From the NCBI GenBank assembly GCA_949130485.1, contig OX422183.1, positions 25,869,316-25,933,315 of the forward strand: 64,000 nucleotides of DNA, read 5' to 3'. The stretch is from Agelas oroides (Eukaryota; Porifera; Demospongiae; Agelasida; Agelasidae). The position numbers and the translations under genes were made by a program. The notes under the pieces were generated by a model. It made no database searches and was not told the DNA's origin. It saw only the letters and a program-made list of their open reading frames with translations. Positions 1 through 64,000 of the stretch are shown here, one piece after another; the first letter of the stretch is position 1; every line of letters begins with the position of its first letter.

Positions 1-185
1 ACTTTTGTCCATCTGTCCCTGTCCCTATGTCCCTGTTTGCTTCCATGTATCCCTGTCCAGGAAATTTTCATCTAATGAACATTGATTTGCCAGCTGGTGT
101 TTGTGCACCCCCACTTGACGCACAACTGCCTCTGTTGCTGTCCCACTATCCATTCGATGTTCTGCTTCTGTGTCTTTCACTTTGT
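1..185 (+). repeat. 3' tail of a spacer module (partial, runs in from the left)
   Basis: The first 185 bases match the spacer tail at 10843-11020: the words GGAAATTTTCATCTAATG and TTGCCAGCTGGTG, then the CACCCCCACTTGACGCACAA stretch, then CTTCTGTGTCTTTCACTTTG leading into the hexamer array. The window therefore opens at the end of a spacer like S1 or S4, inside the second 181-bp tail unit. No coding content is seen. Confidence 0.85.
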
Positions 186-331
186 CCGTGTGTCCCTGTC
201 ACTATCCCTGTTCCCCTGTCCCTATCCCTGTTCCCCTGTCCCTGTTGCTGTCACTATCCCTGGCCCCTGTCCCTATTCCTCTGTCCCTTTCCCTGTTCTA
301 ATCCGTCTGTCCATGTCCCTATGTCTGTCCT

Positions 332-501
332 TCTCCCCTTGCCCCGGTACCTGTCCCTGCCAATCTTCCTCTGTCCCAGGTCTGTCTCTGATCTCGTACC
401 GGTACCAGTCCTTGCTTCTTTGTCATCTTCCCTCTGCCCTCCACTGAAGTCCTTCTGCTCCTGTTTTTATCCCTCCAGGACCATTTCTGGCCCTCTCTTC
501 C
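332..501 (+). repeat. M0 block, copy 1
   Basis: A non-hexamer word block just downstream of a spacer tail. It runs from CCTTGCCCCGGTACC to ACCATTTCTGGCCCTC and contains the 10-bp palindrome GTACCGGTAC at 396-405. It recurs at the same place after every complete spacer (11174, 28230, 35327, 48491) and is absent after the two truncated spacers. Confidence 0.8.
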
Positions 502-630
502 TGTTTCCCCATTCCTGTCCCTCTGTCCCTGTCCCTCTGTCCCTTTGTCCCTGTCACTCTGTCCGTGTCTCACTCGCTATTCCAGTCCCTCTTTCCTTAT
601 TCTTGTCCGTCTGTTGTGTTTCTGTTGCTG

Positions 631-890
631 TCCAAGCCCCCCTTTCCATGTCCCTTTCCGTAGATCCCCGTTTCTGTCCTCCTTTCCCTGTTCCTGTCCC
701 TGTCTGTCTGTCACAGTCCCTGTCCTTCGGTCCATGTCCATCTGCCCTTTCTCTGTTCCTGTACCTTTCGCTGTGATTCCTTCCTGTCCCTCTCTCAGCC
801 TGTCACTGTCCCTCTGTCCCTTTCCCTACGTCTGTCAATTGTCCCTCCATCCCTGTGTCCTTGTCCGTCTGTCCTCGCCCCTATTTCTGT
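631..890 (+). repeat. B block, class I, copy 1
   Basis: A block of about 260 bp recognised by CCCTTTCCATGTCC, then CCGTAGATCCCCGTTTCTG, CTGCCCTTTCTCTG, TGTGATTCCTTCCTGTC, TGTCAATTGTCC and CGCCCCTATTTCTG. Class I has the TGCCCTTTCTC and TGTCAATTG forms and usually lies next to a spacer. Confidence 0.8.
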
Positions 891-1844
891 GTCCCTCTCC
901 CTGTTCACCTGTCCCCCTGTCCCTGTCATCTGTTCCGATCCCTGTCCCTGTCCTCTGTTCCGATCCCTGTCCCTCTGTGCTTGTCCCTTGTCACTCTCCC
1001 TGTCGCTCTCCCTGTCCCTCTATGCTGTCCCTCTGTCCTTCTCCGTCTGTCCTTGTGCCTCTGTCCTTGTCCCTCTGTCCTTGTCCCCTGTCACTCTCCC
1101 TGTCCCCCTGTCCCTGTGCCTCTGTTCCGGTCCCGTTTCCTCTGTCCTTGTCCCCTTTCCCCCTGTCACTGACCCTCTGTCCCTGTCCCTCTGTGCTATC
1201 CCTCTGTCCTTCTCCCTCTGTCCTTGTCCCTCTGTCCCTGTCCCTCTGTCCTTGTTCCCTGTCACTCTCCCTGTCCAACTGTCCCTGTTCCTCTGTCGTG
1301 TCCCTCAGTCCCTGTCCCCCTATCCCTCTTCCTCTGTCGTGTGCCTCAGTCCCTGTCCTTCTTTCCCTATTCCAGTCCATTTGTCCCCTTTCATGTGCCC
1401 TTGTCCATCTGTCCTTTCCCCTATTTCTGTGTATCTCTACCTGTTGCCCTGTCCCCCTGTCCCTTTCCCCCTGTCCCTGTCCCTCTGTCCCTCTCACTGT
1501 GTCCCCGTTCCTGCCTATGTTTCTATCCACCTCCCTCTTCCTTCTCCCCATCCCTCTGTCCCTGTACATCTCTCCGTGTCCCTCTGTCCTTACCCATCTG
1601 TCATGCTGTCCCTGTTCCGGTCCTTGTCCGTCTGTCTCTGTTCTTCTTTGTGTACCTCTCCTTGTCCCTCTGTCCCTGTACCTATCTCCCTTTCTCTGTC
1701 CCTGTCCTCATCTCAATCTCATTATCCATATCCCTTTGTCCCTGTAAATCTGGCCTTGTCACTGTGTTCCTGTTCCTGTCTTTGTCCCGATCCATCTCCC
1801 TCTTCCATGTCCCCATCCCTCTGTCCTTGTCCCTCTGTCCTTGT

Positions 1845-1889
1845 CCCTCTGTCCCTGTCCCTCTGTCCCTGTCCCTCTGTCCCTGTCCC
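1845..1889 (-). other. Clean hexamer run with G-quadruplex pattern (G-rich strand is -)
   Basis: CCC tracts on the + strand are separated alternately by TGT and TCTGT. On the - strand this gives at least four GGG tracts with loops of 3 and 5, the classical intramolecular G-quadruplex pattern. Similar runs lie at 39851-39900 and 51104-51153. Confidence 0.65.
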
Positions 1890-3178
1890 TCTGTCCTTGT
1901 CCCTGTCCTTGTCCCTTTGCTTCTGTCTCATCTCTACTTGTCCCTATACCTCTTTCCTTATTCCAGTGCCTGCGTCCTTGTGCATCTGTCCTTCCCCTAT
2001 TTCTGTGTCCCTCTTCCTGTCCTCCTCTCCCACTGTCCCTGTCCCTCTGTCCCTGTCCCTGTCCCTCTGTCCTTTTTCCCTGTCACTCTCACTGTACCCT
2101 TGTCACTGTCCCTATTTGTGTCCCTCTCCGTGTCCCTCTGTCCCTCCTCTGTCTCCTGCACCTGTCTCCTTGTCCCTCTTCCTGTCCTTGTCTCAGTTTT
2201 TGTCCATGTTCATCTCCATCTTCCTTGTCCCTATCCCTCTGTCCCTGTACATCTGGCCCTGTCTCTCTCTCCCTCTTCCTGTCTTTGTCCTATCCATCCG
2301 TCCATATCCCTTTGTTCTTGTACATCTGGCCCTGTCACTCTGTCCGTGTTCCTGTCTTTGTCCTTATCCATCTCCCTCCTCCATGTCCCCCTCCCTCTGT
2401 ACCTGTCCCTCTGTCCTTGGCCATCTCTCACTCTGTCACTGTTCCCTGTCACTCTGTCCCTGTTCCTGTCCTTGTCCGTCTATCCTTGTCCCTGTCCCTA
2501 TTTGTGTTCCTCTCCCTGTCCCTCTGTCCCTGTACCTATCTCCCTGTCTCTGTCCCTCACCTCATCTCTATCTCCCTTTTCTTTATCCATATCCTTTTTT
2601 CCCTGTACATCTCGCCGTGTCACTCTGTCCCTGTTCCTGTTTTTGTCCCTATCCATCTCCCTCTTCCTTGTTCATATCCGTTTGTACCTGTACATCTGGC
2701 CCTGTCACTCTGTTCCTGTTCCTGTCCATCTGTATCTGTCCCTGTCACTGTCCCTCTATCCCTCTCTCTGTCCCTGTTTCCCTTCCAATTTTTCCATCCC
2801 TCTGTCCCTGTTGTCCTGTCTATGTCCCAGTCCCAGTCCTTGTGCCTATGTATCTCCCTCTTCCCTGTCCTTCTATCCTGGTCCCTCTGTCCCCGTTCCT
2901 TTCTATCTGTCATAGTCCCTGTTCCTTTGCTTTCATTCATTTCCTATCCCTCCTGTCATTGTCCCTGTCCCTGTCACTCTATCTCTGTTCCTGTTCCTGT
3001 CCCTCTGCAGCTGTCCCTGTCCTTCATCCCCTGTCCCTGTTCCTGTTGTTATCACCACCGCTCTGTCCCTGTCTGTGTCACCCTGTCCCTGTTCCTGTCC
3101 CTCTCCCGGTCCGTGTCTCAGTCACTATTCCAGTCACTCATTCCTTGTTCTTGTCCGTCTGTTGTGCTTCTATTCCTG

Positions 3179-3438
3179 TCCAAGTCCCCCTTTCCATGTC
3201 CCTTTCCATAGATCCCCGTTTCTGTCCTCCTTTCCCTGTTCCTGTCCCTGTCTGTCTGTCACAGTCCCTGTCCTTCGGTCCATGTCCATCTGCCCTTTCT
3301 CTGTTCCTGTACCTTTCGCTGTGATTCCTTCCTGTCCCTCTCTCAGCCTGTCACTGTCCCTCTGTCCCTTTCCCTATATCTGTCAATTGTCCCTCCGTCC
3401 CTGTATCCTTGTCTGTCTGTCCTCACCCCTATTTCTGT
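3179..3438 (+). repeat. B block, class I, copy 2
   Basis: Same words as the copy at 631-890, with TGTCAATTG and the variant CTCACCCCTATTTCTG. It lies inside array A1 with no spacer next to it, so it is an internally duplicated segment. Confidence 0.8.
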
Positions 3439-4015
3439 GTCGCTCTCCCTGTTCACCTGTCCCCCTCTCCCTGTCCTCTGTTCCGATCCCTTTCCCTCTG
3501 TCATTGTCCCCTGTCACTCTCCCTGTCACTCTCCCTGTCCCTCTGTGCTGTCCCTCTGTCCTTCTCCCTCTGTCCTTGTCCTTCTGTCCTTGTCCCTCTG
3601 TCCTTGTCCCTCTGTCCTTGTCCCCTGTCACTCTCCCTGTCCCCCTGTCCCTCTCCCTCTGTTCCAGTCCCGTTCCCTCTGTCCTTGTCCCCTGTCCCCC
3701 TGTCGCTGACCCTCTGTCCCTGTCCCTCTCTGCTATCCCTCTGTCCTTCTCCCTCTGTCCTTGTCCCTCTGTCCCTGTCCCTCTGTCCTTGTTCCCTGTC
3801 ACTCTCCCTGTCCCACGGTCCCTGTTCCTCTGTTGTGTCCCTCAGTCCCTGTCCCCTGTCACTCTCCCTGTCCCTCTGTCCCTCTCCCTCTGTCCCTCTC
3901 CCTCTGTCATGTCCCTCATTCCCTGTCCTTCTTTCCTTATTCCAGTCCATTTGTCCCTGTTCATGTGTCCTTGTCTGTCTGTCCTTTCCCCTATTTCTGT
4001 GTATCTCTACCTGTT

Positions 4016-4039
4016 CCCCTGTCCCCCTGTCCCCCTGTC
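4016..4039 (+). repeat. CCCCTGTC octamer, 3 units
   Basis: Three perfect tandem octamers after the shared word GTGTATCTCTACCTG. The paralogous positions carry 5 units (12321), 6 units (29221), 3 units (59139), about 2 degenerate units (near 1446) and at most 1 (near 36383). Confidence 0.85.
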
Positions 4040-7000
4040 CCTGTCCCTCTGTCCCTCTGACTGTGTCCCTGTTCCTGCCTATGTTTCTATCCACCTCCCT
4101 CTTCGTTCTCCCCATCCCTCTGTCCCTGTACATCTCTCCCTGTCCCTCTGTCCTTATCCATCTGTCACTCTGTCCCTGTTCCAGTCCTTGTCCGTCTGTA
4201 TCTGTTCCTCTTTGTGTCCCTCTCCTTGTCCCTCTGTCCCTGTACCTATCTCCCTGTCTCTGTCCCTCTCCTCATCTCTATCTCCCTTTTCTTTATTTGT
4301 ATCCTTTTGTCCCTGTACATCTCGCCCTATCACTCTGTCCCTGTTCCTGTCTTTGTCCCTATCCATCTCCCTCTTCCTTGTTCATATCCGTTTATCCCTG
4401 TAGATCTGGCCCTGTCACTCTGTTCCTGTTCCTGTCCATCTGTACCTGTCCCTGTCACTGTCCCTCTATCCCTCTCTCTGTCCCTGTGTCCCTTTCAATA
4501 TTTCCGTCCCTCTGTCCCTGTTGTCCTGTCTATGTCCCAGTCCCAGTCTTTGTGCCTATGTATCTCCCTCTTCCCTGTCCTTCTATCCTTGTCCCTCTAT
4601 CCCCGTTCCTTTCTATCTGTCATAGTCCCTGTTTCTTTGCTGTCATTCATTTCCTATCCCTCCTGTCATTGTCCCTGTCCCTGTCACTCTATCCCTCTTC
4701 CTGTTCCTGTCCCTCTGCAGCTGTCCCTGTCCTTCAACCCCTGTCCCTGTTCCTGTTGTTATCACCACTGCTCTGTCCCTGTCTGTGTCACCCTGTCCCC
4801 GTTCCTGTCCCTCTCCCAGTTCCCATCCGTCTGTCCCTCTGTTTCTCTTTCCCTCTGTTCCTGTCCCTATGTCTGGCCTTGTCCCTTTCACCCGGTCTGA
4901 CAATACCTGTCGCTCCCTGTCCTTGTTCCTCTCCTTGTCCCTGCCCTTGTTCCTGTTCCTGTCCCTGTCTGTGTCACTTTGTCTGTGTCACTCTGTCCGT
5001 ATCCCTGTCCCTCTGTCCCTGTTTTTGTAACCCTGTTCATGTTCCTGTTCTATGTCACTGTTCATCTGTCCCTGTCGCTATGTCTGTCCTTGTTTCTCTG
5101 TCCATGTCTGACTATTCCTATCGCTGTCCCTCTGTCGTTGTTTCTCTCTCCGTGTCTGACTATTCCTGTCACTGTCCCTCTGTCCCTGTCATGTCCTGTC
5201 CCTGTCCACCTGTCCCTCTGTCCCTCTCTCCCTGTCCTGTCCATGTTCCTGTCCGTGTTCCTCTCCCTTTCTTCCTGTTCCAATGTCCCATTGCCTGTTT
5301 GTGTGTCCATGTCCCAGTGCATTTCCCTCCACCCCTGTCCTTCTCCCCTGGTCCCTCTGTCCCTGTCTATCTGTTCCTGTCACTCAGTCCCCGTTCCCTG
5401 TTCCTGGGAGCTGTCTATCTGTCACAGTCCCTATCCCTCTGTCCCTGTCAATCTGGCCTTGTCTTTGTCCCTGTCCCTATTGCGGTGATTTTCTTCCTGT
5501 CCCTATCGCTGTCCCAAACTACCTTTTTCTCTCTCCCTCTGTCCCTATCCCTCTGTCCCTATCCCTCTGTCCCTGTCCCTTTTCCTGTCCCTATCCTTGT
5601 CCGTCTGTCATTGTCCCTCTGTTCCTGTCCCTGTCCCTCTGTCCTTGTCCCCAGTCACTCTCCCTGTCCCCCTGTCCTTGTCCCTCTGTCGTGTCCCTCA
5701 GTCCCTGTCCCTCTGTCTCTGTCTCATCTCTCTTGGTCCCTATACCTCTTTCCTTATTCCAGTCCCTGTGTCCCTGTCCCTATGTCCTTGTGCATCTGTC
5801 CTTCACCTACTTCTGTGTCCCTCTCCCTGTCCTCTTGTCACACTGTCCCTGTCCCTTTGTCACTGTCCTCTGTCCTTGTCTCTCTGTCCCTATCCCTCTG
5901 TCCTTGTCCCCTGTCACTCACCCTGTCCCCCTGTCTGTATTTGTGTCCCTCTCCATGTCCCTCTGTCCCTGTACCTGTCTCCTTGTCTCTGTCCCCGTCC
6001 TTGTGTCTATCTCACTCTTCCTTGTCCATATCCATTTGTCCCCATACATCTGGCATTGTCATCCTGTCCCTGATCCTTTCTGTGTCCATATCCATCTCCG
6101 TCTTCCTTGTCCCTATCCCTCTGTCCCTGTACATCTGGCCCTGTCACTCTGTTTCTGTTCCTGTCCATCTGTCTCTGTCCCTGTCACTGTCCCTCTATCC
6201 CTCTCTCTGTCCCTGTGTCCCTTTCAATTTTTCCGTCCCTCTGTCCCTGTTCTCCTGTCTATGTCCCAGTCCCAGTCCTTGTGCCTATGTATCTCCCTCT
6301 TCCCTGTCCTTCTATCCTAGTCCCTCTGTCCCCATTCTTTTCTATCTGTAATAGTCCCTGTCCCTTTGCTGTCATTGATTTCCTATCCCTGTCCCAGTCC
6401 CTCTGTCCCTCAGTCTCTGTCCCTATGTGTGTCCTTCTCCCTGTCACTCTATCCATTCCCCTGTTCCTATTCCTGTCCCTTTGCAGCTGTCCCTCTCCTT
6501 CAGCCCCAGTCCTTGTTTCTGGCGTTATCACTATCGCTCTGTCCCTGTCTGTGTCACCCTGTACCCATTCCTGTCCCTTTGTCCCTTTTCCTCTGTACCT
6601 TTCTCTGTTCCCATCCGTCTGTCCCTGTCCCTCTGTTTCTCTTTCCCTCTGTTGCTGTCACTGCGTCTGGCCCTGTCCCTCTATCCCTGTTTGACTATTC
6701 CTGTCGGTCCCTGTCCTTGTTCCTGTCTTTGTCCCTGCCCTTGTTCCTGTTCCTGTCCCTGTCTGTGTCACTTTGTCTCTGTCATTCTGTCCGTGTTCCT
6801 GTCCCTTTGTTTCTGTTCCTCTGTCCCAGTCCTTGTTTTGTCCGTCCCTGTCCCGGTCCATTTCCCTCTCTCCCTGTTTCCGTCCCTGTCCTTCTGTCCT
6901 GGTCCCTCTGTCTCTATCCATCTGTTCCTGTCACTCAGTCCCTTTTGCTTATTCCTGTCTATCTGTCACGGTCCCTGTCCATCTGTCATTGTCTCTGTCC

Positions 7001-7054
7001 CTGTGCATTTCGCTGTCCTTATTGCTGTCCCCAACTCGCTGTCCCTCTGTCCCT

Positions 7055-7173
7055 ATTAACTCTACCCCTTGTTCATAGTGCCATGGATGCATGTGTTAAA
7101 TTTGGCATGTCCAAAGTTGTTTAGTGTATAATTTATATGTATATAGGCTGCCTTATCTGTTCTGAGGGTTATT
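7055..7173 (+). repeat. M1, A/T-rich island in the array, copy 1
   Basis: A 119-bp island unlike the hexamer. It runs from ATTAACTCTACCCCTTG through CATGTGTTAAATTTGGCATG and TATAATTTATATGTATATAG to GGGTTATT. It lies 1.5 kb before spacer S1. This copy lacks the GAGTTCCTTAAGCTTG word found just upstream of the other five copies, and has GGATGC where most have GGGTGC. Confidence 0.88.
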
Positions 7174-8555
7174 GTCCCTATCCCTGTCCCTATGTCCCTG
7201 TTTGTGTCACCCTGTTCATGTTCCTGTCCTTTGTCACTGTTCCTCTGTCCCTGTCCCTATGTCTGTCCTTGTTTCTCTGTCCCTGTCTGACTATTCCTGT
7301 CGCTGTCCCTCTGTCCTTGTTTCTCTGTGCCTGTGTGACTATCCCTGTCACAGTCCCTCTGTCCCTGTCATATCCTGTCCCTGTCCCTGTCCAGTCCCTG
7401 TCCTGTCCCTGTCCATCTGTCCCTCTGTCCCTGTCCTGTCCACGTTCCTGTCCCTCCTCCTGTCCCTTTCTTCCTGTTCCTATGTCCCATTGCCTGTTTG
7501 TGTGTCCATGTCCCAGTCCATTTCCCTCCATCCCTGTCCTTCTCCCCTGATCCCTCTGTCCCTGTCTATCTGTTCCTGTCACTCAGTCCCTGTTCCCTGT
7601 TCCTGGGTACTGTCTATCTGTCACAGTCCCTGTCCCTCTGTCCCTGTCGATCTGGTCTTGTCATGTCCCTGTCCCTATCGCTGTCCCAAACTACCTTTTC
7701 CTCTCTCCCTCTGTTCTTATCCCTCTGTCCCTGTCCCTTTTCCTGTCCCTATTCTTGTCCCTCTGCCCTGTCTTTGTCACCCTGTCCCTGTTCCTGTCGC
7801 TTTGTCTCTGTTTCTCCATCCCTTTCCCTGTTTCTAACTTTCTGTCTCAGTCACTGTTTGTATGTCCCTCCGTTCCTGTCCCTGTCCATTTCCCTGTCCA
7901 TCTCCCTCTCTCCTTGTCCCGGATGTTGTCTCTCTATTCCTCCCTCTGTCCCTCTGTCCCTATCCATGTTCTCATATCTCTGCCCCTGTCCTTGTCCTTG
8001 TGCCTATTTGTCTCCCTCTTCCCTATCCTTCTTTCCAAGTCCCTCTGTTCCTGTTCATCTGTTCCGGTCCCTCTGTCCCTGTCAATCTGTTCCTGTCACT
8101 CTGTCCCTGTTCCTATCTATCTGTTACAGTCGCCCTAACATTGTACCCCTGTCACTCTGTTCCTGTCCCTGTGCCCCTATTCCTGTCCCTTTCCGTCTGT
8201 CCATGTGCTGGCCTCTGTCCATATCCCTCTGTTCCTGTGACCCTCGACGTCCTTGTCCTTGTCACTATCCCTCTCTCCCTGTCCCCTTGTCCCTCTGTCC
8301 CTAACTCTTTCTCCTCTGTCCCTGTCCTTCTGTCCATCTTCCAGTTCCTCTACCTGTCCATATCCCTCTCTCCCTGTCCCTGTCCCTCTGTCCGTATCTC
8401 AGTCCCTGTCTTTCTCTCCCTGTCCCCTTCCCTGTCGCTCATTCCCTATCCATGTCCCTCTCTCCCTGTTGCTATGTCCCTTTCCCTGTCTCTCTCTCCC
8501 TGCCTCTTTCGCTCTATCCCCCTCTCCCTGTCCCTGTGTTTGTCCTTCTGTCCTT

Positions 8556-8960
8556 GACTCTACCCTCTCTTTCGTTGATATACCTGGTTCTACTAGGTTC
8601 ATTATGACATCCCCCAACTTTTGTAGTTACGCTTAAATCTACTTGGTTGTACTTGACTCACCCAACTCTATGCTATAATGCTCTACCAGGTTTAGTTGAA
8701 CTCTCCTACAGTCTGCTACGTTGTACTACTAGAATCTATACAACACTCTGTATCCCACTCTACCGTAGCTTCTAATGGAATCTGCCTGACTCCACTACAC
8801 TCTACCATAGCTCTACCTGATTCTAAGGGACTCTGCTTGACTCCACCTCTCTCTGCCATGGCTCTCCCTGATTCTACAGGAGAGTATTTGACTCCACCTA
8901 ACTTAACCATGGATTTCCTGGTTCCAATCAATGCCACCCTTACTCTACATCTTTCTGGTT
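8556..8960 (+). repeat. CTCTAC/TTGACTC degenerate short repeat at the spacer 5' end
   Basis: The words GACTCTACC, GGTTCTACT, TTGACTCCACC and CTCTACCTGATTCTA recur at irregular spacing. This looks like the decayed remains of a second short tandem repeat. It also explains why a 90-codon frame (8696-8968) stays open in all six spacer copies. Counterparts: 19828-20243, 25737-26152, 32644-33058, 46039-46450 and 56443-56858. Confidence 0.6.
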
Positions 8961-9464
8961 CTACTTGACTGTTGTAATTTTACAAAGATAGTGGTTTTGT
9001 TGCTTCTTACTTTCTTTTTTCCTACTTATATGCACTTACTCCTTACTAAAGCATCCCTGCATGTCTCAAGAAGTCATGCTACAACTAGGGCAGACTCTGC
9101 ATCTAGTGAGGTTTTTGTATTGAAGAAGTCCCACAATCAACTTTACACTGACATGAATTCTGCACAATGTAACACGCTATTACAGCATAAACCCTTCCCC
9201 CTGACTCACCTCAGAACCAGCCAACTCCTCCTCCACTTATCTCCAGTAACAGTCTAACCTCTTTCCACAACACGTACACTAGCTCCCAGCATGAAGAGTC
9301 CTTATCTGGATTCCTTCAATTATTCAGCCCTACCCTAGCATGCATGTAATCTGGAACAAATGGCCGTCACCCTCCCCCCCTTTCCCCCTCCCGCAAAGAT
9401 CCCTACGGATTACAGGAAGACATAATTTGCACAGTTTTGTGAGTGTTACCTCAGCAAATGGGAG

Positions 9465-9522
9465 CTACGATGTGCGTCGTAGCAGTGTTGGCGCTCCCCC
9501 ACCCGACACCCCAACCACTGCT
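9465..9522 (+). other. Double inverted repeat / hairpin in S1
   Basis: Stem 1 is CTACGA (9465-9470) with TCGTAG (9477-9482). Stem 2 is AGCAGTGTTGG (9481-9491) with CCAACCACTGCT (9511-9522), one base unpaired, around a C-rich loop. It could be a cruciform or the fold of a spacer transcript. No function is shown. Confidence 0.6.
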
Positions 9523-10037
9523 GTGTAGCTATCTCTTGGATACACTGACAACGCAGTGGGAATGGAGGCGATGTAGCTACACTACCTGCAATGTTGAAGT
9601 TCTTAGAAGCTAGTATAGATAGTCAAAAGTACAAAAATCATATAAGCTAGGCAGTAATCTTGATGACATTCTGCCAAATGCATGCAACTGAACAAAAAAA
9701 AAAAATTTTGAGCAAAAAGTTTCCCCACTAGGGTGAGGTCTTGGGGTATTGGGCTACCAGTCCCAGGTAACACCTGATGGCAGAGCCAGAGCCCCTCTCC
9801 TCCTTGCAGCTGGCTAGGCTGACACCCCTGGTTCCACTCCGTGTCCAGAGTCTGTGGGATGTAAGGGAGGAACAGAGCGGTCCCTAGACCATATCGAGCA
9901 GCCAACTCGCATAGCTCTGAACCTTCTAACAGCTTTGGTTATGACTGTTAGTCCCCACAGTCTCCATGTAGGACACTCCCCAACAGCTGCGCACAGTGTG
10001 GGTACTAGTAAAAGTGTTTTTCTCCTATTTATACTGC

Positions 10038-10045
10038 TATAAAAT
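10038..10045 (+). promoter_or_regulatory. TATA-like box TATAAAAT in S1
   Basis: TATAAAAT is present and identical in all five spacers that reach this point. About 70 bp downstream lies a CpG-rich, alternating purine-pyrimidine patch (TGCGCGTGCGCGC at 10114-10126). That combination is promoter-like, but no recognisable transcript follows. It is a weak call. Confidence 0.25.
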
Positions 10046-10648
10046 GCGTCCCTAATAATTATGGGTTTCGAAACAATGAATATCATCAACGTCTCGTTAA
10101 TTACATTTCCGCTTGCGCGTGCGCGCTTTCGCTTGCACCTCATTAGCCCTCGCGGTCGCGGAACCAGACTCGGACTCCGCGAGCTAACCAGATCCAAACG
10201 CAGTTTTTGTCACTACTGGCAGGAGCCGTGTGAAGGTCTGCAGTCTAGATCAAAGGACAAATGTTAGCTTCAGGCTAGGGTACAGCTGGAAGTAACAGCT
10301 AGCCACACGATCATGGCTGAGAGTCAACGTATCAGAGACAGTGCTGCATTACGTCACAGATGATGTGGTGTCTTCTGGTTTCCCATGGTGGCTCATCATC
10401 TATCAGGTACAGGGTGCACTTGCAGATTGCTCTGAGAAGAACAGTCAGTAAGATATCAAGGTGATTGTGTAACCAACATAGGCAGTGTTGTCCCATTGTG
10501 TCTCATGATGTCACATGGGATCTCATCATGTTACATGATGGTTCGTGTTGTCTGATGGTTTCAAGGTTTCATGTCGAAGCACCCTGATGACCAGTGTTTT
10601 TGAAGCATATCTACCAAAACAAAGTCACTTGGCCATAACTGACCAACC

Positions 10649-10717
10649 CATTTGAGCCATAAATGCCCACCCATTTATGGTGTAAATGCCACACCCATTT
10701 ATGACAAATGCCACACC
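10649..10717 (+). repeat. 24-bp VNTR in S1, 3 units
   Basis: Tandem units of the form CATTTATGACATAAATGCCA plus CACC, here 23, 24 and 22 bp long. They end before TATTCAAGCGATGAATG. Unit number differs between spacers: 3 here, 4 in S3, 1 in S4, 2 in S5. Confidence 0.8.
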
Positions 10718-10744
10718 TATTCAAGCGATGAATGTCTCATTCCC

Positions 10745-11020
10745 GATTTGCCAACTGGTGCTGGTGCACCCCCACTTGACACACAACTGCCTCTGTTGCT
10801 GTCCCACTATCCATTCCGTGTTCTTTTGTTTCTGTGTCTTTCACTTTTGTCCATCTGTCCCTGTACCTATGTGCCTGTTTGCTTCCATGTATCCCTGTCC
10901 TGGAAATTTTCACCTAATCAACATTGATTTGCCAGCTGGTGTTGCTGCACTCCCACTTGACGCACAACTGCCTCTGTTGCTGTCCCACTATCCATTCCAT
11001 GTTCTTCTGTGTCTTTCACT
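10745..11020 (+). repeat. 181-bp tail unit of S1, tandemly duplicated
   Basis: GATTTGCCA(A/G)CTGGTG occurs at 10745 and again at 10926, a period of 181 bp. Each is followed by CACCCCCACTTGAC, CACTATCCATTCC and GTGTCTTTCACTTT. S4 has the same duplication with the same period. S3 and S5 have one unit. Confidence 0.85.
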
Positions 11021-11173
11021 TTGTCCGTCTGTCCCTGTCCCTACGTCCCTGTCAAAATCCCTGTCACTATCCCTGTTCCCCTGTCCCTGTTGCTGTCACT
11101 ATCCCTGGCCCGTCTCCCTATTCCTCTGTCCCTTTCCCTGTTCTAATCCGTCTGTCCATGTCCCTATGTCTGT

Positions 11174-11346
11174 CCTTCTCACCTTGCCCCGGTACCTGTC
11201 CCTGCCCATCTTCCTCTGTCCCAGGTCTGTCTCTGATCTCGTACCGGTACCAGTCCTTGCTTCTTTGTCATCTTCCCTCTGCCCTCCACTGAAGTCCTTC
11301 TGCTCCTGTTTTTATCCCTCCAGGACCATTTCTGGCCCTCTCTTCC
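11174..11346 (+). repeat. M0 block, copy 2
   Basis: Same words as 332-501, including the intact palindrome GTACCGGTAC. It lies about 150 bp after the end of S1. Confidence 0.8.
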
Positions 11347-11489
11347 CGTTCCCCCATTCCTGTCCCTCTGTCCCTGTCTCTCTGTCCCTGTCCCTCTGTC
11401 CCTCTGTCCCTGTCACTCTGTCCATGTCTCAGTCGCTATTCCAGTCCCTCTTTCCTTATTCTTGTCCGTCTGTTGTGTTTCTGTTGCTG

Positions 11490-11749
11490 TCCAAGCCCCC
11501 CTTTCCATGTCCGTTTCCGTAGATCCCCGTTTCTGTCCTCCTTTCCCTGGTCCTGTCCCTGTCTGTCTGTCACAGTCCCTGTCCTTCGGTCCATGTCCAT
11601 CTGCCCTTTCTCTGTTCCTGTACCTTTCGCTGTGATTCCTTCCTGTCCCTCTCTCAGCCTGTCACTGTCCCTCTGTCCCTTTCCCTACATCTGTCAATTG
11701 TCCCTCCATCCCTGTGTCCTTGTCCGTCTCTCCTCGCCCCTATATCTGT
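11490..11749 (+). repeat. B block, class I, copy 3
   Basis: TGCCCTTTCTCTG, TGTGATTCCTTCC and TGTCAATTG forms. The last word reads CCCCTATATCTGTG. It follows M0 as in the other complete units. Confidence 0.8.
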
Positions 11750-12320
11750 GTCCCTCTCCCTGTTCACCTGTCCCCCTGTCCCTGTCATCTGTTCCGATCC
11801 CTGTCCCTGTCCTCTGTTCCAATCCCTTTCCCTCTGTCCTTGTCCCCTGTCACTCTCCCTCTCGCTCTCCCTGTCCCTCTATGCTGTCCCTCTGTCCTCC
11901 CTCTGTCCTTGTCCCTCTGTCCTTGTCCCTCTGTCCTTGTCCCCTGTCACTCTCCCTGTCCCCCTGTCCCTGTCCCTCTGTTCCCGTCCCGTTCCCTCTG
12001 TCCTTGTCCCCTTTCCCCCTGTCGCTGACCCTCTGTCCCTGTCCCTCTGTGCTATCCCTCTGTCCTTCTCCCTCTGTCCTTGTCCCTCTGTCCCTGTCCC
12101 TCTGTCCTTGTTCCCTGTCACTCTCCCTGTCCCACTGTCCCTGTTCCTCTGTCGTGTCCCTCAGTCCCTGTCCCCTGGCACTCTCCCTGTCCCCCTATCC
12201 CTCTCCCTCTCTCGTGTCCCTCAGTCCCTGTCCTTCTTTCCCTATTCCAGTCCATTTGTCCCCTTTCATGTGTCCTTGTCCATCTGTCCTTTCCCCTATT
12301 TCTGTGTATCTCTACCTGTT

Positions 12321-12360
12321 CCCCTGTCCCCCTGTCCCCCTGTTCCCCTGTCCCCCTGTC
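12321..12360 (+). repeat. CCCCTGTC octamer, 5 units
   Basis: Five tandem octamers, the third ending in T instead of C, after GTGTATCTCTACCTGTT. This is the same site as the tracts at 4016, 29221 and 59139 but with a different unit number. Confidence 0.85.
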
Positions 12361-15300
12361 CCTGTCCCTTTGTCCCTCTCACTGTGTCCCCGTTCCTGCC
12401 TATGTTTCTATCCACCTCCCTCTTCCTTCTCCCCATCCCTCTGTCCCTGTAGATCTCTCCCTGTCCCTCTGTTCCTGTCCCTGTCCCTCTGTCCTTATCC
12501 ATCTGTCACGCTGTCCCTGTTCCAGTCCTTATCCGTCTGTCTCTGTTCCTCTTTGTGTACCTCTCCCTGTCCCTCTGTCCCTGTACCTATCTCCCTTTCT
12601 CTGTCCCTGTCCTCATCTCAATCTCCCTCTTCATTATCCAAATCCCTTTGTCCCTGTACATCTCGCCCTGTCACTGTGTTCCTGTTCCTGTCTTTGTCCC
12701 GATCCATCTCCCTCTTCCATGTCCCCATCCCTCTGTCCTTGTCCCTCTGTCCTTGTCCCTCTGTCCCTGTCCCTCTGTCCCTGTGCCTCTATCCCTGTCC
12801 CTCTGTCCTTGTCCCTGTCCTTGTCCCTGTGTTTCTGTCTCGTCTCTACTTGTCCCTATACCTCTTTCCTTATTCCAGTGCCTGCGTCCTTGTGAATCTG
12901 TACTTCCCCTATTTCTGTGTCCCTCTCCCTGTCCTCCTGTCCCACTGTCCCTGTCCCTCTGTCCTTGTCACTCTGTCCCTGTCCCTCTGTCCTTTTTCCC
13001 TGTCACTCTCACTGTACCCTTGTCCCTGTCCCTATTTGTGTCCCTCTCCATGTCCCTCTGTCCCTGTACCTGTCTCCTTGTCTCTCTTCCTATCCTTGTC
13101 TCTATCTCCGTCTTCCTTGTCCATATCCCTTTGTCCCTGTACATCTGGCACTGTCACTCTGTCCCTGTTCCAATTTTTATCCATGTTAATGTCCATCTTG
13201 CTTGTCCCTATCCCTCTGTCCCTGTACATCTGGCCCTGTCGCTCTCTCCCTCTTCCTGTCTTTGTCCTATCCATCCGTCCATATCCCTTTGTTCTTGTAC
13301 ATCTGGCCCTGTCACTCTGTCCGTGTTCCTGTCTTTGTCCTTATCCATCTCCCTCCTCCATGTCCCCCTCCCTCTGTACCTGTTCCTCTGTCCTTGGCCA
13401 TCTGTCACTCTGTCACTGTTCCCTGTCACTCTGTCCCTTTTCCTATCCATGTCCGTCTATCCTTGTCCCTGTCCCTATTTGTGTCCCTCTCCCTGTCCCT
13501 CTGTCCTTGTACCTATCTCCCTGTCTCTGTCCCTGTCCTCATCTCTATCTCCCTTTACCTTATCCGTATCCCTTTGTCCCTGTACATCTCGCCCTGACAC
13601 TCTGTGCCTGTTCCTGTCTTTGTCCCTATCCATCTCCCTCTTCCTTGTCCCCATCCCTCTGTCCGTGTACATCTCTACTTTTCCCTCTGTCCCTGTTCCT
13701 CTGTCCTTGTCCCTCTGTCTCTTTCCCTCTGTCCTTGTCCCTCTGTCCCTGTCCCTCTGTCCTTGTCCCCTGTCACTCTCCCTGTCCTTCTATCTCTGTC
13801 TCATCTCTCCTTGTCCTTATACCTCTTTCCTTATTCCAGTCTCTGTGTCCCTGTCCCTATGTACTTGTGCATCTGTCCTTCACCTACTTCTGTGTCCCTC
13901 TCCCTGTCCTCCTGTGACGCTGTCCCTGTCCCTTTGTACCTGTCGCTCGGTCCCTGTCCCTGTCCCTCGGTCCCTGTCCCTGTCCTCTGTCTTTGTCTCT
14001 CTGTCCCTGTCCCTCTGTGGCATTCACCTTGTCCCCCTGTCCCTGTCCCTGTCCCTATTTGTGTCCCTCTCCATGTTCCTCTGTCCCTGTACCTCCCTCC
14101 TTGTCTCTGTCCCCGTCCTTGTCTCTATCTCCCTCTTCCTTGTCCATATACCTTTGTCTCCGTACATCTGCCACTGTAACTCTGTCCCTGATCCTGTTTG
14201 TGTCCATATCCATCTCCATCTTCCTTGTCCCTATCCCTCTGTCCTTGTCCATCTGGCCCAGTCTCTCTGTCCCTGTTCCTGTCCATCTGTCTCTGTCCCT
14301 CTCACTGTCACTCTATCCCGCTCTCTGTCCCTGTGTCCCTTTCAATTTTTACATCCCTCTGTCCCCCGTTCTCCTGTCTATGTCCCAGTACCAGTCCTTG
14401 TGCCTATGTATCTCCCTCTTCCCTGTCCTTCTATCCTGGTCCCTCTGTCCCCGTTCCTTTCTATCTGTCATAGTCCCTGTCCCTTTGCTGTCATTCATTT
14501 CCTATCCCTGTCCCAGTCCCTCTGTCCCCCAATGTCTGTCCCTATGTGTGTCCTTGTCCCTGTCACTCCTATCACTGTTCCTGTTGCTGTCCCTCTGCAG
14601 GTGTCCCTGTCCTTCAACCCCTGTCCCTGTACCTGTTGTTATCACCATCGGTCCGTCCCTGTCTGTATCACCCTGTCACCGTTCCTGTCCCTCTCCTGGT
14701 TCCCATTCCGTCTGTCCCTCTGTTCCTGTCCCTATGTCTGAACTTGTCCTTCTCCCGCGGTCTGACTATTCCTGTCGATCCCTGTCCTTGTTCCACCCTT
14801 TGTCCCTGCCCTTGTTCCTGTTCCCATCCCTGTCTGTGTCACTTTGTCTGTGTCACTCTGTCCCTGTTCCTGTGCCTTTGTGTCTGTTGCTATATGTCAC
14901 TGTCCTTGTCTCTCTGTCTCTATCCTTCTGTTCCCGTCACTCAGTCCCTGTTGCCTGTTCCTGTCTGTCACAGTCCCTATCCATCTGTCATTTTCTCTGT
15001 CATTGTCTCTATCCCTGTGCATTTCGGTGTCCTTATTGCTATCCCCAACTCGCTATCCCTCTCTCCCTGTTGATCTCCCTCTTCCTTGTTCATACCCCTT
15101 TGTCCCTATCCATCTCCCTCTTTCTTGTACCTATCCCTCTGTCCCTGTCCCTCTGTCCCTGTCTATCTGTCCTTGGCCCTCTGTCACTCTGTCACAGTTC
15201 CTGTCACTCTGTCCCTGTTCCTGTCCTTGTCCGTCTGTCCTTGTCCCTGTCCCTATTTCTGTCCCTCTCCCTGTCCGTCTGTCCCTGTACCTATCTCCCT

Positions 15301-16381
15301 GTCTCTGTCCCTCTCCTCATCTCTATCTCCCTTTTCTTTATCCATATCCTTTTGTCCCTGTACATCTCGCCCTGTCCCTCTGTCCTTGTTCCTGTCTTTG
15401 TCCCTATCCATCTCCCTCTTCCTTGTTCATATCCGTTTGTCCCTGTACATCTGGCCCTGTCACTCTGTTCCTGTGCATCTGTATCTGTCCCTGTCCTTCA
15501 ACCCCTGTCCCTGTTCCTGTTGTTATCACCACTGCTCTGTCCCTGTCTGTGTCACCCTGTCCCCGTTCCTGTCCCTCTCCCGGTTCCCATCCGTCTGTCC
15601 CTCTGTTTCTCTTTCCCTCTATTCCTGTCCCTATGTCTGGCCTTGTCCCTTTCACCCGGTCTGACAATACCTGTCGCTCCCTGTCCTTGTTCCTCTCCTT
15701 GTCCCTGCCCTTGTTCCTGTTCCTGTCCCTGTCTGTGTCACTTTGTCTGTGTCACTCTGTCCCTGTTTGTGTAACCCTGTTCATGTTCCTGTCCTTTGTC
15801 ACTGTTCGTCTGTCCCTGTCCCTATGTCTGTCCTTGTTTCTCTGTCCATGTCTGACTATTCCTGTCACTGTCCCTCTGTCCCTGTCATGTGCTGTCCCTG
15901 TCCTGTCCCTGTCCACCTGTCCCTCTCTCCCTGTCCTGTCCATGTTCCTGTCCGTGTTCCTGTCCCTTTCTTCCTGTTCCTATGTCCCATTGCCTGTTTG
16001 TGTGTCCATGTCCCAGTCCATTTCCCTCCACCCCTGTCCTTCTCCCCTTGTCCCTCTGTCCCTGTCTGTCTGTTCCTGTCACTCAGTCCCCGTTCCCTGT
16101 TCCTGGGAGCTGTCTATCTGTCACAGTCCCTATCCCTCTGTCCCTATCGATCTGGGCTTGTCTTTTTCCCTGTCCCTAATGCTGTCATTTTCTTCCTGTC
16201 CCTATCGCTGTCCCAAACGACCTTTTTCTCTCTCCCTCTGTCCCTATCCCTCTGTCCCTATCCCTCTGTCCCTGTCCCTTTTCCTGTCCCTATCCTTGTC
16301 CGTCTGTCCTGTCTGTGTCACCCTGTCCCTGTTCCTGTCCCTCTTTCCTTATTTTTCTCCATCTGTTGTCCTTCTGTTCCT

Positions 16382-16660
16382 GTCCAAGTCCCCCTTTCCA
16401 TGTCCATTTCCGTAGATCCCCGTTTCTGTCCTCCTTTCCCTGTTCCTGTCCCTGTCTGTCTGTCACAGTCCCTGTCCTTCGGTCCGTGTCCATCTGTCAT
16501 GTCTCTGTTCCTGTCCCTTTCGCTGTCATTCTTTCCCATCCCCCTCTCACTCTGTCACTGTCCTTCTGTCCCTTTCCCTATGTCTGCCAATTGTCCCTCC
16601 GTCCCTGCTTACTCTATCCCTGTCCCTGTGTCCTTGTCCATCTGTCCTCGCCCCTATTGT
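16382..16660 (+). repeat. B block, class II, copy 4
   Basis: Class II form: CATCTGTCATGTCTCTG replaces the TGCCCTTTCTC word, and TGCCAATTGTCC plus GTTTACTCTATCCC-like sequence (here GCTTACTC) replaces TGTCAATTG. It is preceded by a C block, as is usual for class II. Confidence 0.8.
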
Positions 16661-18150
16661 GTCCCTCTCCCTGTCCCCCTGTCATTGTCCCTCTGTTCCT
16701 GTCCCTGTCCCTCTGTCCTTGTCCCCAGTCACTCTCCCTGTCCCCCTGTCCTTGTCCCTCTGTCGTGTCCCTCAGTCCCTGTCCCTCTGTCTCTGTCTCA
16801 TCTCTCCTGGTCCCTATACCTCTTTCCTTATTCCAGTCCCTGTGTCCCTGTCCCTATGTCCTTGTGCATCTGTCCTTCTCCCACTTCTGTGTCCCTCTCC
16901 CTGTCCTTTTGGCACACTGTCCCTGTCCCTTTGTCACTGTCCTCTGTCCTTGTCTCTCTGTCCCTATCCCTCTGTCCTTGTCCCCTGTCACTCACCCTGT
17001 CCCCCTGTCTCTATTTGTGTCCCTCTCCATGTCCCTCTGTCCCTGTACCTGTCTCCTTGTCTCTGTCCCTGTCCTTGTGTCTATCTCACTCTTCCTTGTC
17101 CATATCCATTTGTCCCCATACATCTGGCACTGTCATCCTGTCCCTGATCCTTTCTGTGTCCATATCCATCTCCGTCTTCCTTGTCCCTATCCCTCTGTCC
17201 CTGTACATCTGGCCCTGTCACTCTGTTTCTGTTCCTGTCCATCTGTCTCTGTCCCTGTCACTGTCCCTCTATCCCTCTCTCTGTCCCTGTGTCCCTTTCA
17301 ATTTTTCCGTCCCTCTGTCCCTGTTCTCCTGTCTATGTCCCAGTCCCAGTCCTTGTGCCTATGTATCTCCCTCTTCCCTGTCCTTCTATCCTGGTCCCTC
17401 TGTCCCCATTCTTTTCTATCTGTAATAGTCCCTGTCCCTTTGCTGTCATTCATTTCCTATCCCTGTCCCAGTCCATCTGTCCCTATGTGTCCTTCTCCCT
17501 GTCACTCTATCCATACCCCTGTTCCTATTCCCGTCCCTTTGCAGCTGTCCCTCTCCTTCAACCCCAGTCCCTGTTTCTGGCGTTATCACTATCGCTCTGT
17601 CCCTGTCTGTGTCACCCCTGTCCCCATTCCTGTCCCTTTGTCCCTTTTCCTCTGTCCCTTTCTTTGTTCCCATCCGTCTGTCCCTGTCCCTCTGTTTCTC
17701 TTTCCCTTTGTTGCTGTCACTGCGTCTGGCCCTGTCCCTCTATCCCTGTTTGACTATTCCTGTCGGTCCCTGTCCTTGTTCCTCTCTTTGTCCCTGCCCT
17801 TGTTCCTGTTCCTGTCCCTGTCTGTGTCACTTTTTCTCTGTCATTCTGTCCCTGTTCCTGTCCCTTTGTTTCTGTTCCTCTGTCCCAGTCCTTGTTTTGT
17901 CCGTCCCTATCCCGGTCCATTTCCCTCTCTCCCTGTTTCTGTCCCTGTCCTTCTGTCCTGGTCCCTCTGTCTCTATCCATCTGTTCCTGTCACTCAGTCC
18001 CTTTTGCCTATTCCTGTCTATCTGTCACGGTCCCTGTCCATCTGTCATTGTCTCTGTCCCTGTGCATTTCGCTGTCTTTATTGCTGTCCCCAACTCGCTG
18101 TCCCTCTGTCCCTGTCCCTATGAGTTCCTTAAGCTTGTCCCTCTGTCCCT

Positions 18151-18269
18151 ATTAACTCTACCCCTTGTTCATAGTGCCATGGGTGCATGTGTTAAATTTG
18201 GCATGTCCAAAGTTGTTTTGTGTATAATGTATATGTATATAGGCTGCCTTAACTGTTCTGAGGGTTATT
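18151..18269 (+). repeat. M1, A/T-rich island, copy 2
   Basis: 119 bp, nearly identical to the copy at 7055 and preceded by GAGTTCCTTAAGCTTG. It lies 1.56 kb before S2. Confidence 0.88.
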
Positions 18270-20751
18270 GTCCCTATCCCTGTCCCTCTGTCCCTGTTTG
18301 TGTCACCCTGTTCATGTTCCTGTCCTTTGTCACTGTTCCTCTGTCCCTGTCCCTATGTCTGTCCTTGTTTCTCTTCCCTGTCTGACTATACCCATTCCTG
18401 TCCCTCTGTCCTTGTTTCTCTGTGCCTGTGTGACTATCCCTGACACAGTCCCTCTGTCCCTGTCATATCCTGTTCCTGTCCTGTCCCTGTCCTGTCCCTG
18501 TCCATCTGTCCCTCTGTCCCTGTCTTGTCCACGTTCCTGTCCGTGTTCCTGTCCCTTTCTTCCTGTTCCTATGTCCGATTGCCTGTTTGTGTGTCCATAT
18601 CCCAGTCCATTTCCCTCCACCCGTGTCCTTCTCCCCTGGTCCCTATGTCCCTCTCTATCTGTTCCTGTCACTCAGTCCCTGTTCCCTGTTCCTGGGTACT
18701 GTCCCACTGTCCCTGTCCTGTCAATGTTCCTGTCCCTCATCCTGTCCCTTTCTTCCTGTTCCTATGTCCCATTGCCTGTTTGTTTGTCCATGTCCCAGTC
18801 CATTTCCCTCCACCCCTGTCCTTCTCCCCTGATCCCTCTGTCCCTGTCTATCTATTCCTGTCACTCAGTCCCTGTTCCCTGTTCCTGGGTACTGTCTATC
18901 TGTCACAGTCCCTGTCTCTCTGTCCCTGTCGATCTGGCCTTGTCTATGTCCCTGTCCCTATCGCTGTCCCAAACTACCTTTCCCTCTGTCGTTATCCCTC
19001 TGTCCCTGTCCCTTTTCGTGTCCCTATTCTTGTCCCTCTGTCCTGTCCGTGTCACCCTGTCCCTGTTCCTGTCCCTTTGTCTCTGTTTCTCCATCCCTTT
19101 CCCTGTTTCTATCTTTCTGTCTCAGTCACTGTTTGTATGTCCCTCCGTTCCTGTCCCTGTCCATTTCCCTGTCCATCTCCCTCTCTCCTTGTCCCGGATG
19201 TTGTCTCTCTATTCCTCCCTCTGTCCCTCTGTCCCTATCCATGTTCTCCTATCTCTGCCCCTGTCGTTGTCCTTGTGCCTATTTGTCTCCTTCTTCTTCT
19301 TTCCAAGTCCCTCTGTGCCTGTCCATCTGTTCCTGTCACTCTGTCCCTGTTCCTATCTATCTGTTACAGTCGCCCTATCATTGTACCCCTGTCACTCTGT
19401 TCCTGTCCCTGTGCCTTTGTTCCTGTCCCTTTCCGTCTGTCCATGTGCTGGCCTCTGTCCATGTCCCTCTGTTCCTGTGACCCTCGACGTCCTTGTCCTT
19501 GTCACTATCCCTCTCTCCCTGTCCCTGTACCTGTGCCTTTGTCCCAAACTCTTTGTCCTTGTCCCTCTGTCCCTAACTCTTTCTCCTCTGTCCCTGTCTG
19601 TCTGTCCATCTTCCAGTTCCTCTACCTGTCCATCTCCCTCTCTCCCTGTCCCTGTCCCTCTGTCCGTATCTCAGTCCCTGTCTTTCTCTCCCTGTCCCCG
19701 TCCCTGTCGCTCATTCCCTATCCATGTCCCTCTCTCCCTGTTGCTATGTCCCTTTCCCTGTCTCTCTCTCCCTGCCTCTTTCGCTCTATCCCCCTCTCCC
19801 TGTCCCTGTGTTTGTCCTTCTGTCCTTGACTCTACCCTCTCTTTCGTTGATATACCTGGTTCTACTAGGTTCATTATGACATCCCCCAACTTTTGTAGTT
19901 GTACTGGATTACCGTTAAGTCTACTTGGTTATACTTTACTCTACCCAACTCTATGCTATAATGCTCTACCAGGTTTAGTTGAACTCTCCTACAGTCTGCT
20001 ACGTTGTACTACTAGAATCTATACAACACTATGTATCCCACTCTACCGTAGCTTCTAATGGAATCTGCCTGACTCCACTACACTCTACCATAGCTCTACC
20101 TGATTCTAAGGGACTCTGCTTGACTCCACCTCTCTCTGCCATGGCTCTATCTGATTCTACAGGAGAGTATTTGACTCCACCTCACTTCACCATGGATTTC
20201 CTAGTTCCAATCAATGCCACCCTTACTCTACATCTTTCTGGTTCTACTTGACTGTTGTAATTTTGCAAAGATAGTGGTTTTGTTGCTTCTTACTTCCTTT
20301 TTTCCTACTTATATGCACTTACTCCTTACTAAAGCATCCCTGCATGTCTCAAGAAGTCATGCTAGTAGAACTAGGGCAGAATGTGCATCTAGTGAGGTTT
20401 TCTGTATTGAAGGAGTCCCACAATCAACTTTACACTGACATGAATTCAGCACAATGTAACACGCTATTCCAGCAGAAACCCTTCCCCCTGACTCACCTCA
20501 GAACCAGCCAACTCCCCCTCCACTTATCCCCAGTAACAGTCTAACCTCTTTCCACAACACGTACACTAGCTCCCAGCATGAAGAGTCCTTATCTGGATTC
20601 CTTCAATTATTCAGCCCTACCCTAGCATACATGTAATCTGGAACAAATGGCCATCACCCTCCCCCCCTCTCCCTCTCCCTCAAAGATCCCTACGGATTGG
20701 GGGAAGACATCATTTGCACAGTTTTGTGAGTGTTACCTCAGCAAATGGGAG

Positions 20752-20809
20752 CTACGATGTGCGTCGTAGCAGTGTTCGCGCTCCCCCACCCGACATCCCA
20801 ACCACTGCT
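20752..20809 (+). other. Double inverted repeat / hairpin in S2
   Basis: Counterpart of 9465-9522. The CTACGA/TCGTAG stem is intact. The second stem has one substitution (GTTCGC for GTTGGC). Confidence 0.55.
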
Positions 20810-21359
20810 GTGTAGCTATCTCTTGGATACACTGACAACGCAGTGGGAATGGAGGCGATGTAGCTAGCTACACTACCTGCAAGGTTGAACCTCTTAGAAG
20901 CTAGTAGCTATAGATAGTCAAGAGTACAAAATCATATAAGCTAGGCTACTAGTAATCTTGATGACAGTCTGCCAAATGCATGCAAGTGAACCAAATAAAT
21001 GAGCAAAAAGTTTCCCCACTAGGGTGAGGTCTTGGGGTATTGGGCTACCACAACACACGCAACACTACATGGCCAGAACAAATCCCAGGTAACACCTGAT
21101 GGCAGAGCCAGAGCCCCTCTCCTCCTTGCAGCTGGCTAGGCTGACACCCCTGGTTCCACTCCGTGTCCAGAGTCTGTGGGATGTAAGGGAGGAACAGAGC
21201 GGCCCCTAGACCATATCGAGCAGCCAACTCGCATAGCTCTGAACCTTCTAACAGCTTTGGTTATGACTGTTAGTCCCCACAGTCTCCATGTAGGACACTC
21301 CCCAACAGCTGCGCACAGTGTGGGTACTAGTAAAAGTGTTTTTCTCCTATTTATACTGC

Positions 21360-21367
21360 TATAAAAT
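21360..21367 (+). promoter_or_regulatory. TATA-like box in S2
   Basis: TATAAAAT at the same place as in S1. The CpG-rich patch follows, here as GCGTGTGCACGCG. Weak promoter-like call only. Confidence 0.25.
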
Positions 21368-22438
21368 GCGTCCCTAATAATTATGGGTTTCGAAACAATG
21401 AATATCATTAACGTCTCGTTAATTACATTTCCGCCTGCGTGTGCACGCGTTCGCTTGCACCTCATTAGCCCTCGCGGTCGCGGAACCAGACTCGGACTCC
21501 GCGAGCTAACCAGATCCAAACGCAGTTTTTGTCACTACTGGCAGGAGCCGTGTGAAGGTCTGCAGTCTAGATCAAAGGACAAATGTTAGCTTCAGGCTAG
21601 GGTATAGCTGGAGGTAACAGCTAGCCACACGATCATGGCTGAGAGTCAACGTATCAGAGACAGTGCTGCATTACGTCACGGATGATGTGGTGTCTCCTGT
21701 CCCTCTCCCGGTTCCCATCCGTCTGTCCCTCTGTTTCCCTTTCCCTCTGTTCTTGTCCCTATGTCTGACCTTATCCCTCTCCCCCGGTCTGACTATTCCT
21801 GTCGCTCCCAGTCCTTGTTCCACTCTTTGTCCCTGCCCTTGTTCCTGTTCCTGTCCCTGTCTGTGTCACTTTGTCTGTGTCACTCTGTCCGTATCCCTGT
21901 CCCTCTGTCCCTGTTTGTGTCACCCTGTTCATGTTCCTGTCCTATGTCACTGTTCCTCTGTCCCTGTCCCTATGTCTGTCCTTCTTTCTCTGTCCCTGTC
22001 TGACTATTCCTGTCGCTGTCCCTCTGTCGTTGTTTCTCTGTCTGTGTCTGACTATTCCTGTCACTGTCCCTCTGTCCCTGTCATGTCCTATCCCTGTCCT
22101 GTCCCTGTCCATCTGTCCCTCTGTCCCTCTCTCCCTGTCCTGTCCATGTTCCTGTCCATGTTCCTCTCCCTTTCTTCCTGTTCCTATGTCCCATTGCCCC
22201 TGTTCATCTGGCCTTGTCTTTGTCCCTGTCCCTATTGCTGTGATTTTCTTCCTGTCCCTATCGTTGTCCCAAACTACCTTTTTCTCTCTCCCTCTGTCCC
22301 TATCCCTCTGTCCCTATCCCTCTGTCCCTGTCCCTTTTCCTGTCCCTATCCTTGTCCGTCTGTCCTGTCTGTGTCACCCTGTCCCTGTTCCTGTCCCTCT
22401 TTCCTTATTCTTCTCCGTCTGTTGTCCTTCTGTTCCTG

Positions 22439-22720
22439 TCCAAGTCCCCCTTTCCATGTCCATTTCCGTAGCTCCCCGTTTCTGTCCTCCTTTCCCTGTT
22501 CCTGTCCCTGTCTGTCTGTCACAGTCTCTTTCCTTCGGTCTGTGTCCATCTGTCATGTCTCTGTTCCTGTCCCTTTCGCTGTCATTCTTTCCCGTCCCTC
22601 TCTCACTCTGTCACTGTCCTTCTGTCCTTTTCCCTACGTCTGCCAATTGTGCCTCCGTCCCTCTTTTCTCTATCCCTGTCCCTGTGTCCTTGTCCATCTG
22701 TCCTCGCCCCTATTTCTGTG
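22439..22720 (+). repeat. B block, class II, copy 5
   Basis: CATCTGTCATGTCTCTG and TGCCAATTGTGCC forms. The usual CCGTAGATCCC reads CCGTAGCTCCC. Confidence 0.8.
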
Positions 22721-24229
22721 TCCCTCTCCCTGTCCCCCTGTCATTGTCCCTCTGTTCCTGTCCCTGTCCCTCTGTCCTTGTCCCCTGTTACTCTCCCTGT
22801 CCCCCTGTCCTTGTCCCTCTGTCGTGTCCATCACTCCCTCTCCCTCCCTCTCTGTCTCATCTCTCTTGGTCCCTATACCTCTTTCCTTATTCCAGTCCCT
22901 GTGTCCCTGTCCCTATGTCCTTGTGCATCTGTCCTTCACCTACTTCTGTGTCCCTCTCCCTGTCCTCTTGTCACGCTGTCCCTGTCCCTTTGTCTCTGTC
23001 TTCTGCCATTGTCTCTCTGTGCCTATCCTTCTGTCCTTGTCCCCCGTCACTCACCCTGTCCCCCTGTCTCTATTTGTGTCCCTCTCCATGTCCCTCTGTC
23101 CCTGTACCTGTCTCCTTGTCTCTGTCCCTGTCCTTGTCTCTATCTCACTCTTCCTTGTCCATATACATTTGTCCCCATACATCTGGCACTGTCATCCTGT
23201 CCCTGATCCTGTCTGTGTCCATATCCATATCCATCTCCGTCTTCCTTGTCCCTATCCCTCTGTCCCTGTACATCTGGCCCTGTCACTCTGTTCTTGTTCC
23301 TGTCCATCTGTCTCTGTCCCTCTCACTGTCCCTCTATCCCTCTCTCTGTCCCTTTGTCCCTTTCAATTTTTCCTTCCTTCTGTCCCTGTTCTCCTGTCTA
23401 TGTCCCAGTCCCAGTCCTTGGCCTATGTATCTCCCTCTTCCCTGTCCTTCTATCCTGGTCCCTCTGTCCCCATTCTTTTCTATCTGTAATAGTCCCTGTC
23501 CCTTTGCTGTCATTCATTTCCTATCCCTGTCCCAGTCCCTCTGTCCCTCAGTCTCTGTCCCTATGTGTGTCCTTCTCCCTGTCACTCTATCCATTCCCCT
23601 GTTCCTATTCCCGTCCCTTTGCAGCTGTCCCTCTCCTTCAGACCCAGTCCCTGTTTCTGGCATTATCACTATCGCTCTGTCCCTGTCTGTGTCACCCTGT
23701 CCCCATTCCTGTCCCTTTGTCCCTTTTCCTCTGTCCCTTTCTCTGTTCCCATCCGTCTCTCCCTGTCCCTCTGTTTCTCTTTCCCTCTGTTGCTGTCACT
23801 GTGTCTGGCCCTGTCCCTCTATCCCTGTTTGACTATTCCTGTTGGTCCCTGTCCTTGTTCCTCTCTTTGTCCCTGCCCTTGTTCCTGTTCCTGTCCCTGT
23901 CTGTGTCACTTTATCTCTGTCATTCTGTCCCTGTTCCTGTCCCTTTGTTTCTGTTCCTCTGTCCCAGTCCTTGTTTTGTCCGTCCCTGTCCCGGTCCATT
24001 TCCCTCTCTCCCTGTTTCCGTCCCTGTCCTTCTGTCCTGGTCCCTCTGTCTCTATCCATCTGTTCCTGTCACTCAGTCCCTGTTGCCTATTCCTGTCTAT
24101 CTGTCACGGTCCCTGTCCATCTGTCATTGTCTCTGTCCCTGTGCATTTTGCTGCCCTTATTGCTGTCCCCAACTCGCTGTCCCTCTGTCCCTGTCCCTAT
24201 GAGTTCCTTAAGCTTGTTCCTCTGTCCCT

Positions 24230-24348
24230 ATTAACTCTACCCCTTGTTCATAGTGCCATGGGTGCATGTGTTAAATTTGGCATGTCCAAAGTTGTTTGGT
24301 GTATAATTTATATGTATATAGGCTGCCTTAACTGTTCTGAGGGTTATT
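24230..24348 (+). repeat. M1, A/T-rich island, copy 3
   Basis: 119 bp; preceded by GAGTTCCTTAAGCTTG; 1.4 kb before S3. Confidence 0.88.
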
Positions 24349-24547
24349 GTCCCTATCCCTGTCCCTCTGTCCCTGTTTGTGTCACCCTGTTCATGTTCCT
24401 GTCCTTCGACACTGTTCCTCTGTCCCTGTCCCTATGTCTGTCCTTGTTTCTCTGTCCCTGTCTGACTATTCCTGTCGCTGTCCCTCTGTCCTTGTTTCTC
24501 TGTGCCTGTGTGACTATCCCTGTCACAGTCCCTCTGTCCCTGACATA

Positions 24548-24591
24548 TCCTGTCCCTGTCCTGTCCCTGTCCTGTCCCTGTCCTGTCCTTG
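24548..24591 (+). repeat. 11-bp VNTR TCCTGTCCCTG, 4 units
   Basis: Four tandem 11-mers, the last reading TCCTGTCCTTG. The same site carries 3 units at 41447-41479 and 5 at 52631-52685, and about 1-2 in other C-block neighbours. 11 is not a multiple of 3, so unit changes shift all reading frames. Confidence 0.85.
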
Positions 24592-26660
24592 TCCATCTGT
24601 CCCTCTGTCCCAGTCCTGTCCACATTCCTGTCCCTCTTCCTGTCCCTTCCTGTTGCTATGTCCCATTGCCTGTTTGTGTGTCCATGTCCCAGTCCATTTC
24701 CCTCCACCCCTGACCTTCTCCCCTGGTCCCTCTGTCCCTCTCTATCTGTTCCTGTCACTCAGTCCCTGTTCCCTGTTCCTGGGTACTGTCTATCTGTCAC
24801 AGTCCCTGTCCCTCTGTCCCTGTCGATCTGGCCTTGTCTATGTCCCTGTCCCTATCGCTGTCCCAAACTACCTTTTCCTCTCTCCCTCTGTCTTTATCCC
24901 TCTGTCCCTGTCCCTTTTCCTGTCCCTATTCTTGTCCCTCTGTCCTGTCTTTGTCACCCTGTCCCTGTTCCTGTCGCTTTGTCTCTGTTTCTCCATCCCT
25001 TTCCCTGTTTCTATCTTTCTGTCTCAGTCACTGTTTGTATGTCCCTCCGTTCCCGTCCCTGTCCATTTCCCAGTCCATCTCCCTCTCTCCTTGTCCCGGA
25101 TGTTGTCTCTCTATTCCTCCCTCTGTCCCTATCCATGTTCTCATATCTCTTCCCCTGTCCTCTTCCTTGTGCCTATTTGTCTCCCTCTTCCCTATCCTTC
25201 TTTCCAAGTCTCTCTGTTCCTGTTCATCTGTTCTGGCCCCTCTGTCCCTGTCCATCTGTTCCTGTCACTCTGTCCCTGTTCCTATCTATCTGTTACAGTC
25301 GCCCTATCATTGTACCCCTGTCACTCTGTTCCAGTCCCTTTCCGTCTGTCCATGTGCTGGCCACTGTCCATGTACCTCTGTTCCTATGACCCTCGACGTC
25401 TTTGTCCTTCTCACTATCCCTCTCTCCCTGTCCCTGTACCTGTGCCTTTGTCCCAAACTCTTTGGCCTTGTCCCTCTGTTCCTAACTCTTTCTCCTCTGT
25501 CCCTGTTTGTCTGTCCATCTTCCAGTTCCTCTACCTGTCCATCTCCCTCTCTCCCTGTCCCTGTCCCTCTGTCCGTATCTCAGTCCCTGTCTTTCTCTCC
25601 CTGTCCCAGTCCCTGTCCCTCATTCGCTATTCATGTCCCTCTCTCCCTGTCCCTGTGTCCCTTTCCCTGTCTCTCACTCCCTGCCTCTTTCGCTCTATTC
25701 CCCTCTCCCTGTCCCTGTGTTTGTCCTTCTGTCCTTGACTCTACCCTCTCTTTCGTTGATATACCTGGTTCTACTAGGTTCATTATGACATCCCCCAACT
25801 TTTGTAGTTGTACTGGATTACCCTTAACTCTACTTGGTTGTACTTGACTCTACCCAGCTCTATACTATAATGCTCTACCAGGTTTAGTTGAACTCTCCTA
25901 CAGTCTGCTACGTTGTACTACTAGAATCTATACAACACTCTGTATCCCACTCTACCGTAGCTTCTAATGGAATCTGCCTGACTCCACTACACTCTACCGT
26001 AGCTCTACCTGATTCTAAGGGACTCTGCTTGACTCCACCTCTCTCTGCCATGGCTCTACCTGATTATACAGGAGAGTATTTGACTCCAACTCACTTCACC
26101 ATGGATGTCCTGGTTCCAATCAATGCCACCCTTACTCTACATCTTTCTAGTTCTACTTGACTGTTATTATTTTGCAAAGATAGTGGTTTTGTTGCTTCTT
26201 ACTTCCTTTTTTCCTACTTATATGCACTTACTCCTTACTAAAGCATCCCTACATGTCTCAAGAAGTCATGCTAGTAGAACTAGGGCAGAATCTACATCTA
26301 GTGAGGTTTTCTGTATTGAAGAAGTCCCACAATCAACTTTACACTGACATGAATTCTGCACAATGTAACACGCTATTACAGCAGAAACCCTTCCCCCTGA
26401 CTCACCTCAGAACCAGCCAACTTCCCCTCCACTTATCCCCAGTAACAGTCTAACCTCTTTCCACAACACGTACACTAGCTCCCAGCATGAAGAGTCCTTA
26501 TCTGGATTCCTTCAATTATTCAGCCCTACCCTAGCATACATGTAATCTGGAACAAATGGCCATCACCCTCCTACCCTCTCCCTCTCCCTCAAAGATCCCT
26601 ACGGATTAGGGGAAGACATCATTTGCACAGTTTTGTGAGTGTTACCTCAGTAAATGGGAG

Positions 26661-26718
26661 CTACAATGTGCATCCTAGCAGTGTTGGCGCTCCCCCACCC
26701 GACACCCCAACCACTGCT
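26661..26718 (+). other. Hairpin in S3 (stem 1 decayed)
   Basis: The arms read CTACAA and TCCTAG, two changes that do not compensate each other. The second stem (AGCAGTGTTGG / CCAACCACTGCT) is intact. This argues against strong selection for stem 1. Confidence 0.5.
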
Positions 26719-27264
26719 GTGTAGCTATCTCTTGGATACACTGACAACGCAGTGGGAATGGAGGCAATGTAGCTAGCTACACTACCTGCAATGTTGAAGT
26801 TCTTAGAATCTAGTAGGTATAGATAGTCAAGAGTACAAAAATCATATAAGCTAGGCAGTAATGTTGATGACATTCTGCCAAATGCATGCAAGTGAACCAA
26901 AAAAATTAGCAAAGAGTTTCCCCACTATGATGAGGTCTTGGGGTATTGGGCTACCACGACACACGCAACACTACATGGCCAGAACAGGTCCCAGGTAACA
27001 CCTGATGGCAGAGCCAGAGCCCCTCTCCTCCTTGCAGCTGGCTAGGCTGACACCCCTGGTTCCACTCCGTGTCCAGAGTCTGTGGGATGTAAGGGAGGAA
27101 CAGAGCGGCCCCTAGACCATATCGAGCAGCCAACTCGCATAGCTCTGAACCTTCTAACAGCTTTGGTTATGACTGTTAGTCCCCACAGTCTCCATGTAGG
27201 ACACTCCCCAACAGCTGCGCACAGTGTGGGTACTAGTAAAGTGTTTTTCTCCTATTTATACTGC

Positions 27265-27272
27265 TATAAAAT
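27265..27272 (+). promoter_or_regulatory. TATA-like box in S3
   Basis: TATAAAAT, conserved in sequence and place with S1, S2, S4 and S5. Weak promoter-like call only. Confidence 0.25.
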
Positions 27273-27873
27273 GCGTCCCTAATAATTATTGGTTTTGAAA
27301 CAATGAATACCATTAACGTCTCGTTAATTACATTTCCGCTTGCGTGTGCACGCGTTCGCTTGCACCTCATTAGCCCTCGCGATCGCGTAACCAGACTCGG
27401 ACTCCGCGAGCTAACCAGATCCAAACGCAGTTTTTGTCACTACTGGCAGGAGCCGTGTGAAGGTCTGCAGTCTAGATCAAAGGACAAATGTTAGCTTCAG
27501 GCTAGGGTATAGCTGGAAGTAACAGCTAGCCACACGATCATGGCTGAGAGTCAACGTATCAGAGACAGTGCTGCATTGCGCCTCAGATGATGTGGTGTCT
27601 TCTCGTTTCGCATGGTGTCTCATCGTCTAGCAGGTACAGGGTGCACTTGCAGATTGCTCTGAAATGAACAGTCAGTAAGATATCAAGGTGATTGTGTAAC
27701 CAACATAGGCAGTGTTGTCCCATTGTGTCTCATGATGTCACATGGGATCTCATGTTACATGATGGTTCGTGTTGTCTGATGGTGTCAAGGTTTCATGTCG
27801 AAGCACCCTGATGACCAGTGTTTTTGAAGCATATCTAGCAAAAAACAAGTCACTTTGCCATAAATGCCCAATC

Positions 27874-27968
27874 CATTTGAGCCTTAATGCCCCACCCATT
27901 TATGACGAATATGCCCCACCCATTTGTGACGTAAATGCCACACCCATTTATGACATAAATGCCGCACC
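27874..27968 (+). repeat. 24-bp VNTR in S3, 4 units
   Basis: Four units of CATTTRTGACRTAAATGCC-CACC type. This is the largest allele among the spacers in the window. Confidence 0.82.
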
Positions 27969-28229
27969 TATTCAAGCGATGAATGTCTCATTCCTGATTT
28001 GCCAACTGGTGCTGGTGCACCCCCACTTGACACACAACTGCCTCTGTTGCTGTCCTGCTTCTGTGTCTTTCACTTTGTCCGTCTGTCCCTGTCCCTACGT
28101 CCCTGTCAATGTCCCTGTCACTATCCCTGTTCCCCTGTCCCTGTTGCTGTCACTATCGCTGGCCCCTGTCCCTATTCCTCTGTCCCTTTCCCTGTTCTAA
28201 TCCGTCTGTCCCTGTCCCTTTCTCTGTCC

Positions 28230-28399
28230 TTCTCCCCTTGCCCCAGTACCTGTCCCTGTCCATCTTCCTCTGTCCCAGGTCTGTCTCTGATCTCGTACCG
28301 GTACCAGTCCTTGCTTCTTTGTCATCTTCCCTCTCCCCTCCACTGTGTCCTTCTGCTCCTGTTTTTATCCCTCCAGGACCATTTCTGGCCCTCTCTTCC
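28230..28399 (+). repeat. M0 block, copy 3
   Basis: Same words as 332-501 (here CCCCAGTACCTG), with GTACCGGTAC intact. It lies about 150 bp after S3. Confidence 0.8.
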
Positions 28400-28533
28400 A
28401 GTTCCCCCATTCCTGTCCCTCTGTCCCTGTCTCTCTTTCCCTGTCCCTCTGTCCCTGTCACTCTGTCCGTGTCTCAGTCGTTTTTCCAGTCCCTCTTTCC
28501 TTATTCTTGTCCGTCTGTTGTGCTTCTGTTCCT

Positions 28534-28794
28534 GTCCAAGCCCCCATTTCCATGTCCCTTTCCATAGATCCCCGTTTCTGTCCTCCTTTCCCTGTTCCTG
28601 TCCCTGTCTGTCTGTCAGAGTCCCTGTCCTTCGGTCCATGTCCATCTGCCCTTTCTCTGTTCCTGTACCTTTCGCTGTGATTCCTTCCTGTCCCTCTCTC
28701 AGCCTGTCACTGTCCCTCTCTCCCTTTCCCTATGTCTGTCAATTGTCCATCCGTCCCTGTGTCCTTGCCCGTCTGTCCTCGCCCCTATTTCTGT
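28534..28794 (+). repeat. B block, class I, copy 6
   Basis: TGCCCTTTCTCTG and TGTCAATTGTCC forms; follows M0. Confidence 0.8.
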
Positions 28795-29220
28795 GTCCTC
28801 CCTGTTCACCTGTCCCCCTGTCCCTGTCCTCTGTTCCTATCCCTGTCCCTCTGTCCTTGTCCCCTGTCACTCTCCCTGTCACTCTCCCTGTCCCTCTGTG
28901 ATGTCCCTCTGTGCTTTTCCCTCTGTCCTTGTCCCTCTGTTCCGGTCCCGTTCCCTCTGTCCTTGTCACCTGTCCCCCTGTCGCTGACCCTCTGTCCCTG
29001 TCCCTCTGTGCTATCCCTCTGTCCTTCTCCCTTTGTCCTTGTCCCTCTGTCCCTGTCCCTCTGTCGTGTCCTTCTGTCCCTGTCCCCTGTCCCCTGTCCC
29101 TCTCCCTCTGTCATATCCCTCAGTCCCTGTCCTTCTTTCTCCTATTCCAGTCCATTTGTCCCTGTTCATGTGTCCTGGTCTGTCTGTCCTTTCCCCTATT
29201 TCTGAGTATCTCTACCTGAT

Positions 29221-29268
29221 CCCCTGTCCCCCTGTCCCCCTGTCCCCCTGTCCCCCTGTCCCCCTGTC
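29221..29268 (+). repeat. CCCCTGTC octamer, 6 perfect units
   Basis: Six perfect tandem octamers, giving five runs of CCCCC separated by TGT. On the - strand this reads as G5 tracts with 3-base loops, the strongest G-quadruplex pattern in the window. It is the largest of the paralogous octamer tracts. Confidence 0.9.
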
Positions 29269-32200
29269 CCTGTCCCTCTGTCCCTGTGACTGTGTCCCTG
29301 TTCCTGCCTATGTTTCTATCCACCTCCCTCTTCCTTCTCCTCATCCCTCTGTCCCTGTACATCTCTCCCTGTCCCTCTGTCCTTATCCATCTGTCACTCT
29401 GTCCCTGTTCCAGTCCTTGTCCGTCTGTATCTGTTCCTCTTTGTGTCCCTCTCCTTGTCCCTCTGTCCCTGTACCTATCTCCCTTTCTCTCTCCCTGTCC
29501 TCATCTCAATCTCCCTCTTCATTATCCATATCCCTTTATCCCTGTACATCTGGCCCTGTCACTGTGTTCCTGTTCCTGTCTTTGTCCCGATCCATCTCCC
29601 TCTTCCATGTCCCCATCCCTCTGTCCTTGTCTCTCTGTCCTTGTCCCTCTGTCCCTGTCCCTCTGTCCCTGTCCCTCTATCCCTGTCCCTCTGTTCTTGT
29701 CCCTGTCCTTGTCCCTCTGTTTCTGTCTCATCTCTACTTGTCCCTATACCTCTTTCCTTATTCCAGTGCCTGCGTCCTTGTGCATCTGTCCTTCCCCTAT
29801 TTCTGTGTCCCTCTCCCTGTCCTCCTCTCCCACTGTCCCTGTCCCTCTGTCCCTGTCCTCCTCTCCCACTGTCCCTGTCCCTCTGTCCCTGTCCCTGTCC
29901 CTCTGTCCTTGTCACTCTGTCCCTGTCCCTCTGTCCTTTTTCCCTGTCACTCTCCCTGTACCCCTGTCCCTGTCCCTGTTTGTGTCCTTCTCCGTGTCCC
30001 TCTGTCCCTGTACCTGTCTCCTTGTCTCTCTTCCTGCCCTTGTCTCTATCTCCCTCTTCCTTGTCCATATCCCTTTGTCCCTGTACATCTGGCACTGTCA
30101 CTCTCTCCCTGTCTCTGTCCCTGTCCTCCTCTCTATCTCCCTTTACCTTATCCGTATCCCTTTGTCCCTGTACATCTCGCCCTGTCACTCTGTGCCTGTT
30201 CCTGTCTTTGTCCCTATCCATCTCCCTCTTCCTTTTCCCCATCCCTCTGTCCCTGTACCTCTCTACTTTTCCCTCTGTCTCTGTTCCTCTGTCCTTGTCC
30301 CTCTGTCTCTGTCCCTCTGTCCTTGTCCCTCTGTCCCTGTCCCTCTGTCCTTGTCCCCTGCCACTCTCCCTGTCCCCCTGTCCTTGTCCCTTGGTTGTGT
30401 CCCTCAGTCCCTGTCCCTCTGTCTCTGTCTCATCTCTCCTTGTCCCTATACCTCTTTCCTTATTCCAGTCCCTGTGTCCCTGTCCCTATGTCTTTGTGCA
30501 TCTGTCCTTCACCTACTTCTTTGTCCCTCTCCCGTCCTACTATCGCGCTGTCCCTGTACCTTTGTCCCTGTCCTTCGGTCCCTGTCCCTGTCCTCTGTCC
30601 TTGTCTCTCTGTCCCTGTCCCCCTGTCCCTGTCCTTATTTGTGTCCCTCTCCATGTCCCTCTGTCCCTGTACCTAGTCTCCTTGTCTCTGTCCCTGTCCA
30701 TCTGGCCCTGTCTCTCTGTCCCTGTTCCTGTCCATCTGTCTCTGTCCCTCTCACTGTCACTCTATCCCTCTCTCTGTCCCAGTGTCCCTTTCAATTTTAA
30801 CATCCCTCTGTCCCCGTTGTCCTGTCTATGTCCCAGTCCAAGTCCTTGTCACTATGTATCTCCCTCTTCCCTGTCCTTCTATCCTGATCCCTCTATCCTC
30901 GTTCCTTTCTATCTGTCAAAGTCCCTGTCCCTTTGCTGTCATTCATTTCCTATCCCTGTCCCAGTCCCTCTGTCCCCCAGTCTCTGTGCCCATGTGTGTC
31001 CTTGTCCCTGTCACTCTATCCCTGTTCCATTTCCTGTCCCTCTACAGCTGTCCCTGTCCTTCAACCCCTGACCCTGTACCTGTCGTTATCACCATCAGTC
31101 CGTCCCTGTCTGTATCACCCAGTCCCCGTTCCTGTCCCTCTCCCGGTTCCCATCCATCTGTCCCTCTGTTTCCCTTTCCCTCTGTTCCTGTCCCTATGTC
31201 TGATCTTATCCCTCTCCTCCGGTCTGACTATTCCTGTCGGTCCCTGTCCTTGTTCCACTCTTTGTCCCTGCCCTTGTTCCTGTTCCCATCCATGTCTGTG
31301 TCACTTTGTCTGTGTCACTCTGTCCCTGTTCCTGTGCCTTTGTTTCTGTTGCTATATGTCCCTGTCCTTGTCCCTCTGTCTCTATCCTTCTGTTCCCGTC
31401 ACTCAGTCCCTGTTGCCTGTTCCTGTCTATCTGTCACAGTCCCTATCCGTCTGTCATTGTCTCTGTCATTGTCTCTGTCCCTGTGCATTTCGCTGTCCTT
31501 ATTGCTATCCCCAACTCGCTGTCCCTCTGTCCCTGTCCCTCTGTCCCTGTTCCTGTCCTTGTCCGTCTGTCCTTGTCCCTATCCCTATTTGTGTCCCTCT
31601 CCCTGTCCCTCTGTTCCTGTTCCTATCTCCCTGTCTCTGTCCCTCTCCTCATCTCTATCTCCCTTTTCTTTATCCATGTCCTTTTGTCCCTGTACATCTC
31701 GCCCTGTCACTCTGTCGCTTTTCCTGTGTTTGTCCCTATCCATCTCCCTCTTCCTTGTTCATATCCTTTTGTCCCTGTACATCTGGCCCTGTCACTCTGT
31801 TTCCTGTTCCTGTCCATCTGTCTCTGTCCCTGTTTGTATGTCCCTCCGTTCCTGTCCCTGTCCATTTCCCTGTCCATCTCCCTCTCTCCTTGTCCCGGAT
31901 GTTGTCTCTCTATTCCTCCCTCTGTCCCTCTGTCCCTATCCATGTTCTCATATCTCTGCCCCTGTCCTCGTCCTTGTGCCTGTTTGTCTCCCTCTTCCCT
32001 ATCCTTCTTTCCAACTCCCTCTGTTCCTGTTCATCTGCTCCGGCCCCTCTGTCCCTGTCCATCTGTTCCTGTCACTCTGTCCCTGTTCCTATCTATCTGT
32101 TACAGTCGCCCTATCATTGTACCCCTGTCACTCTGTTCCTGTCCCTGTGCCTTTGTTCCTGTCCCTTTCTGTCTGTCCATGTGCTGGCCTCTGTCCATGT

Positions 32201-33559
32201 CCCTCTGTTCCTGTGACCCTCGACGTCCTTATCCTTGTCACTATCCCTCTCTCCCTGTCCCTGCACCTGTGCCTTTGTCCCAAACTCTTTGTCCTTGTCC
32301 CTCTGTCCCTAACTCTTTCCCCTCTGTCCCTGTCTGTCTGTCCATCTTCCAGTTCCTCTACCTGTCCATCTCCCTCTCTCCCTGTCCCTCTGTCCGTATC
32401 TCAGTCCCTGTCTTTCTCTCCCTGTCCCGGTCCCTGTCCCTCATTCCCTATTCATGTCCCTCTCTCCCTGTCCCTCTGTCCGTATCTCAGTTCCTGTCTT
32501 TCTCTCCCTGTCGCCGTCCCTGTCCCTCATTCCCTATTCATGTCCCTCTCTCCCTGTCCCTATGTCCCTTTCCCTGGCTCTCTCTCCCTGCCTCTTTCGC
32601 TCTATCCCCCTCTCCCTGTCCCTGTGTTTGTCCTTCTGTCCTTGACTCTACCCTCTCTTTCGTTGATATACCTGGTTCTACTAGGTTCATTATCACATCC
32701 CCCAACTTTTGTAGTTGTACTGGATTACCCTTAACTCTACTTTGTTGTACTTGACTCACCCAACTCTATGCTATAATGCTCTACCAGGTTTAGTTGAACT
32801 CTCCTACAGTCTGCTACGTTGTACTACTAGAATCTATACAACACTCTGTATCCCACTCTTCCGCAGCTTCTAATGGAATCTGCCTGACTTCACTACACTC
32901 TACCATAGCTCTACCTGATTCTAAGGGACTGTGCTTGACTCCACCTGTCTCTGCCATGGCTCTATCTGATTCTACAGTAAAGTATTTGACTCCACCTCAC
33001 TTCACCATGGATTTCCTGGTTCCAATCAATGCCACCCTTACTCTACATCTTTGTGGTTCTACTTGACTGTTGTCATTTTGCAAAGATAGTGGTTTTGTTG
33101 CTTCTTCCTTTTTTCCTACTTATATGCACTTACTCCTTACTAAAGCATCCCTGCATGTCTCAAGAAATCATGCTAGTACAACTAGGGCAGAATCTACATC
33201 TAGTGAGGTTTTCTGTATTGAAGAAGTCCCACAATCAACTTTACACTGACATGAATTCTGCTCAATGTAACACACTATTGCAGCAGAAACCCTTCCCCCT
33301 GACTCACCTCAGAACCAGCCAACTCCTCCTCCACTTATCCCCAGTAACAGTCTAACCTCTTTCCACAACACGTACACTAGCTCCCAGCATGAAGAGTCCT
33401 TATCTGGATTCCTTCAATTATTCAGCCCTACCTAGCATACATGTAATCTGGAACAAATGGCCATCACCCTCCCACCCTCTCCCTCTCCCTCAAAGATCCC
33501 TACAGATTAGGGGAAGACATAATTTGCAGTTTTGTGAGTGTTACCTCAGCAAATGGGAG

Positions 33560-33617
33560 CTACGATGTGCGTCGTAGCAGTGTTGGCGCTCCCCCACCCG
33601 ACACCCCAACCACTGCT
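33560..33617 (+). other. Double inverted repeat / hairpin in S4
   Basis: Both stems are intact and match the S1 copy. Confidence 0.55.
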
Positions 33618-34165
33618 GTGTAGCTATCTCTTGGATACAATGACAACGCAGTGGGAATGGAGGCGATGTAGCTAGCTACACTACCTGCAAGGTTGAAATT
33701 CTTAGAAGCTAGTAGCTATAGATAGTCAGGTGTACAAAAAATCATATAAGCTAGGCAGTAATGTTGATGACATGCTGCCAAATGCATGCAAGTGAACCAA
33801 AAAAATGAGCAAAAAGTTTCCCCACTAGGGTGAGGTCTTGGGGTATTGGGCTACCACGACACACGCAACACTACATGGCCAGAATAAGTCCCAGGTAACA
33901 CCTGATGGCAGAGCCAGAGCCCCTCTCCTCCTTGCAGCTGGCTAGGCTGACACCCCTGGTTCCACTCCGTGTCCAGAGTCTGTGGGATGTAAGGGAGGAA
34001 CAGAGCGGCCCCTAGACCATATCGAGCAGCCAACTCGCATAGCTCTGAACCTTCTAACAGCTTTGGTTATGACTGTTAGTCCCCACAGTCTCCATGTAGG
34101 ACACTCCCCAACAGCTGCGCACAGTGTGGGTACTAGTAAAAGTGTTTTTCTCCTATTTATACTGC

Positions 34166-34173
34166 TATAAAAT
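34166..34173 (+). promoter_or_regulatory. TATA-like box in S4
   Basis: TATAAAAT in the conserved position, followed by GCGTGTGCGCGCG. Weak promoter-like call only. Confidence 0.25.
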
Positions 34174-34778
34174 GCGTCCCTAATAATTATGGGTTTCGAA
34201 ACCATGAATATCATTAACGTCTCGTTAATTACATTTCCGCTTGCGTGTGCGCGCGTTCGCTTGCACCTCATTAGCCCTCGCCGTCGCGGAACCAAACTCG
34301 GACTCCGCGAGCTAACCAGATCCAAACGCAGTTTTTGTCACTACTGGCAGGAGCCGTGTGAAGGTCTGCAGTCTAGATCAAAGGACAAATGTTAGCTTCA
34401 GGCTAGGGTATAGCTGGAAGTAACAGCTAGCCACACGATCATGGCTGAGAGTCAACGTATCAGAGACAGTGCTGCATTGCGTCTCAGATGATGTGGTGTC
34501 TTCTGGTTTCCCATGGTGTCTCATCGTCTAGCAGGTACAGGGTGCACTTGCAGATTGCTCTGAGATGAACAGTCAGTAAGATATCAAGGTGATTGTGTAA
34601 CCAACATAGGCAGTGTTGTCCCATTGTGTCTCATGATGTCACATGGGATCTCATGTTACATGATAGTTCGTGTTGTCTGATGGTTTCAAGGTTTTCATGT
34701 CGAAGCACCCTGAAGACCAGTGTTTTTGAAGCATATCTACCAAAAAAAAAAATGTCACTTTGCCATAACTGCCCAACC

Positions 34779-34801
34779 CATTTATGACATAAATGCCACA
34801 C
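34779..34801 (+). repeat. 24-bp VNTR site in S4, 1 unit
   Basis: A single CATTTATGACATAAATGCCA-type unit before TTATTCAAGCGATG. This is the smallest allele in the window. Confidence 0.75.
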
Positions 34802-34867
34802 TTATTCAAGCGATGAATGTCTCATTCCCATATTACATTGCATTTTGTAACTTCAGACTTTATGCAT

Positions 34868-35173
34868 CTGGAAATTTTCACCTAATGAACATCGATTTGC
34901 CAACTGGTGCTGGTGCACCCCCACTTGACACACAACTGCCTCTGTTGCTGTCCCACTATCCATTCCGTGTTTTTCTGTTTCTGTGTCTTTCACTTTTGTC
35001 CATCTGTCCCTGTCCCTATGTCCCTGTTTGCTTCCATGTGTCCTTGTCCTGGAAATTTTCACCTAATGAACATCGATTTGCCAGCTGGTATTGGTACACC
35101 CCCACTTGACGCACAACTGCCTCTGTTGCTGTCCCACTATCCATTCTATGTTCTGCTTCTGTGTCTTTCACTT
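34868..35173 (+). repeat. 181-bp tail unit of S4, tandemly duplicated
   Basis: The first unit starts with CTGGAAATTTTCACC and has GATTTGCC at 34894. The second has the same words with GATTTGCC at 35075. The period is 181 bp, as in S1. Each unit carries its own short stretch of hexamer (TCCATCTGTCCCTGTCCC). Confidence 0.85.
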
Positions 35174-35326
35174 TGTCCACCTGTGCCTGTCCCTACGTCC
35201 CTGTCAATGTCCCTGTCACTATCCCTGTTCCCCTGTCCCTGTTGCTGTCACTATCACTGGCCCCTGTCCCTATTCCTCTGTCCCTTTCCCTGTTCTAATC
35301 CGTCTGTCCCTGTCCCTATGTCTGTC

Positions 35327-35497
35327 CTTCTCCCCTTGCCCCGGTACCTGTCCCTGCCCATCTTCCTCTGTCACAGGTCTGTCTCTGATATCGTACCAGT
35401 ATCATTCTTTGCTTCTTTGTCATCTTCCCTCTCCCCTCTACTGTGTCCTTCTGCTCCTGTTTTTATCCCTCCAGGACCATTTCTGGCCCTCTCTTCC
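35327..35497 (+). repeat. M0 block, copy 4
   Basis: Same words as 332-501. The palindrome is mutated (ATCGTACCAGTATC). Confidence 0.8.
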
Positions 35498-35618
35498 CAT
35501 TCCCCCATTCCTGTCCCTCTGTCCCTGTCTCTCTGTCCCTGTCACTCTGTCCGTGTCTCAGTCACCATTCCATTCCTTCTTTCCTTATTCTTGTCCGTCT
35601 GGTGTGTTTCTGTTGCTG

Positions 35619-35880
35619 TCTAAGCCCCCATTTCCATGTCCCTTTCCGTAGATCCCCGTTTCTGTCCTCCTTTCCCTGTTCCTGTCCCTGTCTGTCTGTC
35701 ACTGTCCCTGTCCATCGGTCCATGTCCATCTGCCCTTTCTCTGTTCCTGTACCTTTCGCTGTGATTACTTCCTGTCCCTCTCTCAGCCTGTCACTGTCCC
35801 TCTGTCCCTTTCCCTACGTCTGTCAATTGTCCCTCCGTCCCTGTGTCCTTGTACGTCTGTCCTCGCCCCTATTTCTGTGT
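35619..35880 (+). repeat. B block, class I, copy 7
   Basis: TGCCCTTTCTCTG and TGTCAATTGTCC forms; follows M0. Confidence 0.8.
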
Positions 35881-38800
35881 CCCTCTCCCTGTTCACCTGT
35901 CCCCCTGTCCCTGTCCTCTGTTCCGATCCCTGTCCCTCTGTCCTTGTTCCCTGTCACTCTCCCTGTCACTCTCCCTGTCCCTCTGTGCTGTCCCTCTGTC
36001 CTTGTCCCTCTGTCCTTGTCCCTCTGTCCTTGTCCCCTATCACTCTCCCTGTCCCCCTGTCCCTGTCCCTCTGTTCCGGTCCCGTTCCCTCTGTCCTTGT
36101 CCCCTGTCCCCCTGTCGCTGACCCTCTGTCCCTGTCCCTCTGTGCTATCCCTCTGTCCTTCTCCGTCTGTCCTTGTTCCCTGTCACTCTCCCTGTCCCAC
36201 TGTCCCTGTCCCTCTGACGTGTCCCTCAGTCCCTCTCCCCTGGCACTCTCCCTGTCTCCCTGTCCCTCTCCCTCTGTCGTGTCCCTCAGTCCCTGTCCTT
36301 CTTTCCCTATTCCAGTCCATTTGTCCCCTTTCATGTTTCCTTGTCCATCTGTCCTTTCCCCTATTTCTGTGTATCTCTACCTGTTCCACTGTCCCTATCC
36401 CTCTGTCCCTCTCACTGTGTCCCCGTTCCTGCCTATGTCTCTATCCACCTCCCTCTTCCTTCTCCCCATCCCTCTGTCCCTGTACATCTCTCCCTGTCCC
36501 TCTCTTCCTGTCCTGTCCCTCTGTCCTTATCCATCTGTCATGCTGTCCCTGTTCCAGTCCTTGTCCGTCTGTCTCTGTTCCTCTTTGTGTACCTCTCCTT
36601 GTCCCTCTGTCCCTGTACCTATCTCCCTTTCTCTGTCCCTGTCCTCATCTCAATCTCCCTCCTCATTATCCATATCCCTTTGTCCCTGTACATATGGCCC
36701 TGTCACTGTGTTCCTGTTCCTGTCTTTGTCCCGATCCATCTCCCTCTTCCATGTCCCCATCCCTCTGTCCTTGTCTCTCTGTCCTTGTCCCTCTGTCCCT
36801 GTCCCTCTGTCCCTGTCCCTCTATCCCTGTCCCTCTGTCCTTGTCCCTGTCCTTGTCCCTCTGTTTCTGTCTCATCTCTACTTGTCCCTATACCTCTTTC
36901 CTTATTCCAGTGCCTGCGTCCTTGTGCATCTGTCCTTCCCCTATTCTGTGTCCCTCTCCCTGTCCTCCTGTCCCACTGTCCCTATCCCTCTGTCCCTGTC
37001 CCTGTTCCTCTGTCCTTTTTCCCTGTCACTCTCACTGTACCCCTGTCCCTGTCCCTATTTGTGTCCCTCTCCGTGTCCCTCTGTCCCTGTACCTGTCTCC
37101 TTGCCTCTCTTCCTGTCCTTGTTTCTATCTCCGTCTTCCTTGTCCATATCCCTTTGTCCCTGTACATCTGGCACTGTCACTCTGTCCCTGTTCCAGTCTT
37201 TGTCCATATTCATCTCCATCTTCCTTGTCCCTATCCCTCTGTCCCTGTACATATGGCCCTGTCGCTCTCTCCCTCTTCCTGTCTTTGTCCTATCCATCTG
37301 TCCATATCACTTTGTTCTTTTACATCTGGCCCTGTCACTCTGTCCGTGTTCCTGTCTTTGTCCTTATCCATCTCCCTCCTCCATGTCTCCCTCCCTCTGT
37401 TCCTGTCTCTCTGTCCTTGGCCATCTGTCACTCTGTCGCTGTTCCCTGTCACTCTGTCCCTGTTCCTGTCCTTGTCCGTCTATCCTTGTCCCTGTCCCTA
37501 TTTGTGTCCCTCTCCCTGTCCCTCTGTCCCTGTACCTATCTCCCTGTCTCTGTCCCTGTCCTCATCTCTATCTCCCTTTACCTTATCCGTATCCCTTTGT
37601 CCCTGTACATCTCGCCCTGTCACTCTGTGCCTGTTCCTGTCTTTGTCCCTATCCATCTCCCTCTTCCTTTTCCCCATCCCACTGTCCCTGTACATCTCTA
37701 CTTTTCCCTCTGTCCCTGTCCCTCTGTCCTTGTCCCTCTGTCTCTGTCCCTCTGTCCTTGTCCCTCTGTCTCTGTCCGTCTGTCCTTGTCCCCTGTCACT
37801 CTCCCTGTCCCCCTGTCCTTGTCCCTCGGTTGTGTCCCTGAGTCCCTGTCCCTCTATCTCTGTCTAATCTCTCCTTGTCCTTATACCTCTTTCCTTATTC
37901 CAGTCCCTGTGTCCCTGTCCCTATGTCCTTGTGCATCTGTCCTTCACCTACTTCTGTGTCCCTCTCCCTGTCCTCCTGTGATGCTGTCCCTGTACCTTTC
38001 TCCCTGTCCCTCGGTCCCTGTCCCTGTCCTCTGTCTTTGTCTCTCTGTCCCTGTTCCTCTGTGGCACTCACCCTGTCCCCCTGTCCCTGTCCCTATTTGT
38101 GTCCCTCTCCATGTTCCTCTGTCCCTGTACCTGTCTCCTTGTCTCTGTCCCTGTCCTTGTCTCTATCTCCCTCTTCCTTGTCCATATCCTTTTGTCCCCG
38201 TACATCTGCCACTGTCACTCTGTTCCTGATCCTGTTTGTGTCCATATCCATCTCCGTCTTCTTTGTCCCTATCCCTCTGTCCCTGTCCATCTGGCCCTGT
38301 CTCTCTGTCCCTGTTCCTGTCCATCTGTCTCTGTCCCTCTCACTGTCACTCTATCCCGCTCTCTGTCCCTGTGTCCCTTTCAATTTTTACATCCCTCTGT
38401 CCCCGTTCTCCTGTCTATGTCCCATTCCCAGTCCTTGTGCCTATGTATCTCCCTCTTTCCTGTCCTTCTATCCTGGTCCCTCTGTCCCCGTTCCTCTCTA
38501 TCTGTCATAGTCCCTGTCCCTTTGCTGTCATTCATTTCCTATGCCTGTCCCAGTCCCTCTGTCCCCCAGTCTCTGTCCCTATGTGTGTCCTTGTCCCTGT
38601 CACTCTATCCCTGTTCCTGTTCCTGTCCCTCAGCAGCTGTCCCTGTCCTTCAAACCCTGACCCTGTACCTGTCGTTATCACCATCGGTCCGTCCCTGTCT
38701 GTATCACCCTGTCCCCATTCCTGTCCCTCTCCTGGTTCCCATCCATCCGTCCCTCTGTTCCTGTCCCTATGTCTGAACTTGTCCCTCCCCCCGGTCTGAC

Positions 38801-39385
38801 TATTCCTGTCGGTCCCTGTCCTTGTTCCACCCTTTGTCCCTGCCCTTGTTCCTGTTCCCATGCATGTCTGTGTCACTTTGTCTGTGTCACTCTGTCCCTG
38901 TTGCTGTGCCTTTGTTTCTGTTGCTATATGTCCCTGTTCTTGTCCCTCTGTCTCTATCCTTCTGTTCCCGTCACTCAGTCCCTGTTGCCTGTTCCTGTCT
39001 ATCTGTCACAGTCCCTATCCATCTGTCATTTCCTCTGTCATTTCTCTGTCCCTGTGCATTTCGCTGTCCTTATTGGTATCCCCAACTCGCTGTCCCTCTG
39101 TCCCTGTTCATCTCCCTCTTCCTTGTTCATACCCCTTTGTCCCTATCCATCTCCCTCTTTCTTGTACCTATCCCTCTGTCCCTGTCTCTCTGTCCTTGGC
39201 CCTCTGTCACTCTGTCGCTGTTCCCTGTCACTCTGTCCGTGTTCCTGTCCTTGTCCGTCTGTCCTTGTCCCTGTCCCTATTTGTGTCCCTCTCCCTGTTC
39301 CTCTGTCCCTGTACCTATCTCCCTGTCTCTGTCACTCTCCTCATCTCAATCTCCCTTTTCCTTATCCGTATCCTTTTGTCCCTGT

Positions 39386-40395
39386 ACATCTCGCCCTGTC
39401 ACTCTGTCCCTGTTCCTGTCTTTGTCCCTATCCATCTCCCTCTTCCTTGTTCCTAACCCTCACTCCGTGTGCCTATCCATCTCCCTCTTCCTTGTCCCTA
39501 TCCCTCTGTCCCTGTACATCTGCCCCTGTACATCTCGCCCTGTCACTCTGTCCCTATTTCTTCGTCCCTATCCATCTCCCTCTACCATTTCCATATCGCT
39601 TTGTCCCTGTACATCTGGCCCAGTCAGTCTGTACCTGTTCCTGACTTTAGCCCTATCCATCTCCCTCTTCCTTGTCCCTATCCCTCTCTCCCTATACATC
39701 TGAATCTGTCACTCTTTCCCTGTTCCTGCCTTTGTCCCCTTCCATCTCCCTCTTCTTTGTACCTATCCCTCTGTCCCTGTACATCTGACCCTGTCACTCT
39801 GTCCCTGTTCCTGCCTTTGTCCCCTTACATCTCCCTCTTCCTTGTACCTATCCCTCTGTCCCTGTCCCTCTGTCCCTGTCCCTCTGTCCCTGTCCCTCTG
39901 TCCTTGGCCCTCTGTCACTCTGTCGCTGTTCCCTGTCACTCTGTCCCTGTTCCTCTGTCCTTGGCCTTCTGTCACTCTGTCGCTGGTCCCTGTCACTCTG
40001 TCCCTGTTCCTGTCCTTGTCCGTCTGTCCTTGTCCCTGTCCCTATTTGTGTCCTTCTCCCTGTCCCTCTGTCCATGCACCTGTCTTCCTATCTGTGTCCC
40101 TGTCCTTGTCTCCATCTCCCTCTTCCTTGTCCATATCCCTATGTCCCTGTACATCTCGCCCTGTCACTCTGTCCCTGTTTCTTCGTCCCTATTCATCTCC
40201 CTCTACCATTTCCATATCCCTTTGTCCCTGTACATCTCGCCCAGTCACTCTCTCCCTGTTCTTGTCCTTGTCCCTATCCATCTCCCTCTTCCTTGTCCCT
40301 ATCACTCTGTCCGTGTACATCTGACCCTGTCACACTGCTCCTCTTCCTGCCTTTGTTCCCTTCCATCTCCCTCTTCCTTGTACCTATCCCTCTGA
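39386..40395 (+). repeat. 81-85-bp higher-order units within the array
   Basis: The words ACATCT, CACTCTGTCCCTGTT, CTATCCATCTCCCTCTTCC and TTGTCCCTATCCC recur in fixed order. ACATCT anchors at 39530, 39611, 39696 and 39781 give steps of 81, 85 and 85. Anchors at 40151, 40232 and 40317 give 81 and 85. The same words occur throughout the other arrays (for example 13141, 13226, 13299), less regularly. This is an intermediate period between the hexamer and the kilobase unit. Confidence 0.8.
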
Positions 40396-41446
40396 CCCTG
40401 TCCCTCTGTCCCTGTCCCTCTTTCCTTGGCCCTCTGTCACTCTGTCGCTGTTCCCTGTCACTCTTTCCCTGTTCCTATCCTTGTCCGTCTGTCCTTGTCC
40501 CTGTCCCTATTTCTGTCCCTCTCCCTGTCCCTCTGTCCCTGTACCTATCTCCCTGTCTCTGTCCCTCTCCTCATCTCTATCTCCCTTTTCTTTATCCATA
40601 TCCTTTTGTCGCTGTACATCTCGCCCTGTCACTCTGTCCCTTTTCCTGTCTTTGTCCCTATCCATCTCCCTCTTCCTTGTTCATATCCGTTTGTCCCTGT
40701 ACATCTGGCCCTGTCACTCTGTTCCTGTTCCTGTCCATCTGTATCTGTCCCTGTCACTGTCCCTCTATCCGTCTCTCTGTCCCTGTGTCCCTTTCAATTT
40801 TTCCGTCCCTCTGTCCCTGTTCTCCTGTCTATGTTCCAGTCCAAGTCCTTGTGCCTATGTATCTCCCTCTTCCCTGTCCTTCTATCCTGGTCCCTCTGTC
40901 CCCGTTCCTTTCTATCTGTCAATGTCCCCGTCCCTGTCACTCTATCCCTCTTCCTGTTCCTGTCCCTCTGCAGCTGTCCCTGTCCTTCAACCCCTGTCTC
41001 TGTTCCTGTCGTTATCACTACTGCTCTGTCCCTGTCTGTGTCACCCTGTCCCCGTTCCTGTCCCTCTCCCGGTTCCCATCCGTCTGTCCCTCTGTTTCTC
41101 TTTCCATCTGTTCCTGTCCCTATGACTGGCCTTGTCCCTTTCCCCCGCTCTGACTATACCTGTCGCTCCCTGTCCTTGTTCCTCTCTTTGTCCCTGCCCT
41201 TGTTCCTGTTCCTGTCCCTGTCTGTGTCACTTTGTCTGTGTCACTCTGTCCGTATCCCTGTCCCTCTGTCCCTGTTTGTGTCACCCTGTTCATGTTCCTG
41301 TCCTATGTCACTGTTCCTCTGTCCCTGTCCCTATGTCTGTCCTTGTTTCTCTGTCCATGTCTGACTATTCCTCTCGCTGTCCCTCTGTCGTTGTTTCTCT
41401 GTCCGTGTCTGACTATTCCTGTCACTGTCCCTCTGTCCCTGTCATG

Positions 41447-41479
41447 TCCTGTCCCTGTCCTGTCCCTGTCCTGTCCCTG
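41447..41479 (+). repeat. 11-bp VNTR TCCTGTCCCTG, 3 units
   Basis: Three perfect 11-mers between GTCA and TCCATCTG. Paralogous with 24548 (4 units) and 52631 (5 units). Confidence 0.85.
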
Positions 41480-41958
41480 TCCATCTGTCCCTCTGTCCCT
41501 CTCTCCCTGTCCTGTCCATGTTCCTGTCCGTGTTTCTGTCCCTTTCTTCCTGTTCCTATGTCCCATTACCTGTTTGTGTGTCCATGTCCCAGTCCATTTC
41601 CCTCCACCCCTGTCCTTCTACCCTGGTCCCTGTTTCCCTGTCTATCTGTTCCTGTCACTCAGTCCCCGTTCCGTGTTCCTGGCAGCTGTCTATCTGTCAC
41701 AGTCCCTATCCCTCTGTCCCTGTTGATCTGGCCTTGTGTTTGTCCCTGTCCCTATTGCTGTCATTTTCTTCCTGTCCCTATCGCTGTCCCAAACTACCTT
41801 TTTCTCTCTCCCTCTGTCCCTATCCCTCTGTCCCTATCCCTCTGTCCCTGTCCCTTTTCCTGTCCCTATCCTTGTCCGTCTGTCCTGTCTGTGTCACCCT
41901 GTCCCTGTTCCTGTCCCTCTTTCCTTATTCTTCTCCGTCCGTTGTCCTTCTGTTCCTG

Positions 41959-42240
41959 TCCAAGTCCCCCTTTCCATGTCCATTTCCGTAGATGCCCATT
42001 TCTGTCCTCCTTTCCCTGTCCCTGTCCCTGTCTGTCTGTCACAGTCTCTGTCCTTCGGTCCGTGTCCATCTGTCATGTCTCTGTTCCTGTCCCTTTCGCT
42101 GTCATTCTTTCCTGTCCCTCTCTCACTCTGTCACTGTCCTTCTGTCCCTTTCCCTACGTCTGCCAATTGTCCCTCCGTCCCTGTTTACTCTATCCCTGTC
42201 CCTGTGTCCTTGTCCATCTGTCCTCGCCCCTATTTTTGTG
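41959..42240 (+). repeat. B block, class II, copy 8
   Basis: CATCTGTCATGTCTCTG, TGCCAATTGTCC and GTTTACTCTATCCC forms; preceded by a C block. Confidence 0.8.
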
Positions 42241-43735
42241 TCCCTCTCCCTGTCCCCCTGTCATTGTCCCTCTGTTCCTGTCCCTGTCCCTCTGTCCTTG
42301 TCCCCAGTCACTCTCCCTGTCCCCCTGTCCTTGTCCCTCTGTCGTGTCCCTCAGTCCCTGTCCCTCTGTCTCTGTCTCATCTCTCCTGGTCCGTATACCT
42401 CTTTCCTTATTCCAGTCCCTGTGTCCCTGTCCCTATGTCCTTGTTCATCTGTCCTTCACCTACTTCTGTGTCCCTCTCCCTGTCCTCTTGTCATGCTGTC
42501 CCTGTCCCTTTGTCACTGCCCTGTCCCTTTGTCACTGTCCTGTCCTTGTCTCTCTGTCCCTATCCCTCTGTCCTTGTCCCCTGTCACTCACCCTGTCCCC
42601 CTGTCTCTATTTGTGTCCCTCTACATGTCCCTCTCTCCCTGTACCTGTCTCCTTGTCTCTGTCCCTGTCCTTGTCTCTATCTCACTCTTCCTTGTCCATA
42701 TCCATTTGTCCCCATACATCTAGCACTGTCATCCTGTCCCTGTTCCTGTCTGTGTCCATATCCATCTCCGTCTTCCTTGTCCCTATCCCTCTGTCCCTGT
42801 ACATCTGGCCCTGTCACTCTGTTTCTGTTCCTGTCCATCTGTCTCTGTCCCTGTCACTGTCCCTCTATCCCTCACTCTGTCCCTGTTCTCCTGTCTATGT
42901 CCCAGTCCCAGTCCTTGTGCCTATTGTCTCTGTCCCTGTGCATTTTGCTGTCCTTCTATCCTGGTCCCTCTGTCCCCATTCTTTTCTATCTGTAATAGTC
43001 CCTGTCCCTTTGCTGTCATTCATTTCCTATCCCTGTCCCAGTCCCTCTGTCCCTCAGTCTCTGTCCCTATGTGTATCTGTCTCCCTGTCACTCTATCCAT
43101 TCCCCTGTTCCTATTCCCGTCCCTTTTCAGCTGTCCCTCTCCTTCAGCCCCAGTCCCTGTTTCTGGCGTTATCACTATCGCTCTGTCCCTGCCTGTGTCA
43201 CCCTGTCCCCATTCCTGTCCCTTTGTCCCTTTTCCTCTGTCCCTTTCTCTGTTCCCATCCGTCTGTCCCTGTCCCTCTGTTTCTCTTTCCCTCTGTTGCT
43301 GTCACTGTGTCTGGGCCTGTCCCTCTATCCCTGTTTGACTATTCCTGTCGGTCCCTGTCCTTGTTCCTCTCTTTGTCCCTGCCCTTGTTCCTGTTCCTGT
43401 CCCTGTCTGTGTCACTTTGTCTCTGTCATTCTGTCCCTGTTCCTGTCCCTTTGTTTCTGTTCCTCTGTCCCAGTCCTTGTGTTGTCTGTCCCTGTCCCGG
43501 TCCATTTCCCTCTCTCCCTGCTTCCATCCCTGTCCTTCTGTCCTGGTCCCTCTGTCTCTATCCATCTGTTCCTGTCACTCAGTCCCTGTTGCCTATTCCT
43601 GTCTATCTATCATGGTCCCTGTCCATCTGTCATTGTCTCTGTCCCTGTGCATTTTGCTGTCCTTATTGCTGTCCCCAACTCGCTGTCCCTGTGTCCCAGT
43701 CCCTATGAGTTCCTTAAGCTTGTCCCTCTGTCCCT

Positions 43736-43854
43736 ATTAACTCTACCCCTTGTTCATAGTGCCATGGGTGCATGTGTTAAATTTGGCATGTCCAAAGTTG
43801 TTTGGTGTATAATTTATATGTATATAGGCTGCCTTAACTGTTCTGAGGGTTATT
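43736..43854 (+). repeat. M1, A/T-rich island, copy 4
   Basis: 119 bp; preceded by GAGTTCCTTAAGCTTG; 1.3 kb before the inserted element that precedes S5. Confidence 0.88.
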
Positions 43855-45062
43855 GTCCCTATCCCTATCCCTCTGTCCCTGTTTGTGTCACCCTGTTCGT
43901 GTACTTGTCCTTTGTCACTGTTCCTCTGTCCCTGTCCCTATGTCTGTCCTTGTTTCTCTGTCCCTGTCTGACTATTCCCATCGCTGTCCCTCTGTCCTTG
44001 TTTCTCTGTGCCTGTGTGACAATCCCTGTCACAGTCCCTCTGTCGCTGTCATATCCTGTCCCTGTCCTGTCCCTGTCCATCTGACCCTCTGTCCCTGTCT
44101 TGTGCACGTTCCTGTCCCTTTCTTCCTGTTCCTGTGTCCCATTGCCTGTTTGTGTGTCCATGTCCCAGTCCATTTCCCTCCAACCCTGTCCTTCTCCCCT
44201 GGTCCCTCTGTTCCTGTCTATCTGTTCCTGTCACTCAGTCCCTGTTCCCTGTTCCTGGGTACTGTCTATCTGTCACAGTCCCTGTCTCTCTGTCCCTGTC
44301 GATCTGGCCTTGTCTATGTCCCTGTCCCTATCGCTGTCCCAAACTACCTTTCCCTCTGTCCTTATCCCTCTGTACCTGTCCCTTTTCCTGTCCCTATTCT
44401 TGTCCCTCTGTCCTGTCTGTGTCACCCTGTCCCTGTTCCTGTCCCTTTGTCTCTGTTTCTCCATCCCTTTCCCTGCTTCTATCTTTGTGTCTCAGTCACT
44501 GTTTGTATGTCCCTCCGTTCCTGTCCCTGTCCATTTCCCTGTCCATCTCCCTCTCTCCTTGTCCCGGATGTTGTCTCTCTATTCCTCCTTCTGTCCCTCT
44601 GTCCCTATCCATGTTCTCCTATCTCTGCCCCTATCCTTGTCCTTGTGCCTATTTGTCTCCCTCTTCTCTTTCCAAGTCCCTCTGTGCCTGTCCATCTGTT
44701 CCTGTCACTCTGTCCCTGCTCCTATCTATCTGTTACAGTCGCCCTATCATTGTACCCCTGTCACTCTGTTCCTGTCCCTGTGCCTTTGTTCCTGTCCCTT
44801 TCCGTCTGTCCATGTGCTGGCCTCTGTCCATATCCCTCTGTTCCTGTGACCCTCGACGTCCTTGTCCTTGTCACTATCCCTCTCTCCCTGTCCCTGTACC
44901 TGTGCCTTTGTCCCAAACTCTTTGTCTTTGTCCCTCTGTCCCTAACTGTTTCTCCTCTGTCCCTGTCTGTCTGTCCATCTTCCAGTTCCTCTACCTGTCC
45001 ATCTCCCTCTCTCCCTGTCCCCGTCCCTGTCCCTGATTCCCTATCCATGTCCCTCTCTCCCT

Positions 45063-45089
45063 CTCAGGCGTGTTAAGGACTGGGTCCAG
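45063..45089 (+). repeat. Left terminal inverted repeat of the 886-bp element
   Basis: CTCAGGCGTG followed by the 17-bp core ending GGGTCCAG. It differs from the right end at three positions (7, 9 and 10). Confidence 0.85.
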
Positions 45090-45921
45090 CTGTTTTGCGC
45101 GCGCTGCCTAAATTACCCTTGGGGCGGGCGTTATCGCACCATAAACAGGAAGGCGGTTGTATCTATGTAAACAATAGAGAACCTCGGAATGTAATTAAGT
45201 ACCTTCGCTATCGCAGTACCGAAGGACAGTTGTTGGCTTGTACTCTTCCTAACAATCTTGTCCTTACCTTGTTCGACTAAGCGTGATGCGATACGCACGT
45301 CTGTAACACTAAAAGTCATTCTGCTTAGCGCTTCCAGCAATTTTCAAAGCGTCTGAAGTGGAGTCACGTGCACCATGTACGGTAGCACGTGCTAGCTACT
45401 CTTGAATAAGCCACATAATGGCCGCTTGGCAGCTCTTTTTCTGGAAGTAAGTCATGCGGAATTCGTCAGAAGAGAACTGGAGTGCATTATTGGGTTTGAT
45501 GGAGAAGAAATCTAATGGTCTTTGATTTCACCATGGGAAAAGTTCGTAGCTTACCGCTAAAGGTTCGAAGTGGAACTTTATATGCCCGGTGGGCGTGGCA
45601 TATTTGCCAGTTCCAGCGCTTTGGAAAGCGACATCGACTATTCCCACGGATAAAAAGTTGGGCCAGTTGAAATAGAACGTAATGGAACAAAAAGAATCGT
45701 TAAATTTTGCTCGTGCGAATTCCGCATATCACGTTTATTGCACTGAGATACCTTGTGGGAGGGGCTTGGTACAGCTAAGTTGTTTGTGGGTGAGGCCAAA
45801 AATTGTGTCACAGTAAACAATAAGGGTGGGGCTACATGTAACAATACTAAACAATTACTTTTAACTTCTTCATTTGTCATAAAATCGATTCAAACTTTGC
45901 CATAATATAGCCTCAGAAGCC

Positions 45922-45948
45922 CTGGACCCAGTCCTTAATGCCCCTGAG
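45922..45948 (-). repeat. Right terminal inverted repeat of the 886-bp element
   Basis: Read on the - strand it is CTCAGGGGCA followed by the same 17-bp core. The array resumes right after it with CTGTTCCTATG. Confidence 0.85.
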
Positions 45949-46038
45949 CTGTTCCTATGTCCCTTTCCCTGTCTCTCTCTCCCTGCCTCTTTCGCTCTAT
46001 TCCCCTCTTCCTGTCCCTGTGTTTGTCCTTCTGTCCTT
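45949..46038 (+). repeat. Resumed end of array A5
   Basis: 90 bp of array between the inserted element and S5: CTGTTCCTATGTCCC, then CTGCCTCTTTCGCTC and TGTTTGTCCTTCTGTCC. These are the same words that lead into every other spacer. Confidence 0.85.
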
Positions 46039-46959
46039 GACTCTACCCTCTCTTTTGTTGATACAACTGGTTCTACTAGGTTCATTATGACATCCCCAAA
46101 CTTTTGTAGTTGTACTGGATTACCGTTAAGTCTACTTGGTTGTAACTCTACCCAACTCTATGCTATAATGCTCTACCAGGTTTAGTTGAACTCTCCTACA
46201 GTCTGCTACATTGTACTACTAGAATCTATACAACACTCTGTATCACACTCTACCGCAGCTTCTAATGGAATCTGCCTGACTCCACTACACTCTACCATAG
46301 CTCTACCTGATTCTAAGGGACTGTGCTTGACTCCACCTCTCTCTGCCATGGCTCTATCTGATTCTACAGGAGAGTATTTGACTCCACCTCACTTCACCAT
46401 GGATTTCTTGGTTCCAATCAATGCCACCCTTACTCTACATCTTTGTGGTTCTACTTGACTGACCGTTATTTTGCAAAGATAGTGGTTTTGTTGCTTCTTA
46501 CTTCCTATTTTCCTACTTATATGCACTTACTTCTTACTAAAGCATCCCTGCATGTCTCAAGAAATCATGCTAGTAGAACTAGGGCAGAATCTGCATCTAG
46601 TGAGGTTTTCTGTATTGAAGAAGTCCCACAATCAACTTTACACTGACATGAATTCTGCACAATGTAACACGCTATTACAGCAGAAACCCTTCCCCCTGAC
46701 TCACCTCAAAACCAGCCAACTCCCCCTCCACTTATCCCCAGTAACAGTCTAACCTCTTTCCGCAACATGTACACTAGCTCCCAGCATGAAGAGTCCTTAT
46801 CTGGATTCCTTCAATTATTCAGCCCTACCCTAGCATACATGTAATCTGGAACAAATAGCCATCACCCTCTCCCCCTCTCCCTCTCCCTCAAAGATCCCTA
46901 TGGATTAGGGGAAGACATAATTTGCACAGTTTTGTGAGTGTTACCTCAGCAAATGGGAG

Positions 46960-47017
46960 CTACGATGTGCGTCGTAGCAGTGTTGGCGCTCTCCCACCCG
47001 ACACCCCAACCACTGCT
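46960..47017 (+). other. Double inverted repeat / hairpin in S5
   Basis: Both stems are intact; one change in the loop (CTCTCCC for CTCCCCC). Confidence 0.55.
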
Positions 47018-47546
47018 GTGTAGCTATCTCTTGGATACACTGACAACGCAGTGGGAATGGAGGCGATGTAGCTAGCTGCACTACCTGCAAGGTTGAGCTT
47101 CTTAGAAGCTAGTAGCAAAAATCATATAAGCTAGGCAGTAATGTTGATGACATTCTGCCAAATGCATGCAAGTGAACCAAAAAAAATGAGCAAAAAGTTT
47201 CCCCACTAGGGTGAGGTCTTGGGGTATTGGGCTACCACGACACACGCAACACTACATGGCCAGAACAAGTTCCAGGTAACACCTGATGGCAGAGCCAGAG
47301 CCCCTCTCCTCCTTGCAGCTGGCTAGGCTGACACCCCTGGTTCCACTCCGTGTCCAGAGTCTGTGGGATGTAAGGGAGGAACAGAGCGGCCCCTAGACCA
47401 TATCGAGCAGCCAACTCGCATAGCTCTGAACCTTCTAACAGCTTTGGTTATGACTGTTAGTCCCCACAGTCTCCATGTAGGACACTCCCCAACAGCTGCG
47501 CACAGTGTGGGTACTAGTAAAAGTGTTTTTCTCCTATTTATACTGC

Positions 47547-47554
47547 TATAAAAT
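47547..47554 (+). promoter_or_regulatory. TATA-like box in S5
   Basis: TATAAAAT in the conserved position, followed by TGCGCGTGCGCGCG. Weak promoter-like call only. Confidence 0.25.
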
Positions 47555-48164
47555 GCGTCCCTAATAATTATGGGTTTCGAAACAATGAATATCATTAACG
47601 TCTCGTTAATTACATTTCCGCTTGCGCGTGCGCGCGTTCGCTTGCACCTCATTAGCCCTCGCGGTCGCGGAACCAGACTCGGACTCCGCAAGCTAACCAG
47701 ATCCAAACGCAGTTTTTGTCACTACTGACAGGGGCTGTGTGAAGGTCTGCAGTCTAGATCAAAGGACAAATGTTAGTTTCAGGCTAGGGTATAGCTGGAA
47801 GTAACAGCTAGCCACACGATCATGGCTGAGAGTCAACGTATGTTACGTATCAGAGACAGTGCTGCATTACGTGACAGATGATGTGGTGTCTTCTGGTTTC
47901 CCATGGTGTCTCATCGTCTAGCAGGTACAGGGTGCACTTGCAGATTGCTCTGAGATGAGCAGTCCGTGAGATATCAAGGTGATTGTGTAACCAACATAGG
48001 CAGTGTTGTCCCATTGTGTCTCATGATGTCACATGGGATCTCATATTACATGATGGTTCGTGTTGTCTGATGGTTTCAAGGTTTCATTTCGAAGCACCCT
48101 GATAACCAGTGTTTTTGAAGCATATGTACCAAAAAACAAGTCACTTTGACATAACTGCCCAACC

Positions 48165-48212
48165 CATTTGAGCCATAAATGCCACACCCATTTATGACAT
48201 AAATGCCATACC
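48165..48212 (+). repeat. 24-bp VNTR in S5, 2 units
   Basis: Two 24-bp units before TATTCAAGCGATG. Confidence 0.82.
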
Positions 48213-48490
48213 TATTCAAGCGATGAATGTCTCATTCCCAATTTGCCAACTGGTGCTGGTGCACCCCCACTTGACACACAACTGCCTCTGTTGCTGTCCC
48301 ACTATCCATTCCGTGTTCTGCTTCTGTGTCTTTCACTTTAGTCCATCTGTCCCTGTCCCTACGTCCCTGTCAATGTCCCTGTCACTATCCCTGTTCCCCT
48401 GTCCCTGTTGCTGTCACTATCCCTGGCCCCTGTCCCTATTCCTCTGTCCCTTTCTCTGTTCTAATCCGTCTGTCCCTGTCCCTATGTCTG

Positions 48491-48663
48491 TCCTTCTCCC
48501 CTTGCCCCGGTACCTGTCCCTGTCCATCTTCCTCTGTCCCAGGTCTGTCTCTGATCTCGTACCGGTACCAGTCCTTGCTTCTTTGTCATCTTCCCTCTCC
48601 CCTCCACTGTGTCCTTCTGCTCCTGTTTTTATCCCTCCAGGACCATTTCTGGCCCTCTCTTCC
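48491..48663 (+). repeat. M0 block, copy 5
   Basis: Same words as 332-501, with GTACCGGTAC intact. It lies about 150 bp after S5. Confidence 0.8.
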
Positions 48664-48797
48664 CGTTCCCCATTCCTATCCCTCTGTCCCTGTCTTTCTG
48701 TCCCTGTCCCTCTGTCCCTGTCACCCTGTCCGTGTCTCAGTCGCTATTCCAGTCCCTCTTTCCTTATTCTTGTCCGTCTGTTGTGCTTCTGTTCCTA

Positions 48798-49068
48798 TCC
48801 AAGTCCCCCTTTCCATGTCCCTTTCCGTAGATCCCCGTTTCTGTCCTCCTTTCCCTGTTCCTGTCCCTGTCTGTCTGTCACAGTCCCTGTCCTTCGGTCC
48901 ATGTCCATCTGCCCTTTCTCTGTTCCTGTACCTTTCGCTGTGATTCCTTCCTGTCCCTCTCTCATCCTGTCACTGTCCCTCTGTCCCTCTGTCCCTTTCC
49001 CTACCTCTGTCAATTGTCCATCCGTCCCTGTGTCCTTGTCCGTCTGTCCTCGCCCCTATTTCTGTGTC
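48798..49068 (+). repeat. B block, class I, copy 9
   Basis: TGCCCTTTCTCTG and TGTCAATTG forms; follows M0. Confidence 0.8.
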
Positions 49069-50823
49069 GCCCTCCCTGTTAACCTGTCCCCCTGTCCCTG
49101 TCCTCTGTTCCGATCCCTGTCCCTCTGTCCTTGTCCCCTGTCACTCTCCCTGTCCCTCTGTGCTGGCCCTCTGTCCTTCTCCCTCTGTCCTTGTCCCTCT
49201 GTCCTTGTCCCTCTGTCCTTGTCCCTCTGTCCTTGTCCCCTGTCACTCTCCCTGTCCCCCTTTCTCTGTCCCTCTGTTCCGGTCCTATACCCTTTGTGCT
49301 TGTCCCTCTGTTCCGATCCCGTTCCCTCTGTCCTTGTCCCCTGTCCCCCTGTCGCTGACCCTCTCTCCCTGTCCCTCTGTCCTTATCCATCTGTCACTCT
49401 GTCCCTGTTCCAGTCCTTGTCCGTCTGTATCTGTTCCTCTTTGTGTCCCTCTCCTTGTCCCTCTCTCCCTGTACCTATCTCCCTTTCTCTGTCCCTGTCC
49501 TCATCTCAATCTCCCTCTTCCTTGTTCATATCCGTTTGTCCCTGTACATCTGGCCCTGTCACTCTGTTCCTGTTCCTGTCCATCTGTCTCTGTCCCTGTC
49601 ACTGTCCCTCTATCCCTCTCTCTGTCCCTGTGTCCCTTTCAAATTTTCCGTCCCTCTGTCCGTGTTCTCCTGTCTATGTCCCAGTCCCAGTCCTTGTGCC
49701 TATGTATCTCCCTCTTCCCTGTCCTTCTATCCTTGTCCCTCTGTCTCCGTTCCTTTCTATCTGTCATAGTCCCTGTCCCTTTGCTGTCATTCATTTCCTA
49801 TCCCTCCTGTCATTGTCCCTGTCCCTGTCACTCTATCCCTCTTGCTGTTCCTGTCCCTCTGCAGCTGTCCCTGTCCTTCAACCCCTGTCCCTGTTCCTGT
49901 CGTTATCACTACCGCTCTGTCCCTGTCTGTGTCACCCTGTCCCCGTTCCTGTCCCTCTCCCGGTTCCCATCCGTCTGTTCCTCTGTTTCTCTTTCCCTCT
50001 GTTCCTGTCCCTATGTCTGGCCTTGTCCCTTTCCCCCGGTCTGACTATACCTGTCGCTCCCTGTCCTTGTTCCTCTCTTTGTCCCTGCCCTTGTTCCTGT
50101 TCCTGTCCCTGTCTGTGTCACTTTGTCTGTGTCACTCTGTCCATATCCCTGTCCCTCTGTCCCTGTTTGTGTCACCCTGTTCATGTTCCTGTCCTATGTC
50201 ACTGTTGCTCTGTCCCTGTCCCTATGTCTGTCCTTGTTTCTCTGTCCCTGTCTGACTATTCCTGTTGCTGTCCCTCTGTTGTTGTTTCTCTGTCCGTGTC
50301 TGACTATTCCTGTCACTGTCCCTCTGTCCCTGTCATGTCCTGTCCCTGTCCTGTCCCTGTCCATCTGTCCCTCTGTCACTCCCTCCCTTTCCTGTCCATG
50401 TTCCTGTCCGTGTTCCTGTCCCTTTCTTCCTGTTCCTATGTCCCATTGCCTGTTTGTGTGTCCATGTCCCAGTCCATTTCCCTCCACCCCTGTCCTTCTC
50501 CCCTGGTCCCTCTGTCCCTGTCTATCTGTCCCTGTCACTCAGTCCCTGTTCCCTGTTCCTGGGAGCTGTCTATCTGTCACAGTCCCTATCCCTCTGTACC
50601 TGTCGATTTGGCCTTCTCTTTGTCCCTGTCCCTATTGCTGTGATTTACTTCCTGTCCCTATCGCTGTCCCTAACTACCTTTTTCTCTCTCCCTCTGTCCC
50701 TATCCCTCTGTCCCTGTCCCTTTTCTTGTCCCTATCCTTGTCCGTCTGTCCTGTCTGTGTCACCCTGTCCCTGTTCCTGTCCCTCTTTCCTTATTCTTCT
50801 CCGTCTGTTGTCCTTCTGTTCCT

Positions 50824-51085
50824 GTCCTAGTCCCCTTTTCCATGTCCATTTCCATAGATCCCCGTTTCTGTCCTCCTTTCTCTGTTCCTGTCCCTGTCTG
50901 TCTGTCACAGTCCCTGTCCTTCGGTCCATGTTCATCTGCCCTTTCTCTGTTCCTGTCCCTTTCACTGTCATACTTTCCTGTCCCTCTCTCAGCCTGTCAC
51001 TGTCCCTCTGTCCCTTTCCCTACGTCTGTCAATTGTCCCTCCGTCCCTGTGTCCTTTTCCGTCTGTCCTTCCCCTATTTCTGTGT
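50824..51085 (+). repeat. B block, intermediate form, copy 10
   Basis: It has the class I TGCCCTTTCTC and TGTCAATTG words, but is preceded by a C block and carries the class II form TCCCTTTCACTGTCATACT. It looks like a recombinant between the two classes. Confidence 0.7.
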
Positions 51086-52630
51086 CCCTATCCCTGTCCT
51101 CCTGTCCCTGTCCCTCTGTCCCTGTCCCTCTGTCCCTGTCCCTCTGTCCCTGTCCATCTCTCCTTGTCCCCTGTCACTCTCCCTGCCCCCCTGTCCCTAT
51201 TTGTGTCCCTCTCCATGTCGTACCTGTCTCCTTGTCTCTGTCCCTGTCCTTCTCTCTATCTCCCTCTTCCTTGTCCATATCCCTTTGTCCCTGTACATCT
51301 GGCACTCTCACTCTGTCCCTGTTCCTGTCTTTGTCCATATCCATCTCCGTCTTCCTTGTCCCCATCCCTCTGTCCCCATACATCTGCCCTGTCACTCTGT
51401 CCCTCTTCCTGTCTTTGTCCTATCCATCTGTTCATATCCCTTTGTCCTTGTACATCTGGCCCTGTCACTCTGTCCCTGTTCCTGTCTTTGTCCTTATCCA
51501 TCTCCCTCTTCCTTGTCCCCATCCCTCTGTCCCTGTCCTTGGCCCTCTGTCACTCTGTCGCTGTTCCCTGTCACTCTGTCCCTGTTCCTGTCCTTGTCCG
51601 TCTGTCCTTGTCCCTCTGTCCCTGTTCCTGTCCTTGTCCGTCTGTCCTTGTCCCTGTCCCTATTTGTGTCCCTCTCCCTGTCCCTCTGTCCATGTCCCTG
51701 TCTTCCTGTCTGTGTCCCTGTCATCGTCTCTATCTCCCTCTTCCTTGTCCATATCCCTATGTCCCTGTACATCTCGCCCTGTCACTCTGTCCTTGTTTCT
51801 TCGTTCCTATTCATCTCCCTCTTCCTTGTCCATATCCCTATGTCCCTGTACATCTCGCCCAGTCACTCTCTCCCTGTTCCTGTCTTTGTCCCTATCCATC
51901 TCCCTCTTCCTTGTCCCTATCCCTCTGTCCGTGTACATCTGACCCTGTGACTCTGCTCCTGTTCCTGCCTTTGTTCCCTTCCATCTCCCTCTTCCTTGTT
52001 CATATCCGTTTGTCCCTGTACAACTGGCCCTGTGACTCTGTTCCTGTTCCTGTCCATCTGTATCTGTCTTTGTCACTGTCCCTCTATCCCTCTCTCTGTC
52101 CCTGTTCTCCTGTCTATGTCCCAGTCCCAGTCCTTGTCCCTATGTATCTCCCTCTTCCCTGTCCTTCTATCCTGGTCCCTCTGTCCCCGTTCCTTTCTAT
52201 CTGACATAGTCCCTGTCCCTTTGCTGTCATTCATTTCCTATCCCTCCTGTCATTGTCTCTGTCCCAGTCACTCTATCCCTCTTCCTGTTCCTGTCCCTCT
52301 GCAGCTGCCCCTGTCCTTCAACCCCTGTCCCTGTTCCTGTCGTTATCACTACCGCTCTGTCCCTGTCTGTGTCACTTTGTCTGTGTCACTCTGTCCGTAT
52401 CCCTGTCCCTCTGTCCCTGTTTGTGTCACCCTGTTCATGTTCCTGTCCTATGTCACTGTTTGTGTCACCCTGTTCATGTTCCTGTCCTATGTCACTGTTC
52501 CTCTGTCCCTGTCGCTATGTCTGTCCTTGTTTCTCTGTCCCTGTCTGACTATTCCCCTCGCTGTCCGTCTGTTGTTGTTTCTCTGTCCGTGTCTGACTAT
52601 TCCTGTCACTGTCCCTCTGTCCCTGTCATG

Positions 52631-52685
52631 TCCTGTCCCTGTCCTGTCCCTGTCCTGTCCCTGTCCTGTCCCTGTCCTGTCCCTG
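52631..52685 (+). repeat. 11-bp VNTR TCCTGTCCCTG, 5 units
   Basis: Five perfect 11-mers between GTCATG and TCGATCTG. This is the longest allele of this tract in the window. Confidence 0.88.
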
Positions 52686-53163
52686 TCGATCTGTCCATCT
52701 GTCCCTCTCTCCCTGTCCTGTCCATGTTCCTGTCCGTGTTCCTGTCCCTTTCTTCCTGTTCCTATGTCCCATTGCCTGTTTGTTTGTCCATGTCCCAGTC
52801 CATTTCCCTCCACCCCTGTCCTTCTCCCCTGGTCCCTCTGTCCCTGTCTATCTGTTCCTGTCACTCAGTCCCCGTTCCCTGTTCCTGGGAGCTGTCTATC
52901 TGTCACACTCCCTATCCCTCTGTCCCTGTCGATCTGGCCTTGTCTTTGTCCCTGTCCCTATTGCTGTGGTTTTCTTCCTGACCATATCGCTGTCCCAAAC
53001 TACCTTTTTCTCTCTCCCTCTGTCCCTATCCCTCTGTCCCTATCCCTCTGTCCCTGTCCCTTTTCCTGTCCCTATCCTTGTCCGTCTGTCCTGTCTGTGT
53101 CACCCTGTCCCTGTTCCTGTCCCTCTTTCCTTATTCTTCTCTGTCCGTTGTCCTTCTGTTCCT

Positions 53164-53447
53164 CTCCAAGTCCCCCTTTCCATGTCCATTTCCGTAGATC
53201 CCCGTTTCTCTCCTCCTTTCCCTGTTCCTGTCCCTGTCTGTCTGTCACAGTCCCTGTCCTTCGGTCCGTGTCCATCTGTCATGTCTCTGTTCCTGTCCCT
53301 TTCGCTGTCATTCTTTCCCGTCCCTCTCTCACTCTGTCACTGTCCTTCTGTCCCTTTCCCTGCGTCTGCCAATTGTCCCTCCGTCCCTGTTTACTCTATC
53401 CCTGTCCCTGTGTCCTTGTCCATCTGTCCTCGCCCCTATTTCTGTGT
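53164..53447 (+). repeat. B block, class II, copy 11
   Basis: CATCTGTCATGTCTCTG and TGCCAATTG plus GTTTACTCTATCCC; preceded by a C block. Confidence 0.8.
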
Positions 53448-54915
53448 CCCTCTCCCTGTCCCTCTGTCCTTGTCCCCAGTCACTCTCCCTGTCCCCCTGT
53501 CCTTGTCCCTCTGTCGTGTCCCTCAGTGCCTGTCCTTCTGTCTCTGTCTCATCTCTGTTGGTCCCTATACCTCTTTCCTTATTCCAGTCCCTGTGTCCCT
53601 GTCCCTATGTCCTTGTGCATCTGTCCTTCACCTACTTCTGTGTCCCTCTCCCTGTCCTCTTGTCACACTGTCCCTGTCCCTTTGTCACAGTCCTCTGTCC
53701 TTGTCTCTCTGTCCCTATCCCTCTGTCCTTGTCTCCTGTCACTCACCCTGTCCTCTTGTCTCTATTTGTGTCCCTCTCCATGTCCCTCTGTCCCTGTACC
53801 TGTCTGCTTGTCTCTGTCCCTGTCCTTGTGTCTATGTCACTCTTCCTTGTCCATATCCATTTGTCCCCATACATCTGGCACTGTCATCCTGTCCCTGATC
53901 CTTTCTGTGTCCATATCCATCTCCGTCTTCCTTGTCCCTATCCCTCTGTCCCTGTACATCTGGCCCTGTCACTCTGTTTCTGTTCCTGTCCATCTGTCTC
54001 TGTCCCTGTCACTGTCCCTCTATCCCTCTCTCTGTCCCTGTGTCCCTTTCAATTTTTCCGTCCCTCTGTCCCTGTTCTCCTGTCTTTGTCCCAGTCCCAG
54101 TCTTGTGCCTATGTATCTCCCTCTTCCCTGTCCTTCTATCCTGGTCCCTCTGTCCCCATTCTTTTCTGTCTGTAATAGTCCCTGTCCCTTTGCTGTCATT
54201 CATTTCCTATCCCTGTCCCAGTCCCTCTGTCCCTCATTCTCTGTCCCTATGTTTTTCCTTCTCCCTGTCACTCTATCCATTCCCCTGTTCCTATTCCCGT
54301 CCCTTTGCAGCTGTCCCTCTCCTTCAACCCCAGTCGCTGTTTCTGGTGTTATCACTATCGCTCTGTCCCTGTCTGTGTCACCCTGTCCCCATTCCTGTCC
54401 CTTTGTCCCTTTTCCTCTGTCCCTTTCTCTGTTCCCGTCCGTCTGTCCCTGTCCCTCTGTTTCTCTTTACCTCTGTTGCTGTCACTGTGTCTGGCCCTGT
54501 CCCTCTATCCCTGTTTGACTATTCTTGTCGGATCCTGTCCTTGTTCCTCTCTTTGTCCCTGCCCTTGTTCCCGTTCCTGTCCCTGTCTGTGTCACTTTGT
54601 CTCTGTCATTCTGTCCCTGTTCCTGTCCCTTTGTTTCTGTTCCTCTGTCCCAGTCCTTGTTTTGTCCGTCCCTGTCCTGGTCCATTTCCCTCTCTCCCTG
54701 TTTCCGTCCCTGTCCTTCTGTCCTGGTCCCTCTGTCTCTATCCATCTGTTCCTGTCACTCAGTCCCTGTTGCTTATTCCTGTCTATCTATCATGGTCCCT
54801 GTCCATCTGTCATTGTCTCTGTCCCTGTGCATTTCGCTGTCCTTATTGCTGTCCCCAACTCGCTGTCCCTCTGTCCCTGTCCCTATGAGTTCCTTAAGCT
54901 TGTCCCTCTGTCCGT

Positions 54916-55034
54916 ATTAACTCTACCCCTTGTTCATAGTGCCATGGGTGCATGTGTTAAATTTGCCATGTCCAAAGTTATTTGGTGTATAATTTATATG
55001 TATATAGGCTGCCTTAACTGTTCTGAGGGTTATT
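54916..55034 (+). repeat. M1, A/T-rich island, copy 5
   Basis: 119 bp; preceded by GAGTTCCTTAAGCTTG; has TTTGCCATG where most copies have TTTGGCATG; 1.4 kb before S6. Confidence 0.88.
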
Positions 55035-56442
55035 GTCCCTATCCCTGTCCCTCTGTCCCTGTTTGTGTCACCCTGTTCATGTTCCTGTCCTTTGTCACTG
55101 TTCCTCTGTCCCTGTCCCTATGTCTGTCCTTGTTTCTCTGTCCCTGTCTGACTATTCCTGTCGCTGTCCCTCTGTCCTTGTTTCTCTGTGCCTGTGTGAC
55201 TATCCCTGTCACAGTCCCTCTGTCCCTGTCATATCCTGTCCCTGTCCCTGTCCTGTCCCTGGCCTGTCCCTGTCCATCTGTCCCTCTGTCCCTGTCCTGT
55301 CCACGTTCCTGTCCCTCCTCCTGTCCCTTTCTTCCTGTTCCTATGTCCCATTCCCTGTTTGTGTGTCCATGTCCCAGTCCATTTCCCTCCACCCCTGTCT
55401 TTCTCCCCTGATCCCTCTGTCCCTGTCTATCTGTTCCTGTCACTCAGTCCCTGTTCCCTGTTCCTGGGTACTGTCTATCTGTCACAGTCCCTGTCCCTCT
55501 GTCCCTGTCGATCTGGCCTTGTCATGTCCCTGTCCCTATCGCTGTCCCAAACTACCTTTTCCTCTCTCCCTCTGTCCTTATCCCTCTGTCCCTGTCCCTT
55601 TTGCTGTACCTATTCTTGTCCCTCTGTCCTGTCTTTGTCACCCTGTCCCTGTTCCTGTCGCTATGTCTCTGTATCTCCATCCCTTTCCCTGTTTCTATCT
55701 TTCTGTCTCAGTCCATGTTTGTATGTCCCACCGTTCCTGTCCCTGTCCATTTCCCTGTCCATCTCCCTCTCTCCTTGTCCCGGATGTTGTCTCTCTATTC
55801 CTCCCTCTGTCCCTCTGTCCCTATCCATGTTCTCATATCTCTGCCCCTGTCCTTGTCCTTGTGCCTATTTGTCTCCCTCTTCCCTATCCTTCTTTCCAAG
55901 TCCCTCTGTTCCTGTTCATCTGTTCTGGCCCCTCTGTCCCTGTCCATCTGTTCCTGTCACTCTGTCCCTGTTCCTATCTATCTGTTACAGTCACCCTATC
56001 ATTGTACCCCTGTCACTCTGTTCCAGTCACTGTGCCTTTGTTCCTGTCCCTTTCCGTCAGTCCATGTGCTGGCCTCTGTCCATGTCCCTCTGTTCCTGTG
56101 ACCCTCGACGTCCTTGTCCTTGTCACTATCTCTCTCTCCCTGTCCCTGTACCTGGGCCTTTGTCCCAAACTCTTTGTCCTTGTCCCTCTGTCCCTAACTC
56201 TTTCTCCTCTGTCCCTGTCTGTCTGTCCATCTTCCAGTTCCTCTACTTGTCCATATCCCTCTCTCCCTGTCCCTCTGTCCGTATCTCAGTCCTTGTCTTA
56301 CTCTCCCTGTCCCCGTCCCTGTCCCTCATTCCCTATTCATGTCTGTCTTTCCCTGTCCCTATGTCCCTTTCCCTGTCTCTCTCTCCCTGCCTCTTTCGCT
56401 CTATCCCCCTCTCCCTGTCCCTGTGTTTGTCCTTCTGTCCTT

Positions 56443-57157
56443 GACTCTACCCTCTCTTTCGTTGATATACCTGGTTCTACTAGGTTCATTATGACATCCC
56501 CCAACTTTTGTAGTTGTACTGGATTACCCTTAACTCTACTGGGTTACCCTTCACTCTACCGAACTCTATGCTATAATGCTCTACCAGGTTTAGTTGAACT
56601 CTCCTACAGTCTGCTACGTTGTACTACTAGAATCTATACAACACTCTGTATCCCCCTCTACCGTAGCTTCTAATGGAATCTGCCTGACTCCACTACACTC
56701 TACAATAGATCTACCTGATTCTAAGGGACTCTGCTTGACTCCACCTCTCTCTGCCATGGCTCTATCTGATTCTACAGGAGAGTATTTGACTCCACCTCAC
56801 TTCACCATGGATTTCCTGGTTCCAATCAATGCCACCCTTACTCTACATCTTTCTGCTTCTACTTGACTGTTGTTATTTTACAAATATAGTGGTTTTGTTG
56901 CTTCTTACTTTCTTTTTTCCTACTTGTATGCACTTACTCCTTACTAAAGCATCCCTGCATGTCTCAAGAAGTCATGCTAGAACTAGGGCAGAATCTGCAT
57001 CTAGTGAGGTTTTTCTGTATTGAAGAAGTCCCACAATCAACTTTACACTGACATGAATTCTGCACAATGTAACACGCTATTAAAGCAGAAACCCTTCCCC
57101 CTGACTCACCTCAGAACCAGCCAAATCCCCCTCCACTTATCCCCAGTAACAGTCTAA
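56443..57157 (+). repeat. Spacer module S6 (truncated after about 0.7 kb)
   Basis: Only the first third of the spacer is present: the CTCTAC-rich part, the 90-codon + frame (56594-56866), and sequence up to CCCAGTAACAGTCTAA. It then joins array sequence (ATGTCTGAACTTGTCC). Hairpin, TATA box, VNTR, tail and M0 are all missing. The array side of the junction falls in the same array segment as the S2 junction. Confidence 0.88.
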
Positions 57158-58355
57158 ATGTCTGAACTTGTCCCTCTCCCCCGGTCTGACTATTCCTGTC
57201 GGTCCCTGTCCTTGTTCCACCCTTTGTCCCTGCCCTTGTTCCTGTTCCCATCCCTGTCTGTGTCACTTTGTCTGTGTCACTCTGTCCCTGTTCCTGTGCC
57301 TTTGTTTCTGTTGCTATATGTCCCTGTCCTTGTCCCTCTGTCTCTATTCATCTGTTGCCGTCACTCAGTCCCTGTTGCCTGTTCCTGTCTATCTGTCACA
57401 TTCCCTATCCATTTTCTCTGTCATTGTCTCTGTCCCTGTGCATTTCGCTGTCCTTATTGCTATCCCCAACTCACTGTCCCTCTGTCCGTGTTCATCTCCC
57501 TCTTCCTTGTTCATACCCCTTTGTCGCTATCCATCTCCCTCTTTCTTGTACCTATCCCTCTGTCCCTGTCCCTCTGTCCCTGTCCATTTCTCCTTGGCCC
57601 TCTGTCACTCTGTCACAGTTCCCTGTCACTCTGTCCCTGTTCCTGTCCTTGTCCGTCTGTCCTTGTCCCTGTCCCTATTTCTGTCCCTCTCCCTGTCCGT
57701 CTGTCCCTGTACCTATCTCCCTGTCTCTGTCCCTCTCCTCATCTCTATCTCCCTTTTCTTTATCCATATCCTTTTGTCCCTGTACATCTCGCCCTGTCAC
57801 TCTGTCCCTGTTCCTGTCTTTGTCCCTATCCATCTCCCTCTTCCTTGTTCATATCTGTTTGTCCCTGTACATCTGGCCCTGTCACTCTGTTCCTATTCCT
57901 GTCCATCTGTATCTGTCCCTGTCACTGTCCCTCTATCCCTCTCTCCGTCACTGTGTCCCTATCAATTTTTCCATCCCTCTGTCCCTGTTTTCCTGTCTAT
58001 GTCCCAGTCCCAGTCCTTGTGCCTATGTATCTCCCTCTTCCCTGTCCTTCTATCCTGGTCCCTCTGTCCCCGTTCCTTTCTATCTGTCATAGTCCCTGTC
58101 CCTTTGCTGTCATTCATTTCCTATCCCTCCTGTCATTGTCCCTGTCCCTGTCACTCTATCTCTGTTCCTGTTCCTGTCCCTCTGCAGCTGTCCCTGTCCT
58201 TCAACCCCTGTCCCTGTTCCTGTTGTTATCACCACCGCTCTGTCCCTGTCTGTGTCACCCTGTCCCCGTTCCTGTCCCTCTCTCGGTCCGTGTCTCAGTC
58301 GCTATTCCAGTCCCTCTTTCCTTAATCTTGTCCGTCTGTTGTGCTTCTGTTCCTG

Positions 58356-58578
58356 TCCAAGTCCCCCTTTCCATGTCCCTTTCTGTAGATCCCCGTTTCT
58401 GTCCTCCTTTCCCTGTTCCTGTCCCTGTCTGTCTGTCACAGTCCTGTACCTTTCGCTGTGATTCCTTCCTGTCCCTCTATCAGCCTGTCACTGTCCCTCT
58501 GTCCCTTTCCCTACCTCTGTCAATTGTCCCTCCGTCCCTGTGTCCTTGTCCGTCTGTCCTCGCCCCTATTTCTGTGTC
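58356..58578 (+). repeat. B block, class I with deletion, copy 12
   Basis: About 40 bp are missing between CACAGTCC and TGTACCTTTCGCTG (the CCTTCGGTCCATGTCC and TGCCCTTTCTC words). The rest matches class I. Confidence 0.75.
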
Positions 58579-59138
58579 GCTCTCCCTGTTCACCTGTCCC
58601 CTTGTCCCTGTCCTCTGTTCCGATCCCTTTCCCTCTGTCCTTGTCCCCTGTCACTCTCCCTGTCACTCTCCCTGTCCCTCTGTGCTGTCCCTCTGTCCTT
58701 CTCCCTCTGTCCTTGTCCTTCTGTCCTTGTCCCTCTGTCCTTGTCCCTCTGTCCTTGTCCCCTGTCACTCTCCCTGTCCCCGTGTCCCTGTCCCTCTGTT
58801 CCGGTCCCGTTCCCTCTGTCCTTGTCCCCTGTCCCCCTTTCGCTGACCCTCTGTCCCTGTCCCTCTGTGCTATCCCTCTGTCCTTCTCCCTCTGTCCTTG
58901 TCCCTCTGTCGCTGTCCCTCTGTCCTTGTTCCCTGTCACTCTCCCTGTCCCACTGTCCCTGTCCCTCTGTTGTGATCCTCAGTCCCTGTCCCCTGTCACT
59001 CTCCCTGTCCCTCTGTCCGTCTCCCTCTGTCATGTCCCTCATTCCCTGTCCTTCTTTCCTTATTCCAGTCCATTTGTCCCTGTTCATGTGTCCTAGTCTG
59101 TCTGTCCTTTCCCCTATTTCTGTGTATCTCTACCTGTT

Positions 59139-59162
59139 CCCCTGTCCCCCTGTCCCCCTGTC
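59139..59162 (+). repeat. CCCCTGTC octamer, 3 units
   Basis: Three perfect octamers after GTGTATCTCTACCTGTT. Same allele size as at 4016. Confidence 0.85.
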
Positions 59163-60714
59163 CCTGTCCCTCTGTCCCTCTGACTGTGTCCCTGTTCCTG
59201 CCTATGTTTCTATCCACCTCCCTCTTCCTTCTCCCCATCCCTCTGTCCCTGTACATCTCTCCCTGTCCCCCTGTCCTTATCCATCTGTCACTCTGTCCCT
59301 GTTCCAGTCCTTGTCCGTCTGTATCTGTTCCTCTTTGTGTCCCTCTCCTTGTCCCTCTGTCCCTGTACCTATCTCCCTGTCTCTGTCCCTCTCCTCATCT
59401 CTATCTCCCGTTTCTTTATCCATATCCTTTTGTCCCTGTACATCTCGCCCTGTCACTCTGTCCCTGTTCCTGTGTTTGTCCCTATCCATCTCCCTCTTCC
59501 CTGTTCATGTCCGTTTATCCCTGTAGATCTGGCCCTGTTACTCTGTTCCTGTTCCTGTCCATCTGTATCTGTCTCTGTCACTGTCCCTCTATCCCTCTCT
59601 CTGTCCCTGTGTCCCTTTCAATTTTTCCGTCCCTCTGTCCCTCTTGTCCTGTCTATGTCCCAGTCCCAGTCCTTGTGCCTATGTATCTCCCTCTTCCCTG
59701 TCCTTCTATCCTAGTCCCTCTGTCCCCGTTCCTTTCTATCTGTCATAGTCCCTGTCCCTTTGCTGTCATTCATTTCCTATCCCTCCTGTCATTGTCCCTG
59801 TCCCTGTCACTCTATCCCTCTTCCTGTTCCTGTCCCTCTGCAGCTGTCCCTGTCCTTCAACCCCTGTCCCTGTTCCCGTTGTTATCACCACCGCTCTGTC
59901 CCTGTCTGTGTCACGCTGTCCCCGTTCCTGTCCCTCTCCCGGTTCCCATCCATCTGTCCCTCTGTTTCTCTTTCCCTCTGTTCCTGTCCCTATGTCTGGC
60001 CTTGTCCCTTTCACCCGGTCTGACAATACCTGTCACTCCCTGTCCTTGTTCCTCTCCTTGTCCCTGCCCTTGTTCCTGTTCCTGTCCCTGTCTGTGTCAC
60101 TTTGTCTGTGTCACTCTGTCCGTATCCCTGTCCCTCTGTCCCTGTTTGTGTAACCCTGTTCATGTTCCTGTCCTATGTCACTGTTCCTCTGTCCCTGTCA
60201 TGTCCTGTCCCTGTCCTGTCCCTGTCCACCCGTCCCTCTGTCCCTCTCTCCCTGTCCTGTCCATGTCCCTGTCTGTGTTCCTGTCCCTTTCTTCCTGTTT
60301 CTATGTCCCATTGCCTGTTTGTGTGTCCATGTCCCAGTCCATTTTCTTCCACCCCTGTCCTTCTCCCCTGGTCCCTCTGTCCCTCTCTATCTGTTCCTGT
60401 CACTCAGTCCCCGTTCTGTGTTCCTTGGAGCTGTCTATCTGTCACAGTCCTTATCCCTCTGTTCCTGTCGATCTGACCTTGTCTTTGTCCCTGTCCCTAT
60501 TGCTGTCATTTTCTTCCTGTCCCTCTCGCTGTCCCAAACTACCTTTTTCTCTCTCCCTCTGTCCCTATCCTTCTGTCCCTATCCCTCTGTCCCTGTCCCT
60601 TTTCCTGTCCCTTTTCCTGTCCCTATCCTTGTCCGTCTGTCCTGTCTGTGTCACCCTGTCCCTGTTCCTGTCCCTCTTTCCTTATTCTTCTCCGTCTGTT
60701 GTCCTTCTGTTCCT

Positions 60715-60998
60715 GTCCAAGTCCCCCTTTCCATATCCATTTCCGTACATCCCCGTTTCTGTCCTCCTTTCCCTGTTCCTGTCCCTGTCTGTCTGTCACA
60801 GTGCCTGTCCTTCAGTCCGTGTCCATCTGTCATGTCTCTGTTCCTGTCCCTTTCGCTGTCATTCTTTCCCGTCCGTCTCTCACTCTGTCACTGTCCTTCT
60901 GTCCCTTTCCCTATGTCTGCCAATTGTCCCTCCGTCCCTGTTTACTCTATCCCTGTCCCTGTGTCCTTGTCCATCTGTCCTCGCCCCTATTTCTGTGT
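60715..60998 (+). repeat. B block, class II, copy 13
   Basis: TGCCAATTG and GTTTACTCTATCCC forms; CCGTACATCCCC for CCGTAGATCCCC; preceded by a C block. Confidence 0.8.
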
Positions 60999-62500
60999 CC
61001 CTCTCCCTGTCCCCCTGTCATTGTCCCTCTGTTCCTGTCCCTGTCCCTCTGTCCTTGTCCCCAGTCACTGTCCCTGTCCCCCTGTCCTTGTCCCTCTGTC
61101 GTGTCCCTCAGTACCTGTCCCTCTGTCTCTGTCTCATCTCTCCTGGTCCCTATACCTCTTTCCTTATTCCAGTCCCTGTGTCCCTGTCCCTATGTCCTTG
61201 TGCATCTGTCCTTCACCTACTTCTGTGTCCCTCTCCCTGTCCTCTTGTCACACTGTCCCTGTCCCTTTGTCACTGTCATCTGTCCTTGTCTCTCTGTCCC
61301 TATCCCTCTGTCTTTGTCCCCTTTCACTCACCCTGTCCCCCTGTCTCTATTTGTGTCCGTCTCCATGTCCCTCTGTCCATGTACCTGTCTCCTTGTCTCT
61401 GTCCCTGTCCTTGTGTCTATCTCACTCTTCCTTGTCCATATCCATTTGTCCCCATACATCTGGCACTGTCATCCTGTCCCTGATCCTTTCTGTGTCCATA
61501 TCCATCTCCGTCTTCCTTGTCCCTATCCCTCTGTCCCTGTACATCTGGCCCTGTCACTCTGTTTCTGTTCCTGTCCATCTGTCTCTGTCCCTGTCACTGT
61601 CCCTCTATCCCTCTCTCTGTCCCTGTGTCCCTTTCAATTTTTCCGTCCCTCTGTCCGTGTTCTCCTGTCTATGTCCCAGTCCCAGTCTTGTGCCTATGTA
61701 TCTCCCTCTTCCCTGTCCTTCTATCCTGGTCCCTCTGTCCCCATTCTTTTCTATCTGTAATAGTCCCTGTCCCTTTGCTGTCATTCATTTCCTATCCCTG
61801 TCCCAGTCCCTCTGTCCCTCATTCTCTGTCCCTATGTGTGTCCTTCTCCCTGTCACTCTATCCATTCCCCTGTTCCTATTCCCGTCCCTTTGCAGCTGTC
61901 CCTCTCCTTCAACCCCAGTCGCTGTTTCTGGTGTTATCGCTATCGCTCTGTCCCTGTCTGTGTCACCCTGTCCCCATTCCTGTCCCTTTGTCCCTTTTCC
62001 TCTGTCCCTTTCTCTGTTCCCATCCGTCTGTCCCTGTTCCTCTGTTTCTCTTTCCCTCTGTTTCTGTCACTGTGTCTGGCCCTGTCCCTCTATCCCTGTT
62101 TGACTATTCCTGTCGCTCCCTGTGCTTGTTCCTCTCTTTGTCCCTGCCCTTGTTCCTGTTCCTGTCATTATCTGTGTCACTTTGTCTCTGTCATTCTGTC
62201 CCTGTTCCTGTCCCTTTGTTTCTGTTCCTCTGTCCCAGTCCTTGTTTTGTCTGTCCCTGTCCCGGTCCATTTCCCTCTCTCCCTGTTTCTGTCCATGTCC
62301 TTCTGTCCTGGTCCCTCTGTCTCTATCCATCTGTTCCTGTCACTCAGTCCCTGTTGCCTATTCCTGTCTATCTGTCACGGTCCCTGTCAATCTGTCATTG
62401 TCTCTGTCCCTGTGCATTTTGCTGTCCTTATTGCTGTCCCCAACTCGCTGTCCCTCTGTCCCTGTCCCTATGAGTTCCTTAAGCTTGTCCCTCTGTCCCT

Positions 62501-62619
62501 ATTAACTCTACCCCTTGTTCATAGTGCCATGGGTGCATGTGTAAAATTTGCCATGTCCAAAGTTGTTTGGTGTATAATTTATATGTATATAGCCTGCCTT
62601 AACTGTTCTGAGAGTTATT
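62501..62619 (+). repeat. M1, A/T-rich island, copy 6
   Basis: 119 bp; shares TTTGCCATG with the copy at 54916; has GTGTAAAATTTG and GAGAGTTATT variants. It is not followed by a D block or spacer in this window. Confidence 0.85.
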
Positions 62620-63319
62620 GTCCCTATCCCTGTCCCTCTGTCCCTGTTTGTGTCACCCTGTTCATGTTCCTGTCCTTTGCCACTGTTCCTCTGTCCCTGT
62701 CCCTATGTCTGTCCTTGTTTCTCTGTCCCAGTCTGACTATTCCTATCGCTGTCCCTCTGTCGTTGTTTCCCTGTCCGTGTCTGACTATTCCTGTCACTGT
62801 CCCTCTGTCCCTGTCATGTCTTGTCCCTGTCGTGTCCCTGTCCATCTGTCCCTCTGTCCCTCTCTCCCTGTCCTGTCCATGTTCCTGTCCGTGTTCCTGT
62901 CCCTTTCTTCCTGTTCCTATGTCCCACTGCCTGTTTGTGTGTCCATGTCCCAATCCATTTCCCTCCACCCCTGTCCTTCTCCCCTGGTCCCTCTGTCCCT
63001 GTCTATCTGTTCCTGTCACTCAGTCCCCGTTCCCTGTTCCTGGGAGCTGTCTATCTGTCACAGTCCCTATCCCTCTGTCCCTGTCGATCTGGCCTTGTCT
63101 TTTACCCTGTCCCTATTGCTGTCATTTTCTTCCTGACCCTATCGCTGTCCCAAACTACCTTTTTCTCTCTCCCTCTGTCCCTATCCCTCTGTCCCTATCC
63201 CTCTGTCCCTGTCCCGTTTCCTGTCCTCATCCTTGTCCGTCTGTCCTGTCTGTGTCACCCTGTCCCTGTTCCTGTCCCTCTTTCCTTATTCTTCTCCATC
63301 TGTTGTCCTTCTGGTCCTG

Positions 63320-63600
63320 TCCAAGTCCCCCTTTCCATGTCCATTTCCGTACATCCCCGTTTCTGTCCTCCTTTCCCTGTTCCCGTCCCTGTCTGTCTGT
63401 CACAGTCCCTGTCCTTCAGTCCGTGTCCATCTGTCATGTCTCTGTTCCTGTCCCTTTCACTGTCATTATTTCCCGTCCGTGTCTCACTCTGTCACTGTCC
63501 TTCTGTCCCTTTCCCTATGTCTGCCAATTGTCCCTCCGTCCCTGTTTACTCTATCCCTGTCCCTGTGTCCTTGTCCATCTGTCCTCGTCCCTATTTCTGT
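63320..63600 (+). repeat. B block, class II, copy 14
   Basis: Shares CCGTACATCCCC and CTTCAGTCCGTG with the copy at 60715, so the two are sister copies about 2.6 kb apart. Confidence 0.8.
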
Positions 63601-64000
63601 GTCCCTCTCCCTGTCCCCCTTTCATTGTCCCTCTGTTCCTGTCCCTGTCCCTCTGTCCTTGTCCCCAGTCACTGTCCCTGTCCCCCTGTCCTTGTCCCTC
63701 TGTCGTGTCCCTCAGTCCCTGTCCCTCTGTCTCTGTCTCATCTCTCCTGGTCCCTATACCTCTTTCCTTATTCCAGTCCCTGTGTCCCTGTCCCTATGTC
63801 CTTGTGCATCTGTCCTTCACCTACTTCTGTGTCCCTCTCCCTGTCCTCTTGTCACACTGTCCCTGTCCCTTTGTCACTGTCATCTGTCCTTGTCTCTCTG
63901 TCCCTATCCCTCTGTCCTTGTCCCCTTTCACTCACCCTGTCCCCCTGTCTCTATTTGTGTCCCTCTCCATGTCCCTCTGTCCATGTACCTGTCTCCTTGT

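Follow-up and report, generated by a model that had tools for sequence, protein, structure and literature searches.

The window, the whole 64-kb stretch of DNA analysed here, is built of TGTCCC hexamer arrays on the plus strand and six non-hexamer spacers, five of which carry a putative U6-type small-RNA gene on the minus strand. Three of these genes are intact by the criteria used: copies 2, 4 and 5 (21005–21325, 33811–34131 and 47192–47512) are each 321 nt long, with promoter motifs and a T5 terminator intact. They lie in spacer 2 (19828–21699), which is truncated at its right end, spacer 4 (32644–34801) and spacer 5 (46039–48285). Spacer 1 (8556–10790), covered by a conservation profile, is complete. 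Its gene copy (9714–10003, 290 nt) ends in T5 and lacks a 31-nt stretch present in most copies; the copy 1 promoter is at 10026–10068 on the minus strand, with AAACCCATA at 10068–10060 and TATAAATA at 10033–10026. In spacer 3 (25737–28041), copy 3 (26915–27231) is altered, with a changed AAACCCATA, a TATA spacing that is 1 base off and an interrupted terminator run. Only the left third of spacer 6 (56443–57157) is present, and it has no gene. All six spacer starts agree with those of the initial annotation.

The hexamer arrays occupy positions 1–8555, 10791–19827 (with non-hexamer islands at the start), 21700–25736, 28042–32643, 34802–46038, 48286–56442 and 57158–64000, the last ending with the window. 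At about 45.07–45.94 kb a dispersed element with inverted ends interrupts the fifth array, so the proposal that the whole window is one satellite system needs correction at this point. The RNA genes have the G-rich hexamer strand as their sense strand. Read in that sense, on the minus strand, a complete unit consists of ~0.7 kb of upstream spacer, the promoter, the RNA gene, ~1.2 kb of downstream spacer and a tract of 4–10 kb of degenerate (GGGACA)n.

The head-to-tail organization without inversions that had been described for the window was confirmed. The plus strand has 1738 occurrences of TGTCCC and none of GGGACA, and a self-BLAST of the window gave no minus-strand match at E≤1e-10. Units had been estimated at about 6–13 kb with variable length, which matches the measured range of 5,909 to 13,395 bp (11,272, 5,909, 6,907, 13,395 and 10,404 bp, plus one unit cut by the window end). 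Pairs of window units have colinear blocks of 1.2–10.1 kb in common, with a mean identity of 88–95%. The nested repeat levels are also real, from base lags of 6, 14 and 20 through TRF periods of 6 to 443 bp (including 48, 73, 85 and 171 among the matches listed, of 503) and block lags of about 1.7 kb and 2.3–2.6 kb inside the arrays to the units themselves. The 81–85-bp word said to compose the arrays is present among these periods, but it is one of several.

The window lies inside a single head-to-tail array of ~602 kb at C1:25.747–26.349 Mb of a 259-Mb animal genome, probably that of a sponge, and the array continues past the window on both the left and the right. When the genome was searched with a 32-base spacer-core probe, 49 places were found, every one of them within this array. 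Their median spacing is 11.7 kb. Two consecutive spacings are each exactly 12,426 bp, and the first two units differ by 1 mismatch.

The ~321-nt element is found, whole or in part, on the minus strand in 24 of 25 aligned spacers. The consensus RNA is 321 nt long and has TTTT only at its 3' end, where the terminator is T4–5; the predicted 5' end of the ~320-nt RNA is ACCCACAC. A terminator of at least T4 with no internal TTTT is seen in the consensus and in most copies, the exceptions being one copy with a broken run and another (L002) with an internal TTTT and a matched end that is further along. Among the 18 copies in C1:25.747–25.940 Mb, 11 pass all strict criteria, 2 further copies miss only the end pattern, by one base, and 5 have changes in the promoter, the length or the terminator. 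In some array units the gene is lost or altered.

Upstream of the RNA, a PSE-like element and a TATA box are found at the spacing used by the genome's own U6. The distance from AAACCCATA to TATAAATA is 35 nt in the array RNA gene, in two U6 loci and in the RNase P gene; the array gene also shares a T-run after the RNA with U6 and RNase P, and TATAAATA-N14-TTACTAGT is common to the array gene and both U6 loci. One of these two U6 loci is 3'-truncated. Among the scored candidates there is one full-length U6 with this promoter and one RNase P gene, in contrast to the ~49 tandem copies of the array RNA. This promoter is missing from the RNase MRP gene of the same genome and from a third U6 match that scored above the cut-off (77.6 bits, on C5). 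When the 70 nt upstream of U6 were used as a query against 260 kb of C1 on both strands, the best 18 places coincided with the 18 gene starts in that interval; of these, 17 scored 45–47 of 70 and the altered copy 39, and the next place scored 37. The array element thus has the features expected of a U6-type (type 3) RNA polymerase III gene, and its transcription by this polymerase is predicted from them. PMC4287351 describes an RNase P RNA gene of a sponge that has typical Pol III signals.

Searches against Rfam gave no match at the gathering score for the whole 64-kb window, nothing near any family's gathering score for two core copies at E≤10, and nothing reaching gathering score for loci L036–L042 at E≤5. 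U6 and RNase P of this genome are recovered with Rfam. The core does not match nuclear RNase P RNA (RF00009), whose canonical gene is at C7:447094–447393 (158 bits), or RNase MRP RNA (RF00030), whose canonical gene is at C15:8522385–8522636 (129 bits). Because the canonical genes lie elsewhere and there is no Rfam match, the array RNA is not U6, RNase P or MRP. Sought with simple patterns, C/D boxes, an Sm site and A/B boxes were all absent from the RNA. A telomerase RNA for TTAGGG would have a template with over one complement of the repeat; the array RNA holds only ACCCUA (6 nt), and TTAGGG is not present at the four contig ends read. ARAGORN found no tRNA in the window, and viral contigs scanned with a 29-base core pattern gave 0 matches. 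A protein-coding gene is not supported: the longest Met ORF within the RNA is 32 aa. Stop-to-stop frames of the spacer consensus reach 131 aa (16 frames listed); the 131-aa minus frame, which lies over the promoter and RNA start, has no Pfam match, and its length in 22 copies varies between 69 and 133 aa. Pfam searches with five of the 16 listed frames gave a single weak match, to a TraN domain, scoring 16.9 bits where the cut-off is 27. Folding stability of the RNA is unexceptional (z −0.22), and a possible long-range helix GGUCUAGGGG/CCCCAAGACC has no probability >0.05 in the predicted ensemble. The 24 substitutions in three relatives include no compensatory pair, so that covariation is uninformative.

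The array RNA could be the animal's 7SK, diverged beyond Rfam and with its locus amplified, although we consider this unlikely. For a 7SK gene, some 50 tandem copies would be out of the ordinary, and the RNA has neither the GAUC motif nor a match to the Rfam 7SK family (RF00100) at E≤10; a divergent 7SK could escape both. The U6-type promoter and the length of 321 nt both fit 7SK, and no other 7SK was found in the genome, by a search that is itself uninformative. According to PMC8406779, human 7SK is a Pol III product of 332 nt and 7SK sequence is poorly conserved among protostomes. The same source gives GAUC as the HEXIM contact motif and also describes a fly 7SK with GAUG.

The location of the array bears on another explanation. 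The initial annotation had left open a centromeric, subtelomeric or sex-chromosome position. The locus is interior, about 79–81% along a 32.7-Mb contig and not at a contig end. The hexamer pattern also matches other contigs, in short tracts among the matches listed. Because the 32-base probe found the core only here and those listed hexamer places are short, nothing seen points to a sequence that all chromosomes share at centromeres or subtelomeres; a sex-linked site is possible. That the array is mainly a chromosome-specific centromere, with the RNA genes as passengers, appears quite improbable. Some 602 kb of tandem repeats at a single interior site of the contig would suit a centromere, but no comparable array of the same sequence was seen on other contigs (for the hexamer, among the matches listed). 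The left array edge is ~8 kb away from a CTU1 gene and ~1 kb away from a reverse-transcriptase-like ORF; neither is decisive on a centromeric role.

Three full-length dispersed relatives on C1, C3 and C18 show 1–4% substitutions in the RNA and 11–20% in the flanks. The counts for RNA versus flanks are 13/322 versus 64/319 (p 1.5e-10), 3/297 versus 46/422 (p 1.6e-8) and 7/322 versus 47/361 (p 4.9e-8). Because these relatives keep the RNA while their flanks differ, the RNA is probably under purifying selection. Within the array, the pooled distance to the consensus is 47/8300 for the core, 472/23946 on the left and 248/10960 on the right. Segregating sites in 18 copies number 34/385 in the core, 224/1160 on the left (p 5.8e-7) and 96/540 on the right (p 1.1e-4), with one misaligned copy (L005) excluded. 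L037 did not serve as a control, its RNA part being mostly unrelated sequence. The outermost left copy has 0/384 substitutions in its core and 36/432 in the adjoining flanks (p 8.6e-11); further right, beyond the flanks compared, it is only 3.8% diverged (11/288). The right-edge copy, which is truncated, has lost its promoter and carries a 10-base deletion, has 4/316 in the core and 36/815 outside (p 0.011). Gene conversion may therefore add to selection inside the array, since this promoterless copy is also less diverged in its core. It is very improbable that the locus is a gene-free satellite whose core is a U6-type gene relic kept alike by homogenization alone: damage is seen in some array copies, the right-edge copy shows little core divergence despite being broken, and conversion tracts could span a conserved stretch this short, but on three contigs the dispersed copies have retained the RNA amid flanks with 5–11 times its substitutions, and the core of the outermost copy is unchanged next to flanks that differ by about 8%.

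Of the initial annotation, the large higher-order tandem organization with spacers is upheld, whereas the 'gene-free' label is not, the spacer core being a conserved small-RNA gene. We interpret the locus, at a probability of roughly 0.88 and from sequence comparison, as a macrosatellite of small-RNA genes. Pol III would transcribe the array RNA, selection would maintain it, and the multiple copies would keep an abundant RNA plentiful. The pyrimidine/purine hexamer tracts would promote unequal recombination between units, by which units would be gained, lost and held alike. The array copies form one clade against the dispersed copies (FastTree support 0.997) and adjacent units are near-identical, as in concerted evolution. 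The odds are about even that the array represents an animal Pol III RNA family not yet described, with a dedicated locus of ~50 genes, in which an evolving G-quadruplex-prone hexamer satellite is the main spacer and drives gene amplification.

To repeat maskers and gene finders the region would probably look like satellite and be discarded, yet it appears to hold the majority of the known copies of a conserved RNA gene missing from Rfam. Should the RNA be expressed, its roughly 50 copies would point to high abundance in an early animal lineage. How simple-repeat spacers bring about copy-number change in multigene arrays could also be tested directly at this locus. A literature search on sponge satellites, centromeres and tandem repeats found no paper, and one on sponge snRNA tandem arrays or satellites brought up one paper, on insect telomerase RNA.

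Among known systems, 5S rDNA arrays also consist of tandem Pol III genes with spacers and undergo concerted evolution. They have an internal promoter and short units, unlike the array RNA, which lacks A/B boxes by the simple patterns used. 7SK resembles the array RNA in length and promoter class and differs in its Rfam match and GAUC. As with human RNU2, which has 5–82 copies of a 6.1-kb unit at one locus (PMC4132748), the array is best seen as a multigene macrosatellite, with the hexamer tracts as its expandable part. In both there is one small-RNA gene per multi-kb unit at high copy number at one locus; head-to-tail units of >1 kb with one such gene each were found here, with the 49 probe places at a single site. 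Titles of references in PMC4132748 indicate that the RNU2 unit holds (CT)n.(GA)n and evolves in concert, so that a pyrimidine/purine simple repeat and concerted evolution are shared as well. Unlike RNU2, the array has a U6-type promoter with a TATA box and an RNA absent from Rfam, most of its unit consists of a simple repeat, the 4–10-kb hexamer tract, and its unit length varies widely.

The nested repeat levels that the initial annotation described were all recovered in the window, from hexamer lags through TRF periods and blocks to entire units. At the level of the TGTCCC hexamer the dominant lags are 6, 14 and 20 bases, and TRF periods reach at least 443 bp among the rows listed. Blocks of about 1.7 and 2.3–2.6 kb are found inside the arrays, and the units are 5.9–13.4 kb long, with aligned parts that are colinear and have a mean identity of 88–95%. 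Within the array, two consecutive unit spacings have the identical length of 12,426 bp. Of the units so spaced, the first differs from the second at 1 of 12,426 bases, and the second differs from the third equally spaced unit at one position over the first 5000 bases. Unless the assembly is at fault, the sequence indicates that the units were amplified recently. G-quadruplex motifs in the window number 82 on the G-rich strand and 0 on the other, compared with a mean of 23 and a maximum of 33 in 20 shuffled windows of the same base composition. The hexamer array is split at about 45066–45945 of the window by a dispersed element, whose ends were recognized by eye as inverted (GGACTGGGTCCAG); the best 40 of its 285 candidate matches were scored, and all 40 are 91–100% identical and spread over many contigs.

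In the whole genome (259.3 Mb, 141 contigs), a 32-base probe from the conserved spacer block, or core, matched 49 places with up to two mismatches, all within the array interval and in one orientation. The median spacing is 11.7 kb, and one of the 49 is a 150-bp local duplicate. The hexamer pattern also matches other contigs, where the tracts are short among the places listed. The window occupies C1:25,869,316–25,933,315. Contig C1 was read continuously at 25.680–25.940 Mb and 26.326–26.352 Mb, and the middle of the array was sampled by probe matches and five short loci. The left edge of the array lies at about C1:25.7467 Mb, ~1 kb from a reverse-transcriptase-like ORF (recognized by eye, without a family search). 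Also to the left is a CTU1-like gene, with a best protein match of 96% identity and a best named match of 75% to the coral Orbicella faveolata; the best 120 of its 7117 matches include the sponges Halichondria panicea (80%), Corticium candelabrum, Sycon ciliatum and Geodia barretti, Trichoplax, and others. These matches mark the host as an animal, probably a sponge. At the right edge, about C1:26.3487 Mb, the last unit is truncated and directly adjoins another satellite, AGAGCCATGGTAGAGTGTAGTAGAG (locus L031 from about 2675), which has 42,121 + 64,144 matches genome-wide with up to two mismatches. By eye, apparent relics of this satellite lie in opposite orientation at the start of a spacer (window 8770–8912), and the right part of the array contains, on the minus strand, an open frame similar to a mobile-element protein (C1:26337529–26338221; L030 1529–2221).

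An alignment of the spacers (23 copies counted) reveals one block that varies less than the remainder. After one misaligned copy was dropped, the pooled distance to the consensus was 2.0% on the left (472/23946), 0.6% in the core (47/8300) and 2.3% on the right (248/10960). The core is at least partly present in 24 of 25 aligned spacers. Its minus strand has a TATA box at the start and TTTTT at the end, and the predicted array RNA is 321 nt long, starts with ACCCACACUGUG and contains TTTT at its end only. Gene copies were scored in the 260 kb of C1 scanned. Eleven of the 18 copies passed the strict scoring in full, and two (315 and 321 nt, T5) failed it solely because one base near the end departs from the end pattern. 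In the remaining five, the promoter motifs are altered, 31 nt are deleted or the terminator is broken. Within the window, three of five genes passed.

The promoter was compared with those of small-RNA genes in the same genome. In the top-scoring U6 gene (C18, 117 bits) and in a U6 copy truncated at its 3' end (C2, 70.5 bits), AAACCCATA is followed 35 nt on by TATAAATA, 14 nt past that by TTACTAGT, and then by the RNA; the array core contains all three elements at the same spacing. The RNase P RNA gene (C7, 158 bits) has AAACCCATA and TATAAATA, likewise 35 nt apart, and TACCTAGT where U6 has TTACTAGT. A third U6 match above the cut-off (C5, 77.6 bits) lacks this three-element promoter, and RNase MRP (C15:8522385–8522636, L048, 129 bits) lacks the promoter element that the array RNA has in common with U6 and RNase P. 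When the 70 nt upstream of U6 were used to scan both strands of the 260 kb, the top 18 places were exactly the 18 gene starts, with scores of 45–47 of 70 for 17 of them and 39 for an altered copy; the best other place scored 37. AAACCCATA and TATAAATA also occur at U6-like spacing at three other loci (L040, L041 and L042), two of which (L041 and L042) share ACCCTTGGGAGGGTT. Rfam matches at all three were under gathering scores, and from their sequence they are candidates for further Pol III RNAs without a known family.

The locus is best read as a putative macrosatellite multigene locus, analogous to human RNU2, with a single U6-type Pol III gene and a long spacer of simple repeats in most units. 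These hexamer tracts would probably supply homology for unequal exchange and may perhaps supply the breaks as well. The array RNA has no Rfam match. The main known alternative is that it is 7SK, with which its size and promoter are compatible, but GAUC is missing. U6, RNase P and MRP were ruled out, as the genome has separate genes for these.

When one mismatch was allowed, a search for TATAAATA-N14-TTACTAGT gave 72 places, 46 of them in the array, versus 29 for a reversed-pattern control. Exact matches outside the array occur at eight places: two U6 loci, C2:15.731 Mb, which appears to resemble them, C3:5.442 Mb, and four places where the promoter is of the variant specific to the array RNA. 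Three of these four contain the full array RNA (C1:26.470, C3:8.134 and C18:3.715 Mb; one with two deletions), and C2:11.874 Mb contains only its start. TGTCCC is absent from the ~1.1 kb read at each dispersed copy. The genome search scored the best candidates only, so there are at least three full dispersed copies.

We favor purifying selection on the array RNA over homogenization alone because the RNA or core is less substituted than the flanks in the dispersed and outermost left copies. With gaps disregarded, the three full dispersed copies have 13/322, 3/297 and 7/322 substitutions in the RNA versus 64/319, 46/422 and 47/361 in the flanks. The outermost left array copy has none in 384 core bases, a T-run shorter by one base, and 36/432 in the adjoining flanks, with just 11/288 further right. 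The promoter-less copy at the right edge blurs this argument through its low core divergence (4/316 versus 36/815 outside, plus a 10-base deletion). In a FastTree analysis of 22 of the 25 array copies (three omitted), these form one clade separate from the dispersed copies (support 0.997).

TTAGGG was not found at the four contig ends read. The start of C18 (1–500, L045) is GC-rich (0.62) and encodes a menaquinone-biosynthesis domain (PF02621); it is probably bacterial DNA fused to an animal scaffold. The other end of C18 (L046) carries a minisatellite with GGGGACATTGGGTGTACACAC-type units.
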